DNA of 52,543 bases from Candidatus Endomicrobium neocapritermitis (lineage in GTDB: Bacteria; Elusimicrobiota; Endomicrobiia; Endomicrobiales; Endomicrobiaceae), in the NCBI GenBank assembly GCA_009778325.1, contig WRJZ01000037.1, positions 1-52,543 of the forward strand, given 5' to 3'. The position numbers and the translations under genes are program-made. Below the pieces are notes generated by a model that saw only the letters and a list, made by a program, of their open reading frames with translations, did no database searches and was not told the origin of the DNA. Of the stretch, positions 1 to 52,543 are shown piece by piece; position 1 is the stretch's first letter; every line of letters begins with the position of its first letter.

Positions 1-89
1 AGACCAGACCAGACCAGACCAGACCAGACCAGACCAGACCAGACCAGACCAGACCAGACCAGACCAGACCAGACCAGACCAGACCAGAC
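1..89. repeat. (AGACC)n pentanucleotide tandem repeat
   Basis: About 17.8 perfect copies of AGACC run from the window edge to base 89, so the tract may extend further left. Read on the + strand it contains no stop in any frame; every frame encodes the same cycle R-P-D-Q-T. Directly after it, frame 0 meets TAA at 90-92 and frame 1 meets TAA at 94-96, while frame 2 stays open into the giant gene. A unit length that is not a multiple of three makes copy-number changes frame-shifting. An assembly artefact at a contig end is the main alternative. Confidence 0.95.
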
Positions 90-3000
90 TAACTAATAAA
101 CACTCCCTTAAATGCATTCTTAAAAGAAGGTGTGTAACACCTTCTTTTAAGAAAGTAGTATCACTTATAACTCTTTTTTGTTTTCTTACAGGTATTACTC
201 CGGTAAACGGTTATGCTCATGCATCCGTTGCCGGAGTTTCTTCTAATGACAAAACTTTCCTGCAGGATACGTTTTTGCAAAGCGCACACGGAAAAATAAC
301 CGAGCAAACGTTTTTTGACAGTCCCGAAATAATCATAAACATACAAGATCTGCACTGTAATCCAGAGGTGCAAAGAAACATAGCCTCCCTTATAGAGGAA
401 ATCAACGACAAATACGGAATAAGCGAATTATATGTCGAAGGCGCTTACGATAATGTAAATACAGGCTGGATTGATAAGGTTGAGGATAAAAACGACAGGC
501 AGGAACTGCTGGATGTTTTGCTCAATTCCGGAAGGCTTACCGGAGCGGAATATTACTCCGCTTTAAACGGTAAATACGATATTATAAAAGGCATAGAAGA
601 TGAAAGGATACACAAACAAAACATAATAAGGTTAAACGGGATATTATCCAAACAGGAATATTATAAAGAAAAATTAAAAGATTTGGATAATGACCTCGTT
701 TTGATACAAGCGAAGTATCTCGGTTCTAAAAACAGGCGTTTTGACAGGATTATAAAAGAATACAGAAGCGGGCAAATCAGTACGGATAAATATTACGCGC
801 TGTTAAAAAAATATGCAAAAAGCGTTAAAGAGGTTAATTTACGGAAATATCCGAATATATCGTCATACATAAAAATAAACGAATTAAGAGGAAAATTAAA
901 CCATCATAAAATACAAAGGCAGATGGGAATATTTATAAATGTATTAAAAGAAAAGCTGCCGTATTCGGTTTATTCGGATATTTACGCAAAGACTAATAGT
1001 TTTACGAATTTTAATGATTTATGTTTTTACGCGGATCAAATAGTAAAGAAATATGGAATAGAATTAGGAAAAGGTTTATCTGATTTGAATTTGTTTTTTG
1101 AATATAAGCGATTGGAAAACGCAATAAATGTGAAGGAAATACTGGAAGAAGAAAATAATCTTTCGCAGGATATAAGGATAGCGTTTTCGAAAGACGTAGA
1201 TGAGATAGAAACGGCGTTTATATCGTATTTTTATGAATATTTTAAAGAATATCTGACAACTTCATTAACGGCGGAGAATTACAAATATTTTGTTAAAAAA
1301 ATCGATGATTTTAAATATTTGTGGGATAAATATAATTATGAAAACGGATTGAAAGAGCTGGAAAGCGATTTTGCCGTATTGGATGAATATTACAGAGTAA
1401 ACAATGAAAGAGATGAAATATTTATACGGCAATTACGAATAAACGGCGAAGTTCAGAAGCTCGGCAGCTCAGAAGTTCGGAAACAACCGTTGAATCTTTC
1501 TCAGGCTGAAATTCAAGACAAATTAAAAAGCTCTAGAATTAAGGTAGTGATAACAGGAGGATTTCACTCTGACGGGTTGAAAGAACTGCTTAAACAGCGT
1601 AAAATCTCATGTATTACCGTGATGCCTAATGTTACCGGTATTTCGGATAATCAAAAGATATATGAGGAGCTTGTTAAAAAGCAGGCTGGCCGTCAGGGTG
1701 GAGTTTGGAGTGTTGAGAGTGGAGTGAAAGACGATGGATTGCTTCATCGTGATGACGCTGGTCCTGTCATTGCGAGCCCTGAAAGGGCGCGGCAATCCAG
1801 TGCTGTTGCTGTTAACTCCACACTTTCTTCAGTCGTTGCCAAGCTTCCGAGCTTCCGAGCTTCTGAGCTTCGCCGTTCAACGTTGGCATTAACTCTTGGT
1901 TCGACGGATGCCCAAATAAAATATGAAAGCGGCAGATATTTGGTAAACATTAACGGTGAAATATTAGAAATATATAAAAATGAAACTACAAATAAATTTG
2001 GAATAAAAAATTTCCCCGAAAATACTGCCGTCCCAAACTCCGCGCACGCTTCGTTAATAACGCAAAACGTAAAAGAAAACATACTTTTAAATATAGAAAG
2101 AATAAGAAATTTGTCGTCCCCTGCGGGAAGCGCTGAGCTTATATACTGGTTTGTAAAAGAAATATCAAAAAGCGGCGCGTTAAACCGAGTTATGCTTGGG
2201 GACGGATTAATATGGAAAATAGCAAGTAATCCGGAAGTTCAGCAGGCTATAAAACAAAATGAAAATTTAACGTTAAATGAATTAAGTATATTTCCCGATC
2301 CTCTAAAGGAAATAATAGCAAACCACGCTGTGTTGAAAGAAAAATTCAAAGATAACCCCATAATAAACGCAGTATTGAATACGCCGGAGTTTATAATAAT
2401 TCTTTCAATAGTATCGGATAAATTTAAAATACAAAATTATCTTACTCCGACGTTTAACGAAGTAAAAAAATACTTCGATATGCTGGTAAAAGCTGCGACA
2501 GTCAGAACAAAAATAAAAGCTGAGAAAGTTACAGGTTATAAAGAATACGGCGATGAAGTAATAAATTATTATCAGCAAAGGCTGAAACTGCTGCAGGCAG
2601 TGCAAACATTGGACGCAGAGCATTATAAAGAGGCTTATGATTCGATATTAAAATCCGCGCAAACCGTCAAGAGCGCGTTTTTAGATAAAAAGCTAGATTT
2701 ACAATTATTGATGGAAGTCTTTACAAGAGAGGGAACGCTTAACCAATACGCTATACCGGACTTGTCAGGCATTCCAAACATAGGGCCGTGGTATGAAATA
2801 ATAAGTTCTGCGGGAGAAGAGTTTGACAAAAAATATGATGATTGGATAAGAGAATCCGTAGATATGCTTATATCGGCTTTTCCGGCAAATCAAAGGGCTA
2901 ATGCGGCAGCCGTAAGAGACGAACTTATAAAAAACACAAAACCTCACAGTTTTTCTTCACTGATTTGGTCTCCGGACACGGCAAGGGAAATATTTTCTCA

Positions 3001-6000
3001 AACTCAAACATTTCCGCAGAACTATCAGGAAACGGTTAAAGATTTTTTAATGTGGTTAACTCTTTCATCCGATTTTGAAAAATACAAGAATTACGGTTAT
3101 ACAGATACAGGTAAAGACAGAAAAGTTTATATGCATGCGCTAGAAGATAAAGATTTGTTTAAAGCTATATATGTTCACGAACTTATACACGCTTTGGCAG
3201 GTATGGGAATAATAGATATTCCATCTCATATAGAAGTATTGACACAAATTGCCAGCACATTGCTCTATGACTTTCAAAATAAAACATTTGAACTGGGAGA
3301 AAAAAACGCAGGAAAAATAGAAGGAGAACTTAGTTCGGAAAAATTAGATAAATTTGTATATGATTTGATATCGGAAAACTGTGAGGAATTCGGGCATAAG
3401 TCTGTGCGTGACGCGTTGGCATGGCTTAACTCTATTAAGTCCGGGAATGATGCCGTAATTGAAAAGTATCAAAGAGTTAAGGGAGAAATAATTGCTGGGA
3501 TATTATGGGACAGAAATAAAAATATTTCAGACGAAACTAAACGGAAAGAAAAATCTTTGTCTGACGCTTCGCAATATGGAGATACGGTATTGGCAAAAGA
3601 ACTGAGCTCTGCGCCAAAGTTTTCTCCGGATATCGAGAAACGGCAAAGAATAGTGAACGAAATCCAGCAGCTTTTCAGGAATATGACAGGCAATGAGAAT
3701 TTTACGCTTAAAGAAAGAGAAAGAGTTGCCGATAATGCCGAAAGCAGAGAACTTTTTACTATTTCAGATGACGGCAATACGATATATTACGATCCTCTGC
3801 TGCTTGATTATCCGGATGAAGAAGCGGCAAAAGCATTGTTTTTGGAGCAAATATCCGTAGTGCGTTTTTCAAAACCGGTAAAAGTTGAAAAAGGATACGA
3901 TACTTCCAGATTTTATCTATTAATGTCAACGTTAGAGCTTATAAGAACAAGAAAAGATAATTTTAAAGGAAAAGAAGTAAACGACAACTTAAGAAAAGTA
4001 TTGTATCCAAACCCGGATTCCGAGTCAGCAAAACGGATAATGCAGGAAAAATCACTTTTTGCGCAGTACATAGAAGCCTTGCTTTTTATAGCAAGAACGG
4101 GAAGAAAAGAAGACCCGCGAATAGAGAATGCATTGGTAAAAAAAGCGTTAAAAGATACGGAGAAAGCCGTAGAAAAAATATCTAATTTAGGAATTATTAG
4201 GGAAGGAATTGAGCAACAGGTATACGAAACGGCAAAAACAGAAATTTGGCCGAAACTTGCGGAAATAATAGCGAAATCCGAAGAATATTTAAAACAGAAA
4301 AAGTTGGAAGAACTGGCAAGAAAACGAGCGGAACAAGAGCGAATACAAAAAAATATAGAGCAGATGCTTGAAAATATGCGAAAACAAAAAGAGCAGGGTG
4401 ATGATCAATCCGGCCAACAGCAACAGGGACAGCAGGGGCAATCAGGCCAGCAGCAAGGGCAACCTGGAGGACAAAGTCAGATTACGCCCGGCAAAGGAAA
4501 AGGCCAAGCGCCAACGCAGCAGCAGCTAAAAGAATTTCAGAAAATGCTGGAAAATATGAACGAAGACCAAAAGCGCGAATTTGACGATTTAATGAAAGAC
4601 TTAATGCGTGATGAAACGGACAATATGCTGAACCAGCAGCAAGGCGGATATTCACAAGCCGGCCAGCAGGCGTCGGCAAACGAGAAACAAGGCGAACAAT
4701 ACGATAAAATGCAGGGGCAGGCGGATTCCGCGAAAGGCAAAGCAGGGAAACTCGAACAAACTCAAGCCGATATTGCCCAGACCATAGAGCAATTACAGCA
4801 GGAAATAAAAAAGCTTGAAGAATCGGCAAAAGATATAGAATCGAAAAGCGGAGCAAGCAGCGATATGAGCCAGGACACAGGCCGTCTTGAGGAATTGTCG
4901 CAGAAACTGCAGTCGCAAGGCGAAGAACTGAGTCAGGAAGTGTCTGATGTGAGAAGCGGGACGCAAAAATTAAAACAGCATGGAAGTCAGTTAGGCAGCG
5001 GGGAGACGGAATCGGCAAAAGGATTACAATCATCTTCGGACGATTTATATCAAAAAGGCAAACAGTTGGATAAAGGAGTAAAAGAGTTTGAAGAAAAGAT
5101 GAAAGAATTGCAGGACAAGATCCAAAAGCTTCAGGAGCTCTTGAATGAAAATAGAAATATTCCTACGCAAAGAAATCAGGCTGAAGAAGTTGAAAAAGGC
5201 GCTCAAGGATTGCAGGATAATGTTTCGCAAATACAGCAGTTAAACGAAGATGTCGGCAGTTCTTTGCAAAGCTTGCAGGAACAGCTTGATTCTTATAAAC
5301 AAGAGATAGACCAGCTAAAACAGCAGCTAGGGCAGAAGCAGCAGGACGCATCGCAGGATAAGGCGCAATCCGGTGACTCTTCGCAGCAGAGCGGTGAGCA
5401 GTCTTCTTCGTCTCAAAGCTCGCAGCAGCAAAGCGAGCAGGATTCACAAGAGGCTTCTTCTTCCCAACAAAAGAGTCAGCCTATAAGCAAAGCGGCAAAA
5501 GAAGCCGCGCAGCAATTTAAAAATTTTGCTAATAAGCCAAACAATGCCAAAGGAGGCGGAGCCAAAGTTAATGTAAAAGACAGAACCGCCGAAATACGGC
5601 AATCGTCTTTGAGCGCCGCTGAATTCGATGAAATGTTAAAGGTTTTGGAACCTTTCAGGCAGCCGGGATATGAGCTTGCGCAGGATATAAAAAGAGAGAT
5701 GCAAAAGACGATAGACAATGAATATCTGGAAGGAATGGACAGCGGTGAATTGAGCGATGATTTTTCGCGCCTTGCAGACGGGAAAATATTTAAAAAAATG
5801 CTTATCAGAGGCAGCGGCGAGCACAGAGTAATGATAGTTATAGACGGCAGCGGTTCTATGGGCACCGTTGATGTCGCAAGCGACGGCAAATTAATAGATA
5901 ACGGCAGCAGTATGTACGGCACAATGAAAATGCTTATTACGGTTCTTCTTGCATTGAAAGAAATAGACGGCATAGAAATAGGCGTAATGATGTACGGAGA

Positions 6001-9000
6001 TATAGCAAATCTTTTAGATATTACAAAATCCAAAGACATGTCCGACGAAGCAATTTACCGTATGTTTAAAGCGCTTAAAAACGGCGGTGGCGGGACTGAT
6101 GACGTTTCGACATTGCGGTCTGCCGTTGAAAGAATATCAGATGGCGTTGAAGGAATTTTTAAGAGTATATTGCATATAAGCGACGGCGATGGATACGGTA
6201 AACATGCCGTTGAAGGATTTTATAGAGAAAACGCGGAAAGCGGGGTAAAGTTTGTCAGTTATGGAATAGGAGAAGGCACATCGAAATTAGAATATGCTTA
6301 TACTCCTTCAGCAGAAATATTCGCGATGTATCCGCAAGGGCTTGCTCCTTCAGCCAAAACAGTTACAAAAGCCGAAGATTTACTCGGGGAAACGACGAAA
6401 TTTATAGAGGATATGTTTAGGGAAGAACGTGATGAGACGATGACTTTCGGCAAAAATATTGTTTTTGTTCTTGGAGAGGTGTTGACGGCGGCTAAAAGCA
6501 TATGGACAGGTTATGTAAAAGAGAAATTTGAAGAATATTTGAAATCTAAAGGAATTAAAAGCGAAGGTTCGTTTTTTCATTACAATATATTAGGATATAG
6601 CCAAAAACTTGTTAAATTTTTCTTTGAAGGAAGACACGGCAACTGGCTGTTAAGCGATGCGGAGATAAAGAGTAAATACGTCAAATATGTGCCATCCGCA
6701 GAGATTCAGAAAAAGGGCGGATACGTTATTAAAGTAAGTAAAGCGCCTTTGGATTTAACCGCTCCCGGTGAAGATAATTATGTATTTGCAACAGTAAATT
6801 TAAATGAGCAAAGCGGCGAAAAAGAAATAATAATACACGAGTCGGTTTTGAAATGGATAAAAAATAACGGTCCTCCGGCCGGGTATAGAGCGGAAACTTT
6901 TATAGAAGAACAGCTTATAAAGCATGAGCTTGAAGAATATGAATACGTAACAAACGGAAAAGGGACTTACGAGGATTTTCATAAACGTACCGAAAATGAA
7001 TATAAAGCATTATTTGAACTTGGCGACGCTATAGCAAAAAGCGATGATTTAAGCGGCAATATAACAAATTTAGGCTATGTAAACAGAAACGGAAAAAAAT
7101 ATCTAAGAATTAAAAATGCGGATCAGAAAAAGCCTGTAGAAGTTGCTGTTGACGATAGATTGGATTCTTCAAACAGAGTAAAACTTTACGTAAAAGAAAA
7201 CGGCGAATGGAAAGAGTTTATGCCAGGCGAAAGCGGCATAATTCCTGATTTAATAGGTTATCGCGTAGGAAATTCAAACAGAATAAACGCATATGAATTT
7301 ACAGCGGGAAACAGGGATTTATTAAAGAGAATGCTTACGGCTTACGCAAAGCCGGCAAGTGACGCAAGAAATACAAATATCTGGCTTGAAGGACAAAAAG
7401 GCAGCGGCAAAAACGCGCTGTCTTTTGTTTTTGCGGGACTTGTAGGCATACCGATGCGTTTTGTAAGTCTGCATGCAAATACTACGCAAAAAGATATAAG
7501 CGAAAGGGTAGTGCTTACGCAGGGAGCGCAGGAAATAGAAATAACCTTGGAAAACGGGCAAAAAGTAAAAGCGCAAATACCTGCTGGCATTACCAAACAT
7601 GTATTTTCCGAAATATATCATGCGGCGCAAAAAGGGGAGCTGGTAATAATAGACGAAGTCGATAAAGTAAAACTGGAAGGAGTGATGTCAGCGTTAAATA
7701 CGGTTTTAACAAGGGAAAGAATAAGCGGATTAACTTATGATGATAAATTCAGAGTAATAATGCTGAGCAATGACCATTTAACTGGCGACGTAAGCGGAAA
7801 CGATTTGAACAGAAAAAACCGCGATTTGCTTAGCAGAATGACAAAAATCAAAGTTGGTTACCCTGAATTCGGCGAAGAATACGAAAGAATAATGGATAGC
7901 ATATACGGCGATGTGGAAGACGGAAGCGAACAAAAGGAAATGCTGTCAAATGTAATGACCTTTCTTATTACTTTGGCAGGGTGGTCCAGAAACAGCCAAG
8001 GCAGGGATATTGAAATAGAAGGCGGCAAAAAAATAAAATTTCCAAAACTTTCAAAATCTATATCTCCAAGGACAATAATAAAGATAGCAAAGCATCTGCA
8101 TCCTAATAATTATTTCAACGATATGGAATATTTAGGTTCATTGATTGATTCGGCTTTCGGAGTTGACGCATTAAGCAATAATGAAAGGCAGCAATTTAAT
8201 ACATTTTTATCACAATTTGGAAAGTTTAAAAGATTTAATCAAGAACGAAGATTTAAGTTGGGTTATAAGAAACTTGAAGATGCAGGATTTGAATATATTA
8301 TTAAAAACTCAGCTGTTTACGCCGTGTTAGGCAAGGGCGCATGGGCAGTGGAAGTAAAAACGGCAATAGAGCCTGCAAAGATAGAAGAAGCAAGAAAACG
8401 CTTAAAATACCAATATCAGTTGCCTGGCAATATGCTTTTATTTTGGCAATGGATGAAAGATATAAATCTGGGTGAAAATCTTATGGTTTTAGGGGTGCCT
8501 GGTACCGGAAAAACAGTGCTTACAAATTATTTTCTTAATACGGTTTTAGGATTAGACGCGCAGTCAATGCAGATGAATGTTCAGTCTTCGGGAGCGGATT
8601 TAATTGGCGAATGGGGGCTTGTAAACGGAATACAGGTATTTAAGGAAAGCGAGTTAGTGCAGGCAATGAGGGAAGGCAAGCCGATAATAATAGACGAAGC
8701 AGATAAACCGAGAGATGAAACGGCATTAGCGGTATTAAACAATATTCTGCAGGATGGTTTTATAGTGCTGCCTGAAGACGGCAAAAGAAGCGAAGAAGAG
8801 AGAACGGTATATGCCAAAGAAGGATTTTTTGTGGTGACTGCTGGTAATTTGCATAATAAAGGCGGCACGGCGTCAACAAGAATAAGCGGCGAGGTAATGG
8901 ACAGGCACAGCGTGTATATAATAGAACCGCTGCCGGAGACGCAGGCAATTGAAATGCTAAAACGCTATGCAATAGACAATGGTTATGAAGAGAAAATACC

Positions 9001-12000
9001 GGAAGGGTTTATAGAAGACTTGGCTGCTTTTCATTATAAGATAATGGAACACGGCAGTATTAAAGAAAAACCAAGTATGAGAACGCTTGAAAAGACAATA
9101 GGAACATTAGCCCGCGATCCGTCAAGATTTAAGGATGTGCTAAGCGTTTATATGGAAGGTTTTTCCGTTTCAAATAAAAAAATCAAAGAATGGATTTCTG
9201 AAACTGCTAAAAAATATTTAGTCTGCGGGACTTTCACATGTAATAAAGAAAGTATAGATAAATTTGAAAAAATATTTTTAGATATATTTTCGCATGACGG
9301 AAACATAAAAGGTACGCAAAAAATGACGCTGGCAATGGATGATTATAAAAAATATGAAAGTATTATATATAATCCTGCACTCGGCTTCCTTGATAAAATT
9401 GAAAAAGAAGGTTATCCCGATAGAGAAAGAATTAATAGAATACGCTATTTTTTGCACGAAGTGCGTTTCGGTCGGTTTTCCGATGTAGAAACAGCGACAG
9501 AATTCAAGAAAAGAGGTGAAGATTGGAATAGTTTGCTTTCAAAAGATTTCAAGGATCATTTAAAATTAAAACAACATGTAGAAAATTTGGTTCTCAATAT
9601 GAACGATTTAATAAAGGATCTTAAAAATTACGCAAATAATTTAAATGGTGTTTCGGGTTACATAGCTGTTGTAGAACGTTTTGAAGAGCAGAGAGAAGTT
9701 TTTAATATTAAAAATAAAATTTTTGAGATGATGGCCGGAAATACATGGGGTGGAGTTTCTAATATGAAAGATATTATGCTCGGACTCAGCGTATCTCCCA
9801 GCCCCAACGGCCTTGAAGAGAAAGATGAATTTGGTGAAGAGTTAAAAAAATATCTTAAATCCGGCTTGAATAAGTCTAAAAGTTTAGAAAAAATGATAGA
9901 AGAGTATTTTAATGCATATGATGTTGATACTGTAGCGAAGCTCTCGCTAGAAATTTACAATGAAATAGCAACCTTGCATATAGAACCTCATAAAAGAGCA
10001 AAACTTCTTGGCATCAGAGATAGAATTATTGAGATAAAAGGTAAAGATATTACCAACGATCAAATATTTGGATCAGTTGTAGATATATATAGTGATATTT
10101 TTAAAAATAGTCATGGCTCTGGCATGCCCGTAACTTTATATAATCTCGTAAAAGACAGTGAAGGATTCAATCTACTATCTTTGTATAAGGGTGATGAGGT
10201 AGAATTTAAAGAAGAATACGCAAAATTTATTGGTAATAAAAAAAGACACGAATGGGAAGCAGTTTTATTAGAGTTTGCGGATAAAATAACAGAATTATAT
10301 GGCATTCCCACCGCCCCAGCAACTAAAAAGATATTTGTGGTTGCAGCCGAAACTAATATTAATAACATGGTTATTTCCGAAACAGACGGTAAAAAATATT
10401 TAAACATAAACGGCGTATCCGCACCTATAGGTGATCGTAAAAATAAAAACGACTCCGATCCACGCAGGGTAAAACTGTTTTTAAGCAGTGAAGATAATGC
10501 TGAAGAAGTTTATCCGGAGAATTTAACCGAGATCCCAGAAACGATATATTATCAAATAGGCAACGGTGAAAAAATTCCTTTCACTTTTACGGATGGAAAT
10601 AAAGATTTATTAAAACGCATGCTTACAACTTACGGCAAACCCGACAGTGATGCCAGAAATACAAACTTATGGCTTGAAGGGCAAAAAGGAAGCGGCAAAA
10701 ACGCATTGTCTTATGTTTTTGCCGGGTTGCTCGGAGTGCCGATGCGTTATGTGAATTTGCACGCCAATACCACGCAAAAAGACATAAGCGAAAGAACGGT
10801 TTTGGCTAAAGGATATAAAAAAGTAAAAGCCGTAACTCCGGACGGTAAAGAGATAGAAGTTGAGATACCGTCTAATGTAACGATAAAACAGTTTTCGGAA
10901 ATATACGAAGCCGCCAAAAACGGCGAGCTTGTAATAATAGACGAAGTTGACAAGGTAAAACTTGACGGAGTATTGTCAGCGTTAAATACTGTGCTTACAA
11001 GGGACAATATAAAAGGTTTGAAATACGATTCGAGATTCAGAGTAATAGTATTAAGCAATGACCACCAAACAAAAGACGTAAGCGGAAAAGATTTAAATGT
11101 TAAAGCAAGAGATTTTATAAGCAGGCTTACAAAAATAGAAGTGCCGTATCCGTCAAAAGAAGAAGAAAAACAAAGAGTTATGGGCAGCGTTTTCGGGGAC
11201 TTGCAAAAAGACGGCGCGAAATATAAGAATTTTGAAGATATAATAACTTCTATTGTTGATATCGCAGGCGAGACAAGAAATAATAAAAAGTTCAGCAGAC
11301 CTTTGTCTCCGAGAGGAATATTTAGAATAGCGAAACATTTAAAAGCGCTCCCTAAAGATAAAAAATATTTACGCGGTTTAATAAACGCGTCTTACGGAGC
11401 AGATACATTGTCCGCAAACGAACAAAAAGAGTTTATAAAGATATTAAATTCATATCTTAAAGAAGATGTGCAAGCATCCAATGAAAGTTTGGAAGACATC
11501 GATTTGGACGACATCAATAAAGAATACATCCAGAGGGTTAAAGAGTTTGCTACAAATTATAACAATTTTCAATCCCAAAACGGCGATATTCAATTGACTA
11601 TAGAGAACAATTCTATTCAGTTTGAGATATATGATTTTATTTTAGAGTCTTATGATATTTTGGAGATATTAGAGTCAGATATAGAGTCGCTGACAGATAA
11701 AATGATTCATCACTATACCGGCAAAGAACAAAGAAAAATTAGAACAATGATGGGAAGTCTATCTAAGTTGGCAAGCGAATATAAAGATCAAAAATCTAAA
11801 AATGAAGCTGGAAAGAGTAGAAGAGAGAAAAAAAGTCTGACAGGATATAAAGCTCAAATGTCCCAAGATATTGAAGGTAGTGATTTTGAATATTCGGTTA
11901 GTAAAGGGATAGTTTATGTAAGTTTAGGCAAAGGCGATTCTAAAGTTAAGATACCGACAAAATTTAAAAATACAAAAGAAGCTAAAGCAAATTTAAAAAA

Positions 12001-15000
12001 TCAATATCATATATCTGCAAATATGGTGATGTTCTGGCAATGGATGAAGGATATAAAACTTAGCAATCACATAATGGTACTGGGAGTGCCGGCGACAGGC
12101 AAAACCGTGCTTACAGAGTATTTGCTTAATGATGTCTTAGGCTATAATGCCGATAGGCAGACTTTATTTGTGCAGTCCGGCGGAACGGATTTACTGGGTG
12201 AATGGTCGATGGACGGAGAACAAATTTTTAAGCCGAGTTTAGTCGTGGAAGCGATGATAGCGGGAAAACCGGTAATAATAGACGAAGCGGATAAGCCGCT
12301 TGACGAAACCGCGCTTGCCGCGTTAAATAATATTTTAGAGTCGGGCTTTGCAACTCTGCCAGACGGAACGGTTGTCCATGCTAAAAAAGGATTTTTCATA
12401 GTAACCGCAGGAAATCTGTCCGATAAAGGCGGCACGGCGTCAACAAGAATCAGCGGCGAAGTAATGGACAGGCACAGCGTTTATGTGCTTGACGCATTGT
12501 CCACGGAAGAGACGGCAGAAATGCTGGAACGTTACGCCAAAGCCAATAATTACAAAATGCCAGAAGGATTTATAGAAGATTTGGTAAATTTTCATTACGC
12601 GATACTGAAAGACGGAAGTATTAAAGAAAAACCCAATATGAGAACGCTTGAAAAAACTATCGGCACATTATTCCGTGGTCCGTCAAGGTTTGATAATGCT
12701 GATAATATTGCCGGCGTTTATCTTGAAGGGTTTTCAGTTTCAAATAAAAAAACCAAAGAGCGGATTGTAAAAATTGCCGGAAACTATTTAGATGGGGCTT
12801 GGGGGACCTTCACATATAACAAAGAAGAGATAGAAAAAGCTGATGAGGAAATTTTTAACATATTAAAAACTTTCTATTCAGAATATCCTAGCAAATTTAA
12901 TGAACTAGATTTGAAACTCTATTGGGCGCAGTTCGCAAATGAAAGAAGGTGGACACTTAACATAATTATATCCAAATTCGAACAATTTGAGAAATTGATA
13001 CGCCAATTGTCTAATACTTCCTATGCGAATACGAAAAGTATAATTCAAAAAATGGATAAAATAAAAGAAATCGTTGAAAAAGCCGAAAGTGATCGGAAAT
13101 ATGCAAAGATAATATGGGAGCCTGAAAAAGAGATAACGAGTGTAGATGAAGCAAATAGAAGAATAGAAGAAATTTTAAAAATGGATTCCAATGATGATTC
13201 TGAACTACTTGTAACTTCAGATGATAGTGATGTTCACATTTTTGTTAAGGAAGTTCAAAATATTTTATCGCAATTGCATAAGTCATTTAAGGAATATTCT
13301 GATAAAGCAGGAAGCGGTACGCAGTTTAAGAATGGCGTACTTACTATAGAAGAAGAAAACGCAAAAAGATATATAAAAGACTTTATAGATCAATGGAATA
13401 ACGGGGCAGATATAAACAGGGACAATTTATTTCAGATAATAAAAAGTCAGGTGCCAAGCTTTGTTAAGAAGAATGCGCCAATTTCTATTGAGGTTGTGCC
13501 AACGGATGAATTTCGTGATATGCATAACAAAGTATTACAGTTTGAATTAAATTACAGCGTGCTTACAGGAAAAGCAAGAAATAATGAAATTTATAAAAGT
13601 TTTTCTCAAATATTTGATCAAATAGCACAGGATAGGAGTATTCAAGACAAAAGTACCGATTTAGATATATTAGACAAATTTTGTGAAGACGTAATTACAA
13701 AAATAAATAAACTCATAGCGCCATTTGAAGAACATGAAAAAGCACAACAGCAGCTGTTAGAACAAAAAAAGATGCAGGAAAATTTAAATAATGGCAAAAT
13801 AGAAATTTTATTTGGGAATAACCAAATTAAAATAGGCGATGTTTCAGCGCATATAGACAGCCGCGTAGGCGATGAGCGCAGGGTCAAACTGTTTTTAAGC
13901 GGCGAAGATAACGCGCAAGAAGTATTTCCGCAGAAATTAACTGAAATTCCCGAAACAATATATTATCAAATCGGAGACGGAGAAAAAACGCCGTTTACTT
14001 TTACGGCAGGCAATAAAAGTTTATTAAAACGTATGCTTGCAACTTACGGCAAACCGGAAAGCGACGCAAGAAATACAAACCTTTGGCTTGAAGGACAGAT
14101 GGGAAGCGGTAAAAACGCTTTATCTTTTGTTTTTGCAGGGCTTGTCGGCATTCCTATGCGTTTTGTAAGTTTGCACGCGAATACCACTCAAAAAGACATA
14201 AGCGAAAGAACGGTAATAGACACAGCCGAGCAAATTATTTCCGTAACAGCATCTAACGGCAAAAAAATTAAGGTAAAAATACCGGTAACAATTACAAAAA
14301 AACAATTTTCTGAGATTTATGAGGCAGCCCAAAAAGGCCAGCTTGTAATAATAGACGAAGTTGATAAGGTTAAACTAGACGGAGTGTTATCGGCATTAAA
14401 TACAGTTCTTACAAGAGACAGAATATCAGGATTAAAATACGATCCGCGTTTCAGGGTAATAGTGTTAAGCAATGACCACCAAAAAAGAGACGTAAGCGGA
14501 AAAGATTTGAATATCAGGGCAAGAGATTTTATAAGCAGGCTTACAAAAATAGAAGTGCCGTATCCTGAAGAAGAAGAAGAAAGACAAATGGTAATGGGCA
14601 GCGTTTTTGGGGATTTGGACCCAGGTACCCCGAAATACAATGACGCATATTCAATAGTTTGCGACATAGTAGCGGTTGCCAAGCAAATAAGAAATAATCC
14701 AATATTGACAAGACCGCTGTCGCCCAGAAGCATTTTTAAAATAGCAAGGCAATTAAAAGCGTTCCCGAAAGACAGGGAATACTTGTATAGTGTGATAAAC
14801 GCGTCATACGGAGTAGAAACATTATCAGTAAATGAACAAAAAGAATTTAAAAAAGCATTATGGTTCGTATTGTACGCAAAAGGATTAAACAACGAATATC
14901 CGAAAGATTTTCTTATGGGATACGGCAAACCCGAAGAAGTCAAATTTGAATTTATTAAAGCCTCTGACCAGCGGGCTGTCATTGCGGGCTCCGACCCGCA

Positions 15001-18000
15001 ATCTGATTTTATCTACGTAAGTTTAGGAAAAGGCGATTACAACGTAACAATCAGGACAAAATTTAAAAGTACAGAAGAAGCGCAAGCGAGTTTAAATGAC
15101 CAATACCATATACCTGCAAATATGCTTTTATTCTGGCAATGGATGAAAAATATTTATCTCAGCGATAATATAATGGTATTAGGCGTGCCCGGAACCGGGA
15201 AAACAGTTCTGACAGGTTATCTGCTTAATGATGTATTGGGAATAGAAACGGATTTAATGCAGATGAATGTTCAGTCCTCGGGAACTGATTTGTTCGGCGA
15301 GTGGGGGATGGTAAACGGGAGGATGGTGTTTAAAGAAAGTTTAGTTATAAAAGCGATGCAGGCAGGCAAACCCGTAATAATAGATGAAGTTGACAAACCG
15401 CAGGACGAAACAGCGCTTGCGGCGCTAAATAACATTTTACAGTATGGCTTTGTAACTCTTCCCGACGGCAGAACGATTTACGCTAAAAAAGGATTTTTTA
15501 TAGTATGCACGGGCAATTTAGCGAACAAAGGCGGAACAGCGTCAACAAGAATCAGCGGTGAAGTAATGAACCGCCACAGCGTCTACATAGTTGAAGGCTT
15601 GCCTAAAGACCAGGCCACGGAGATGCTCAAAAGATATAGGAATAATAATTATAATATTAAGGATGTTCCGGACGAATTTATAGAAGCTCTTGTAGATTTT
15701 CATGAAAAAGTGACAAATGACCCGAGCCTGCCGTATCAGCCCAATATGAGAACGCTGGAAAAAACAATCGGAACGGCCGCGTCAGACCCGTCAAGATATT
15801 TAAATATAGCTGAAGTATATCTTGAGGGTTTCTCGTTAAGAGAGCCGACTCAGGAATTACGCGTACACCAGATAGCTAAAGAACAAGCCGGCAAAAAAGA
15901 ATCTTTTGACGTATTATCAAAAAGATATGTGTTATCGTCAGAAAGTATTGACCTTACCGCAGACATATTAAAAAAATTAAACGATTTTAGAGAAAAATTT
16001 GATGAAAGCGAACACCACAGAGTTTTCACTGATTCTGAGTTTTTAGGATTGTTAAAACAAGTTTCGCGAAATAATGAAGATGTTTTAGGCATTTATGATT
16101 ATGCCGTGAAAACTTTGCAATTGCAAGACTCTGATACTGAAGCTTTAAAAAATATAGAAAATCTATATTTCAAAATGTTCTTGGATGAAATTTTAAAATA
16201 TGAAATTAAAGATAAATCCGACAGGAAAAAAATATTAGAAATCGCCGGATTATTAGGTCCAATCTTGAGTTTTGAAACCTTAAGAGGATATCAATTTATA
16301 CTGAAATATTATAATCAGAAAAATCTGGATTTAATAGAAAAGCTAAGAGAATTTAATGAAAATAAAGGACATCTTTCTCACTATACAAACAACAAGAGCG
16401 TTTTTGAAAATAAGGAATTTATGGAAATAGTAAAATGGATTCTGTCAAATAATAATCCCAATGTTTTGGATATTTATGAATACATTATCGCGGAAATGAT
16501 TGATGAAAACGGCAATGTTAAAGGTAACGGAAACAGGAATGCACTAGAGAAAATTTACTTTAATACATTTAAAGATGAAATTTTAGAGCATGTAATTAAA
16601 AGTAAGTCAGACATAGAAAAAATAAAACAATTGGCACTGATATTTGGATGGCTCCAAGATTTTCAAGATTTAAAAAGCTATCAATCCTTACTGCAATATT
16701 ATTCCGAAAAGAAACATAATTTATTAAAAAAGTTAGAGCGATTTAATCTTGAATGTGAGAGATTCATGATTAATTTAGCCGAAGCGGAAAACATTACTTT
16801 CTGGAGTTGTGGTCTTTATCATGAGCCATTTATAGAAATAGCAAACTGGGCTCTTTCAGATAATAACAATATTTTTAAGCAGACTCTCCTAGGCAACAGC
16901 CGATTTCAAGACATCGATAGTTATCGTAATATTTCTAATAGAGGTAAGTCTATCCTAAAAAAATTTATTAACTCAAATAATGACATTTTAAGCATTTACG
17001 AATGCATAGATAGTATGATATACCAAGAATCCGTGCCTACTGATATGAGAGGAGATTTGGACTATAGAGCAATGTTAAGAAAAATGGACAAAGATAGAGA
17101 AACTTTATTCATCAATATATTTTTAGACGAAATTTTAGAACATAAAATTGAAAATGAGTCAGACAGAAAAAAAATAAAAGAGTTTATAGAAAAAAAATTA
17201 TCCGGAGGAGAATCTATAACCTTTGAAACGGTAGAAACGGAGATTTTGTCGAAAAATTGGGAAGAAGCGGCAATACTTCCTGAAAATATGCCAAAAGTAA
17301 ACGTTATGTTAAACGAAGGGAAAAGTCCTTTTAGAACTGCTTTGGCTATCGGCTCTGCTATGGAATATGCAAAATCTTTCTTTAATCCTGTAGCATTTGT
17401 GAAAGCCCATAAAAATAAATCCGGCGCATATAAAGTTGTGTTTGGCGGAATTTTTGCAGGCATTTTTGCAGGCGTATTAACCGTTGTTTTAAGCGGCATA
17501 AGTCTGCCTGCCGCTGCAATGGCGCTTACGGCTTATCTACTTGCGGGTTCGGCGGCAAATATTACAATTCACACGTATATAGATTACCGCTATATTAAAA
17601 ATTCGCAAATTACGCAAGCCATACAAAAGTTCGGAGCGGCAGCGATTGACGAAAACGGTAATGTGCGCACAAACATTTATATCTCGGATATGCCGAAAAA
17701 TCCGCAAGAACTCGGGCTTAGAAATCTTAGATATAAAATTGACGGAAAATGCGTTTGGGCAAGCTCAAAGCAGGGAGCTCTTGTATTGTATAGCGAAGCC
17801 GACAGTGAAAAAATAGAGCAGGAATTAAATTCCATGTTAAGCAGCCGCGGAAAAATAAAAGCTTCGGAAAAACTCAAAAACAAATTTAAAAAGCTGTTTG
17901 CCGAAGTCGGCGTAAATGCGGATTTTGAAAATATAAAACCTGCAGCCTCTATAGATTATAAAGGTTTTAGTATTGCCGATATTGCTTCTGCTTCGCCTGA

Positions 18001-18085
18001 AATTTTGATAAAGGAAACCCTACAACAACAAAATATATCCATACTTAATCCAAAATTTACTTATAATATGCTAAAATCCGCATAA
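2..18085 (+). CDS. Giant VWA / six-AAA+ (midasin-like) multidomain protein, 5' end uncertain
   Basis: One uninterrupted frame of more than 6,000 codons. The first usable start in the window is TTG 275 (5,936 aa; residue numbers here count from it), but the frame is open to base 2 and encodes a signal-peptide-like segment at 149-220, so the true start is probably upstream or non-canonical. Order of parts: TraB/ChaN-like domain (about 20-460), HELIH metal-binding motif (968-972), Gln/Ser-rich coiled coil (about 1370-1760), VWA domain with MIDAS D1857-x-S-x-S, T1941 and D1970, then six AAA+ domains with Walker A at 2373, 2740, 3469, 3937, 4607 and 4970, a helical repeat region, and two membrane helices (about 5720-5762). 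All six Walker A and B motifs look intact. The AAA+ type resembles the dynein-related/MoxR group (AAA_5), whose members work with VWA partners such as CobS/CobT and ChlD/BchD as remodelling machines. Substrate and location are unknown. No partner gene is obvious; a promoter is not visible. Confidence 0.9.
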   Translation, partial: DQTRPDQTRPDQTRPDQTRPDQTRPDQTRLTNKHSLKCILKRRCVTPSFKKVVSLITLFCFLTGITPVNGYAHASVAGVSSNDKTFLQDTFLQSAHGKITEQTFFDSPEIIINIQDLHCNPEVQRNIASLIEEINDKYGISELYVEGAYDNVNTGWIDKVEDKNDRQELLDVLLNSGRLTGAEYYSALNGKYDIIKGIEDERIHKQNIIRLNGILSKQEYYKEKLKDLDNDLVLIQAKYLGSKNRRFDRIIKEYRSGQISTDKYYALLKKYAKSVKEVNLRKYPNISSYIKINELRGKLNHHKIQRQMGIFINVLKEKLPYSVYSDIYAKTNSFTNFNDLCFYADQIVKKYGIELGKGLSDLNLFFEYKRLENAINVKEILEEENNLSQDIRIAFSKDVDEIETAFISYFYEYFKEYLTTSLTAENYKYFVKKIDDFKYLWDKYNYENGLKELESDFAVLDEYYRVNNERDEIFIRQLRINGEVQKLGSSEVRKQPLNLSQAEIQDKLKSSRIKVVITGGFHSDGLKELLKQRKISCITVMPNVTGISDNQKIYEELVKKQAGRQGGVWSVESGVKDDGLLHRDDAGPVIASPERARQSSAVAVNSTLSSVVAKLPSFRASELRRSTLALTLGSTDAQIKYESGRYLVNINGEILEIYKNETTNKFGIKNFPENTAVPNSAHASLITQNVKENILLNIERIRNLSSPAGSAELIYWFVKEISKSGALNRVMLGDGLIWKIASNPEVQQAIKQNENLTLNELSIFPDPLKEIIANHAVLKEKFKDNPIINAVLNTPEFIIILSIVSDKFKIQNYLTPTFNEVKKYFDMLVKAATVRTKIKAEKVTGYKEYGDEVINYYQQRLKLLQAVQTLDAEHYKEAYDSILKSAQTVKSAFLDKKLDLQLLMEVFTREGTLNQYAIPDLSGIPNIGPWYEIISSAGEEFDKKYDDWIRESVDMLISAFPANQRANAAAVRDELIKNTKPHSFSSLIWSPDTAREIFSQTQTFPQNYQETVKDFLMWLTLSSDFEKYKNYGYTDTGKDRKVYMHALEDKDLFKAIYVHELIHALAGMGIIDIPSHIEVLTQIASTLLYDFQNKTFELGEKNAGKIEGELSSEKLDKFVYDLISENCEEFGHKSVRDALAWLNSIKSGNDAVIEKYQRVKGEIIAGILWDRNKNISDETKRKEKSLSDASQYGDTVLAKELSSAPKFSPDIEKRQRIVNEIQQLFRNMTGNENFTLKERERVADNAESRELFTISDDGNTIYYDPLLLDYPDEEAAKALFLEQISVVRFSKPVKVEKGYDTSRFYLLMSTLELIRTRKDNFKGKEVNDNLRKVLYPNPDSESAKRIMQEKSLFAQYIEALLFIARTGRKEDPRIENALVKKALKDTEKAVEKISNLGIIREGIEQQVYETAKTEIWPKLAEIIAKSEEYLKQKKLEELARKRAEQERIQKNIEQMLENMRKQKEQGDDQSGQQQQGQQGQSGQQQGQPGGQSQITPGKGKGQAPTQQQLKEFQKMLENMNEDQKREFDDLMKDLMRDETDNMLNQQQGGYSQAGQQASANEKQGEQYDKMQGQADSAKGKAGKLEQTQADIAQTIEQLQQEIKKLEESAKDIESKSGASSDMSQDTGRLEELSQKLQSQGEELSQEVSDVRSGTQKLKQHGSQLGSGETESAKGLQSSSDDLYQKGKQLDKGVKEFEEKMKELQDKIQKLQELLNENRNIPTQRNQAEEVEKGAQGLQDNVSQIQQLNEDVGSSLQSLQEQLDSYKQEIDQLKQQLGQKQQDASQDKAQSGDSSQQSGEQSSSSQSSQQQSEQDSQEASSSQQKSQPISKAAKEAAQQFKNFANKPNNAKGGGAKVNVKDRTAEIRQSSLSAAEFDEMLKVLEPFRQPGYELAQDIKREMQKTIDNEYLEGMDSGELSDDFSRLADGKIFKKMLIRGSGEHRVMIVIDGSGSMGTVDVASDGKLIDNGSSMYGTMKMLITVLLALKEIDGIEIGVMMYGDIANLLDITKSKDMSDEAIYRMFKALKNGGGGTDDVSTLRSAVERISDGVEGIFKSILHISDGDGYGKHAVEGFYRENAESGVKFVSYGIGEGTSKLEYAYTPSAEIFAMYPQGLAPSAKTVTKAEDLLGETTKFIEDMFREERDETMTFGKNIVFVLGEVLTAAKSIWTGYVKEKFEEYLKSKGIKSEGSFFHYNILGYSQKLVKFFFEGRHGNWLLSDAEIKSKYVKYVPSAEIQKKGGYVIKVSKAPLDLTAPGEDNYVFATVNLNEQSGEKEIIIHESVLKWIKNNGPPAGYRAETFIEEQLIKHELEEYEYVTNGKGTYEDFHKRTENEYKALFELGDAIAKSDDLSGNITNLGYVNRNGKKYLRIKNADQKKPVEVAVDDRLDSSNRVKLYVKENGEWKEFMPGESGIIPDLIGYRVGNSNRINAYEFTAGNRDLLKRMLTAYAKPASDARNTNIWLEGQKGSGKNALSFVFAGLVGIPMRFVSLHANTTQKDISERVVLTQGAQEIEITLENGQKVKAQIPAGITKHVFSEIYHAAQKGELVIIDEVDKVKLEGVMSALNTVLTRERISGLTYDDKFRVIMLSNDHLTGDVSGNDLNRKNRDLLSRMTKIKVGYPEFGEEYERIMDSIYGDVEDGSEQKEMLSNVMTFLITLAGWSRNSQGRDIEIEGGKKIKFPKLSKSISPRTIIKIAKHLHPNNYFNDMEYLGSLIDSAFGVDALSNNERQQFNTFLSQFGKFKRFNQERRFKLGYKKLEDAGFEYIIKNSAVYAVLGKGAWAVEVKTAIEPAKIEEARKRLKYQYQLPGNMLLFWQWMKDINLGENLMVLGVPGTGKTVLTNYFLNTVLGLDAQSMQMNVQSSGADLIGEWGLVNGIQVFKESELVQAMREGKPIIIDEADKPRDETALAVLNNILQDGFIVLPEDGKRSEEERTVYAKEGFFVVTAGNLHNKGGTASTRISGEVMDRHSVYIIEPLPETQAIEMLKRYAIDNGYEEKIPEGFIEDLAAFHYKIMEHGSIKEKPSMRTLEKTIGTLARDPSRFKDVLSVYMEGFSVSNKKIKEWISETAKKYLVCGTFTCNKESIDKFEKIFLDIFSHDGNIKGTQKMTLAMDDYKKYESIIYNPALGFLDKIEKEGYPDRERINRIRYFLHEVRFGRFSDVETATEFKKRGEDWNSLLSKDFKDHLKLKQHVENLVLNMNDLIKDLKNYANNLNGVSGYIAVVERFEEQREVFNIKNKIFEMMAGNTWGGVSNMKDIMLGLSVSPSPNGLEEKDEFGEELKKYLKSGLNKSKSLEKMIEEYFNAYDVDTVAKLSLEIYNEIATLHIEPHKRAKLLGIRDRIIEIKGKDITNDQIFGSVVDIYSDIFKNSHGSGMPVTLYNLVKDSEGFNLLSLYKGDEVEFKEEYAKFIGNKKRHEWEAVLLEFADKITELYGIPTAPATKKIFVVAAETNINNMVISETDGKKYLNINGVSAPIGDRKNKNDSDPRRVKLFLSSEDNAEEVYPENLTEIPETIYYQIGNGEKIPFTFTDGNKDLLKRMLTTYGKPDSDARNTNLWLEGQKGSGKNALSYVFAGLLGVPMRYVNLHANTTQKDISERTVLAKGYKKVKAVTPDGKEIEVEIPSNVTIKQFSEIYEAAKNGELVIIDEVDKVKLDGVLSALNTVLTRDNIKGLKYDSRFRVIVLSNDHQTKDVSGKDLNVKARDFISRLTKIEVPYPSKEEEKQRVMGSVFGDLQKDGAKYKNFEDIITSIVDIAGETRNNKKFSRPLSPRGIFRIAKHLKALPKDKKYLRGLINASYGADTLSANEQKEFIKILNSYLKEDVQASNESLEDIDLDDINKEYIQRVKEFATNYNNFQSQNGDIQLTIENNSIQFEIYDFILESYDILEILESDIESLTDKMIHHYTGKEQRKIRTMMGSLSKLASEYKDQKSKNEAGKSRREKKSLTGYKAQMSQDIEGSDFEYSVSKGIVYVSLGKGDSKVKIPTKFKNTKEAKANLKNQYHISANMVMFWQWMKDIKLSNHIMVLGVPATGKTVLTEYLLNDVLGYNADRQTLFVQSGGTDLLGEWSMDGEQIFKPSLVVEAMIAGKPVIIDEADKPLDETALAALNNILESGFATLPDGTVVHAKKGFFIVTAGNLSDKGGTASTRISGEVMDRHSVYVLDALSTEETAEMLERYAKANNYKMPEGFIEDLVNFHYAILKDGSIKEKPNMRTLEKTIGTLFRGPSRFDNADNIAGVYLEGFSVSNKKTKERIVKIAGNYLDGAWGTFTYNKEEIEKADEEIFNILKTFYSEYPSKFNELDLKLYWAQFANERRWTLNIIISKFEQFEKLIRQLSNTSYANTKSIIQKMDKIKEIVEKAESDRKYAKIIWEPEKEITSVDEANRRIEEILKMDSNDDSELLVTSDDSDVHIFVKEVQNILSQLHKSFKEYSDKAGSGTQFKNGVLTIEEENAKRYIKDFIDQWNNGADINRDNLFQIIKSQVPSFVKKNAPISIEVVPTDEFRDMHNKVLQFELNYSVLTGKARNNEIYKSFSQIFDQIAQDRSIQDKSTDLDILDKFCEDVITKINKLIAPFEEHEKAQQQLLEQKKMQENLNNGKIEILFGNNQIKIGDVSAHIDSRVGDERRVKLFLSGEDNAQEVFPQKLTEIPETIYYQIGDGEKTPFTFTAGNKSLLKRMLATYGKPESDARNTNLWLEGQMGSGKNALSFVFAGLVGIPMRFVSLHANTTQKDISERTVIDTAEQIISVTASNGKKIKVKIPVTITKKQFSEIYEAAQKGQLVIIDEVDKVKLDGVLSALNTVLTRDRISGLKYDPRFRVIVLSNDHQKRDVSGKDLNIRARDFISRLTKIEVPYPEEEEERQMVMGSVFGDLDPGTPKYNDAYSIVCDIVAVAKQIRNNPILTRPLSPRSIFKIARQLKAFPKDREYLYSVINASYGVETLSVNEQKEFKKALWFVLYAKGLNNEYPKDFLMGYGKPEEVKFEFIKASDQRAVIAGSDPQSDFIYVSLGKGDYNVTIRTKFKSTEEAQASLNDQYHIPANMLLFWQWMKNIYLSDNIMVLGVPGTGKTVLTGYLLNDVLGIETDLMQMNVQSSGTDLFGEWGMVNGRMVFKESLVIKAMQAGKPVIIDEVDKPQDETALAALNNILQYGFVTLPDGRTIYAKKGFFIVCTGNLANKGGTASTRISGEVMNRHSVYIVEGLPKDQATEMLKRYRNNNYNIKDVPDEFIEALVDFHEKVTNDPSLPYQPNMRTLEKTIGTAASDPSRYLNIAEVYLEGFSLREPTQELRVHQIAKEQAGKKESFDVLSKRYVLSSESIDLTADILKKLNDFREKFDESEHHRVFTDSEFLGLLKQVSRNNEDVLGIYDYAVKTLQLQDSDTEALKNIENLYFKMFLDEILKYEIKDKSDRKKILEIAGLLGPILSFETLRGYQFILKYYNQKNLDLIEKLREFNENKGHLSHYTNNKSVFENKEFMEIVKWILSNNNPNVLDIYEYIIAEMIDENGNVKGNGNRNALEKIYFNTFKDEILEHVIKSKSDIEKIKQLALIFGWLQDFQDLKSYQSLLQYYSEKKHNLLKKLERFNLECERFMINLAEAENITFWSCGLYHEPFIEIANWALSDNNNIFKQTLLGNSRFQDIDSYRNISNRGKSILKKFINSNNDILSIYECIDSMIYQESVPTDMRGDLDYRAMLRKMDKDRETLFINIFLDEILEHKIENESDRKKIKEFIEKKLSGGESITFETVETEILSKNWEEAAILPENMPKVNVMLNEGKSPFRTALAIGSAMEYAKSFFNPVAFVKAHKNKSGAYKVVFGGIFAGIFAGVLTVVLSGISLPAAAMALTAYLLAGSAANITIHTYIDYRYIKNSQITQAIQKFGAAAIDENGNVRTNIYISDMPKNPQELGLRNLRYKIDGKCVWASSKQGALVLYSEADSEKIEQELNSMLSSRGKIKASEKLKNKFKKLFAEVGVNADFENIKPAASIDYKGFSIADIASASPEILIKETLQQQNISILNPKFTYNMLKSA
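117..153. repeat. Perfect 17-bp inverted repeat (hairpin)
   Basis: Bases 117-133 pair perfectly with 137-153 around a 3-nt loop. No T-run follows directly on either side, so a classical intrinsic terminator is doubtful. It lies between the AGACC tract and the signal-peptide codons and is in frame with the giant gene. It could be an attenuator or leader hairpin. Perfect inverted duplications next to a contig end are also a known product of amplification chimeras. Confidence 0.8.
149..220 (+). other. In-frame signal-peptide-like segment upstream of TTG 275
   Basis: In the frame of the giant gene these codons read K-K-V-V-S-L-I-T-L-F-C-F-L-T-G-I-T-P-V-N-G-Y-A-H: a basic n-region, a hydrophobic core, and an A-H-A c-region (last Ala at 221-223), which fits an AxA-type signal peptidase I site. 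No ATG, GTG or TTG lies between it and the AGACC repeat in this frame. This is why I doubt the TTG at 275 as the real start, since it would discard the whole signal sequence. Confidence 0.6.
340..1660 (+). other. N-terminal TraB/ChaN-like domain of the giant protein
   Basis: Residues about 20-460 open with I-Q-D-L-H-C-N (23-29) followed by a helix with E-V-Q-R-N-I, then a charged helical middle, and close with the strand-turn V-V-I-T-G-G-F-H-S-D-G near residue 424. I associate the IQD.H ... ITGGFH pairing with a large-protein N-terminal domain related to the TraB/ChaN/Tiki fold. The assignment rests on motif memory only. Confidence 0.4.
1444..1880. repeat. Inverted-repeat arms inside the giant gene
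   Basis: The left arm (1444-1480) is built from GAAGTTC/GAAGCTC words. The right arm (about 1843-1880) is close to its reverse complement (CGAGCTTC words, then CGCCG). The arms sit about 360 bp apart within coding sequence and enclose the end of the N-terminal domain plus a low-complexity stretch. The same kind of word occurs in the gap at 32114-32240. The reading frame is kept throughout. Confidence 0.55.
1766..1800. repeat. Palindromic repeat GTCATTGCGAG...GCAATCCAG, in frame in the giant gene
   Basis: This 35-nt unit matches the intergenic copy at 50399-50433 at 33 of 35 positions; only the two bases after GGGCG differ. A partial inverted copy (GGATTGCTTC) lies at 1737-1746. Here it is translated as part of V-I-A-S-P-E-R-A-R-Q-S-S. 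The motif family (CATTGCGAG ... GCAATC) recurs in many bacterial genomes and resembles the in-frame palindromic elements described in Rickettsia. Confidence 0.8.
4380..5560 (+). other. Gln/Ser-rich low-complexity and coiled-coil region of the giant protein
   Basis: Residues about 1370-1760 are first Gln/Gly-rich, then a long heptad-like stretch rich in E, K, Q and L, then a Ser/Gln-rich tail. There are no hydrophobic segments. It sits immediately before the VWA domain, as the acidic linker does in CobT, ChlD and midasin. A flexible spacer or tether is the likely role. Confidence 0.75.
5810..6420 (+). other. VWA domain with complete MIDAS motif
   Basis: The strand V-M-I-V-I-D-G-S-G-S-M gives the DxSxS motif at D1857. 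T1941 in G-G-T-D-D and D1970 in H-I-S-D-G-D supply the other two MIDAS positions. All metal-coordinating residues are present, so the domain should bind a divalent cation. The pattern is closest in my reading to the C-terminal VWA of CobT-type cobaltochelatase subunits. Confidence 0.85.
7280..9170 (+). other. AAA+ pair 1 (domains AAA1 and AAA2)
   Basis: AAA1 has Walker A GQKGSGKN (2373-2380), the strand L-H-A-N-T-T-Q-K-D-I-S-E-R, and Walker B L-V-I-I-D-E-V-D-K. AAA2 has Walker A GVPGTGKT (2740-2747), Q-S-S-G-A-D-L-I-G-E-W, Walker B I-I-I-D-E-A-D-K and a conserved T-R-I-S-G-E-V-M-D-R-H stretch with candidate arginine finger. The two types differ consistently and alternate along the protein. 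Confidence 0.9.
10560..12760 (+). other. AAA+ pair 2 (domains AAA3 and AAA4)
   Basis: This is a clear duplicate of pair 1. AAA3 carries GQKGSGKN (3469-3476) and AAA4 carries GVPATGKT (3937-3944; the usual Gly of PGTGKT is Ala). The linker between the two is about 100 residues longer than in pairs 1 and 3. Walker B motifs are L-V-I-I-D-E-V-D-K and V-I-I-D-E-A-D-K. Confidence 0.9.
13970..15830 (+). other. AAA+ pair 3 (domains AAA5 and AAA6)
   Basis: AAA5 carries GQMGSGKN (4607-4614) and AAA6 carries GVPGTGKT (4970-4977). Both Walker B motifs end in D-E-V-D-K. The region preceding AAA5 repeats the R-V-K-L-F-L-S ... E-I-P-E-T-I-Y-Y-Q-I-G segment that precedes AAA3, which marks the start of the duplicated module. 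Confidence 0.9.
14977..15005. repeat. Second in-frame palindromic repeat (TGTCATTGCGGGCTCC...)
   Basis: TGTCATTGCGGG and CCCGCAATCTG form a short palindrome around CTCCGA. It is translated as A-V-I-A-G-S-D-P-Q-S-D. Compared with the same place in pairs 1 and 2 (before V-Y-A-V-L-G-K-G and V-Y-V-S-L-G-K-G), pair 3 has roughly a dozen extra residues here, consistent with an insertion of the repeat into coding DNA. Confidence 0.65.
15960..17570 (+). other. C-terminal helical repeats and two membrane helices of the giant protein
   Basis: Three divergent helical units each contain F-x-D-E-I-L-x-[YH]-x-I-x-x-x-S-D (near 16170, 16570 and 17120). They are followed at about 17430-17560 by two hydrophobic helices, G-G-I-F-A-G-I-F-A-G-V-L-T-V-V-L and A-A-A-M-A-L-T-A-Y-L-L-A-G, and then a soluble tail of about 170 residues. 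The protein is therefore probably membrane-anchored at its C-terminus. Confidence 0.6.
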
Positions 18086-18143
18086 CAAACATAATTTTTT
18101 GGAAAATTGGTTACTCGCTATTCACCGAGTATGTTTAGATGCT

Positions 18144-18196
18144 TTTCTGTACAAATATGCAATACCATTGCATATTTGTACAGAAAGTAATATAAT
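18144..18196 (+). promoter_or_regulatory. Promoter with overlapping 20-bp perfect palindrome
   Basis: TTGCAT (18168-18173), 17 bp, TATAAT (18191-18196) is a good sigma70-type promoter. A perfect inverted repeat, TTTCTGTACAAATATGCAAT (18144-18163) and its complement (18167-18186) around a 3-nt loop, covers the -35 box and stops just before the -10 box. This is where a repressor would block polymerase. The regulator is not identified. Confidence 0.75.
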
Positions 18197-18224
18197 ATGC
18201 GCAATCATACCAAAGGAGATTTGC

Positions 18225-19433
18225 GTGAATAAAAAAAGAACATTGGAAAGTACTCTGTTGGAAACTTCAAAATCTTTCAAAGTTGTGCTTGTTACGGGGC
18301 CGCGCCAAGTCGGCAAAACTACGTTGATGCAGACTGCATCGGCTAAAAACAGAAAATATATTACGCTTGACGATAAAGAAGTATTGTTGCAGGCAAAAAC
18401 AGACCCGAAAGCTTTTTTGGCATTGTATAACCTGCCGATATTTATAGATGAAATCCAGTATGCGCCTGAGCTTTTCAGCTATATAAAAATGCTTGTTGAC
18501 AGTTCGAATAAGCGCGGAACGGTTTGGCTGAGCGGTTCGCAGGCCTTTGACTTGATGCAGGGTGTTACGGAAAGCTTAGCCGGAAGAGTAGGTATACTTG
18601 ATATGTTGGGATTTTCTATATACGAAATTGAGAACAAGGGAAAACTGCAAAAACCGTTTTTACCTAAACAAGACAGAAAAAACATATTAGCTAACAAAAC
18701 TCCAAAAAATACTTTCAAAATAATTTGGCAGGGCAGTTTTCCTGACGCTGTGTCTAAAAATGAGAAAGACAGACAAAGGTTTTATGATTCTTATATCAGA
18801 ACGTATATGGAAAGAGACGTACGTAAAATCATAAATATAAGCGATGAAGTTGCTTTTATAAAATTTTTGAAAGTTTCGGCGGCAAGGACGGGACAAGAAT
18901 TAAACCTTACGGATATAGCAAAAGACGTTGACATATCTCCAAATACCGCTAAAAACTGGCTGTCAATTTTAAGGATGTCAGGACTTGTGTATTTGCTGCA
19001 GCCGTATTTTAAAAACGTAACTAAAAGGCTTGTCAAAACCCCGAAACTATATTGGACTGATACGGGGCTTGCGGCATATCTTGCAGGCTGGACTACGGCA
19101 GAGTCTTTGGAAACAGGCATTTCGTCCGGAGCGTTTTTTGAAACTTTTGTCATTAGCGAAGTTATAAAATCATATTACAACAACGGATACAATCCAACCT
19201 TGTATTATTTTAGGGACAACCATGGCAACGAAATAGATTTGCTTATAGAGCAAGATAACAAGTTCTATCCTATAGAAATTAAAAAAACGTCAACGCCGAG
19301 AAGTGCGGACATTAAAGCTTTTAACAATTTCGCCAAAATAGAAAAATTAGGTTATGGGAATCTTATTTGTTTAACTGACAAACAACAGCCATTATCAGCC
19401 GGCGCGACTGCAATATCAATTTGGGATATTTAA
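18225..19433 (+). CDS. AAA_14 / DUF4143 ATPase (first copy)
   Basis: I choose GTG 18225 because AAGGAGA at 18213-18219 precedes it by 5 bases and the promoter -10 at 18191 lies between it and any earlier start; this gives 402 aa, normal for the family. Walker A G-P-R-Q-V-G-K-T is at 25-32, Walker B reads I-F-I-D-E-I-Q-Y-A-P, and sensor-1-like W-L-S-G-S-Q follows. A winged-helix segment (L-T-D-I-A-K-D-V-D-I-S-P-N-T-A) leads into DUF4143, which ends with E-I-D-L-L-I-E ... P-I-E-I-K-K-T, a PD-(D/E)XK-like pattern. Known for the family: P-loop ATPases of unsettled function, often single genes that move between genomes. The neighbour at 19888 is a paralogue. Confidence 0.9.
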   Translation: MNKKRTLESTLLETSKSFKVVLVTGPRQVGKTTLMQTASAKNRKYITLDDKEVLLQAKTDPKAFLALYNLPIFIDEIQYAPELFSYIKMLVDSSNKRGTVWLSGSQAFDLMQGVTESLAGRVGILDMLGFSIYEIENKGKLQKPFLPKQDRKNILANKTPKNTFKIIWQGSFPDAVSKNEKDRQRFYDSYIRTYMERDVRKIINISDEVAFIKFLKVSAARTGQELNLTDIAKDVDISPNTAKNWLSILRMSGLVYLLQPYFKNVTKRLVKTPKLYWTDTGLAAYLAGWTTAESLETGISSGAFFETFVISEVIKSYYNNGYNPTLYYFRDNHGNEIDLLIEQDNKFYPIEIKKTSTPRSADIKAFNNFAKIEKLGYGNLICLTDKQQPLSAGATAISIWDI

Positions 19434-19462
19434 CTGCCAGTTCAGTTAATCTTTTAGCCATT

Positions 19463-19732
19463 AGAGTGTGTTCACACATATTACGCACATGCGTTTGGTC
19501 AAAACAAGTCCAAATACAAGGCGCGATGACGAAGCAATAGCGAGACTATTGATAGGAGTCGCAACGCCGCAGTTGGGCTTGTTTTGACCAAACCCTACGG
19601 GCTGCGGCAGCTTTTTGGTAAATTTTGCTTTTTTTGCTTCGCAGATATGTCTCTGTATCTTTGGCGCAAAAAAAGCAAAATTTACTCAAAAATTCTAGCA
19701 GCGCATGCGCATAATATGTGTGAACACATTCT
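19463..19732. repeat. 270-bp element of nested inverted repeats
   Basis: Most of the 454-bp gap 19434-19887 is this element. Outer arms of 31 bp (19463-19493 and 19702-19732) differ at about three positions. Inside are a perfect 15-bp pair (19494-19508 / 19578-19592, TTTGGTCAAAACAAG) and a perfect 20-bp pair (19618-19637 / 19666-19685, GTAAATTTTGC...). The segment 19515-19573 is GC-richer. No transposase is encoded. It looks like a non-autonomous, MITE-like repeat; I recall similar sequences from other genomes but cannot verify it here. Confidence 0.75.
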
Positions 19733-19800
19733 AAAAACCCAATCCATAGGTAAAGTCAAAAAATTTCCTCTGATAGCTCTGTCCTGCAAGTGTTTTTTAT

Positions 19801-19860
19801 GATAATCTTACATTAATATGCTAGATTATCATTGACTTTTGCTTGACATAATTATATAAT
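19801..19860 (+). promoter_or_regulatory. Promoter of the second DUF4143 gene
   Basis: TTGACT (19832-19837), 17 bp, TATAAT (19855-19860). A second TTGACA at 19843 is too close to the -10 to serve. Just upstream, GATAATCT (19801-19808) and AGATTATC (19823-19830) form an 8-bp dyad with a 14-bp spacer, a possible operator that differs from the palindrome of the first copy. Confidence 0.75.
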
Positions 19861-19887
19861 ATTGTGAGAAAGTTATTGGAGGAAACA

Positions 19888-21141
19888 ATGCTTAAAAGAA
19901 CAATTTCAGACACAATATTAAAAATTTCTTCCGCTTGGCCCGTATTGCTTTTGAGCGGACCCAGGCAGGTCGGGAAATCGAGCGTCTTAAACATGATTAA
20001 AGAAAAGGGACGCAAATATGTTTCCCTTGATGATATTGCCGTCCGTGGTCTTGCTTTAAACGATCCTCAGGCTTTTTTGCAAAAATATGCGCCGCCCGTT
20101 ATCATTGATGAGATACAATATGCTCCTAATCTTTTTACCTATATAAAGATATGGGTTGACGAGCATCGTTACAAGCATAAATCCAAAGGTTCCAAAACAA
20201 CTAATCCCGCCGGAGCATTTTGGCTTACAGGTTCACAGAAGTTCTCTCTTATGAAAGGAGTGCAAGAAAGCCTTGCCGGACGTATAGCGATTATTGATTT
20301 ATTGGGGCTCTCTTATCAAGAGATAACAGGCAATCCAAACAAATCTAAACCGTTCTGGCCGGATGAAGTCAATATTAATGAGAGAATAAAAAAACGCACT
20401 ATTATAGATGTTTATAGAGATATTTGGAATGGTTCTTTCCCGGAATTTATAACCAATCCTGCCATGGGACGCGATAAATTTTTCAGTTCATACATGCAAA
20501 CCTACATAGAACGCGATGTACAAGATTATCAAGGAACAACAAATGAATTAAAATTTTACAAATTTGTACGTGCAGTAGCCGTAAGAACCGGCAACTTAAT
20601 AAATTATGAGGATTTAGCGCGCGATTGCGATATTGACCGCCGCACGGCGCAAAAATGGATTGATACTTTGCAGGCGTCCGGTTTGGTATATCTTTTAGCG
20701 CCGTATTCTGCCAACCTTACAAAACGCATAATAAAAACGCCAAAGATATATTTTCTTGATACGGGTTTAGCTTGTTTTCTCGCTAATATAGACTCTCCGG
20801 AAGCATTGGAAGCAAGTTATCTAAACGGATCAATGCTTGAAACTTATGCCATTTGTGAAATTTTAAAAGGTTTCTGGCACAATGGAGAAGATACGCGCAA
20901 ACTGTACTTCTACCGTGATTCCAACAAGAAAGAAATTGATTTGGTTTTAGAAAAAAATATGACTCTGTATCCTGTAGAAATCAAAAAAACAACCTCGCCG
21001 GACAGCAGTGATTATGCAAACCTAAGTATTATAGACGGTTTGAAGAAACAAGTCGGTAAAGGCGCTATACTTTGCCTAAGTCCGAATATAATGCCTGTTC
21101 CTAAAAACAATGCAATCATTGTGCCCATTTGGAATATATAA
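19888..21141 (+). CDS. AAA_14 / DUF4143 ATPase (second copy)
   Basis: ATG 19888 is chosen because TTGGAGGA (19877-19884) lies just upstream; an earlier in-frame GTG at 19864 sits almost on the -10 box. The product is 417 aa. Walker A G-P-R-Q-V-G-K-S is at 24-31, Walker B is V-I-I-D-E-I-Q-Y-A-P, then W-L-T-G-S-Q. A winged helix and DUF4143 follow, ending E-I-D-L-V-L-E ... P-V-E-I-K-K-T. Same architecture as the gene at 18225 but clearly diverged, so an old duplication or separate acquisitions. It has its own promoter and is not in an operon with the first copy. Function is not established. Confidence 0.9.
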   Translation: MLKRTISDTILKISSAWPVLLLSGPRQVGKSSVLNMIKEKGRKYVSLDDIAVRGLALNDPQAFLQKYAPPVIIDEIQYAPNLFTYIKIWVDEHRYKHKSKGSKTTNPAGAFWLTGSQKFSLMKGVQESLAGRIAIIDLLGLSYQEITGNPNKSKPFWPDEVNINERIKKRTIIDVYRDIWNGSFPEFITNPAMGRDKFFSSYMQTYIERDVQDYQGTTNELKFYKFVRAVAVRTGNLINYEDLARDCDIDRRTAQKWIDTLQASGLVYLLAPYSANLTKRIIKTPKIYFLDTGLACFLANIDSPEALEASYLNGSMLETYAICEILKGFWHNGEDTRKLYFYRDSNKKEIDLVLEKNMTLYPVEIKKTTSPDSSDYANLSIIDGLKKQVGKGAILCLSPNIMPVPKNNAIIVPIWNI

Positions 21142-21149
21142 AAAAAATT

Positions 21150-21187
21150 CAAAATTAAAGGATTCTATCGGTCCGATTTTAATTTTG
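21150..21187. terminator. Possible terminator or stem-loop after the second DUF4143 gene
   Basis: CAAAATTAAA (21150-21159) pairs with TTTAATTTTG (21178-21187), with a small inner palindrome ATCGGTCCGAT (21168-21178). The stem is AT-rich and no clean T-tract follows, so termination is only a guess from its position between a stop codon and the tRNA promoter. Confidence 0.35.
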
Positions 21188-21211
21188 GATTGACATTTTA
21201 TTCATTTTTCA

Positions 21212-21240
21212 TTGACTTTTGGCTTGCAGTTTGTTAAAAT
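21212..21240 (+). promoter_or_regulatory. Promoter of the tRNA pair
   Basis: TTGACT (21212-21217), 17 bp, TAAAAT (21235-21240), 48 bases before the tRNA-Lys gene. It probably drives both tRNAs and may read on into the trigger factor gene, since no terminator or other clear promoter is seen before it. Confidence 0.65.
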
Positions 21241-21287
21241 TCCTTCAATCAAAGTGTTCAAAACGCGCATATGCGTAGTATATTTAA

Positions 21288-21360
21288 GCGCTGCTAGCTC
21301 AATTGGTAGAGCAAACGACTCTTAATCGTTAGGTTATAGGTTCAATTCCTATGCAGCGCA
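21288..21360 (+). tRNA. tRNA-Lys (anticodon CUU)
   Basis: The acceptor arm GCGCTGC / GCAGCGC closes perfectly with discriminator A at 21360. The anticodon stem AACGA / TCGTT encloses the loop C-T-CTT-A-A, and the T arm has GGTTCAATTCC. CCA is not encoded. The length of 73 nt is normal. Confidence 0.96.
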
Positions 21361-21430
21361 TACTTTCAGTTCAATTGCAATATTATCCTAAAACTTGAAC
21401 GCGTTTTATGCGTTTTATATTTTTATTCAT

Positions 21431-21512
21431 GCGGACATGGCGGAATTGGCAGACGCGTATGGCTTAGGACCATATGCCGCAAGGTGTGGGGGTTCAAGTC
21501 CCTCTGTCCGCA
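21431..21512 (+). tRNA. tRNA-Leu (anticodon UAG)
   Basis: The acceptor arm GCGGACA / TGTCCGC is followed by discriminator A. The anticodon stem TATGG / CCATA encloses C-T-TAG-G-A. The T-loop region GGTTCAAGTCC is standard. An extra variable-arm stretch makes it 82 nt, as expected for a class II leucine tRNA. CCA is not encoded. Confidence 0.96.
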
Positions 21513-21520
21513 TAACTACA

Positions 21521-21688
21521 ATGATGTGTCCCTGCGGGACATGATGTATGCTTCGCACATGATGTTTCCTGCGGAAATGATGTATGTACTTTGTACACAT
21601 TAACGACAAGGACACATTACATCATGTTGCCGCAAAGCGGCAATACATCATTAGCGCAGCGACATCATGCGCCGAAGGCGTACATCAT
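21521..21688. repeat. Array of mini-hairpins separated by ATGATGT / ACATCAT
   Basis: ATGATGT occurs at 21521, 21541, 21559 and 21577, and its complement ACATCAT at 21619, 21645, 21662 and 21682, so the array has mirror symmetry. Most spacers are small hairpins with mainly 3-nt loops, e.g. GTCCC-TGC-GGGAC, TTTCC-TGC-GGAAA, TGTAC-TTT-GTACA, TTGCCGC-AAA-GCGGCAA and CGCC-GAA-GGCG. It fills the gap between tRNA-Leu and the trigger factor gene. No coding potential is evident. Confidence 0.8.
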
Positions 21689-21725
21689 GCTGTTGATTTT
21701 CTAAATAAATAAAGAGGGGTTATTA

Positions 21726-23051
21726 ATGTCACAGGAAAACAAAAAAATTGATTTTAAATCCACCGTTGTGGATAAAAAAGCGTGTTCGATAACGCTTGAT
21801 ATCGAGGTTTCTCCGGAGACCGCTCAGAAAGAAGTTAACGAAGCTTTTGAAAGTTTACAGCGGCAGGCAAGGCTTGACGGTTTCAGGCAGGGAAAAGCTC
21901 CGATAAATATAGTTAAGGAAAAATTCAGCAATGAAGCGAAAGACAAAACGGTTGAAAATATAATAAAAGGCACTGTTTTTGACGCTTTGGGAAAAGAAAA
22001 ATTTTCTCCTATAGAATTTCCAGTTATTGAAGACGTTAAATTTGAAATAGGCCAGGCGCTTAAATACCGTTTTACGGCGGAATGCCATCCTTCTTTTGAT
22101 ATTAAAGATTATAAAGGAATATCCGTAAAAAAAGAAATATTTAAAATTACCGATAAAAGTCTTGCCCAGAGCCTTGACGCTTTGAGAGAAAGAAACGCAA
22201 AGCTTGTTCCTTCGAAAAAAGGAGTTGTTGAGGATGAAAGTTTTGTCTCCGTTGATTATGAAGCTTTTGATAACGGCGTCGCTTTGCCTGAGGTAACGGC
22301 AAAAAACCACATGCTTGATTTGGGTTCCGAAAATACGGTAAAAGGTTTTAAGGGAGCTCTTAAAGGAGCAGGAATCGGCGATGAAAGAGATGCTCAAGTA
22401 AAATATCCGGCGGATTATCCGAATAAAACTTTGGCGGGCAAAACAATAACTTTTAAGACGAAAGTTTTAGAAATAAAAGAAAAAGAACTCCCCGAACTTA
22501 ACGATGATTTCGCGAAAGATATGGGCACGGAAAACCTTGAAGATTTGAAATCTAAAGTAAAAGAAGCGGTAGAATCCGAAGAAAAGCGCCGTCAGGATAT
22601 GGAAGTTGAAAAACAGATTGTCGAATATCTTGTCGATAAAAATAAATTTGACGTTCCGCAGTCTTTGGTCGCTCATCAGCAGGAAAAATTAATTGAAAGA
22701 ATGAAAGAGTATATGCACAAACAGGGTGCGCCTAAAGATTATATCGAAAAGCAGGCGGAGCTCGGGCAGGAAAAATTTAAAGAAGAAGCTGAAAAAAACG
22801 TAAGGCTTTCTTACATACTTAACACGATTTATACAAATGAGAAGCTTGAAGTTACGGACCAGGATTTGGAAGAAGAAAAAAATAAGATGAAAGCGTCAAA
22901 TCCGGGAAGAGACGAAGCCGTAGAAAAATATTTTACCGAACACAAAGCGAATATCTCTCTTTCGCTCAAAGAAACAAAGCTTTTTAAGTTTCTGCTGGAC
23001 AACGCTAAGATAAAAGAAGAAGTTAAGGAAATGCCGTTAAAAAACAGTTAA
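21726..23051 (+). CDS. tig: Trigger factor, ribosome-associated chaperone and prolyl isomerase
   Basis: 441 aa, the usual length. The N-terminal ribosome-binding domain contains the signature G-F-R-Q-G-K-A-P at 52-59. A central FKBP-like segment (about 160-250; V-S-V-D-Y-E-A-F ... V-K-G-F-K-G-A-L-K-G-A) and a long helical C-terminal domain follow. ATG 21726 has AGAGGGG 6 bases upstream. It binds nascent chains at the ribosome exit. It heads the common tig-clpP-clpX-lon cluster, although a palindromic element separates it from clpP. Confidence 0.97.
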   Translation: MSQENKKIDFKSTVVDKKACSITLDIEVSPETAQKEVNEAFESLQRQARLDGFRQGKAPINIVKEKFSNEAKDKTVENIIKGTVFDALGKEKFSPIEFPVIEDVKFEIGQALKYRFTAECHPSFDIKDYKGISVKKEIFKITDKSLAQSLDALRERNAKLVPSKKGVVEDESFVSVDYEAFDNGVALPEVTAKNHMLDLGSENTVKGFKGALKGAGIGDERDAQVKYPADYPNKTLAGKTITFKTKVLEIKEKELPELNDDFAKDMGTENLEDLKSKVKEAVESEEKRRQDMEVEKQIVEYLVDKNKFDVPQSLVAHQQEKLIERMKEYMHKQGAPKDYIEKQAELGQEKFKEEAEKNVRLSYILNTIYTNEKLEVTDQDLEEEKNKMKASNPGRDEAVEKYFTEHKANISLSLKETKLFKFLLDNAKIKEEVKEMPLKNS

Positions 23052-23162
23052 TAGTTAGTAGTGAGTAGTTAATAGTTTTGGAGTTTTCGCGTAGCGAAAA
23101 CCTATTATAGATTTCGGCTTCGCCGAAATACGAACTCACTATTCACTACTAACTACTAACTG
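23045..23162. repeat. Intergenic palindrome with TAGT/GAGT-word arms
   Basis: Arms made of AGTTAATAG/TAGTAGTGAG words (23045-23075 and 23135-23162) flank two perfect small hairpins: GTTTTCGC-GTA-GCGAAAAC (23083-23101) and ATTTCGGC-TTC-GCCGAAAT (23111-23129). TGTCGT marks the right boundary. It fills the tig-clpP gap. The copy at 43012-43135 has the same core inverted. Confidence 0.85.
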
Positions 23163-23179
23163 TCGTATCGGGAGTTTGT

Positions 23180-23782
23180 ATGATAATACCTACAGTCATA
23201 GAAAGATGGAGTCAAGGGGCTGCCGTAACTTATGATTTGTATTCCAGACTGCTTAAAGACAGAATAATTTTTGTCGGAGGGCAGGGAGGCGCGATAGCTA
23301 CGGATTCGGCAAATGTTTTAATAGCCCAGCTTTTATATTTGGACTCGGAAGAACCGGGAAAAGACATAAGCTTATATATCAATTCACCCGGCGGAATGGT
23401 TACTGCCGGGCTTGCCGTTTATGATACAATGCAGTTTATAAAAAGCCCTGTTACCACGATATGTATGGGCATGGCAATGTCTTTCGGCGCCGTGCTTCTT
23501 GCCGCAGGACAAAAGGGTAAAAGATACGCGCTGACGCACTCAAGAATAATGATTCACCAGCCGCTGATTTACGGCGGGGGATTATCGGGAACCGTTTCCG
23601 ATATAGACATTGAAGCAAAAGAGCTTGTTTCAACAAAACAGAAACTTTCGGAGATAATTGCAAAACACACTGGAAAAACAACGGAGCAGGTTTTAAAAGA
23701 TACCGACAGAAATTACTATATGTCTGCTCACGAGGCTAAAGAATACGGGATAGTTGATGAAGTAATAGTAACGGTGAAATAG
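23180..23782 (+). CDS. clpP: ClpP protease proteolytic subunit (catalytic Asp apparently Asn)
   Basis: 200 aa, typical for ClpP. The start matches the family (M-I-I-P-T-V-I-E-R ... [11 protein letters not shown]). S101 lies in G-M-A-M-S-F-G-A (usually A-S-M-G-A) and H126 in M-I-H-Q-P. Aligned by eye with B. subtilis ClpP, the catalytic Asp in D-T-D-R-D falls on N178 (D-T-D-R-N-Y-Y), codon AAT. It should form the barrel protease that degrades substrates unfolded by ClpX, encoded 58 bp downstream. A Ser-His-Asn triad has been described for Listeria ClpP1, so the protein may still be active or need conformational activation. Confidence 0.95.
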
Positions 23783-23840
23783 AAGATAAGATGATAAGCA
23801 AAGAGGCAATAATTGTTAATTTTTAATCAGGTTTAAAAAA

Positions 23841-25085
23841 ATGGAAAATAATAACGACCAACGCTGCATGTTTTGTAGAAAAGGCGCTCCGCACAGGCTT
23901 GTCGGAGGAAGCGGCAACTATATTTGCGAAGAGTGCACAAAAAGTTCAAAAGAAATATTCGATAACCTCAACAAAAAAGAAGTCAAAGAAGTTGTCAAAA
24001 AGCTGCCGAAACCGAAAGAAATCAAGAAGTTTCTTGATGATTATGTTATCGGTCAGGAGCATGCGAAAAAGACTCTTTCGGTAGCCGTTTACAATCATTA
24101 CAGAAGAATAGAAGCTTCCGCGATGTCCGGCTGCAATGATGTCGAGCTTCAGAAATCGAATATATTGCTTTTAGGCCCTACGGGAACGGGTAAAACTTTG
24201 CTTGCCCAGACTTTGGCAAGAGTGCTGGATGTTCCTTTCGCGATTGCAGACGCGACTACGTTAACCGAAGCCGGATATGTCGGCGAAGACGTTGAAAACA
24301 TACTTTTAAGGCTTATTCAAAACAGCAACTTCGATATTAAGAAAGCCGAAAAAGGCATAATTTATATAGACGAGATAGATAAAATATCAAGAAAGTCGGA
24401 CACTCCGTCGATTACGAGAGACGTTTCCGGCGAAGGCGTTCAGCAGGCGCTTTTAAAAATTCTTGAAAGCACCGTCGCCAATGTTCCTCCGCAGGGAGGA
24501 AGAAAACATCCGCAGCAGGAATATATTAAAATAGATACGACGAATATTTTATTTATATGCGGCGGAGCTTTCGACGGGCTTGAAAAGATAATCGAAAGAA
24601 GGATTTCCAAGAAAACTTTGGGATTTATTACCGACGGCTCCGATAACAGAGACAAAATAAAAGATAAAGATTTTGTTCTCTCTAAAGTCCAGATAGAAGA
24701 CATAATAAAGTTCGGCTTAATTCCCGAGTTTGTCGGAAGGCTTCCCGTAGTTTCGACTCTGAACAGTTTAACCGTCGAAGACCTTGTGCATATTTTAACC
24801 CAGCCAAAAAACGCTTTGGTAAAACAGTATAAAAAAATGTTTGAAATAGAAGGAATAGAGCTTTCATTCGACGAAGACGCTTTGGAGTTTATCGCTAAAG
24901 AGGCTTTGAGAAGAGGTTCCGGAGCAAGAGGTTTAAGGTCAATAATAGAAAGTATTCTTATGGACACCATGTTTGAGATACCTGATAATGAAGGCGTTGG
25001 GAAGTGTGTCGTAACGCTTGAAGCTGCCGAAAAAAAAGAAAAGCCAAAGTTTTCGTATCGTAACGGTACAAAGGAGACGGCATGA
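23841..25085 (+). CDS. clpX: ClpX, ATP-dependent unfoldase of ClpXP
   Basis: 414 aa. An N-terminal zinc-binding domain has C9/C12 and C29/C32. Walker A G-P-T-G-T-G-K-T is at 112-119, Walker B is I-I-Y-I-D-E-I-D-K, and sensor 2 is the G-S-G-A-R-G-L-R stretch. It unfolds tagged or native substrates and feeds them to ClpP. The ribosome-binding site before ATG 23841 is weak (CAGG). The stop overlaps the lon start by four bases (ATGA), implying translational coupling. Confidence 0.97.
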
Positions 25086-27472
25086 GTGATTTAGACAGAT
25101 TTGCAAGCGACAAAAATGAAAATCAGAAAATACCCGATACTTTGCCAATGCTTCCGGTCAGGGATATTATTCTCTATCCCGCCATGGTTTTGCCTCTGGC
25201 AGTCGGGAGAGAAAAATCCGTAAAAGCTTTGGAAGAAGCAATGGCGACAAACAGGCTTATTTTTGTCGTTACGCAGAAAAACATACAGGTTGAAGACCCT
25301 ACGCCGGACGATATTTTTAATATCGGAACCGTATGCGAAGTTCTGCAGATGCTTAAAATGCCGGACGGCACGCTTAAAGCTTTGGTTGAGGGCTTAAGCA
25401 GAGCGCAATGGACTGATTTCAGGCTCAATGATAACGGCTATGTCGAAGTCGGTTTGAAGGTTTTTGACGAAAAAGTCGAAAAAACGCCTGAAGCCGAAGC
25501 GATCATGCGCCGCGCGATCTCGCTTTTTGAACAGTATGTGAAACTTAACCCTAGAATGCCGATGGAAGTGTCGGTAGCGGTTAATAATATCAATGACCCG
25601 GCGAGGCTTGCCGATACCATAGCTTCGCATCTTGTCATAAAAAATAATGATAAGCAGTCTATTCTGGAACTTGTTGATCCGGTTGAAAGGCTTGAAAAAA
25701 TTATTCAGATTTTAAACGCCGAAATAGAAATTTTAAATATTGAAAGGCGCATTCAAAACAGGGTAAGAAACCAGATAGAAAAAACGCAGAAAGAATACTA
25801 TCTTACCGAGCAGATGAAAGCCATACAAAAAGAGCTTAAACAAAAAGACGAAGCACAGAAAGATTTGGATGATTTAAGAACAAAACTTAAAAATACGAAG
25901 ATGCCCGACGCCGCGAGAGAAACCGCGGAAAAAGAGCTTTCAAGGCTTGAAAAGATGATGCCTATGTCTCCCGAGGCAACGGTTATCAGGACTTATCTTG
26001 ATTGGATTATAGAGCTCCCGTGGGAAAAATCAACCGACGATAATCTTGACCTTAAAAGAGCGCAAGAGATTCTAGACCAAGACCATTACGGACTTGAAAA
26101 GGTTAAAGACAGAATTCTTGAGTATCTGGCGGTGCTTTCAAGAGTTAAAAAAATAAAAGGTCCCATTCTTTGTTTTATAGGGCCTCCCGGAGTGGGAAAA
26201 ACTTCCATAGCAAAATCGGTAGCCAGAAGCCTCGGCAGAAATTTTGTGAGAATTTCTATGGGCGGCGTCAGAGACGAAGCCGAAATAAGAGGACACAGAC
26301 GCACATATATAGGTTCGCTGCCGGGAAAAATTATTCAGTCAATGAAAAAAGCGGGTTCCAATAATCCTGTTTTTATTCTTGACGAGATAGATAAAATGGG
26401 TTCAGACTGGAGAGGCGATCCTTCGGCGGCGCTTCTTGAAGTTTTGGATCCTGAGCAGAATTACGCTTTCGGCGACCATTATCTTGACGTGGATTTTGAC
26501 CTCTCAAAAGTAATGTTTATAACCACGGCAAATACTTTGCATAATATACCGACTACTTTGCTCGACAGGCTTGAACTGATAAGATTTTCCGGATATACCG
26601 ATGACGAAAAACGGCATATTGCCCAGCAATTTATTATTCCCAAACAGTTTTTGGAACACGGTTTGAAAAAAGAAGAGCTTGTGATAGAGCAGGGCGCTCT
26701 TGACGTCGTAATAAAAAATTATACGCATGAAGCCGGCGTCAGAAATTTGAGCAGAGAAATAGCAAATCTGTGCAGAAAAGTGGCTAAAGATTTGGCTTTT
26801 GACACAAGCGTTAAATCCATAACGGTGACTGCCGGAAATATAAATAAATATTTGGGAGTTCCCGTTTATGAAAGAGAACGTATAACTGAAAACGACATCG
26901 GTGTTGTGACGGGCTTGGCTTGGACGCAGGTTGGCGGCGAAACTCTTACTATTGAAGTAAACAGAATGAAAGGAAAAGGCGGAATGGTTCTTACCGGCAA
27001 GCTCGGCGATGTGATGAAAGAGTCTGCCCAGGCCGCTTTAACATACGTTCGTTCGTCGGCTTTAAAACTCGGGATAGATGAAGATATTTTTAAAGAGACG
27101 GATTTTCACGTGCATGTTCCCGAAGGCGCTGTGCCGAAAGACGGCCCGAGCGCTGGCATAGCTTTGGCAACCGCGCTTGCTTCCGTATGCATGAATAAGC
27201 CGGTAAGAAAAAAGATTGCAATGACCGGAGAAGTTACGCTCAGGGGAAGAGTTCTCGCAATAGGCGGATTGAAAGAAAAAACTTTGGCGGCTTTCAGAGA
27301 AGGAATGACAACCGTTCTATTCCCCGAAGGGAATAAAAAAGATTTGGCGGATATCCCGGAAGACATAAAGAAAAAAGTTGAGATGATACCGGTTGCCCAC
27401 ATGGATGAAGTTATAGAGCTTGCCATAGGAAAGACTGGCGGACAGAAAGAAAAAAAGAAAAGTAAAAAATAA
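25082..27472 (+). CDS. lon: Lon ATP-dependent protease
   Basis: 796 aa, the expected length for bacterial LonA. The N-terminal substrate domain starts at L-P-M-L-P-V-R-D, a coiled-coil linker follows, then AAA+ Walker A G-P-P-G-V-G-K-T at 367-374 and Walker B F-I-L-D-E-I-D-K. The protease domain has the Ser-Lys dyad S690 (D-G-P-S-A-G) and K733 (G-L-K-E-K). It degrades misfolded and regulatory proteins in the cytoplasm. ATG 25082 overlaps the clpX stop, so it is the third member of the quality-control operon. Confidence 0.98.
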
Positions 27473-27497
27473 ATATATTAGGAAGCAGAAATTTCGG

Positions 27498-27605
27498 GTG
27501 TGTCACCCTGAACTCGTTTAAGGGTCTGGGCTTTTAAAATGCAAGATGCTGAAACAAGTTACGGAAGTAAACTTCCGAGATGCTGAAACAAGTTCAGCAT
27601 GACAC
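27498..27605. repeat. Palindromic repeats with CCCTGAA / GATGCTGAAACAAGTT words
   Basis: GTCACCCTGAACTCGTTTAA plus GGGT (27502-27524) forms one imperfect hairpin. AGATGCTGAAACAAGTT occurs twice (27544 and 27578), separated by the small hairpin GGAAGTAAACTTCC (27563-27576), and the second copy folds with TTCAGCATGACAC. It resembles dispersed repeats seen in other genomes. It occupies the gap between lon and the aminotransferase gene. Confidence 0.65.
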
Positions 27606-27648
27606 GGCAGAGTTTTTCACTCCTGATTGATAAAACGGAGGCAGCAAG

Positions 27649-28782
27649 ATGAAGAAACAATATCTTTTAACACCGGGGCCTACACCTATTCCGCCTGAAG
27701 TCGCGCTTAAAGAAGCATTACCTATTCTGCATCACCGCACAAGCGAATTCGCGGCTATTTACAAAGATGTCGCGGAAAACCTGAAATATGTCTTTCAGAC
27801 AAAAAACGACGTATATATGCTTGCCGCCTCAGGTACGGGCGCGATGGAAATGGCCGTTGTGAATCTGCTCAGTCCCGGAGACGAAATTATTGTGGCAAGC
27901 TGCGGTAATTTCGGAGACAGATGGATAAAAATCGCCGAAACTTACGGCGTTAAAGTTACTTCGGTTTCAGTGCCGTGGGGAAATGTCGTTAAACCAGCTG
28001 AAATTGAAAAAGCTCTCAAAGCAAATTCCAATATAAAAGCCGTTTTTACTACTTTTACCGAAACTTCAACGGGCGTTGTCAACGATATTAAAACTATCGG
28101 CGGAATCGTCGCAAAGACAAACGCTGTTTTGGTTGTGGATTCGATTTCAGGCCTTGCGGGCCAGGAATTCAGAACCGACGAGTGGAAAGTCGACGTTAAT
28201 GTCTGCGGTTCGCAGAAAGGTTTTATGCTTGCTCCAGGGCTTGCTTTTATATCTCTGAGCGAAAAAGCGTGGAAGCTTGCCGAAACGTCAAAAATTCCTA
28301 AATTTTATTTTGATATAAAAAAATACAAAAAATCTTATGCGACAAACGAAACGCCGTTTACGCCTCCGGTTACTCTTATAGTAGCTTTGCAGGAATCTTT
28401 AAAGATGATAAAAAATAAAGGCATTGAAAATATGTGGAACGACTATAAGCTTTTAGCCAAAGCCGCAAGATCCGGAATGAAAGCTTTGGGTCTTGAAATT
28501 TTCGGCGAAGTGCCTTGCGAAGTGGTAACAAGCGCTTTGGTTCCCGAAGAAATCGGCGGAAAAATCGTTAAAACCTTAAGAGAAAAATACGGCGTTTCAA
28601 TTGCCGGCGGACAGGGCGATTTGAAAGGCAAAATCATAAGATTCGCTCATATGGGATATATCGGCAAAGCCGACTTACTCGTCGGATTTGCGTGCCTTGA
28701 AATGGTTTTGGCAGAGCTTGGAATGAAAATAGAAAAAGGCAAAGCAGTAGCTGCGGCTGAAGAAGTGCTTATAAACGGATAA
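27649..28782 (+). CDS. Class V pyridoxal-phosphate aminotransferase (serine/alanine-glyoxylate type)
   Basis: 377 aa, a full-length fold-type I class V aminotransferase. The start L-L-T-P-G-P-T-P-I-P-P-E-V is a family hallmark, H-H-R-T-S-E-F follows, A-A-S-G-T-G-A-M-E holds the cofactor phosphate, D-S-I-S-G gives the PLP-binding Asp, and K190 in G-S-Q-K-G-F-M is the Schiff-base lysine. It lies directly before serA and no serC-type gene is visible, so it may make phosphoserine or serine in the pathway fed by SerA; that is inference. Serine-glyoxylate, serine-pyruvate and aspartate aminotransferase activities are alternatives. ATG 27649 is preceded by ACGGAGGCAGC. Confidence 0.9.
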   Translation: MKKQYLLTPGPTPIPPEVALKEALPILHHRTSEFAAIYKDVAENLKYVFQTKNDVYMLAASGTGAMEMAVVNLLSPGDEIIVASCGNFGDRWIKIAETYGVKVTSVSVPWGNVVKPAEIEKALKANSNIKAVFTTFTETSTGVVNDIKTIGGIVAKTNAVLVVDSISGLAGQEFRTDEWKVDVNVCGSQKGFMLAPGLAFISLSEKAWKLAETSKIPKFYFDIKKYKKSYATNETPFTPPVTLIVALQESLKMIKNKGIENMWNDYKLLAKAARSGMKALGLEIFGEVPCEVVTSALVPEEIGGKIVKTLREKYGVSIAGGQGDLKGKIIRFAHMGYIGKADLLVGFACLEMVLAELGMKIEKGKAVAAAEEVLING

Positions 28783-28786
28783 AGAA

Positions 28787-28907
28787 AGAGTGAAGAGTGA
28801 AAAGTGAAGAGTGGAGATAACGAGTTTTTGCGAAGCAAAAACAGATAATAGGTTTCGGCGAAGCCGAAACACAATATCTTCACTCTTCACTCTCAACTCT
28901 CCACTCT
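28787..28907. repeat. Intergenic palindrome with GAAGAGTG-word arms, upstream of serA
   Basis: The left arm (28787-28819, AGAGTGAAGAGTG words) and right arm (28875-28907, CTTCACTCT words) flank GTTTTTGC-GAA-GCAAAAAC (28824-28842) and GTTTCGGC-GAA-GCCGAAAC (28852-28870). The two core hairpins resemble those at 23083 and 23111, though the arm word differs. Confidence 0.85.
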
Positions 28908-28926
28908 GATATATAAAGGTGGAACA

Positions 28927-30507
28927 ATGTACAAAATTTTAATGACTTACGACAGCATGGAAGGGCTTGACGCTTTAATCGCGAATAAAGAGTTTAAAAT
29001 TGAAGTTCACAATAAGCCTTCTCCGGAAGAGTTTAAAAAACTTATAAAAGATTATGACGGACTTTTGATACGCTCTGAAGTAAAAGTTACCGCCGAAGTA
29101 ATAGAAGCCGCCGACAAACTTAAATTTATCGGCCGCGCCGGCACGGGAGTGGACAATGTCGATAAAGCGGCAGCCACGCAAAAAGGCATTGTCGTGGCAA
29201 ATGTTCCCGGAGGAAATACTATTTCCGTGGCAGAACATACCATAGGCCTTATTCTTTCAATGGCAAGAAGTCTTCCCGACGCCTGCGCTTCAATGAAAAA
29301 CAAAAAGTGGGAAAAGAAAAAATTTATGGGTAATGAAGTATTCGGAAAGACTTTAGGTCTTATAGGTCTTGGCAGAATCGGCACGGAAACCGCAAAAAGG
29401 CTTTTGTCTTTCGGAATGGAAGTCATTGCGTACGACCCTTTTGCCAACGCCGACATCGCAAAAAGCCACGGCATAAATTTGACGTCGCTTGATGAAGTTT
29501 TTGCCAAATCGGATTATATTTCGCTGCATTCGCCGCTTACCGATGACACCAGAGGCATGATAAATGCCGCAAATATCGCGAAAATGAAAGACGGCGTAAG
29601 AATAGTCAACTGCGCCAGAGGCGCGATTATTAACGATAAAGATTTGGCTGAGGCCGTAAAATCCGGCAAAGTCGCGGGCGCGGCTCTTGACGTTTTTGTC
29701 AAAGAACCGCCTGAAGACTGGAGCCTTATCGAAACTGAAAATATCATAGCCACTCCTCATCTTGCAGCTTCCACTGAAGAAGCGCAGGTTAAAATCGCCG
29801 TTGAAATGAGCGAAGTCATAATAGATTTTTTTACTAAGGGTCTTATAAGAAACGCGGTAAATGTTCCGACTGTTGATTGGGAAACTTACAAGAAGATGAA
29901 GCCTTATATAGATCTATCCGGGAAAATCGGTTCGTTTGCGGGTCAGATTACCGAAGGCGGAATTAAAGACGTAGAAATAAGCTATTCGGGAAATGTCGCG
30001 AATTTCAACGTAAGCCCTCTTACCGTTTCTTTTCTTGCGGGCTTGCTCGGGCACATTTTAGACATAAAAATAAATTCGGTTAACGTTTCTTTGATAGCCA
30101 AAGAAAGAGGAATCAACGTAAAAGAAATTAAACATAATGCCGCGGGCGATTACACCGGTCTTATCAGCGTCAAAATAGTTACGGATAAGACTGAAAGCGC
30201 GGTATCGGCAACGCTTTTCGGAGATAAGAACGCCAGAATAGTAAAAATCGACGGACTGAATGTTGACGTGGCTCCGGAAGGCGGAATGGTCTTGATTGTC
30301 AATGACGATAAACCGGGCGTAGTCGGTAAAGTCGGAGTTTCTTTGGGCGACAACGGCATAAACATAGCGGGAATGAACGTAGGCAGAAAAAATGCCGGCG
30401 GGGAAGCTCTTACGATTATTGAAGTCGACGGCGAAGTTTCAAATGTAGTTGTTGAAAAGCTCGCTAAAATAGCAGGCGTGAAGAAAGCTAAGTATATAGC
30501 GCTTTAA
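28927..30507 (+). CDS. serA: D-3-phosphoglycerate dehydrogenase
   Basis: 526 aa, the long SerA form with an ASB domain and C-terminal ACT domain. The N-terminal substrate region has R-A-G-T-G-V-D-N-V-D; the NAD-binding fold has G-L-I-G-L-G-R-I-G-T-E-T; R in C-A-R-G-A-I-I and His in T-P-H-L-A-A-S-T are catalytic. The ACT domain (last 75 residues) usually gives serine feedback control. It oxidises 3-phosphoglycerate as the first step of serine synthesis. AAGGTGGAA precedes ATG 28927. It is flanked on both sides by GAAGAGTG-type palindromes. Confidence 0.97.
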   Translation: MYKILMTYDSMEGLDALIANKEFKIEVHNKPSPEEFKKLIKDYDGLLIRSEVKVTAEVIEAADKLKFIGRAGTGVDNVDKAAATQKGIVVANVPGGNTISVAEHTIGLILSMARSLPDACASMKNKKWEKKKFMGNEVFGKTLGLIGLGRIGTETAKRLLSFGMEVIAYDPFANADIAKSHGINLTSLDEVFAKSDYISLHSPLTDDTRGMINAANIAKMKDGVRIVNCARGAIINDKDLAEAVKSGKVAGAALDVFVKEPPEDWSLIETENIIATPHLAASTEEAQVKIAVEMSEVIIDFFTKGLIRNAVNVPTVDWETYKKMKPYIDLSGKIGSFAGQITEGGIKDVEISYSGNVANFNVSPLTVSFLAGLLGHILDIKINSVNVSLIAKERGINVKEIKHNAAGDYTGLISVKIVTDKTESAVSATLFGDKNARIVKIDGLNVDVAPEGGMVLIVNDDKPGVVGKVGVSLGDNGINIAGMNVGRKNAGGEALTIIEVDGEVSNVVVEKLAKIAGVKKAKYIAL

Positions 30508-30511
30508 AAAA

Positions 30512-30638
30512 AGAGTGAAGAGTGGAGAGTGAAAAGTGAAGATATCGAGTTTTTGCAAAGCAAAAACATACAATAAGTTTCGGCGAAGCCGAAACACAAT
30601 ATCTCCACTCTCCACTCTCCACTCTTCACTCTGTCGTT
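30512..30638. repeat. Intergenic palindrome with GAAGAGTG-word arms, downstream of serA
   Basis: Arms at 30512-30545 and 30599-30632 flank GTTTTTGC-AAA-GCAAAAAC (30548-30566) and GTTTCGGC-GAA-GCCGAAAC (30577-30595). The boundary TGTCGTT lies at 30632-30638. It has the same orientation and close sequence to the element at 28787-28907. Confidence 0.85.
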
Positions 30639-30653
30639 AAAATAGGATTTTCT

Positions 30654-31307
30654 ATGTCAATTTCAAGTATTGAAGAAATCAAATGTCCGTGCGGGGAAGT
30701 TTTTGAAGCCGAACTTTTGTCGGCCATAAGCGTTTCCGACAATCCTGAACTGAAAGAAGCTTTAATTTCAGGCGAAATTAATATTGTATGCTGTCCGGCT
30801 TGCGGAGATATGTTTCACGCCGAAAGATTTATTCTGTATCATGACAGCGAGAATGAGCTTATTGCTTTTATTTATCCTTTGAGCTTTCAGAACCAGGCAG
30901 CCCAGTGTAAACAAAAAATGCAGCGTGAGTTTAAAGCCGCCGTTGACAATTTTGAAGACAAAAACAAAATAACTTATGAACCTTTGCTTCTTTTCGGAAT
31001 AGAAGAGCTGGTTATTATCCTAAAGGTAGAGCAGGAACTTGAGGATGAAGAAACGGTTTTGAAGTACGCTGCTCCGGAAATAGGTTTAGGTCTTGTAAAA
31101 ATATCTTCATCTTTTGCAAGGAAATTAAGAACTCCTAAAGTTTTTCCTGTCATTAAAGGCGGTAAGAAATTTGATGAGACGTCTTTAAAAGCATTAGAAA
31201 TGCTCATCAATCACAATCCAAATCTTATGCACTATAAAAAACTTTTGGCAAAACTTTCAAAAAACAAAAATTTGATTGAAGAAATAAACGGTAAAATCAA
31301 AAAATAA
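30654..31307 (+). CDS. CpXC-domain protein of unknown function
   Basis: 217 aa. Two C-P-x-C knuckles are visible: C11-P-C13 (strictly C-P-C-G) near the N-terminus and C-C-P-A-C-G-D-M-F-H around residue 45. This is the pattern of the CpXC domain family, thought to bind a metal. The remainder is charged and mostly helical with no membrane segment or signal peptide, so it is likely cytoplasmic. AGGA (30644-30647) precedes ATG 30654. The gene stands alone between serA and the M50 peptidase; its role is not known. Confidence 0.7.
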   Translation: MSISSIEEIKCPCGEVFEAELLSAISVSDNPELKEALISGEINIVCCPACGDMFHAERFILYHDSENELIAFIYPLSFQNQAAQCKQKMQREFKAAVDNFEDKNKITYEPLLLFGIEELVIILKVEQELEDEETVLKYAAPEIGLGLVKISSSFARKLRTPKVFPVIKGGKKFDETSLKALEMLINHNPNLMHYKKLLAKLSKNKNLIEEINGKIKK

Positions 31308-31410
31308 ACGGCTGAAGTAATGATGCGGGGATGCAGAGAGGCAGGGTAACGGCTTTGTATCTTTTTTTAATTTGTAAAAAAGCCTTCAAAAATCAATAAA
31401 AATATCAATA

Positions 31411-31439
31411 TTGACAAAAAAATTCGAAAAATATAGAAT
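31411..31439 (+). promoter_or_regulatory. Promoter before the M50 peptidase gene
   Basis: TTGACA (31411-31416), 17 bp, TAGAAT (31434-31439), 35 bases before the start codon. The surroundings are strongly AT-rich. This likely starts a transcript covering the peptidase, trpS and scpAB. Confidence 0.7.
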
Positions 31440-31474
31440 TATATTTAAATTTCAATTAGATTTAAAGGGCGGAA

Positions 31475-32113
31475 ATGGGAATTTTAATATATATAGTAGT
31501 ATTACTTTTTTCAGTTATTATGCATGAATTTGCCCATGCGTATGTCGCTTACTTAAGAGGCGATGATACCGCTAAGTATGCCGGCAGACTTACCCTCAAT
31601 CCAATACCTCATATAGACCTTTTCGGAAGCATAATTCTGCCTGCAATGTTAATTATTCTTCAGTCTTCTATTCTCTTCGGCTGGGCAAAGCCTGTTCCGA
31701 TAAACGGGGCAAAGTTTAAAAATCCTAAAATAGACGTTCCTCTGGTTTCGGCAGCTGGTCCTATGGCAAATGTACTTATAGCTGTTTTTTCCGGTATAGG
31801 AATCAGAATTATTCACATGATACCGTCTTTTGAGCAGGACTTCGGAGGCGCGATAAGTTCCGTTTTATACATAATGGTTATTGTTAATGTGGTTTTACTG
31901 ATAATAAATCTTGTGCCGGTTCCTCCTTTAGACGGTTCAAAAATTATAACTTTTTTTCTGCCCGTCAATATTGCGATAAAGTATATGAGGCTTAATCCTT
32001 TCGTGGGCATGATGATTTTAATTATTCTTTTATGGTCAGGCGTATTATGGACAATTATCGGACCTTTAATAAATTTTTTGGTGGTTTCGTTAAGCGGCAT
32101 TCCGCTTAGATAG
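31475..32113 (+). CDS. Site-2 protease-like M50 family integral membrane peptidase
   Basis: 212 aa with four to six hydrophobic segments. The zinc motif H-E-F-A-H lies in the first membrane segment (about 18-22), N-P-I-P-H-I-D-L-F-G follows, and the third ligand motif N-L-V-P-V-P-P-L-D-G-S is near residue 150. These are the M50B signatures. No PDZ domain is present, so it belongs to the short group, whose substrates are mostly unknown; RseP-like regulated proteolysis is possible but unsupported by neighbours. ATG 31475 has AAAGGGCGGAA upstream. Confidence 0.93.
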   Translation: MGILIYIVVLLFSVIMHEFAHAYVAYLRGDDTAKYAGRLTLNPIPHIDLFGSIILPAMLIILQSSILFGWAKPVPINGAKFKNPKIDVPLVSAAGPMANVLIAVFSGIGIRIIHMIPSFEQDFGGAISSVLYIMVIVNVVLLIINLVPVPPLDGSKIITFFLPVNIAIKYMRLNPFVGMMILIILLWSGVLWTIIGPLINFLVVSLSGIPLR

Positions 32114-32240
32114 GAAGTTTAGAAGCTTGGCAAAGACGAAAACTGCGGAAGATGGGATGATAAGAAATTGAGCAACGGCAATAACTTAAGAGGCCACAGC
32201 TCCTCTAAGCATCTATACTTCCAAGCTCTCCAAGCTTCTG
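32113..32240. repeat. Imperfect palindrome with GAAGCTT-type words
   Basis: TAGAAGCTTGGCAAAG on the left and CTTCCAAGCTCTCCAAGCTTCT on the right form interrupted arms, with an inner CTTAAGAGG / CCTCTAAG pair and AACGGCA at 32174-32180. It occupies the gap between the peptidase and trpS. The same words occur in the arms embedded in the giant gene at 1444-1880. Confidence 0.5.
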
Positions 32241-32253
32241 ATAAAGGGGAAGA

Positions 32254-33228
32254 ATGAAAAAAAGAGTTTTATCGGGAATGCGTCCGACTGGAAGGCTGCA
32301 TTTGGGGCATTATTTCGGAGCTTTGAAAAACTGGATTGAGCTCCAAAATGAATATGAATGCTATTATATGTCAGCGGACTGGCACGCATTGACTACGGAT
32401 TACGCGGACACTTCTAAAATAAATGAAAACACTTTTGAAATGGTTGCGGACTGGATTACGGCAGGCATAGATCCTGAAAAGAGCGTTATTTTTAAACAGT
32501 CGGCAGTTCCGCAGCACAGCGAGCTTTTTTTGATTTTGTCGATGCTTACTCCGCTTGGCTGGCTTTACAGATGTACGACGTATAAAGAGCAGCTTACGGA
32601 AATAAAAAATAAAGATTTGCATAATATCGGTTTTTTGGGATATCCCGTTTTGCAGGCTGCCGATATTTTGCTTTATCTGGCGGATATAGTTCCCGTAGGG
32701 GAAGATCAGCTTGCGCATCTTGAAATTACCAGAGAAATAACAAGAAGGTTTAATAATTTTTACGGCAATGTTTTAACCGAGCCTCAGGCAAAACTTACAA
32801 AATCCGCGAGAGTGCCCGGCACAGACGCGAGAAAAATGTCTAAATCTTACGGGAATTCGATTTTGCTCGGCGAAGATGATGACGGCATTAAGAAAAAAGT
32901 ACAGGAAATGTATACTGATCCTTTGAAAATAAAGAAAGACGATCCGGGACATCCGGAAGGCTGCGTGGTTTTTGCTTTCCATAAAATATTTAATAAAGAT
33001 TTTGAAAAAAGGGAACAGGAATGCAAAGCCGGCGCAATCGGGTGCGTGGCGTGTAAAAAACAAATAATGGAAATGCTTTCCGTTTTCATGAAACCGCTCG
33101 CCCAAAAAAGGGCGGCGGTAGTACAGGATAGAGCGTATTTGGAAAAAGTGATTAAAGACGGCACTGAACAAGCAAAGACTGCTGCAGCGGCGACTATGGC
33201 GAACGTGAGAAAAGCTCTAAAATTTTAA
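32254..33228 (+). CDS. trpS: Tryptophanyl-tRNA synthetase
   Basis: 324 aa, typical of bacterial TrpRS. The class I motifs are present: H-L-G-H at 16-19 and K-M-S-K-S at 194-198. G-E-D-Q-L-A-H-L-E and A-A-D-I-L-L-Y are also characteristic. A C-x(9)-C-x-x-C cluster (near residues 262-275; C-K-A-G-A-I-G-C-V-A-C) sits after the KMSKS loop. It charges tRNA-Trp in the cytoplasm. GGGGAAG precedes ATG 32254. The stop codon overlaps the boundary heptamer of the following palindrome. Confidence 0.97.
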   Translation: MKKRVLSGMRPTGRLHLGHYFGALKNWIELQNEYECYYMSADWHALTTDYADTSKINENTFEMVADWITAGIDPEKSVIFKQSAVPQHSELFLILSMLTPLGWLYRCTTYKEQLTEIKNKDLHNIGFLGYPVLQAADILLYLADIVPVGEDQLAHLEITREITRRFNNFYGNVLTEPQAKLTKSARVPGTDARKMSKSYGNSILLGEDDDGIKKKVQEMYTDPLKIKKDDPGHPEGCVVFAFHKIFNKDFEKREQECKAGAIGCVACKKQIMEMLSVFMKPLAQKRAAVVQDRAYLEKVIKDGTEQAKTAAAATMANVRKALKF

Positions 33229-33346
33229 CGGCAGAAGCTTAAAAGGCAGAAGGTAAGATGATAGGAAGTTATGAAGATAAGTAAAGACAAAACGAACATT
33301 CTTTCTCTTATCCTCTTATCATCCTGCCCTCTTATCTTCTAAAAAG
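33227..33346. repeat. Imperfect palindrome with GATAAG-type words
   Basis: AACGGCA (33227-33233) overlaps the trpS stop. GGCAGAAGGTAAGATGATAG and following bases (33245-33281) oppose CTTATCCTCTTATCATCCTG (33307 on) and CTCTTATCTTCT (to 33340). The arms are purine-rich on one side and pyrimidine-rich on the other with several indels. Confidence 0.6.
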
Positions 33347-33352
33347 GATTTT

Positions 33353-34210
33353 ATGGTTTACGATATACACACTGATTCTTTTGAAGGTCCGTTAGACCTT
33401 CTTCTGCATCTCATAAAGAAAAACGATTTGGAAATCGGCGAAATTAAAATTGCCGAGATAACGTCAGAGTATCTTGCGTATCTGGATTTAATGAAAGAGC
33501 TCAATATTGACATTGCCGGAGAGTTCCTTGTCATGGCGTCGACTCTGATGCAGATAAAAGCCAGAACACTGCTGCCTTCAGAAAGTGAAAAAGACGGAGA
33601 TGAAGACCCTTTTGACCAGCTCAAAAACAGGCTTTTGGAGTATCAAAAATATAAAGAAGTCGGAAAACTTTTATCTTATAAAATACTTGAAAGTTCGCAG
33701 ATTTATTACAGACCTGCTCCCGTGGTAAATAAGCAGGATTATGTTCTTGACGCTTCGATATTTGATTTGATGAGCAGTTTCAGAGACGCCTTGATCGCGC
33801 TGCCTGAAAGCGTCAAAGAAATTCTGTATAAAGAAATTCCCATTGAAATAAAAATAAGGGAAATTCTTGACGTGCTTGAGGGAAGACAGTACGTTTCTTT
33901 TACCGAGATTTTAAAATTTCAAAAGACAAAAATGGATTTGATAGTCTGTTTTATGGCGGTTCTTGAACTTGTAAAAAGCAAACAAATTGCCGCAAAACAG
34001 TCGGAACTGTTTGAAGACATAAGAATTTACAGAGTATATAATGACGCGGAACCTGAAGTAAAAGACGACACCGAAGAGTTTGAATTTGTACGGGAGCAGC
34101 GCAATGAGACGGAAGTTCCGGCTCCGGATTTGGAACTGAGCGGCGAAAACGAAACGGGGTTATCCGAAGAAATAACAACAGCCCGAGAGGAAAATGATGG
34201 AAATATCTGA
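33353..34210 (+). CDS. scpA: ScpA, kleisin subunit of the SMC-ScpAB condensin complex
   Basis: 285 aa. The N-terminus (E-G-P-L-D-L-L-L-H-L-I) and the A-S-T-L-M-Q-I-K-A-R-T-L-L-P stretch are diagnostic of ScpA. The C-terminal winged-helix region follows, with an extra acidic tail of about 50 residues. It bridges SMC heads in chromosome compaction and segregation. ATG 33353 is preceded by AAAAGGA. It overlaps scpB by 17 bases, the usual coupled arrangement. Confidence 0.95.
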   Translation: MVYDIHTDSFEGPLDLLLHLIKKNDLEIGEIKIAEITSEYLAYLDLMKELNIDIAGEFLVMASTLMQIKARTLLPSESEKDGDEDPFDQLKNRLLEYQKYKEVGKLLSYKILESSQIYYRPAPVVNKQDYVLDASIFDLMSSFRDALIALPESVKEILYKEIPIEIKIREILDVLEGRQYVSFTEILKFQKTKMDLIVCFMAVLELVKSKQIAAKQSELFEDIRIYRVYNDAEPEVKDDTEEFEFVREQRNETEVPAPDLELSGENETGLSEEITTAREENDGNI

Positions 34211-34790
34211 AGTAAAACAAATTTTGGAAGCTCTGCTTTTTGTTTCCGAAAGGCCCCTGAGTCTTAAGGAACTGAAAGACATTATAAAAGAAGATTACGC
34301 GCAAACGGATAATCTTGAAAATATTTTAAATGAACTGAAAACGGAGTATGAAAGCCTGAACAAGCCGTATGAAATCAAATTTGTGGCTGACGGGTGGACG
34401 TTTGCGACCAAGCCGAATTTTTCTCCGTGGATAAAAAAACTTCTCAAAGAGAAAGCAGTTTTGAAACTTTCGCCTTCGGCTTTGGAAACACTTGCGATGG
34501 TTGCGTACAAGCAGCCGGTAACAAGAGCTGAAATCGATGAAATAAGAGGCGTTGAATCTTCGGGAGTTATAGACACTCTTTTGGAAAGAAAGCTTATAAA
34601 AATTGTCGGAAGAAAAGAGGCTCTGGGAAGGCCTTTGCTTTACGGGACAACGCAGGACTTTTTAAAGCATTTCGGTTTGGCTCATCTCAGCGAGCTTCCT
34701 TTGATTGAGGATATGCCGAAAGAAGCCCAGCAGAGTGATAATGTTCCGGAACCGGAACTGCCTTTTGAAGGAAATGAAAAAAACATATAA
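34194..34790 (+). CDS. scpB: ScpB, winged-helix partner of ScpA
   Basis: 198 aa. It has paired winged-helix domains with the signature L-S-P-S-A-L-E-T-L-A-M-V-A-Y-K-Q-P-V-T-R-A-E-I, R-G-V-E-S-S-G-V and G-R-K-E-A-L-G-R-P-L-L-Y. It acts as a dimer on ScpA in the SMC complex. GAGAGGAAA lies before the tandem ATG codons at 34194 and 34197. The stop codon lies inside the left arm of an AT-rich palindrome. Confidence 0.96.
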   Translation: MMEISEVKQILEALLFVSERPLSLKELKDIIKEDYAQTDNLENILNELKTEYESLNKPYEIKFVADGWTFATKPNFSPWIKKLLKEKAVLKLSPSALETLAMVAYKQPVTRAEIDEIRGVESSGVIDTLLERKLIKIVGRKEALGRPLLYGTTQDFLKHFGLAHLSELPLIEDMPKEAQQSDNVPEPELPFEGNEKNI

Positions 34791-34862
34791 AATATAAAAA
34801 GTAAAATATAAATGACAAAAAACAACAAGCAGCTTTTTATATTTTATATATTATATGCCGTT
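34784..34862. repeat. AT-rich palindrome ending in TGCCGTT, over the scpB stop
   Basis: CATATAAAATATAAAAAG and following bases (34784 on) oppose TTTTTATATTTTATATATTA and following bases (to 34857), and the boundary TGCCGTT lies at 34856-34862. It could also serve as a transcription stop for the scpAB transcript. Confidence 0.55.
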
Positions 34863-34872
34863 TAAATAGTTA

Positions 34873-34901
34873 TTGTCGTATTGCGTTTAATAGTATATAA
34901 T
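34873..34901 (+). promoter_or_regulatory. Promoter before the Ser/Thr kinase gene
   Basis: TTGTCG (34873-34878), 17 bp, TATAAT (34896-34901), 45 bases before the start codon. It separates the signalling block from scpAB. Confidence 0.65.
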
Positions 34902-34946
34902 ATTTGAAAATCATTCTTTATATTACTTTAAAAGGTGAAAAAATAA

Positions 34947-37900
34947 ATGAGCGAAAATAAATCACAACAAGGCTTGGATTTAGGTTTATTTATTAACGAC
35001 CAGTACGTGACCGTAAAAAAAATCGGTCAGGGCGGGATGGGCGTCGTATGGCAGGCTTACGATTTCAGCCTGAGAAATTTTATAGCCGTCAAAGAACTCC
35101 TGAGCGAAGTTTCAGAGCCTAAGTTTGTTGAAATGTTTTATAAAGAAGCTCTTATCGCCAAGAATATTATTCATGATAATATTGTCAGAGTCCAGCACTT
35201 TTGGAAAGGCAGCAACGGTTCGTTTTATATTTCTATGGACTTTGTCAGAGGCGTTGACCTTGAAGACCTTATAAAAAGATGTAATGAATTAAAAATAAAA
35301 ATTCCCTGGGAGCTTTCCGTCCTTATATGCATAAGCATGCTCAAAGCGATCGATTACGCGAACAGAGTGGCGAGAGATTCCATAACCGGAAAACCTTACG
35401 GAATAGTATACCGCGATATATCCCCGGGGAACGTTTTAATATCTTTTGACGGAAACGTTAAGCTCAGCGATTTCGGCATAGCCAAAACCGCCGACGAAAT
35501 AAATGAAGGCATAAAGCAGAATGTTGTTACCGGGAAATATCCTTACATGTCTCCCGAACAAATAAAAGGCATTTCGGATATTGACCATCGCGCGGATGTT
35601 TTTTCAATCGGCGTGGTTTTTTATGAAATGCTGACAGGCAAACAGCTGTATTCCGGAGATAATTCCGAAATCAAATCGCAGGTTTTAAATCAAAAATTTG
35701 ATACGGATTTGCTCAGCGGCATTCAGCTTCCTTACGAAATCGGCGAAATTCTCTCTAAGTCTCTTGAAAAAGACAGAGATACAAGATATGAGCGAGCCAT
35801 CGAGATGTATCGCGATTTAAGAAGACTTCTTAAAGGCGTTGAAACCGAAGAGCTTGCCGTTGATTTGGCGTCATTTCTCTCAAGAGTAATGGAAAAAGAG
35901 CTTAAAAATTCGGATGAAACGATAAATCTTGTTAAAGCGCTGGACAGGCAGGAAATAAAAAACAATACGGCGATACCGAGAATCCTTTGCACGGACTTTA
36001 TAGTAGGCGAATCTTCCGACCCTGCGGCTGTTTCTCCGGCGTCCGCGCAGCCGGCTGCTAATGCCGCGCCGCAGACGCCTGCGTCAGGCGCGCCTGAAAC
36101 CGGAAATGTTCCGGCCAGGTCTTTCGCTCCGCCTCAGAATACTTCGGCGCAGCAGCAAAATGCCGCTTTTACGCCTCCTCCGATGCCGGCTCCGCAGCAG
36201 TCTCAGGCGGAAGCAAAAGGCAAAACCGTTTTTGAAGAAGTCGGCGACTGGCTTGTTACAAAATTCAAAGAAATGAAAAGCAGAATAATAAAGATTATTA
36301 TTGCCGTTATTTTGGCAATTCTGCTGTTTTTCGGTTTAGATATTTTTATGCAAATAACGCCGTTCGGCAAAAGTATATATTCATGGCTTTATCCGCCTGA
36401 CGTCATAATTACCACTGTTCCCGCAGGGGCAACCGTAAGCATGAAAACAAAAGAAGGTCAGGTAATTCTTCAAAACGCGAATTCTTCCGCGCCTATACCT
36501 TTAAGAAAAGTACAGCCTCAGACATATATAGTAACCGCTTTGAAAGAAGGTTTCAGGCCAGTGCAAAGAGTTGTCAGCATTGAAGGAAGGACAAGCAGAT
36601 CAAACAGAGACAGAAGCGAAAAAATAGAAATAATGTTTGACTTTATGCTTGAGGTTACTTCCGAGCCTACCGGAGCCGACGTTTATATTGACGGAAATAA
36701 ATTCGGCGTAACTCCCTGCAAGATACAGCTGATGGCAGGCGAACACACTGTAAGACTTGCATTGGCAGGGTTTGAAGATCTGGGCTCAAAAGCGAAAGAA
36801 GACAGAGACGGAAGGTGTAATATAGATTTTTCAAAATCAACCATGGAAGAAATGTTCGCGGGCGTAGATAAACGTTTCTGGCATACAGAACTTAGAAATA
36901 TTGACGGTGAAAATGTTTTCAGCATAAGAGGCCACATGTTTAAGAAGTTCACGTTTACGTCCGTTCCTTCCGGAATGATGGTTCACATCGAGGGAGAAGA
37001 GAAGCCAAGGGGGCATACTCCTTTAACCGTAAACATGAAAGCGGGAAATCACAAAGTAAGAATGCTTGACCCGGAAGCAAGATACGGCGAATCTATTAAC
37101 AACATCTCTGTTACCGCTACTTCGGAATCCGAGCTTAATGTGCACATGAATAAGCGGATTACTTTCAGGGTCAGGGCAAGAGATAATCCTTCGGAATCGT
37201 TTATTGCAAAACTGACAATAAGCGGAAAAGAATTCAGTACTACGAAAAATGTCGGCACCGGCAGCCCCATAACAGTGGCTTTGCCCAGCGGCAAGTATGA
37301 TTTCACGTTTTCGGCCGATGAATTTAAAACTTATACAATGAGAGGCGTTGATATAGCAAACATAAGCAGTGTAACCGCGGAAATGGAATATGCGAAAGTT
37401 CCGCTTAAAATAAAGGTCGTATCGATGAGCGGCGATAATGAAATTCCTTTGGAAAGCGCGTATATATGGCTTGATAATAAACTTGTCGGCAAAACCGATG
37501 CCGAAGGCGCTTGGGCAAAAGATGTTAGCCCCGGCAAGGTTAAAGGTAAAATCGTTGTAAAAGATTATGACGAGCAGGTGTTTGAGGCGAACGTTTCTCC
37601 GTCAAAAGGCGGCACGGTAAAAATTATTATGGTGCCTGTGGTGGTGGTTGAAGATCCGTTGCGTGAAAACATTATTCGCGAAAACACTATTAAGGAATTA
37701 AGAGAAAAATTCAATTCGAAAGAAGTTTCTGCTCTTGCTAAGGTTAAAATTAATGTTAATGATGACAATGTCTTGACAGGATACCTTGAAAAAAATAATT
37801 GGAATGTTCAGAATGCGTATGATGATATAATTAAAAACATACAAAAGAAGGATGATGGACGTCCGACTCTGCCAGAGCCGAAGCCGCCAAAACCGCCGAA

Positions 37901-38018
37901 GCCAGAGCCGAAGCCGGATCTTCAGGTAATAGTTTGTCCGCATTGCGGATATATAAATACTGTTCCGGCGGGAAGAAAATTAAGGTTCTGCGTCAACTGC
38001 GCGAAACCGCTTAAATAA
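34947..38018 (+). CDS. Membrane Ser/Thr protein kinase with PEGA domains and C-terminal zinc ribbon
   Basis: 1,023 aa. The kinase domain (about 20-290) has the Gly loop G-Q-G-G-M-G, Lys in A-V-K-E-L-L, Y-R-D at 155-157 (the usual His of HRD is Tyr; the catalytic D157 is kept), D175-F-G and M-S-P-E-Q. A Pro/Ala/Gln-rich linker leads to one membrane helix (about 445-468). Outside it are PEGA-type modules (T-V-P-A-G-A-T-V, S-E-P-T-G-A-D-V-Y-I-D-G, S-V-P-S-G-M-M-V-H-I-E-G) and other beta modules, then a short helical UBA-like stretch and a C-P-H-C ... C-V-N-C zinc ribbon. It is likely an envelope sensor that phosphorylates cytoplasmic proteins; FHA and PP2C partners lie downstream. AAAAGGTG precedes ATG 34947. 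Confidence 0.93.
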   Translation: MSENKSQQGLDLGLFINDQYVTVKKIGQGGMGVVWQAYDFSLRNFIAVKELLSEVSEPKFVEMFYKEALIAKNIIHDNIVRVQHFWKGSNGSFYISMDFVRGVDLEDLIKRCNELKIKIPWELSVLICISMLKAIDYANRVARDSITGKPYGIVYRDISPGNVLISFDGNVKLSDFGIAKTADEINEGIKQNVVTGKYPYMSPEQIKGISDIDHRADVFSIGVVFYEMLTGKQLYSGDNSEIKSQVLNQKFDTDLLSGIQLPYEIGEILSKSLEKDRDTRYERAIEMYRDLRRLLKGVETEELAVDLASFLSRVMEKELKNSDETINLVKALDRQEIKNNTAIPRILCTDFIVGESSDPAAVSPASAQPAANAAPQTPASGAPETGNVPARSFAPPQNTSAQQQNAAFTPPPMPAPQQSQAEAKGKTVFEEVGDWLVTKFKEMKSRIIKIIIAVILAILLFFGLDIFMQITPFGKSIYSWLYPPDVIITTVPAGATVSMKTKEGQVILQNANSSAPIPLRKVQPQTYIVTALKEGFRPVQRVVSIEGRTSRSNRDRSEKIEIMFDFMLEVTSEPTGADVYIDGNKFGVTPCKIQLMAGEHTVRLALAGFEDLGSKAKEDRDGRCNIDFSKSTMEEMFAGVDKRFWHTELRNIDGENVFSIRGHMFKKFTFTSVPSGMMVHIEGEEKPRGHTPLTVNMKAGNHKVRMLDPEARYGESINNISVTATSESELNVHMNKRITFRVRARDNPSESFIAKLTISGKEFSTTKNVGTGSPITVALPSGKYDFTFSADEFKTYTMRGVDIANISSVTAEMEYAKVPLKIKVVSMSGDNEIPLESAYIWLDNKLVGKTDAEGAWAKDVSPGKVKGKIVVKDYDEQVFEANVSPSKGGTVKIIMVPVVVVEDPLRENIIRENTIKELREKFNSKEVSALAKVKINVNDDNVLTGYLEKNNWNVQNAYDDIIKNIQKKDDGRPTLPEPKPPKPPKPEPKPDLQVIVCPHCGYINTVPAGRKLRFCVNCAKPLK

Positions 38019-38084
38019 CGGCAATTACTAATTACTAATTACGAATCAAAGGCAGCGGCGATATAGTTAGATAAGAGAGGTATC

Positions 38085-39734
38085 ATGAAAAATTTATTAA
38101 AATTATCGATCTTTTTACTTCTTGGGTTTATGTTGTTTTGCGGTAAAACATTTGCGGATGTTCCCGCGACTTTGAACTTTCAAGGCAGACTGACTGATAC
38201 GGCAGGCAATCCCGTTAACGGCAATAGAAATTTCAGATTTGAAATTTGGAATGCTTCGACCGGCGGCACTAGAGTGTGGCAATCGGGGGCAGGCAATATT
38301 TCCATAAATGTCGGAAACGGCATATACAGCATACTTCTAGGCGATACCGGCGTATCGGGAATGCTGGCATTCGGCAGTCTTAATTTTGACCAGCCTCTTT
38401 ATTTACAGGTTTATGTGGAAGGTGCAGCAATAGGTTCAAGAGTTCCTCTGGCGGCAAGCCCTTATGCTTTATCCGTTAAGGACGGAGCCATAACAAACGG
38501 AAAAATTGCAAATAACGCGGTAACATTAAATAAACTGTCTGTCGGCGGAACTGCCGTGAACGGATATTTTCTATCCATTAGCGGCGGGAATTTATCATGG
38601 TCTCCTGTTTCAGGTACATTTCCTACTCCAAACAATCCCGGCGATAATTATAGGTATCTTATGGCAAATGCGGGCGGTACGAGCTGGGTTAATTTGGCAG
38701 GCAGCGGATTAACTAACTCCGGCGGCACAATATCAGTAACATATCCTCTGCCGGCGGCATTTCCGTCATTGGCAAGCAGCCAATTTTTAACTAATAACGG
38801 TACGGCTTTATTATGGGCAAATATCAGACAAGTCCCGACAGGCGGAACCAGCGGACAATATCTTATGACGGACGGATCAAATAATTTATTCTGGACCAGT
38901 ATTTCCGGAACATTGCCTACTCCAAATAATCCGAGTGATAATTATAGATACCTTATGGCAAATGCAGGCGGTACGAGCTGGGTTAATTTGGCAGGCAGCG
39001 GATTAACTAACTCCGGCGGTACAATATCAGTAACAAATCCTCTGCCGGCGGCATTTCCGTCATTGGCAAGCGGCCAATTTTTAACTAATAACGGTACAAA
39101 TTTATCATGGGCAAATCTTTCTTCAACATATGTTGATCTGGCTTCTGCTCAGACTATTTCAGGCGCGAAAACTTTTAGCTCTAATGTTACGATAACAACA
39201 GGCAATAGTTTGACAATAGGCTCTGCGAATTTGAGTTTTGGCACAATAACAGGAAGTGTTTCGCATAGCGGTGTAAATGCGTTTTTATTTAATACTAATG
39301 TGAGAGTTAACGGCTTCATTTCAGCATCAGGAGTAATTGACGCTTCAAATGCCGACCTCGCGGAAATATATCCGTCTGCGGAAATTTTGGCTCCGGGAGA
39401 TGTTGTTGTTATTTCCGCAGCAAGAGACGGCTATATAGAAAAATCTAAAACGGCAAATGATACAAAAGTAGCTGGCGTTATATCCACCAAACCCGGAATT
39501 GTTTTAAATTCGGAAGCGACCGGTTACCAGCTTGCTTTGGTCGGTAAAGTTCCGGTTAATGTTGTCAGCGAAGGCGGAAATATTAAAAGGGGCGACCTGC
39601 TTGTCGCTTCTTCTTCTCCGGGATGCGCGATGAAAGCTCCCGATAATCCTAAGCCGGGAACAATAATAGGCAAAGCTTTGGAAGACTATACCGGATCAAG
39701 AGGTAAAATTGCGGCATTGGTGAACCTGCAATGA
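38085..39734 (+). CDS. Secreted tail-fibre-like surface protein with internal repeat
   Basis: 549 aa. The signal peptide is about residues 1-24 (hydrophobic core, then T-F-A-D). The N-terminal domain has N-F-Q-G-R-L-T-D-T-A-G-N-P-V and P-L-A-A-S-P-Y-A-L-S-V, a pattern common in bacterial surface proteins. Two nearly identical segments follow (D-N-Y-R-Y-L-M-A-N-A-G-G-T-S-W-V-N-L-A), 98 codons apart. The C-terminal domain (A-D-L-A-E-I-Y-P ... V-A-G-V-I-S-T-K-P-G-I) resembles the ends of tail-fibre-like proteins. Function may be adhesion or sheath; unproven. AGAGAGG precedes ATG 38085, and the stop overlaps the next start by four bases. Confidence 0.8.
   Translation: MKNLLKLSIFLLLGFMLFCGKTFADVPATLNFQGRLTDTAGNPVNGNRNFRFEIWNASTGGTRVWQSGAGNISINVGNGIYSILLGDTGVSGMLAFGSLNFDQPLYLQVYVEGAAIGSRVPLAASPYALSVKDGAITNGKIANNAVTLNKLSVGGTAVNGYFLSISGGNLSWSPVSGTFPTPNNPGDNYRYLMANAGGTSWVNLAGSGLTNSGGTISVTYPLPAAFPSLASSQFLTNNGTALLWANIRQVPTGGTSGQYLMTDGSNNLFWTSISGTLPTPNNPSDNYRYLMANAGGTSWVNLAGSGLTNSGGTISVTNPLPAAFPSLASGQFLTNNGTNLSWANLSSTYVDLASAQTISGAKTFSSNVTITTGNSLTIGSANLSFGTITGSVSHSGVNAFLFNTNVRVNGFISASGVIDASNADLAEIYPSAEILAPGDVVVISAARDGYIEKSKTANDTKVAGVISTKPGIVLNSEATGYQLALVGKVPVNVVSEGGNIKRGDLLVASSSPGCAMKAPDNPKPGTIIGKALEDYTGSRGKIAALVNLQ
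38622..39097 (+). repeat. Two near-identical 182-bp repeats within the surface protein gene
   Basis: Bases 38622-38803 and 38916-39097 match at all but a small number of positions, with an offset of 294 bp (98 codons). Runs of exact identity longer than 60 bp are visible, so the duplication is recent or homogenised. Recombination between copies would delete or add exactly 98 residues without a frameshift. Confidence 0.85.
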
Positions 39735-40906
39735 GAAATATTAAAGTTATATTACTATTGTTTTTTTGCTGTATAGCCGCGCGTTTGTGTGCTGCCGATG
39801 ATACAATAGGTTCTTTTGTTACTTATACTTCGGCTAATTCGTCAGCCGGCAATTACCAAAACTCATTTGTTGTCGGCGATGCGGCTGCATTGCACGATAA
39901 TAATCATGATAACAGAATAAATACGACTCTGCTGCTTACGTCCAAAATGAATACGAATCCGTCTATACAGTTTTATAATATGACAGTGAGCTCTTCCGCG
40001 TCTACAAATGTTGAACTTAGAGTAAAAGTTGTCGTATCAACTCTTTCGGCCGGAACAATCGACCAAATAGGTTATAGAATAGCGAAAGACGTTCCTCCGA
40101 CGGTCGGAAATTTTACATATTTTAATATGGGCGCGGATTTTCCCGCTTTTCAAAAATCGGTTGAAGTAAGCACTAATGTTATTCTGACGCCCGGACAGTA
40201 TTTTGTTCAGTGGTTTGCAAGAGAAACCACCAATAGTGACGGCAATACAAATACATACTCAATATTAATAGGCCAGACAGATAATAATATTACAATCATA
40301 CAGCCCAGAGGCGTGTCAGGCAAAAGACCTGTGATTGAAGCTGTTATTGTTTCACAGTCAGGCATAAGTCAGGCTAATTTTGTAACTATTAATATGTATA
40401 GCGGGGATACGGCAATCGGCACTCCTATAAATACCAGAATAGCCGACAATACAATATTCGATATACATACGGGAAAGCTTAATTACGTATATGGCGGCGC
40501 TGATTTGACGCCGGGACAAACATATACTGTTGAAATAATATTTAACGATAGCGGCGCCGGAAACACTTTCCGCGAGACTTCAGGATTTGAAGTCAGCAGC
40601 GAGCCTATTTCAAACTTAAAGCCTTATCCTTCCCCGTATAACCCTAACAGAGGGCAGATGAATATAGATTTTGTCATAGACCAGCAGTCGTCTGTGTCAA
40701 TTAATATTTATGACAGAGCCGGAAAGCTTGTAAGCAAAGTTATCTCTTCACAGCAAAGACCCGCGGGCAATAACTCCGTTCAATGGGAAGGGAAGAGTTA
40801 TGCCGGCGACAGGCTTGCTAACGGCATATATATATGCGAAATAATAGCAAACAGCGGCGGCAAGGAAAACAGACGTTATAAATCTTTTGCCATATTAAGG
40901 AAATAA
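39731..40906 (+). CDS. Secreted protein with C-terminal FlgD-Ig/T9SS-type sorting-like domain
   Basis: 391 aa. Residues about 1-21 form a signal peptide ending C-A-A-D. The body is beta-rich and I do not recognise it. The last 95 residues (Y-P-S-P-Y-N-P-N ... I-N-I-Y-D-R-A-G-K-L-V ... L-A-N-G-I-Y-I-C-E-I) fit the FlgD-like Ig fold used as a C-terminal signal by type IX secretion substrates. The next gene encodes a PorV-like barrel, which supports a secretion link but does not prove a T9SS. The start overlaps the preceding stop (ATGA). Confidence 0.75.
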   Translation: MRNIKVILLLFFCCIAARLCAADDTIGSFVTYTSANSSAGNYQNSFVVGDAAALHDNNHDNRINTTLLLTSKMNTNPSIQFYNMTVSSSASTNVELRVKVVVSTLSAGTIDQIGYRIAKDVPPTVGNFTYFNMGADFPAFQKSVEVSTNVILTPGQYFVQWFARETTNSDGNTNTYSILIGQTDNNITIIQPRGVSGKRPVIEAVIVSQSGISQANFVTINMYSGDTAIGTPINTRIADNTIFDIHTGKLNYVYGGADLTPGQTYTVEIIFNDSGAGNTFRETSGFEVSSEPISNLKPYPSPYNPNRGQMNIDFVIDQQSSVSINIYDRAGKLVSKVISSQQRPAGNNSVQWEGKSYAGDRLANGIYICEIIANSGGKENRRYKSFAILRK

Positions 40907-40907
40907 T

Positions 40908-41945
40908 ATGAAAAAAACGATAAGAATATTAATCTCTCTTTTTCTTATTTTCGCGCTCGCGGCCAACAGTTATGCCTCTTTCGGCGGAGCCGCGTTCCTT
41001 AAGAGAGGCGTAGGAGCAAGAGCGCTTGGCATGGGCGGAGCTTTTACGTCTGTAAGCAACGACCCCAGCGCCGTTTACTGGAACCCGGCAGGTTTGGGGC
41101 AGATTCAGGATTACGGCGTAACCGTGATGGGTTCTACGGGCGCATCGGATGAGTGGCCCGGACTTGAAGATGTAACTCCTTCCCACAATTTTGTCGCGAT
41201 ATCGGTTCCCATGAGCAAATTTACGGACTCGCTGGGCGGTTCTGTTTTTGCTTTAGGTCTTATAAATTCGTCTATGGATAATATCTCGCATTTTAACGGC
41301 TCGGGAGTCGAACTGCCTTCTTTTTCGGATTCGCAAAACGCGATATATCTTTCGTGGGGTATGCCTGTTTGGGAAAGCGATACTAATTTATATGCGGGCG
41401 TATCGCTGAAATACGTAATGGAAAAATGGGACGGCATTGAAGGCGGCTCGGCTTCCGGATACGATTTGGACGTGGGCGTTTTGTACAATGTTTTTGAAAC
41501 TTTAAATTTCGGTTTATTTATAGGCAAAGGCGCGTCAATGAAGTGGGACGGCGGAGCAAGCGATGAGGCTGCCTTAACATCCAAATTCGGAGTTTCAAAC
41601 ATTTTTAAACTTACAGACCAACTGAATCTCTTGGGAAGCGCCGATATTGTGCAGAGACAACAGGAGCCTTTATCAAGCAATTTAGGGCTTGAGCTTGGCT
41701 ATATGAATATTTATGACAGCGACACTTTCGGATTAAGCGGTTTATTTTTGAGAGGCGGCGTTGAAGGTTTTGCCTTGGAAAACCGCTACAACGTAAAAGA
41801 TGATATAAATAAAAATATAACATATACGATTGGCTTCGGCATAGATATGACAGTGTTCGGGAGATATTTGCAAATTGATTATGCCATGGGCATGGGCAAT
41901 CTTTTTGACCGGCAGAGCAAAATTTCCTTAAATTTTTATTTCTAG
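40908..41945 (+). CDS. PorV/PorQ-family outer-membrane beta-barrel protein
   Basis: 345 aa. A signal peptide (about 1-23, ending S-Y-A) precedes F-G-G-A-A-F-L-K-R-G-V-G-A-R-A-L-G-M-G-G-A and S-N-D-P-S-A-V-Y-W-N-P-A-G-L, the hallmark of the PorV/PorQ branch of the FadL-like barrels. The chain ends in an aromatic strand (I-S-L-N-F-Y-F), as expected for barrel insertion. PorV shuttles type IX cargo in Bacteroidota; that role is not shown here. AAGGAAA precedes ATG 40908, two bases after the upstream stop, so the genes are co-transcribed. Confidence 0.88.
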   Translation: MKKTIRILISLFLIFALAANSYASFGGAAFLKRGVGARALGMGGAFTSVSNDPSAVYWNPAGLGQIQDYGVTVMGSTGASDEWPGLEDVTPSHNFVAISVPMSKFTDSLGGSVFALGLINSSMDNISHFNGSGVELPSFSDSQNAIYLSWGMPVWESDTNLYAGVSLKYVMEKWDGIEGGSASGYDLDVGVLYNVFETLNFGLFIGKGASMKWDGGASDEAALTSKFGVSNIFKLTDQLNLLGSADIVQRQQEPLSSNLGLELGYMNIYDSDTFGLSGLFLRGGVEGFALENRYNVKDDINKNITYTIGFGIDMTVFGRYLQIDYAMGMGNLFDRQSKISLNFYF

Positions 41946-41953
41946 GGGAAAAA

Positions 41954-43003
41954 ATGAAAAAAACAAAAAAATTTCTGTCTTGGCTTGCAGCCGCCGCCAT
42001 TGTTTTTAACGCGGCGTCATTATCTTTTGCGCAGTCGAAAAGAGACGTGAATGATCCGGTTTTGCGTGAAATTATTAATGAGTTAAGCAAGAAGATGCCG
42101 AAATTCATAAATAAGTACGGAGAAACTGTTTTTGTGGAAGATGAACCGATAACAAGAGGCGCGCTGATCACGGCTATTTATGAATATGACAGGAGAACAA
42201 AATCCCAGTCGGAAACCGCAGCTCCGGCAGTTTCGCAGATTACAAAGCAGGAATTTGAAGCTTTAAGAGCTAAAGTCGCCGCTTTGGAAAAAAGCAGCGC
42301 TGCGTCGGCAAAATCGCCTTCGAAATCAGACGGCAATGTAGATATGATCGCCCTTATAGCCGATTTGGAACCAAACATGCCGGCGCTTCTCGATAACAGC
42401 TTAAAACAATCAAAAGTTTTTATGGATCTTCAGCGGCAGATTGCCGCCGGCGGCAGGTCGTCTGGCAAAGAAGGCGGCGTTTCTTACGCGTCTGTAGCTC
42501 AGGACATAGCTGATATGAACGCAAAACTCGAACAGATGTCAATAAGACTGTCAGACGCCGAGAGCGCTCTCGGTTCTTCAAATAAAACCGCAAAAGTGCA
42601 ACGGGCGTCTCAGGCATCGCAAAAAGAAATTGACGAATTAAGAAATACCCTGATCCAAATACAGCAGAGTTATGTAAGGCTGTCTAAAAGAGTTGACGAG
42701 CTTGACGCTCCCGCACTTGCGGCGTCTTCAGAAAAGGGGAATAATAATGTTGATATGAGCTATATAAACAGGCAGCTGAGCGATATAAAGAGAACGGTTG
42801 CCGATGTGCCGACGTCAGCCGAAATCAGAAATGAAATCAGCAGAAGCAAAAACCAGACCCAGGCTGATATAGAAAGGATAGAAAGAAGATTAAATACTAT
42901 TTCGGCGCCTTCAAAATACGGCGATTCTTCAGGAAGCGGCGCGACAATAGCCACAATAAGTTTGGGAATAACAATGATTGCAGCTCTTTTTGTTGCAAGA
43001 TGA
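41954..43003 (+). CDS. Exported coiled-coil protein with C-terminal membrane helix
   Basis: 349 aa. A signal peptide (about 1-26, ending S-F-A-Q) is followed by a short domain with P-I-T-R-G-A-L-I-T-A-I-Y-E-Y-D-R, which loosely recalls an S-layer-homology motif, and then several coiled-coil stretches (F-E-A-L-R-A-K-V-A-A-L-E-K and later). The last 20 residues are hydrophobic (I-A-T-I-S-L-G-I-T-M-I-A-A-L-F-V). It may tie the envelope layers together. AGGGGAAAA precedes ATG 41954, 9 bases after the PorV-like gene. Confidence 0.65.
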   Translation: MKKTKKFLSWLAAAAIVFNAASLSFAQSKRDVNDPVLREIINELSKKMPKFINKYGETVFVEDEPITRGALITAIYEYDRRTKSQSETAAPAVSQITKQEFEALRAKVAALEKSSAASAKSPSKSDGNVDMIALIADLEPNMPALLDNSLKQSKVFMDLQRQIAAGGRSSGKEGGVSYASVAQDIADMNAKLEQMSIRLSDAESALGSSNKTAKVQRASQASQKEIDELRNTLIQIQQSYVRLSKRVDELDAPALAASSEKGNNNVDMSYINRQLSDIKRTVADVPTSAEIRNEISRSKNQTQADIERIERRLNTISAPSKYGDSSGSGATIATISLGITMIAALFVAR

Positions 43004-43006
43004 TAA

Positions 43007-43140
43007 AACGACAGTTAATAGTGAGTAGTTAGTAGTGAGTAGTTGTTGAATTTCGGCGAAGCCGAAATCTATAAATAGGTTTTCGCATAGCGAAAACACC
43101 GAAACTATTCACTACTCACTACTAACTATTAACTGCCGTT
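43007..43140. repeat. Intergenic palindrome with TAGT/GAGT-word arms bounded by AACGACA / TGCCGTT
   Basis: Arms of 33 bp (43012-43044 and 43103-43135) differ at few positions. The cores are ATTTCGGC-GAA-GCCGAAAT (43050-43068) and GTTTTCGC-ATA-GCGAAAAC (43079-43097): the same pair as at 23083-23129 but in reverse-complement order. AACGACA (43007-43013) and TGCCGTT (43134-43140) mark the two ends. Confidence 0.9.
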
Positions 43141-43154
43141 AAAAGGGGAAACAA

Positions 43155-45368
43155 ATGCCAAGGCTGTTTTTAAAAAGAAAAGAAGAGATTTTAGGCGAAT
43201 ACATATTAAGAAGAAAAAAAAGAATTTTTGTAGGAAGCAAAAAAGGCAATGATATTCTGATAAAAGACAAAAATATATCGGAACATCACTGCAGCATTAT
43301 TTTAGACGATGATGATCAATACGTGGTAAAAGACCAAAATACGATTATCGGCACTAAAGTTAACGGAAAAACGATTTCCGAAAAAGAGCTGGAAATCGGC
43401 GACGAGATAGGGATCGGGCCTTACAGCATAGTTATGTACCCCGACATTACTTCCGGTACTCCGGATACAGCTCCAGCGGGCTTTCTTTTGGGTATTTACG
43501 GTAGGTTTACGGGCAAAAAATTTATGATGAAAAAGGACGATACCTTTATAGGCAGAGATCAATTTTCTCCCAGAGGCGTTGAGAACGACATCGTCCTTGC
43601 CGGCGACATGACAGTATCCAAAGGGCATGCCAAGATATCTTATAATAACGGACAGTATACCATTACCGACGTCGGAAGCACCGGCGGAGTCGCCGTAAAC
43701 GGAAACAAGGTCGGACAGCTGAACAGCATGAATATAAAGTTCGGCGATGAAATATCGATAGGAAGATCTATATTCAGGTTTGCAAACGCTTTTGACCAGG
43801 ATTATTCGACTCCGTCGAAGCAGCAGATATTTTTATTAAAGATACAGAAACCGCTTTCATTGATAATTATGCTTGCTTCAATTATTACTTCCATAGGTTT
43901 GATTTGGTTCGGCTGGTCGGGACTTTCTTTACTGAAAAGCAAACCGCCAAAACTTGCCCTTGAGCTCAACAGCGATTTCAGAAAAGATACTCCGTTAAGA
44001 AATTTTGAAGAGTACGGCATAACTTCAACTCCCGCCATAGGCGATCTTACCGGCGACGGAAAAAATGACATAGTGATGCTTACGGCGGCGGGGTTTTTAT
44101 ACGCATGGAACGCGAGAACGGGCGAGCCTTTATGGAGGCAGATAGAAATTTTTAATTCCGGCAGGACCTCTCCAATACTTGCGGACGTTAACGGCGACGG
44201 CGTGCTTGATATTATTACGCTTTCGGATTCGTCAATGTTATTTGTTTATGACGGACAGACGGGCAATATAATAAGAAGGGAAATACTCGGCGGAGTTATC
44301 TCTGAAATGACTCCTCTTGTCGCCGATCTTACTGGAAACGGCAAGATGGACGTTGTGGCATGTTCGGAAGACGGCGCCGTGCATTTTCTGTACAACGTCG
44401 GATATGAAAACGATTATGACAGATTCACGGAATTTGTCGAAGGCCCGATATACGCAAGCCCAGTTTTGTATCAGTCAAAAGATTTTACTCCCATGGTTGT
44501 AGTCGCGAGCTATTCCGGCAAGGTTTATTTTATAGACGGTAAATCCAGAACGAGAAAGACCGTCGATTTACTTGAAAAAACAGGCAAAGCGCATTTGATA
44601 GCCGGAGCGCCGGCTGTCGGAGATATAACCGGAGACGGGATTCCGAACGTTGTAGTTCAGTCTAACGTTCCTCAGTATGTTTCCGCCATAGACGTGTCAA
44701 AATTTGACGTTATGTGGACATATTTCGTCGAACCTACCCCTCCAGCTGGACTTAAGCATAACGCTTCTCCTTTAATTGCGGATCTTACGGGTGACGGAAT
44801 TAACGACGTATTTGTTGTTTCCGCCAACGGCAGCGTAATAGGATTGAGAGGAAAAACGGGTTATTCCGCCGGCGAATTATTGTGGAGAATGGCGATTCCC
44901 GAAGCAAAAAGAATGATAGGTTCTCCCTCAATGTATGATTTCGATAAAGACGGATTGAAAGATTTCGTGATAGGAACCGAAGACGGAAGAATCATGGTTA
45001 TAAAGAGCAATACAAGGCGCAAAGAGTTTGAAATAATGGCGGAAATAAGGGCCAGCAATGTTCCTATCACGTCTTCTCCTTTGCTGGCTGATTTGTTCGG
45101 CACAGGTAAAATTAATATACTTTTTTCCAATTCAATGGATTCACTTCAAGTGATCAATACTAACGCGAGAACTATCAAAAACGCCGTCTTGTGGCCGATG
45201 TTTTTAGGAAGCGCCGACCACATGGGATTTTCCGGTCTTGACAAGTTTAAATCAAAGTACAGAAAACAGTTTTTTGCGGGATTGACTATTTTTATACTGT
45301 TTGTGTTTTTTAAGACGAAATCAGTAGTGTCGAGAAACGCTAAAAGGGTTAAGGTCCAATTCCTATGA
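43155..45368 (+). CDS. Double-FHA, membrane-spanning, FG-GAP beta-propeller protein
   Basis: 737 aa. Two FHA domains occupy about 1-100 and 110-220 (G-S-K-K-G-N-D-I ... S-E-H-H and G-R-D ... S-K-G-H-A-K ... G-G-V-A-V-N-G); these bind phosphothreonine. A membrane helix (about 235-260) leads to an outside region with repeated D-x-T-G-D-G-x-x-D-[IV] motifs (D-L-T-G-D-G-K-N-D-I, D-V-N-G-D-G-V-L-D-I, D-L-T-G-N-G-K-M-D-V and four more), i.e. a seven- or eight-bladed propeller, then a second helix near the end. The order suggests an envelope sensor that reads kinase output in the cytoplasm. The stop overlaps the phosphatase start (ATGA). Confidence 0.88.
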   Translation: MPRLFLKRKEEILGEYILRRKKRIFVGSKKGNDILIKDKNISEHHCSIILDDDDQYVVKDQNTIIGTKVNGKTISEKELEIGDEIGIGPYSIVMYPDITSGTPDTAPAGFLLGIYGRFTGKKFMMKKDDTFIGRDQFSPRGVENDIVLAGDMTVSKGHAKISYNNGQYTITDVGSTGGVAVNGNKVGQLNSMNIKFGDEISIGRSIFRFANAFDQDYSTPSKQQIFLLKIQKPLSLIIMLASIITSIGLIWFGWSGLSLLKSKPPKLALELNSDFRKDTPLRNFEEYGITSTPAIGDLTGDGKNDIVMLTAAGFLYAWNARTGEPLWRQIEIFNSGRTSPILADVNGDGVLDIITLSDSSMLFVYDGQTGNIIRREILGGVISEMTPLVADLTGNGKMDVVACSEDGAVHFLYNVGYENDYDRFTEFVEGPIYASPVLYQSKDFTPMVVVASYSGKVYFIDGKSRTRKTVDLLEKTGKAHLIAGAPAVGDITGDGIPNVVVQSNVPQYVSAIDVSKFDVMWTYFVEPTPPAGLKHNASPLIADLTGDGINDVFVVSANGSVIGLRGKTGYSAGELLWRMAIPEAKRMIGSPSMYDFDKDGLKDFVIGTEDGRIMVIKSNTRRKEFEIMAEIRASNVPITSSPLLADLFGTGKINILFSNSMDSLQVINTNARTIKNAVLWPMFLGSADHMGFSGLDKFKSKYRKQFFAGLTIFILFVFFKTKSVVSRNAKRVKVQFL

Positions 45369-46792
45369 AAATGCTGTATTACGGAAAAACAGATACCGGT
45401 ATAGTCAGAAAGGAAAACCAGGACGCGTTCGGCGTTAATTCCGCTAAGGATTTTTTTGTTGTCTGCGACGGAATGGGCGGAGGCGCGGCAGGGGATTTCG
45501 CAAGCAAATGCGCCGTTGAAGTCATACTGAAATCTTTTGAAAATATGGATTCGTCGGATATACAGTCCGTTGTAGGCAAAAGGTTTGCAAATATAAGCTC
45601 GGAGCTTTTGCGCCCAGCGGCCGCAATTATGCTTGCCAACAGAATGCTTAATAATCTTACTCTCAAATATCCTAAGCTTGCGGGAATGGGAACGACTGTC
45701 GCAGCCGCTAAATTTGAGAAGGAAACGGGTCTTTTACACATATATCACACCGGCGACAGCAGAGTTTACAGAATAAGAGGCGGTATTATAGAGCTGCTTA
45801 CAAAGGATCATTCCAAAGTAAACGAGCTTATACGCGAAGGGAAAATGAGAGAAGACGAGATTAAAACCGCCGAACTTCAAAGCATGATAACGAGAGCTTT
45901 GGGAACATGCCCGACGGTTAAAGTTGATTACAGAGCCGTTATTGTAAAGCCCGGAGACCATTATATAATGTGCAGCGACGGACTTAACAGCGAAATTGAC
46001 GACTTTGCCATAAAGGGAATAGTTGATATTCACAGAGGAAATCTTAACGCTATAGCAAACGAGCTGATAATGGCGGTAAATAACGCCGGAGGGCGGGATA
46101 ATACTACCGTCATAGCTTTGAAATCCGAAGATGATAAATCTTCTTTTTCCGTTCCGAAATATTATGTTCAGAGCGTGATAACCGTCGGCGACGAAGACTC
46201 TTCGCAGTCTTCAATTGAAGACAAAATTCTTTCCAGATTCGCAAAATTTTTTGAGATAAACGTGCCGAAGGCGGCAAAAGAAGTGAATGTTTTTACAAAT
46301 CCCGTAGTTGTTGCCTTCATAGCGGTTGCCGTTGTCCTCGGAGGCATTTTTATTTATTCGAAATTAAATAAAAAACCTGAAAAAGAATTTCATGAACTTA
46401 CCGGCACCATGTCAGGCCTTTATTTGGATATACGTACGCCGAACAGCGAAAGAATTGATTTAATACTTTCGACCGACGATAAAATTTCCAGACTTGAAAT
46501 TTTAAAGGAAATCGTTAAAGATAAAGATTCATTGTACACGGTTCCTTTGAAAAACGTGCATGTTTTAATCGAAGAAAAGATCGGGCATAATAAATTTATC
46601 GGCCTTTCCGATCTTTCTCCTCTTGTAATAAAACTTCCTAAAGGCGATTATAAAATGACTCTTACTTATCCCGATTACAAAATTTTGACCAATAACTATT
46701 ATTTAGCGTCTTCCATAGATATATCTTTGGAGCTTTCCGATGCGCTGGCGATTAGAACGGTGATTATGCTGCCGGAAAGGGCGGGGGAATAA
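45365..46792 (+). CDS. PP2C-family Ser/Thr phosphatase, membrane-anchored
   Basis: 475 aa. The catalytic domain (about 1-245) has R-K-E-N-Q-D-A-F, V-C-D-G-M-G-G-G, G-M-G-T-T-V-A-A, H-T-G-D-S-R-V-Y, C-S-D-G-L and G-G-R-D-N-T-T-V, so all metal-binding Asp positions are present. A membrane helix (P-V-V-V-A-F-I-A-V-A-V-V-L-G-G-I-F-I-Y, about 312-330) is followed by an outside domain of about 140 residues that resembles a PEGA-like module. It should reverse the action of the kinase at 34947. It is translationally coupled to the FHA gene. Confidence 0.92.
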   Translation: MKMLYYGKTDTGIVRKENQDAFGVNSAKDFFVVCDGMGGGAAGDFASKCAVEVILKSFENMDSSDIQSVVGKRFANISSELLRPAAAIMLANRMLNNLTLKYPKLAGMGTTVAAAKFEKETGLLHIYHTGDSRVYRIRGGIIELLTKDHSKVNELIREGKMREDEIKTAELQSMITRALGTCPTVKVDYRAVIVKPGDHYIMCSDGLNSEIDDFAIKGIVDIHRGNLNAIANELIMAVNNAGGRDNTTVIALKSEDDKSSFSVPKYYVQSVITVGDEDSSQSSIEDKILSRFAKFFEINVPKAAKEVNVFTNPVVVAFIAVAVVLGGIFIYSKLNKKPEKEFHELTGTMSGLYLDIRTPNSERIDLILSTDDKISRLEILKEIVKDKDSLYTVPLKNVHVLIEEKIGHNKFIGLSDLSPLVIKLPKGDYKMTLTYPDYKILTNNYYLASSIDISLELSDALAIRTVIMLPERAGE

Positions 46793-46796
46793 AATC

Positions 46797-47165
46797 GTGA
46801 GCGGAAAAAAGAAAATTTTAATTATTGACGACGACGCTTCATTTGTGGAGTCGGCGGAAGCAGTGCTTAAAACAAAAGATTTTGAGGTTATAAAGGCTTT
46901 TAACGCCGAGTCCGGCATTGAAGCTTTAGCCGTGGAAAATCCCGGTATAGTTTTGCTTGACGTAAATCTGCCGGATAAAAACGGTTTTGACGTTTTAAAA
47001 ATGATAAGAACAAGCCAAAGTTTTTCAGAACTGCCTGTTATTTTAATAACGGGAGACATTGCGGTTCATGTCGATAAGGGCTTTTCCGAGGGCGCTGACG
47101 ACGTTGTTTTTAAGCCGATAGATCTTGAAAAACTTTCCAAGAACGTGAGCAGGTTGCTGAAATGA
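46797..47165 (+). CDS. Stand-alone response-regulator receiver domain
   Basis: 122 aa, a receiver domain only with no output domain. The acidic pocket is D11-D12-D13, the phospho-acceptor D55 lies in L-L-D-V-N-L-P, T is in L-I-T-G-D, and K is in V-F-K-P-I-D. GTG 46797 is chosen because it begins the canonical first strand (K-I-L-I-I-D-D-D) and lies 4 bases after the phosphatase stop, with GGGCGGGGGA upstream. The stop overlaps the next start. No histidine kinase is seen nearby. Confidence 0.93.
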   Translation: MSGKKKILIIDDDASFVESAEAVLKTKDFEVIKAFNAESGIEALAVENPGIVLLDVNLPDKNGFDVLKMIRTSQSFSELPVILITGDIAVHVDKGFSEGADDVVFKPIDLEKLSKNVSRLLK

Positions 47166-49330
47166 TAAGAAAATATGCGGCGGTATTGCTGTGCGCTTCT
47201 CTGTTGTTTAACTGCGGAATTTCTTTTGCGGTGGACAATATTCCTTCCGGCCAGTTTTTTCTTCTAAATTACGACGCTAATTCCGAAGCCATGGGCGGCT
47301 CAATAGCTTCATTGTCTAAAAATCCCATATCGTTTACAAGCAATCCGTCTTCTAACTTCAGCGTTTTGGCAAGCAGGCTTGATTTTTCTGGAATAGCTGC
47401 CTTTGACGGCGTCTACGGCGGCATGGGCGCTTTTATGACGCCTTCGAAATACGGTAATTTTACGGCGGCGGTTTCTTATGTCAACTTAGGAAACGCCGAC
47501 CAAAACCTTATGAGTTTTTATTTTAATTATGTGTATCCCTTTTCTACGGAGGTACCTGTTTACAAAGACAAAGGCGGTTTCGGCGCGACTTTGAAACTGC
47601 ATCAGCTTAAAATAGAAAACGAATCGCAAACGTCTTTTGTCTTAGATTTCGGAGCAAGCTACAAACTTGACATGATTTTCAGCGGTTTGTGGGGTTTCGT
47701 CGCGTTTAAAAATTTGGGTAACGACATTGACTTTGAAAATTACGGAAAAATTGAGATGCCCGGCAGTTTTGCCGCGGCTTTAAAATATGACCTGCCGTTT
47801 GAAACAAAACCGGCGTTTACTTTTGATTTAATTAAGTTTTTTCCAAAAGACATGGAAGGCATCGGATATTCCGTCGGTTTTGAAATAATGCCCGTTTATC
47901 CGGTTACGGTGAAAGCCGGATGGAGAGATTACGGCGACGATATTAACTATGGCCCTACTGCCGGATTATTCCTTAACTTCGATTCTTTTAACATAGGCTA
48001 TTCGTTTTCCGCCATGTTCGAAGATTTAGCTCCGAAACATACGGTCAACTTTGGTTTTATGTTCGGTAAAATAAGGGATACAAATAAAGCGTATGACTAT
48101 TATCTCGGACACAACTTCAATATGGCAAAAGAGGCTTATAACAGAAAAGATTATATATCCGCAAGACAGCAGCTTGAAGACATTCTTGCCATATATCCCA
48201 ATCACCAGCCTTCAAAAGATCTTTTAAAACAGCTTGTATATGATTTGGATATGTATGATAGAAGCCTTGAAATTCAGGTTAACAGATGGCTCAGAAGGGC
48301 GGATCTTGCGCTGCATCGCAACAACTTAATAAAAGCAAGAAGTTATTATTACAGGGTTTTGGGCGTTGAACCTGAAAATTCTTACGCCGAAGCCGGACTT
48401 GCCAATGTAAATGTCAAACTGAAAAACGTTGAATTTCAGGAAAGCAGAAAAAAGCATGAAAAAAGGATAATTTCTTTATGGTCGGAGGGAATTAACTATT
48501 ATAACAGCGGTCAGTTTATATTTGCCAAAGAGAAATTTAGTCAGATTTTGGAACTGGATCCTGAAAATACCGGAGCCATAAAATATCTTGCCATTATACA
48601 GACCCAGGTTTCAAAAGTTACGGATTTGCAGGCCGACAAAATGTTTATTCAGGGAATGGAGTACTATAATATGGCGGATTACGACAGAGCTGCTAAATAT
48701 TTCAACGCGGTTTATGCGTCAGACCCGAAACGCACGGACGCTAAAGAATATTACGATCTGTCAAGAAAAGCTTTAGATATGCCGATAACGGCAAGCGGAG
48801 CGCAAGGGCAGATTAGCAGGCTTGCCGATAAAGACGATTCTACTCTGTCTTCAAGCCAAAAAATACAGAAAGAGATGGAAATATATTTTAATCAGGCCGT
48901 TGATTTGTTTAATAACGGAAAATATGATGAAGCTTTAAAGCTTTTTGTGGCGCTAAGCGAGAAAGCTTTAAAAAACAATTATTATGATTTAAACCGGCAG
49001 ATAAGAGAGTATACCGCAAAATCAAGAAACGCGATTTCAGAGAATTATTTTAAAGAAGCTTTGGCTTTTATTAAAATAAATAAAGATGAAGAGGCTTTGG
49101 AGAAAATAAAGAAATCGCTTGAATACAATAAAGATTACGTTCCCGCCGCGAGAGAGCTCGAAAGACTTACGGCTTCTCTTGCCCAGAAATATTACGATAT
49201 GGGAATAAAAGCTTATTCGTCGGGGCATATATCCAGAGCAAAAGATTATCTTGCAAAATCTTTGGAGTATGACCCGAAGAAAATAGAAAGTAAAAAAGCT
49301 TTAGACAGAATAAAAGCTTTGGGGGATTAA
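47162..49330 (+). CDS. PorV-like barrel fused to TPR repeats
   Basis: 722 aa. A signal peptide (about 1-23, ending S-F-A) precedes a PorV/PorQ-type barrel (S-E-A-M-G-G-S-I-A-S-L-S-K-N-P ... T-S-N-P-S-S), lasting to about residue 300. From about 310 to the end there are many TPR-like units (Y-N-S-G-Q-F-I-F-A-K-E-K-F-S-Q-I-L-E-L-D-P; Y-N-M-A-D-Y-D-R-A-A-K-Y-F-N-A-V; A-R-E-L-E-R). The TPR part would sit in the periplasm. The start overlaps the receiver gene stop (ATGA), and the stop shares one base with the next ATG. Confidence 0.85.
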   Translation: MIRKYAAVLLCASLLFNCGISFAVDNIPSGQFFLLNYDANSEAMGGSIASLSKNPISFTSNPSSNFSVLASRLDFSGIAAFDGVYGGMGAFMTPSKYGNFTAAVSYVNLGNADQNLMSFYFNYVYPFSTEVPVYKDKGGFGATLKLHQLKIENESQTSFVLDFGASYKLDMIFSGLWGFVAFKNLGNDIDFENYGKIEMPGSFAAALKYDLPFETKPAFTFDLIKFFPKDMEGIGYSVGFEIMPVYPVTVKAGWRDYGDDINYGPTAGLFLNFDSFNIGYSFSAMFEDLAPKHTVNFGFMFGKIRDTNKAYDYYLGHNFNMAKEAYNRKDYISARQQLEDILAIYPNHQPSKDLLKQLVYDLDMYDRSLEIQVNRWLRRADLALHRNNLIKARSYYYRVLGVEPENSYAEAGLANVNVKLKNVEFQESRKKHEKRIISLWSEGINYYNSGQFIFAKEKFSQILELDPENTGAIKYLAIIQTQVSKVTDLQADKMFIQGMEYYNMADYDRAAKYFNAVYASDPKRTDAKEYYDLSRKALDMPITASGAQGQISRLADKDDSTLSSSQKIQKEMEIYFNQAVDLFNNGKYDEALKLFVALSEKALKNNYYDLNRQIREYTAKSRNAISENYFKEALAFIKINKDEEALEKIKKSLEYNKDYVPAARELERLTASLAQKYYDMGIKAYSSGHISRAKDYLAKSLEYDPKKIESKKALDRIKALGD

Positions 49331-50328
49331 TGCCCGAATTCAGAAGAGATCCGGTAATAGGACGCTGGGTTATCATAGACCCTTCGAGAAATTTTAAAAA
49401 AGTTATGCATTCCTCGGAAGAGGAGTATCCCAAAGATACTTCCAAATGTCCGTTTTGCCACGGAAATGAAAACATGACAAGGCCGGAAATTCTTGCTTAT
49501 TCAAATAACCCGCACAGGCACCCGAATTCAAAAGACTGGACTGTAAGGGTAATTCCCAACAATAAGCCCGTGCTTGAAATTGAAGGATCGTTAAAAAGGC
49601 GCGGCGACGGCATGTATGACAAAATGGATGCTGTCGGCGCTCATGAAATAATAATAGATACTCCGCAGCATCATCAGCGTTTCGGCGACGTAAACGAGAA
49701 GCAGTATGAGAATGTTTTTTCGGCCATAATCGAAAGAATTAAAGATTTAAGAAAGGATTCGCGTCTTGAGTACATACTCGCGTTTAAAAATTACGGAATA
49801 TCCGCCAACGCCGTATTTGAGCATCCTTATTCGCAGCTTATAGCAATGCCTATAGTTCCGAAGCGCGTCAGAGAGGAGATTGCCGGCGCTGAAAATTATT
49901 TTAAATACAGAGAAAGATGCGTGTTTTGCGACATTATTGCGAATGAAATTGCCGCGGAAACAAGAATAGTGCAGGAAAATGATGATTTTATCGCTTTATG
50001 CCCTTATGCTTCAAGATATCCGTTTGAAACATGGATTCTTCCTAAAGGTCATCATCCGGATTTTGATTCAATATCGCAAAAAGAATTAAAAAATCTTTCA
50101 AAAATGACTAAAAGCGTATTCGAAAAACTGTATAGTGTTTTAGATAATCCTTCCTGGAGCGCGCTTATACATACTTCTCCTTTGAAGGAAAAAAATCTGC
50201 AGTATTATCATTGGCACATAGAGGTAATTCCTAAGCTTACGAAGACTGCAGGTTTTGAATGGGGAACAGGCCTTTATGTTAATCCTGTGCTTCCAGAAGA
50301 AGCCGCGAAATACTTACGGGAAGCATAA
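49330..50328 (+). CDS. GalT-family nucleotidyltransferase with Tyr at the nucleophile position
   Basis: 332 aa, full length. It opens R-R-D-P-V-I-G-R-W-V-I-I and has zinc ligands C40-P-F-C43, the second HIT repeat C-V-F-C-D-I-I and H-W-H-I-E near residue 296. The active motif expected as H-P-H-x-Q reads H165-P-Y167-S-Q169, codon TAT, so the His that would carry the nucleotide (H166 in E. coli GalT) is Tyr. It may use another nucleotide sugar chemistry, such as ADP-glucose metabolism next to glgA, or be non-catalytic. ATG 49330 overlaps the upstream stop by one base (TAATG). Confidence 0.85.
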   Translation: MPEFRRDPVIGRWVIIDPSRNFKKVMHSSEEEYPKDTSKCPFCHGNENMTRPEILAYSNNPHRHPNSKDWTVRVIPNNKPVLEIEGSLKRRGDGMYDKMDAVGAHEIIIDTPQHHQRFGDVNEKQYENVFSAIIERIKDLRKDSRLEYILAFKNYGISANAVFEHPYSQLIAMPIVPKRVREEIAGAENYFKYRERCVFCDIIANEIAAETRIVQENDDFIALCPYASRYPFETWILPKGHHPDFDSISQKELKNLSKMTKSVFEKLYSVLDNPSWSALIHTSPLKEKNLQYYHWHIEVIPKLTKTAGFEWGTGLYVNPVLPEEAAKYLREA

Positions 50329-50331
50329 AAC

Positions 50332-50495
50332 AACGGCAATTACTAATTACGAATTACGAAAAAGGCAAAACGGCAATTAATAATTAACTACAACTGATGT
50401 CATTGCGAGCCCTGAAAGGGCGAAGCAATCCAGAAAAGACCTTAAGTCGTTGTATTTGATTTGTAATTCGTAATTAGTAATTTGTAATTGTCGTT
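50332..50495. repeat. Palindrome with AATTAC-word arms enclosing a CATTGCGAG repeat
   Basis: AACGGCA (50332-50338) and TGTCGTT (50489-50495) bound arms of repeated AATTAC / GTAATT words. A second AACGGCA lies at 50369. At 50399-50433 the 35-nt unit GTCATTGCGAGCCCTGAAAG... is nested inside, nearly identical to 1766-1800 in the giant gene. It fills the gap between the GalT-like gene and glgA. Confidence 0.85.
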
Positions 50496-50521
50496 AATTG
50501 CTTTTTTGAGAGAGAAAAAAT

Positions 50522-51994
50522 ATGAATATTTTAATGGTTGCATCGGAATGTGTTCCTTTTGTGAAAGTCGGCGGATTGGCGGATGTAGTCGGCACGCTTC
50601 CTAAATATTTAAAACTTCTCGGACATGACGTAAGGATAATAATTCCTAAATACCGCAGCATTGACGGTAAAAAGTACAATCTTGCGCCGCTTCCTTACCT
50701 TTTAAAAGTTAATGTCGGGAAAGAAACGGAAAAATTCAGGATAAAACACGGCGTGACCGAAGACGGAATTAACGTTTATTTTATTGAAAATATGCGTTTT
50801 TTCAACCGTCCGGGAGTTTACGGAGACGTCGGTTCAGATTACGGCGACAACAGGGAACGGTACATATTTTTCTGCAGAGCCGCTCTTGAAGCCGCGAAAG
50901 CTCTAATGTTTCGTCCGGATATAATACACTGTCATGACTGGCAGACGGGTTTGATTCCTGCGTACTTAAAAACAAATCTTAAAAATGACGGTTTTTTTTG
51001 GAATACTTCAAGTGTTTTCACTATTCATAATATAGCGTATCAGGGAGAGTTCGGCGCGGACACTGTTGTCGCGGGCGGTTTCTCATGGGAAGATTTTACC
51101 ATAGATAAGCTTGAATTTAATAATAATGTAAATTTTATGAAATGCGGCATAGGCATGGCGGACGCCGTTTCGACGGTAAGTCCTACATACGCGCTTGAAA
51201 TAAAAGAGTTTAACGGAAGAGGCATGGAAATAGTTCTCAATACCCGCCCTGATCAGATTTACGGCATATTAAACGGAATAGATTATGATTATTGGAACCC
51301 TAAAACGGACCCGTTTATTGCGGCAAATTACACGAAAGATAATTTGAACGGCAAAAAAATATGCAAAGCCGAGCTTCAGAAAATGTGCGGCTTTGAAGTT
51401 GACGAGGACGCGTATTTGTTCGGATGCGTTTCAAGGCTGGATAATCAAAAGGGTTTTGATATTATAATAGACGCATTGTACGGTCTTCACGGCAAGAAAA
51501 TGCAGTTCGTAATTTTAGGCTCCGGAGACCAGTTGATAAAGTGGCAGCTTCAGGCAGCCGTGTCCGAAATGCCCAAAACAGTCGCTGCTTTTTATGAGTA
51601 TAATGAACCTCTGGCGCATAAAATATACGGCGGATGCGACGCTTATATGATGCCTTCGCGGTTTGAACCTTGCGGACTAAGCCAGCTGATATCTTTGGCC
51701 TACGGAACGATTCCGATAGTTAACCGTACGGGAGGACTGTCCGATACGATTCAATATTACAACCACTTTACGAAAGAAGGCAACGGTTTCATGTTCAACA
51801 TAACTTACGGTGAAAATTTCGTACAGACAATATTGAAATCCGAGAAGATATTCAGAGATAAAAAGAATTGGGATATTTTGGTGCAAAATGCCATGAACTG
51901 CGACTTTTCATGGGATAAAAGCGTTGAAAAATACCATCAGATGTATGAAGATACGATTAATAAAAAAAGGCATGAAATGCTGTTTAAAGTATAG
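50522..51994 (+). CDS. glgA: Glycogen synthase (ADP-glucose type, GT5)
   Basis: 490 aa, the normal length. K15 in V-K-V-G-G-L-A-D-V-V-G is the ADP-glucose-binding motif. H-D-W-Q-T-G-L-I-P-A and S-R-F-E-P-C-G-L-S-Q-L with T-G-G-L-S-D-T follow, the latter containing the GT-B catalytic Glu. It extends alpha-1,4-glucan chains from ADP-glucose in the cytoplasm. GAGAGAGAAAAAAT precedes ATG 50522. The upstream GalT-like gene suggests a glucan or sugar-nucleotide theme. Confidence 0.96.
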   Translation: MNILMVASECVPFVKVGGLADVVGTLPKYLKLLGHDVRIIIPKYRSIDGKKYNLAPLPYLLKVNVGKETEKFRIKHGVTEDGINVYFIENMRFFNRPGVYGDVGSDYGDNRERYIFFCRAALEAAKALMFRPDIIHCHDWQTGLIPAYLKTNLKNDGFFWNTSSVFTIHNIAYQGEFGADTVVAGGFSWEDFTIDKLEFNNNVNFMKCGIGMADAVSTVSPTYALEIKEFNGRGMEIVLNTRPDQIYGILNGIDYDYWNPKTDPFIAANYTKDNLNGKKICKAELQKMCGFEVDEDAYLFGCVSRLDNQKGFDIIIDALYGLHGKKMQFVILGSGDQLIKWQLQAAVSEMPKTVAAFYEYNEPLAHKIYGGCDAYMMPSRFEPCGLSQLISLAYGTIPIVNRTGGLSDTIQYYNHFTKEGNGFMFNITYGENFVQTILKSEKIFRDKKNWDILVQNAMNCDFSWDKSVEKYHQMYEDTINKKRHEMLFKV

Positions 51995-52000
51995 TTGATG

Positions 52001-52089
52001 CAATTACGAATTACGAATTACGAATTACAAATCAACGGCAACCCCTCACCCTCTTGCTTCGCAAGTCCCTCTCCCGCAAGGGGCGAGGG
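52001..52089. repeat. AATTACG direct repeats and CCCTCACCC ... GGGCGAGGG palindrome
   Basis: CAATTACGAATTACGAATTA and further copies (52001-52029) are followed by AACGGCA (52034-52040), and then by CCCCTCACCCTC ... CTTGCTTCGCAAG ... GGGGCGAGGG (52042-52089). The second part belongs to a dispersed hairpin type I recognise from many bacteria. Confidence 0.7.
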
Positions 52090-52246
52090 AAGATGTTTTT
52101 TTGTAAGCGTTCCGCCGGGGTTTGAAAGACAATGTTTTGCCAATTTTTACGTCAGACTGCAATGTCTTACTTTTCAACGAATTTGATTACAGGTAAATTT
52201 ATCGTAATCAGCCAATAAAAAATGTGTGGAGGCAGTAATAAAAATC
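52090..52246. other. Leader region before the lipoprotein gene
   Basis: No gene is seen here. TGATTAC and GTAATCA (52184-52190 / 52203-52209) form a short dyad, and GGAGG at 52228-52232 is the ribosome-binding site of the next gene. I find no convincing -35/-10 pair. Confidence 0.4.
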
Positions 52247-52543
52247 ATGAAAAAGTTGGTTTTTGTCTTGGCAGCTGTTTTAGTATGCGGTTTTATTATA
52301 GGGTCATGTTCGAAAAAGAAGAGTATAAGCGGTGTAACGATTGAACTTTCAACCTCTACATTAGGCACAATAACCGCTTCCAATTCGTCGCATACTCTTA
52401 GCGCTATTGTCAGATACAACGGAACTGAACAGCACTATGCTGCCGTTGTCTGGGCAGTATCTCCCGGAGATTACGGAGTGTTTGACGTAAATCCCGCATC
52501 TTCAACGGTATTTACCGCCGATACGTCAAAAATGGGAGACGGA
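52247..52543 (+). CDS. Lipoprotein with Ig-like domain start (3' truncated by window edge)
   Basis: The frame runs from ATG 52247 to the window edge without a stop (99 codons seen). The N-terminus M-K-K-L-V-F-V-L-A-A-V-L-V-C-G-F-I-I-G-S-C-S is a lipoprotein signal with lipobox I-G-S-C. The following T-I-E-L-S-T-S-T-L ... W-A-V-S-P-G-D-Y-G-V-F resembles a bacterial Ig-like (Big_2-type) module. GGAGG lies 14 bases upstream, a longer spacing than usual. The rest of the protein is outside the window. Confidence 0.8.
   Translation, partial: MKKLVFVLAAVLVCGFIIGSCSKKKSISGVTIELSTSTLGTITASNSSHTLSAIVRYNGTEQHYAAVVWAVSPGDYGVFDVNPASSTVFTADTSKMGDG

Follow-up and report, generated by a model that had tools for sequence, protein, structure and literature searches.

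A Giant Endomicrobium Protein with Six AAA+ Modules and a VWA Domain: A Probable Single-Chain Relative of the MoxR/VWA Machines

Introduction

Does a single bacterial chain, about 6,000 residues long and with six AAA+ modules and a VWA domain, represent a covalent ATPase ring, and from what did such a chain arise? Eukaryotes have covalent rings of six AAA modules in midasin, dynein and RNF213. The locus that raises this question lies in a 52,543-nucleotide stretch of DNA, here called the window (contig WRJZ01000037.1 of assembly GCA_009778325.1, positions 1-52,543 of the forward strand), from Candidatus Endomicrobium neocapritermitis, a termite-gut bacterium of the Endomicrobia, phylum Elusimicrobiota, whose assembly consists of 54 contigs. 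An earlier note on this DNA had described a midasin-like plan of six AAA+ modules, linker and VWA domain. The GKN motif of some of the modules, the signal peptides, a metallopeptidase-like domain and the relatives with a single module pair were not part of it and are reported here.

Passages on huge proteins in PMC11573180 describe these as frequent in Elusimicrobiota, and the present giant is not among the proteins described in those passages. NCBIfam gave no specific family for the protein. We conclude that the giant protein is real and conserved; the literature searched held no bacterial counterpart of it.

The Giant Gene and Its Start

The giant ORF encodes at least 6027 aa within the window, and its features are listed in Table 1. 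A start at TTG 275, from which the earlier note had counted, was found not to be likely, both because the window opens in the middle of a pentanucleotide array at a contig end and because the signal peptides of the orthologs align to frame residues ~50-74, that is, before TTG 275.

Table 1. Features of the giant gene in the window (nucleotide positions; residues are counted in the open frame)
Feature	Position	Strand	Basis or remark
(AGACC)17.8 pentanucleotide array	1..89	+	Tandem Repeats Finder; in frame (DQTRP)n; contig break
Giant ORF	2..18085	+	6027 codons open in window; 5' end on another contig
Sec-type signal-peptide segment (predicted), residues 50-74 (KKVVSLITLFCFLTGITPVNGYAHA)	149..223	+	Hydrophobic segment; aligns with signal peptides of orthologs
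N-terminal domain (..IQDLHCNPEVQRNI..ITGGFHS..)	299..1681	+	Common to other signal-bearing giants of the phylum
Conserved domain with gluzincin-like HExxH...E (HELIH 1059-1063, E1078)	2552..4267	+	8/8 invariant
Q/S/K-rich low-complexity and coiled-coil linker	4319..5566	+	Sequence; solely weak coiled-coil-type matches
VWA domain, complete MIDAS	5819..6364	+	VWA_2; invariant residues; Foldseek best to Rea1/MDN1 MIDAS
AAA+ module A1 (GQKGSGKN)	7253..8209	+	AAA_5; module HMM
AAA+ module B1 (GVPGTGKT)	8357..9232	+	AAA_5; module HMM
AAA+ module A2 (GQKGSGKN)	10544..11455	+	AAA_5; module HMM
AAA+ module B2 (GVPATGKT)	11960..12808	+	AAA_5; module HMM
AAA+ module A3 (GQMGSGKN)	13958..14869	+	AAA_5; module HMM
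AAA+ module B3 (GVPGTGKT)	15056..15958	+	AAA_5; module HMM
C-terminal hydrophobic hairpin	17435..17539	+	Hydropathy scan

Both AGACC arrays of this genome were located at contig ends, one at the start of the window contig (C37) and the other at the end of contig C17 (L086:3372-3456), where an ORF beginning MKNTNYKSKF... runs into the array in the DQTRP frame, the same frame as in the window gene. The two contigs are very probably neighbors, and if they adjoin, the array lies inside the first codons of the giant gene. Gain or loss of one 5-bp unit would then shift the frame, so that phase-variable expression of the giant gene via pentanucleotide arrays in its first codons is possible. The genome of Candidatus Endomicrobium embiratermitis contains an (AAGCC)n array right after the signal peptide (L027:1585-1670), the sole array in that genome that matched the pattern. 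In another relative, bin Th196P4bin33 (Th196), (AGACC)n arrays are a repeat element family: they occur at several sites, some of them ending contigs (L087-L091) and some sitting behind short hairpin units (GGGACTTTGTCCC).

The gene on C17 that is probably located just upstream of the window gene (L086:1-3264) encodes another giant with a C-terminal membrane hairpin like that of the window protein. Directly downstream of the giant gene, two adjoining genes for AAA_14/DUF4143 ATPases were found (18099-21141). Further along the window (34947-50328) there is a cluster encoding a PEGA-domain Ser/Thr kinase, an FHA/FG-GAP protein, a PP2C phosphatase and a TPR protein with a signal peptide, and the product of the gene at 39731-40906 has a FlgD_ig/Por_Secre_tail-like end.

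Six AAA+ Modules of Two Types

A profile search of the genome with PF07728 (AAA_5) gave six matches in the giant ORF of 38-67 bits each, all above the curated cut-off of 22 bits and exactly at the positions where six AAA+ modules had been proposed. Walker A motifs were found at frame residues 2464, 2831, 3560, 4028, 4698, and 5061, in agreement with the positions counted earlier from TTG 275 (2373, 2740, 3469, 3937, 4607, and 4970) after correction for an offset of 91 residues. The modules span residues 2418-5319 and, as the suggested repeat-pair structure implied, are three copies of an A-B pair in the order A-B-A-B-A-B, the pairs being separated by long and variable linkers of ~380-440 aa. 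An insert between A2 and B2 (window residues 3808-3954) recurs in other giants of the same genome with 33-39% identity (L034, L035).

The motifs had been described as intact throughout. This holds for the Walker A motif of every B module (GKT), and does not hold for that of the three A modules (GxxGSGKN), all of which have GKN instead of GK[S/T]. Asparagine at the last Walker A position of the A modules is a family-wide trait that includes distant members (GDKSTGKN, GHKSTGKN, GDMGTGKN, GPAAGGKN). The S/T at this position normally helps to coordinate Mg, and nucleotide handling in the A modules may therefore differ. The Walker B motif (IIDE) was present in all six modules, as claimed before, together with the sensor 1 N, the arginine-finger R and the sensor 2 R. 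These three residues, the Walker A lysine and the Walker B DE are invariant family-wide, in A and B modules alike. Comparison with the orthologous genes of bin Cu122P5bin43 gave dN/dS values of 0.08-0.17 for each of the six modules, that is, purifying selection on all of them, which argues that none of the six is decaying.

Relatives and Origin of the Three Pairs

A modules were detected in 12 of the 341 Elusimicrobiota genomes searched. Besides the window genome, the three-pair form was found in three other termite-gut Endomicrobia: the complete six-module layout was present in Candidatus Endomicrobium macrotermitis (5192-aa frame) and in E. embiratermitis (6090-aa frame), and bin Cu122P5bin43 contained it in fragments alone, one with A1-B1-A2 and one with B2-A3-B3. 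Th196 contained the end of a B module followed by an A-B pair, and hence at least two pairs, with an N-terminal part including the VWA domain on another contig. A single pair was found in seven of the 12 genomes. One of these single-pair relatives has the pair and the VWA domain fused with beta-propellers, and in genome G313 a VWA gene (1030-aa frame, MIDAS-like motif) and an A-B gene (1332-aa frame, ankyrin repeats) are separate and adjoin on the same strand. A scan of 84,980 species genomes for the B module, which reaches close relatives only, returned loci from Elusimicrobiota only. No relative of the A module was found in the viral contigs scanned, and a viral origin was rejected on this basis. 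An assignment to a defence system was likewise dropped, as PADLOC gave weak matches at P-loop level only.

A chimeric or wrongly repeated contig might be suspected, given that the contig starts at a tandem repeat and that the genome is split into 54 contigs. The likelihood of such an artefact is next to negligible, because the same layout is present in other, separately assembled genomes and because the paralogous modules of the window differ by ~40%, each of them being matched by an ortholog in another species.

A tree of the A and B modules of the family, midasin AAA1-AAA4, CobS and other AAA_5 modules of the phylum placed all A modules in one clade (support 100/99) and all B modules in another (100/98), with midasin AAA1-AAA4 outside both; outgroup branches in this tree are long, and their positions are not to be trusted. 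The 12 A modules of the three-pair proteins formed one clade (100/100) that excluded Th196, the single-pair forms and midasin. Within it the A1 modules of the four species clustered together, as did the B1 and the B3 modules in the B clade, and the grouping of A2, A3, and B2 was less firm. Judged from these trees, the six modules are recent paralogs of two types, and the simplest history would be triplication of an A-B pair inside the Endomicrobia before the four species split. Part of the duplication may be older, since Th196 has at least two pairs; the B-module tree does not fix its place. The single-pair relatives thus explain the origin of the three-pair form. With the triplication placed inside the Endomicrobia and midasin outside, the six-module plan of midasin would have arisen separately, which is the convergent origin that the earlier note had suspected.

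The VWA Domain and Comparison with Known Machines

The Pfam profile VWA_2 matched residues 1943-2062 with 26.3 bits, slightly below its curated cut-off of 27. The MIDAS residues were identified as D1948-x-S1950-x-S1952, T2032, and D2061, with no variation in DxSxS, T or D among five homologs; this and the profile match agree with the complete MIDAS VWA domain that had been recognized on the same chain. The low-complexity linker reported in front of it was also seen, as a Q/S/K-rich region with a coiled-coil stretch. The VWA region (residues ~1940-2121) precedes the AAA modules, and the permuted domain order described earlier is therefore correct. In a predicted structure of this region (pLDDT 61), the six best Foldseek matches were MIDAS domains of Rea1/MDN1, ahead of BatB and NorD.

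Searched against the PDB, the B-module profile matched midasin first, with a whole-chain E-value of 2.8e-35 that sums several midasin domains and so overstates the similarity per module (best single module, 34 bits), followed by NorQ and CbbQ at ~20 bits. The A-module profile matched midasin and CobS, both weakly. The preference for midasin should not be overread, since CobS was the first match when the query was one B sequence taken from a single-pair relative.

A model of A1-B1-A2 (L022; pLDDT 64, pTM 0.50) displayed, with modest confidence and without ring geometry, AAA+ folds and a helix-2 beta-hairpin insert in each of the three modules, the local confidence of the insert being low in A and moderate in B modules. 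Its top Foldseek matches were dynein motor domains, aligned over ~1330 columns at a TM of only ~0.3 and an rmsd of ~22 A. AAA+ proteins of the MoxR clade are characterized by a helix-2 insert in their AAA core (PMC7159879), and the profile matches together with the predicted insert assign the modules to this clade (AAA_5). The AAA_5 and VWA_2 matches support the earlier note in that a bacterial chain has six AAA+ modules, here of the AAA_5/MoxR clade, and a MIDAS VWA domain.

Four MoxR/VWA systems (NorQ-NorD, RavA-ViaA, CbbQ-CbbO, and CobS-CobT) share with the giant an ATPase of the AAA_5/MoxR clade with a helix-2 hairpin (predicted in the giant) and the coupling of this ATPase to a MIDAS VWA domain, which is on the same chain here and in the adjacent gene in G313. 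In these systems a AAA protein with a single module hexamerises and the VWA domain is a separate protein, whereas the giant has two alternating module types, six modules on one chain, a fused VWA domain, a zincin-like domain and a predicted signal peptide. We conclude that the giant is a new form within the MoxR/VWA kind. Six AAA+ modules on one chain are also seen in dynein heavy chain and RNF213, both eukaryotic, but dynein lacks the coupling to a VWA domain and differs from the model in global geometry.

Midasin (Rea1/MDN1), a eukaryotic ribosome-assembly motor whose MIDAS domain binds UBL-domain assembly factors, is the closest in plan, with six AAA_5-type modules, a long linker and a MIDAS VWA domain on one chain. 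In midasin, the AAA ring is followed by the linker and a C-terminal MIDAS domain, whereas in the giant the VWA domain comes before the modules, which are recent triplicates of an A-B pair by the trees, and a predicted signal peptide and an HExxH domain are added; the ribosome-assembly partners of midasin are not expected in bacteria. It is very improbable that the giant is a bacterial descendant or donor of midasin with the six-module ring inherited as such. Midasin is the best solved-structure match of both the B profile and the VWA model, but six recent paralogs of two types, single-pair relatives branching outside the triplication, midasin AAA1-AAA4 outside both clades and a VWA domain ahead of the ring all speak against inheritance. 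From its domain order and the place of its modules in the trees, the giant would not count as a midasin.

A Putative Covalent Ring

The reading we prefer, with a probability of roughly 0.6, is that the giant is a single-chain relative of the MoxR/VWA remodelling machines, in which the pairs form one ring with the VWA domain docked on it and ATP drives remodelling. It builds on what was observed, i.e., the module count, the motif conservation, the selection, the triplication and the genetic coupling to a VWA domain. In the NorQD system the VWA domain docks in the pore of the MoxR hexamer, and the VWA domain of midasin binds the center of its own ring (PMC13036017). Most likely, the three covalently linked A-B pairs would fold into one pseudo-threefold hexameric ring, and the VWA domain of the same chain would dock on it in the manner of NorD on NorQ and of the midasin MIDAS on its own ring; ATP turnover would then pull or twist a substrate held at the MIDAS. 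With six AAA modules and one VWA domain, the chain matches a stoichiometry of one VWA per hexamer, which favors a covalent ring by which the chain's own VWA domain, along with anything bound to it, is twisted or pulled. The ancestral form may have had one A-B pair and one VWA protein, presumably acting as a trimer of pairs, and triplication of the pair in the Endomicrobia would have fixed the ratio of six AAA modules to one VWA domain in one polypeptide.

Against this reading stand the A1-B1-A2 model, in which ring geometry is not reproduced, and the N that replaces the Mg-coordinating S/T in the A modules. Linkers of ~380-440 aa between the pairs do not force one ring. The chain might thus not close a ring alone, its pairs instead joining modules of other chains and giving clustered rings. 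Single-pair relatives must oligomerise in this manner if they are hexameric, and long, variable linkers would permit it, but every complete three-pair sequence has exactly three pairs in a fixed order, and we regard multi-chain rings as unlikely.

Predicted Export and the Metallopeptidase-Like Domain

The start could be read in nine homologous proteins (E. macrotermitis, E. embiratermitis, Th196, G106, G250, G253, G252, and both the VWA and the A-B protein of G313), and every one of them has an N-terminus resembling a Sec-type signal peptide. The hydropathy threshold was passed by six of these nine segments and by residues 50-74 of the window protein; for E. macrotermitis, G253, and G252 the segment was assigned by visual inspection (charge, hydrophobic core, AxA-like end). 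The giant protein is probably exported, to judge from these N-termini; alternatively, the segment could be an uncleaved anchor instead of a cleaved signal. The strangest feature of the family is that a conserved ATPase should carry a predicted signal for leaving the cytoplasm; the ATPases of MoxR/VWA systems are cytoplasmic. No periplasmic AAA+ precedent was found in the literature searched, and we know of no exported AAA+ motor of such kind.

Upstream of the VWA domain lies a domain with a zinc-peptidase motif whose H, E, H and E are invariant in all eight aligned homologs. A weak Peptidase_M78 match was obtained in one of the eight members and none in the others, and a structure-database search found no solved relative. 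The domain thus has the putative zinc site of a gluzincin without the profile or structure of a known peptidase. Other giant proteins in the same genomes also open with the N-terminal domain (residues 100-560), for which the same type of search gave no solved-structure relative. In the orthologs of E. macrotermitis and E. embiratermitis, no C-terminal hydrophobic hairpin was seen.

All eight giant-type proteins with a seen stop (window ORF 2-18085, L027, L028, L029, L030 (5780), L031, L034, and L086) end in two A/S residues (KSA, HSS, CAS, GAA, YAS, SAA, ASA, and KAA), an ending that none of 24 other window genes encodes and that the two shorter G313 proteins lack. It is possibly a C-terminal sorting signal.

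Signal peptides and the HExxH...E domain together suggest work in the cell envelope on protein substrates. That the giant is a AAA+/VWA/metallopeptidase machine with a self-contained six-module ring, exported across the inner membrane and acting outside the cytoplasm, is a tentative proposal. After export the ATPase would be in a place that normally offers no ATP, which speaks against the reading preferred above. A supply of ATP from a flagellate host is unlikely, since E. embiratermitis and E. macrotermitis are members of Endomicrobium, a putatively free-living gut genus, and not of the endosymbiotic Endomicrobiellum (PMC11257099). The giant might also be exported to the envelope with a AAA+ fold that serves as a scaffold or senses nucleotide and is not a motor, the HExxH domain being the working enzyme; the predicted signal peptides on every member with a readable start, including both G313 products, the invariant zincin motif (8/8) and the N for S/T in every A-module Walker A are in line with this. 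We consider it improbable, as a dead scaffold would have no need of the catalytic residues that the B modules keep without variation and under purifying selection.

Implications

Two puzzles are posed by this protein, its single-chain six-AAA architecture and the likely export, as predicted, of an ATPase. If export is confirmed, the question is how such an enzyme can function with little ATP at hand. As for the architecture, the sequence comparisons point to a single chain with six AAA modules and a VWA domain in a bacterium that apparently evolved apart from midasin by the tripling of a two-ATPase unit. Since two-gene, single-pair fused and three-pair forms exist side by side in this bacterial family, the transition from an oligomeric ring to a single-chain one is open to direct test, with the two genes of G313 as a tractable starting point.
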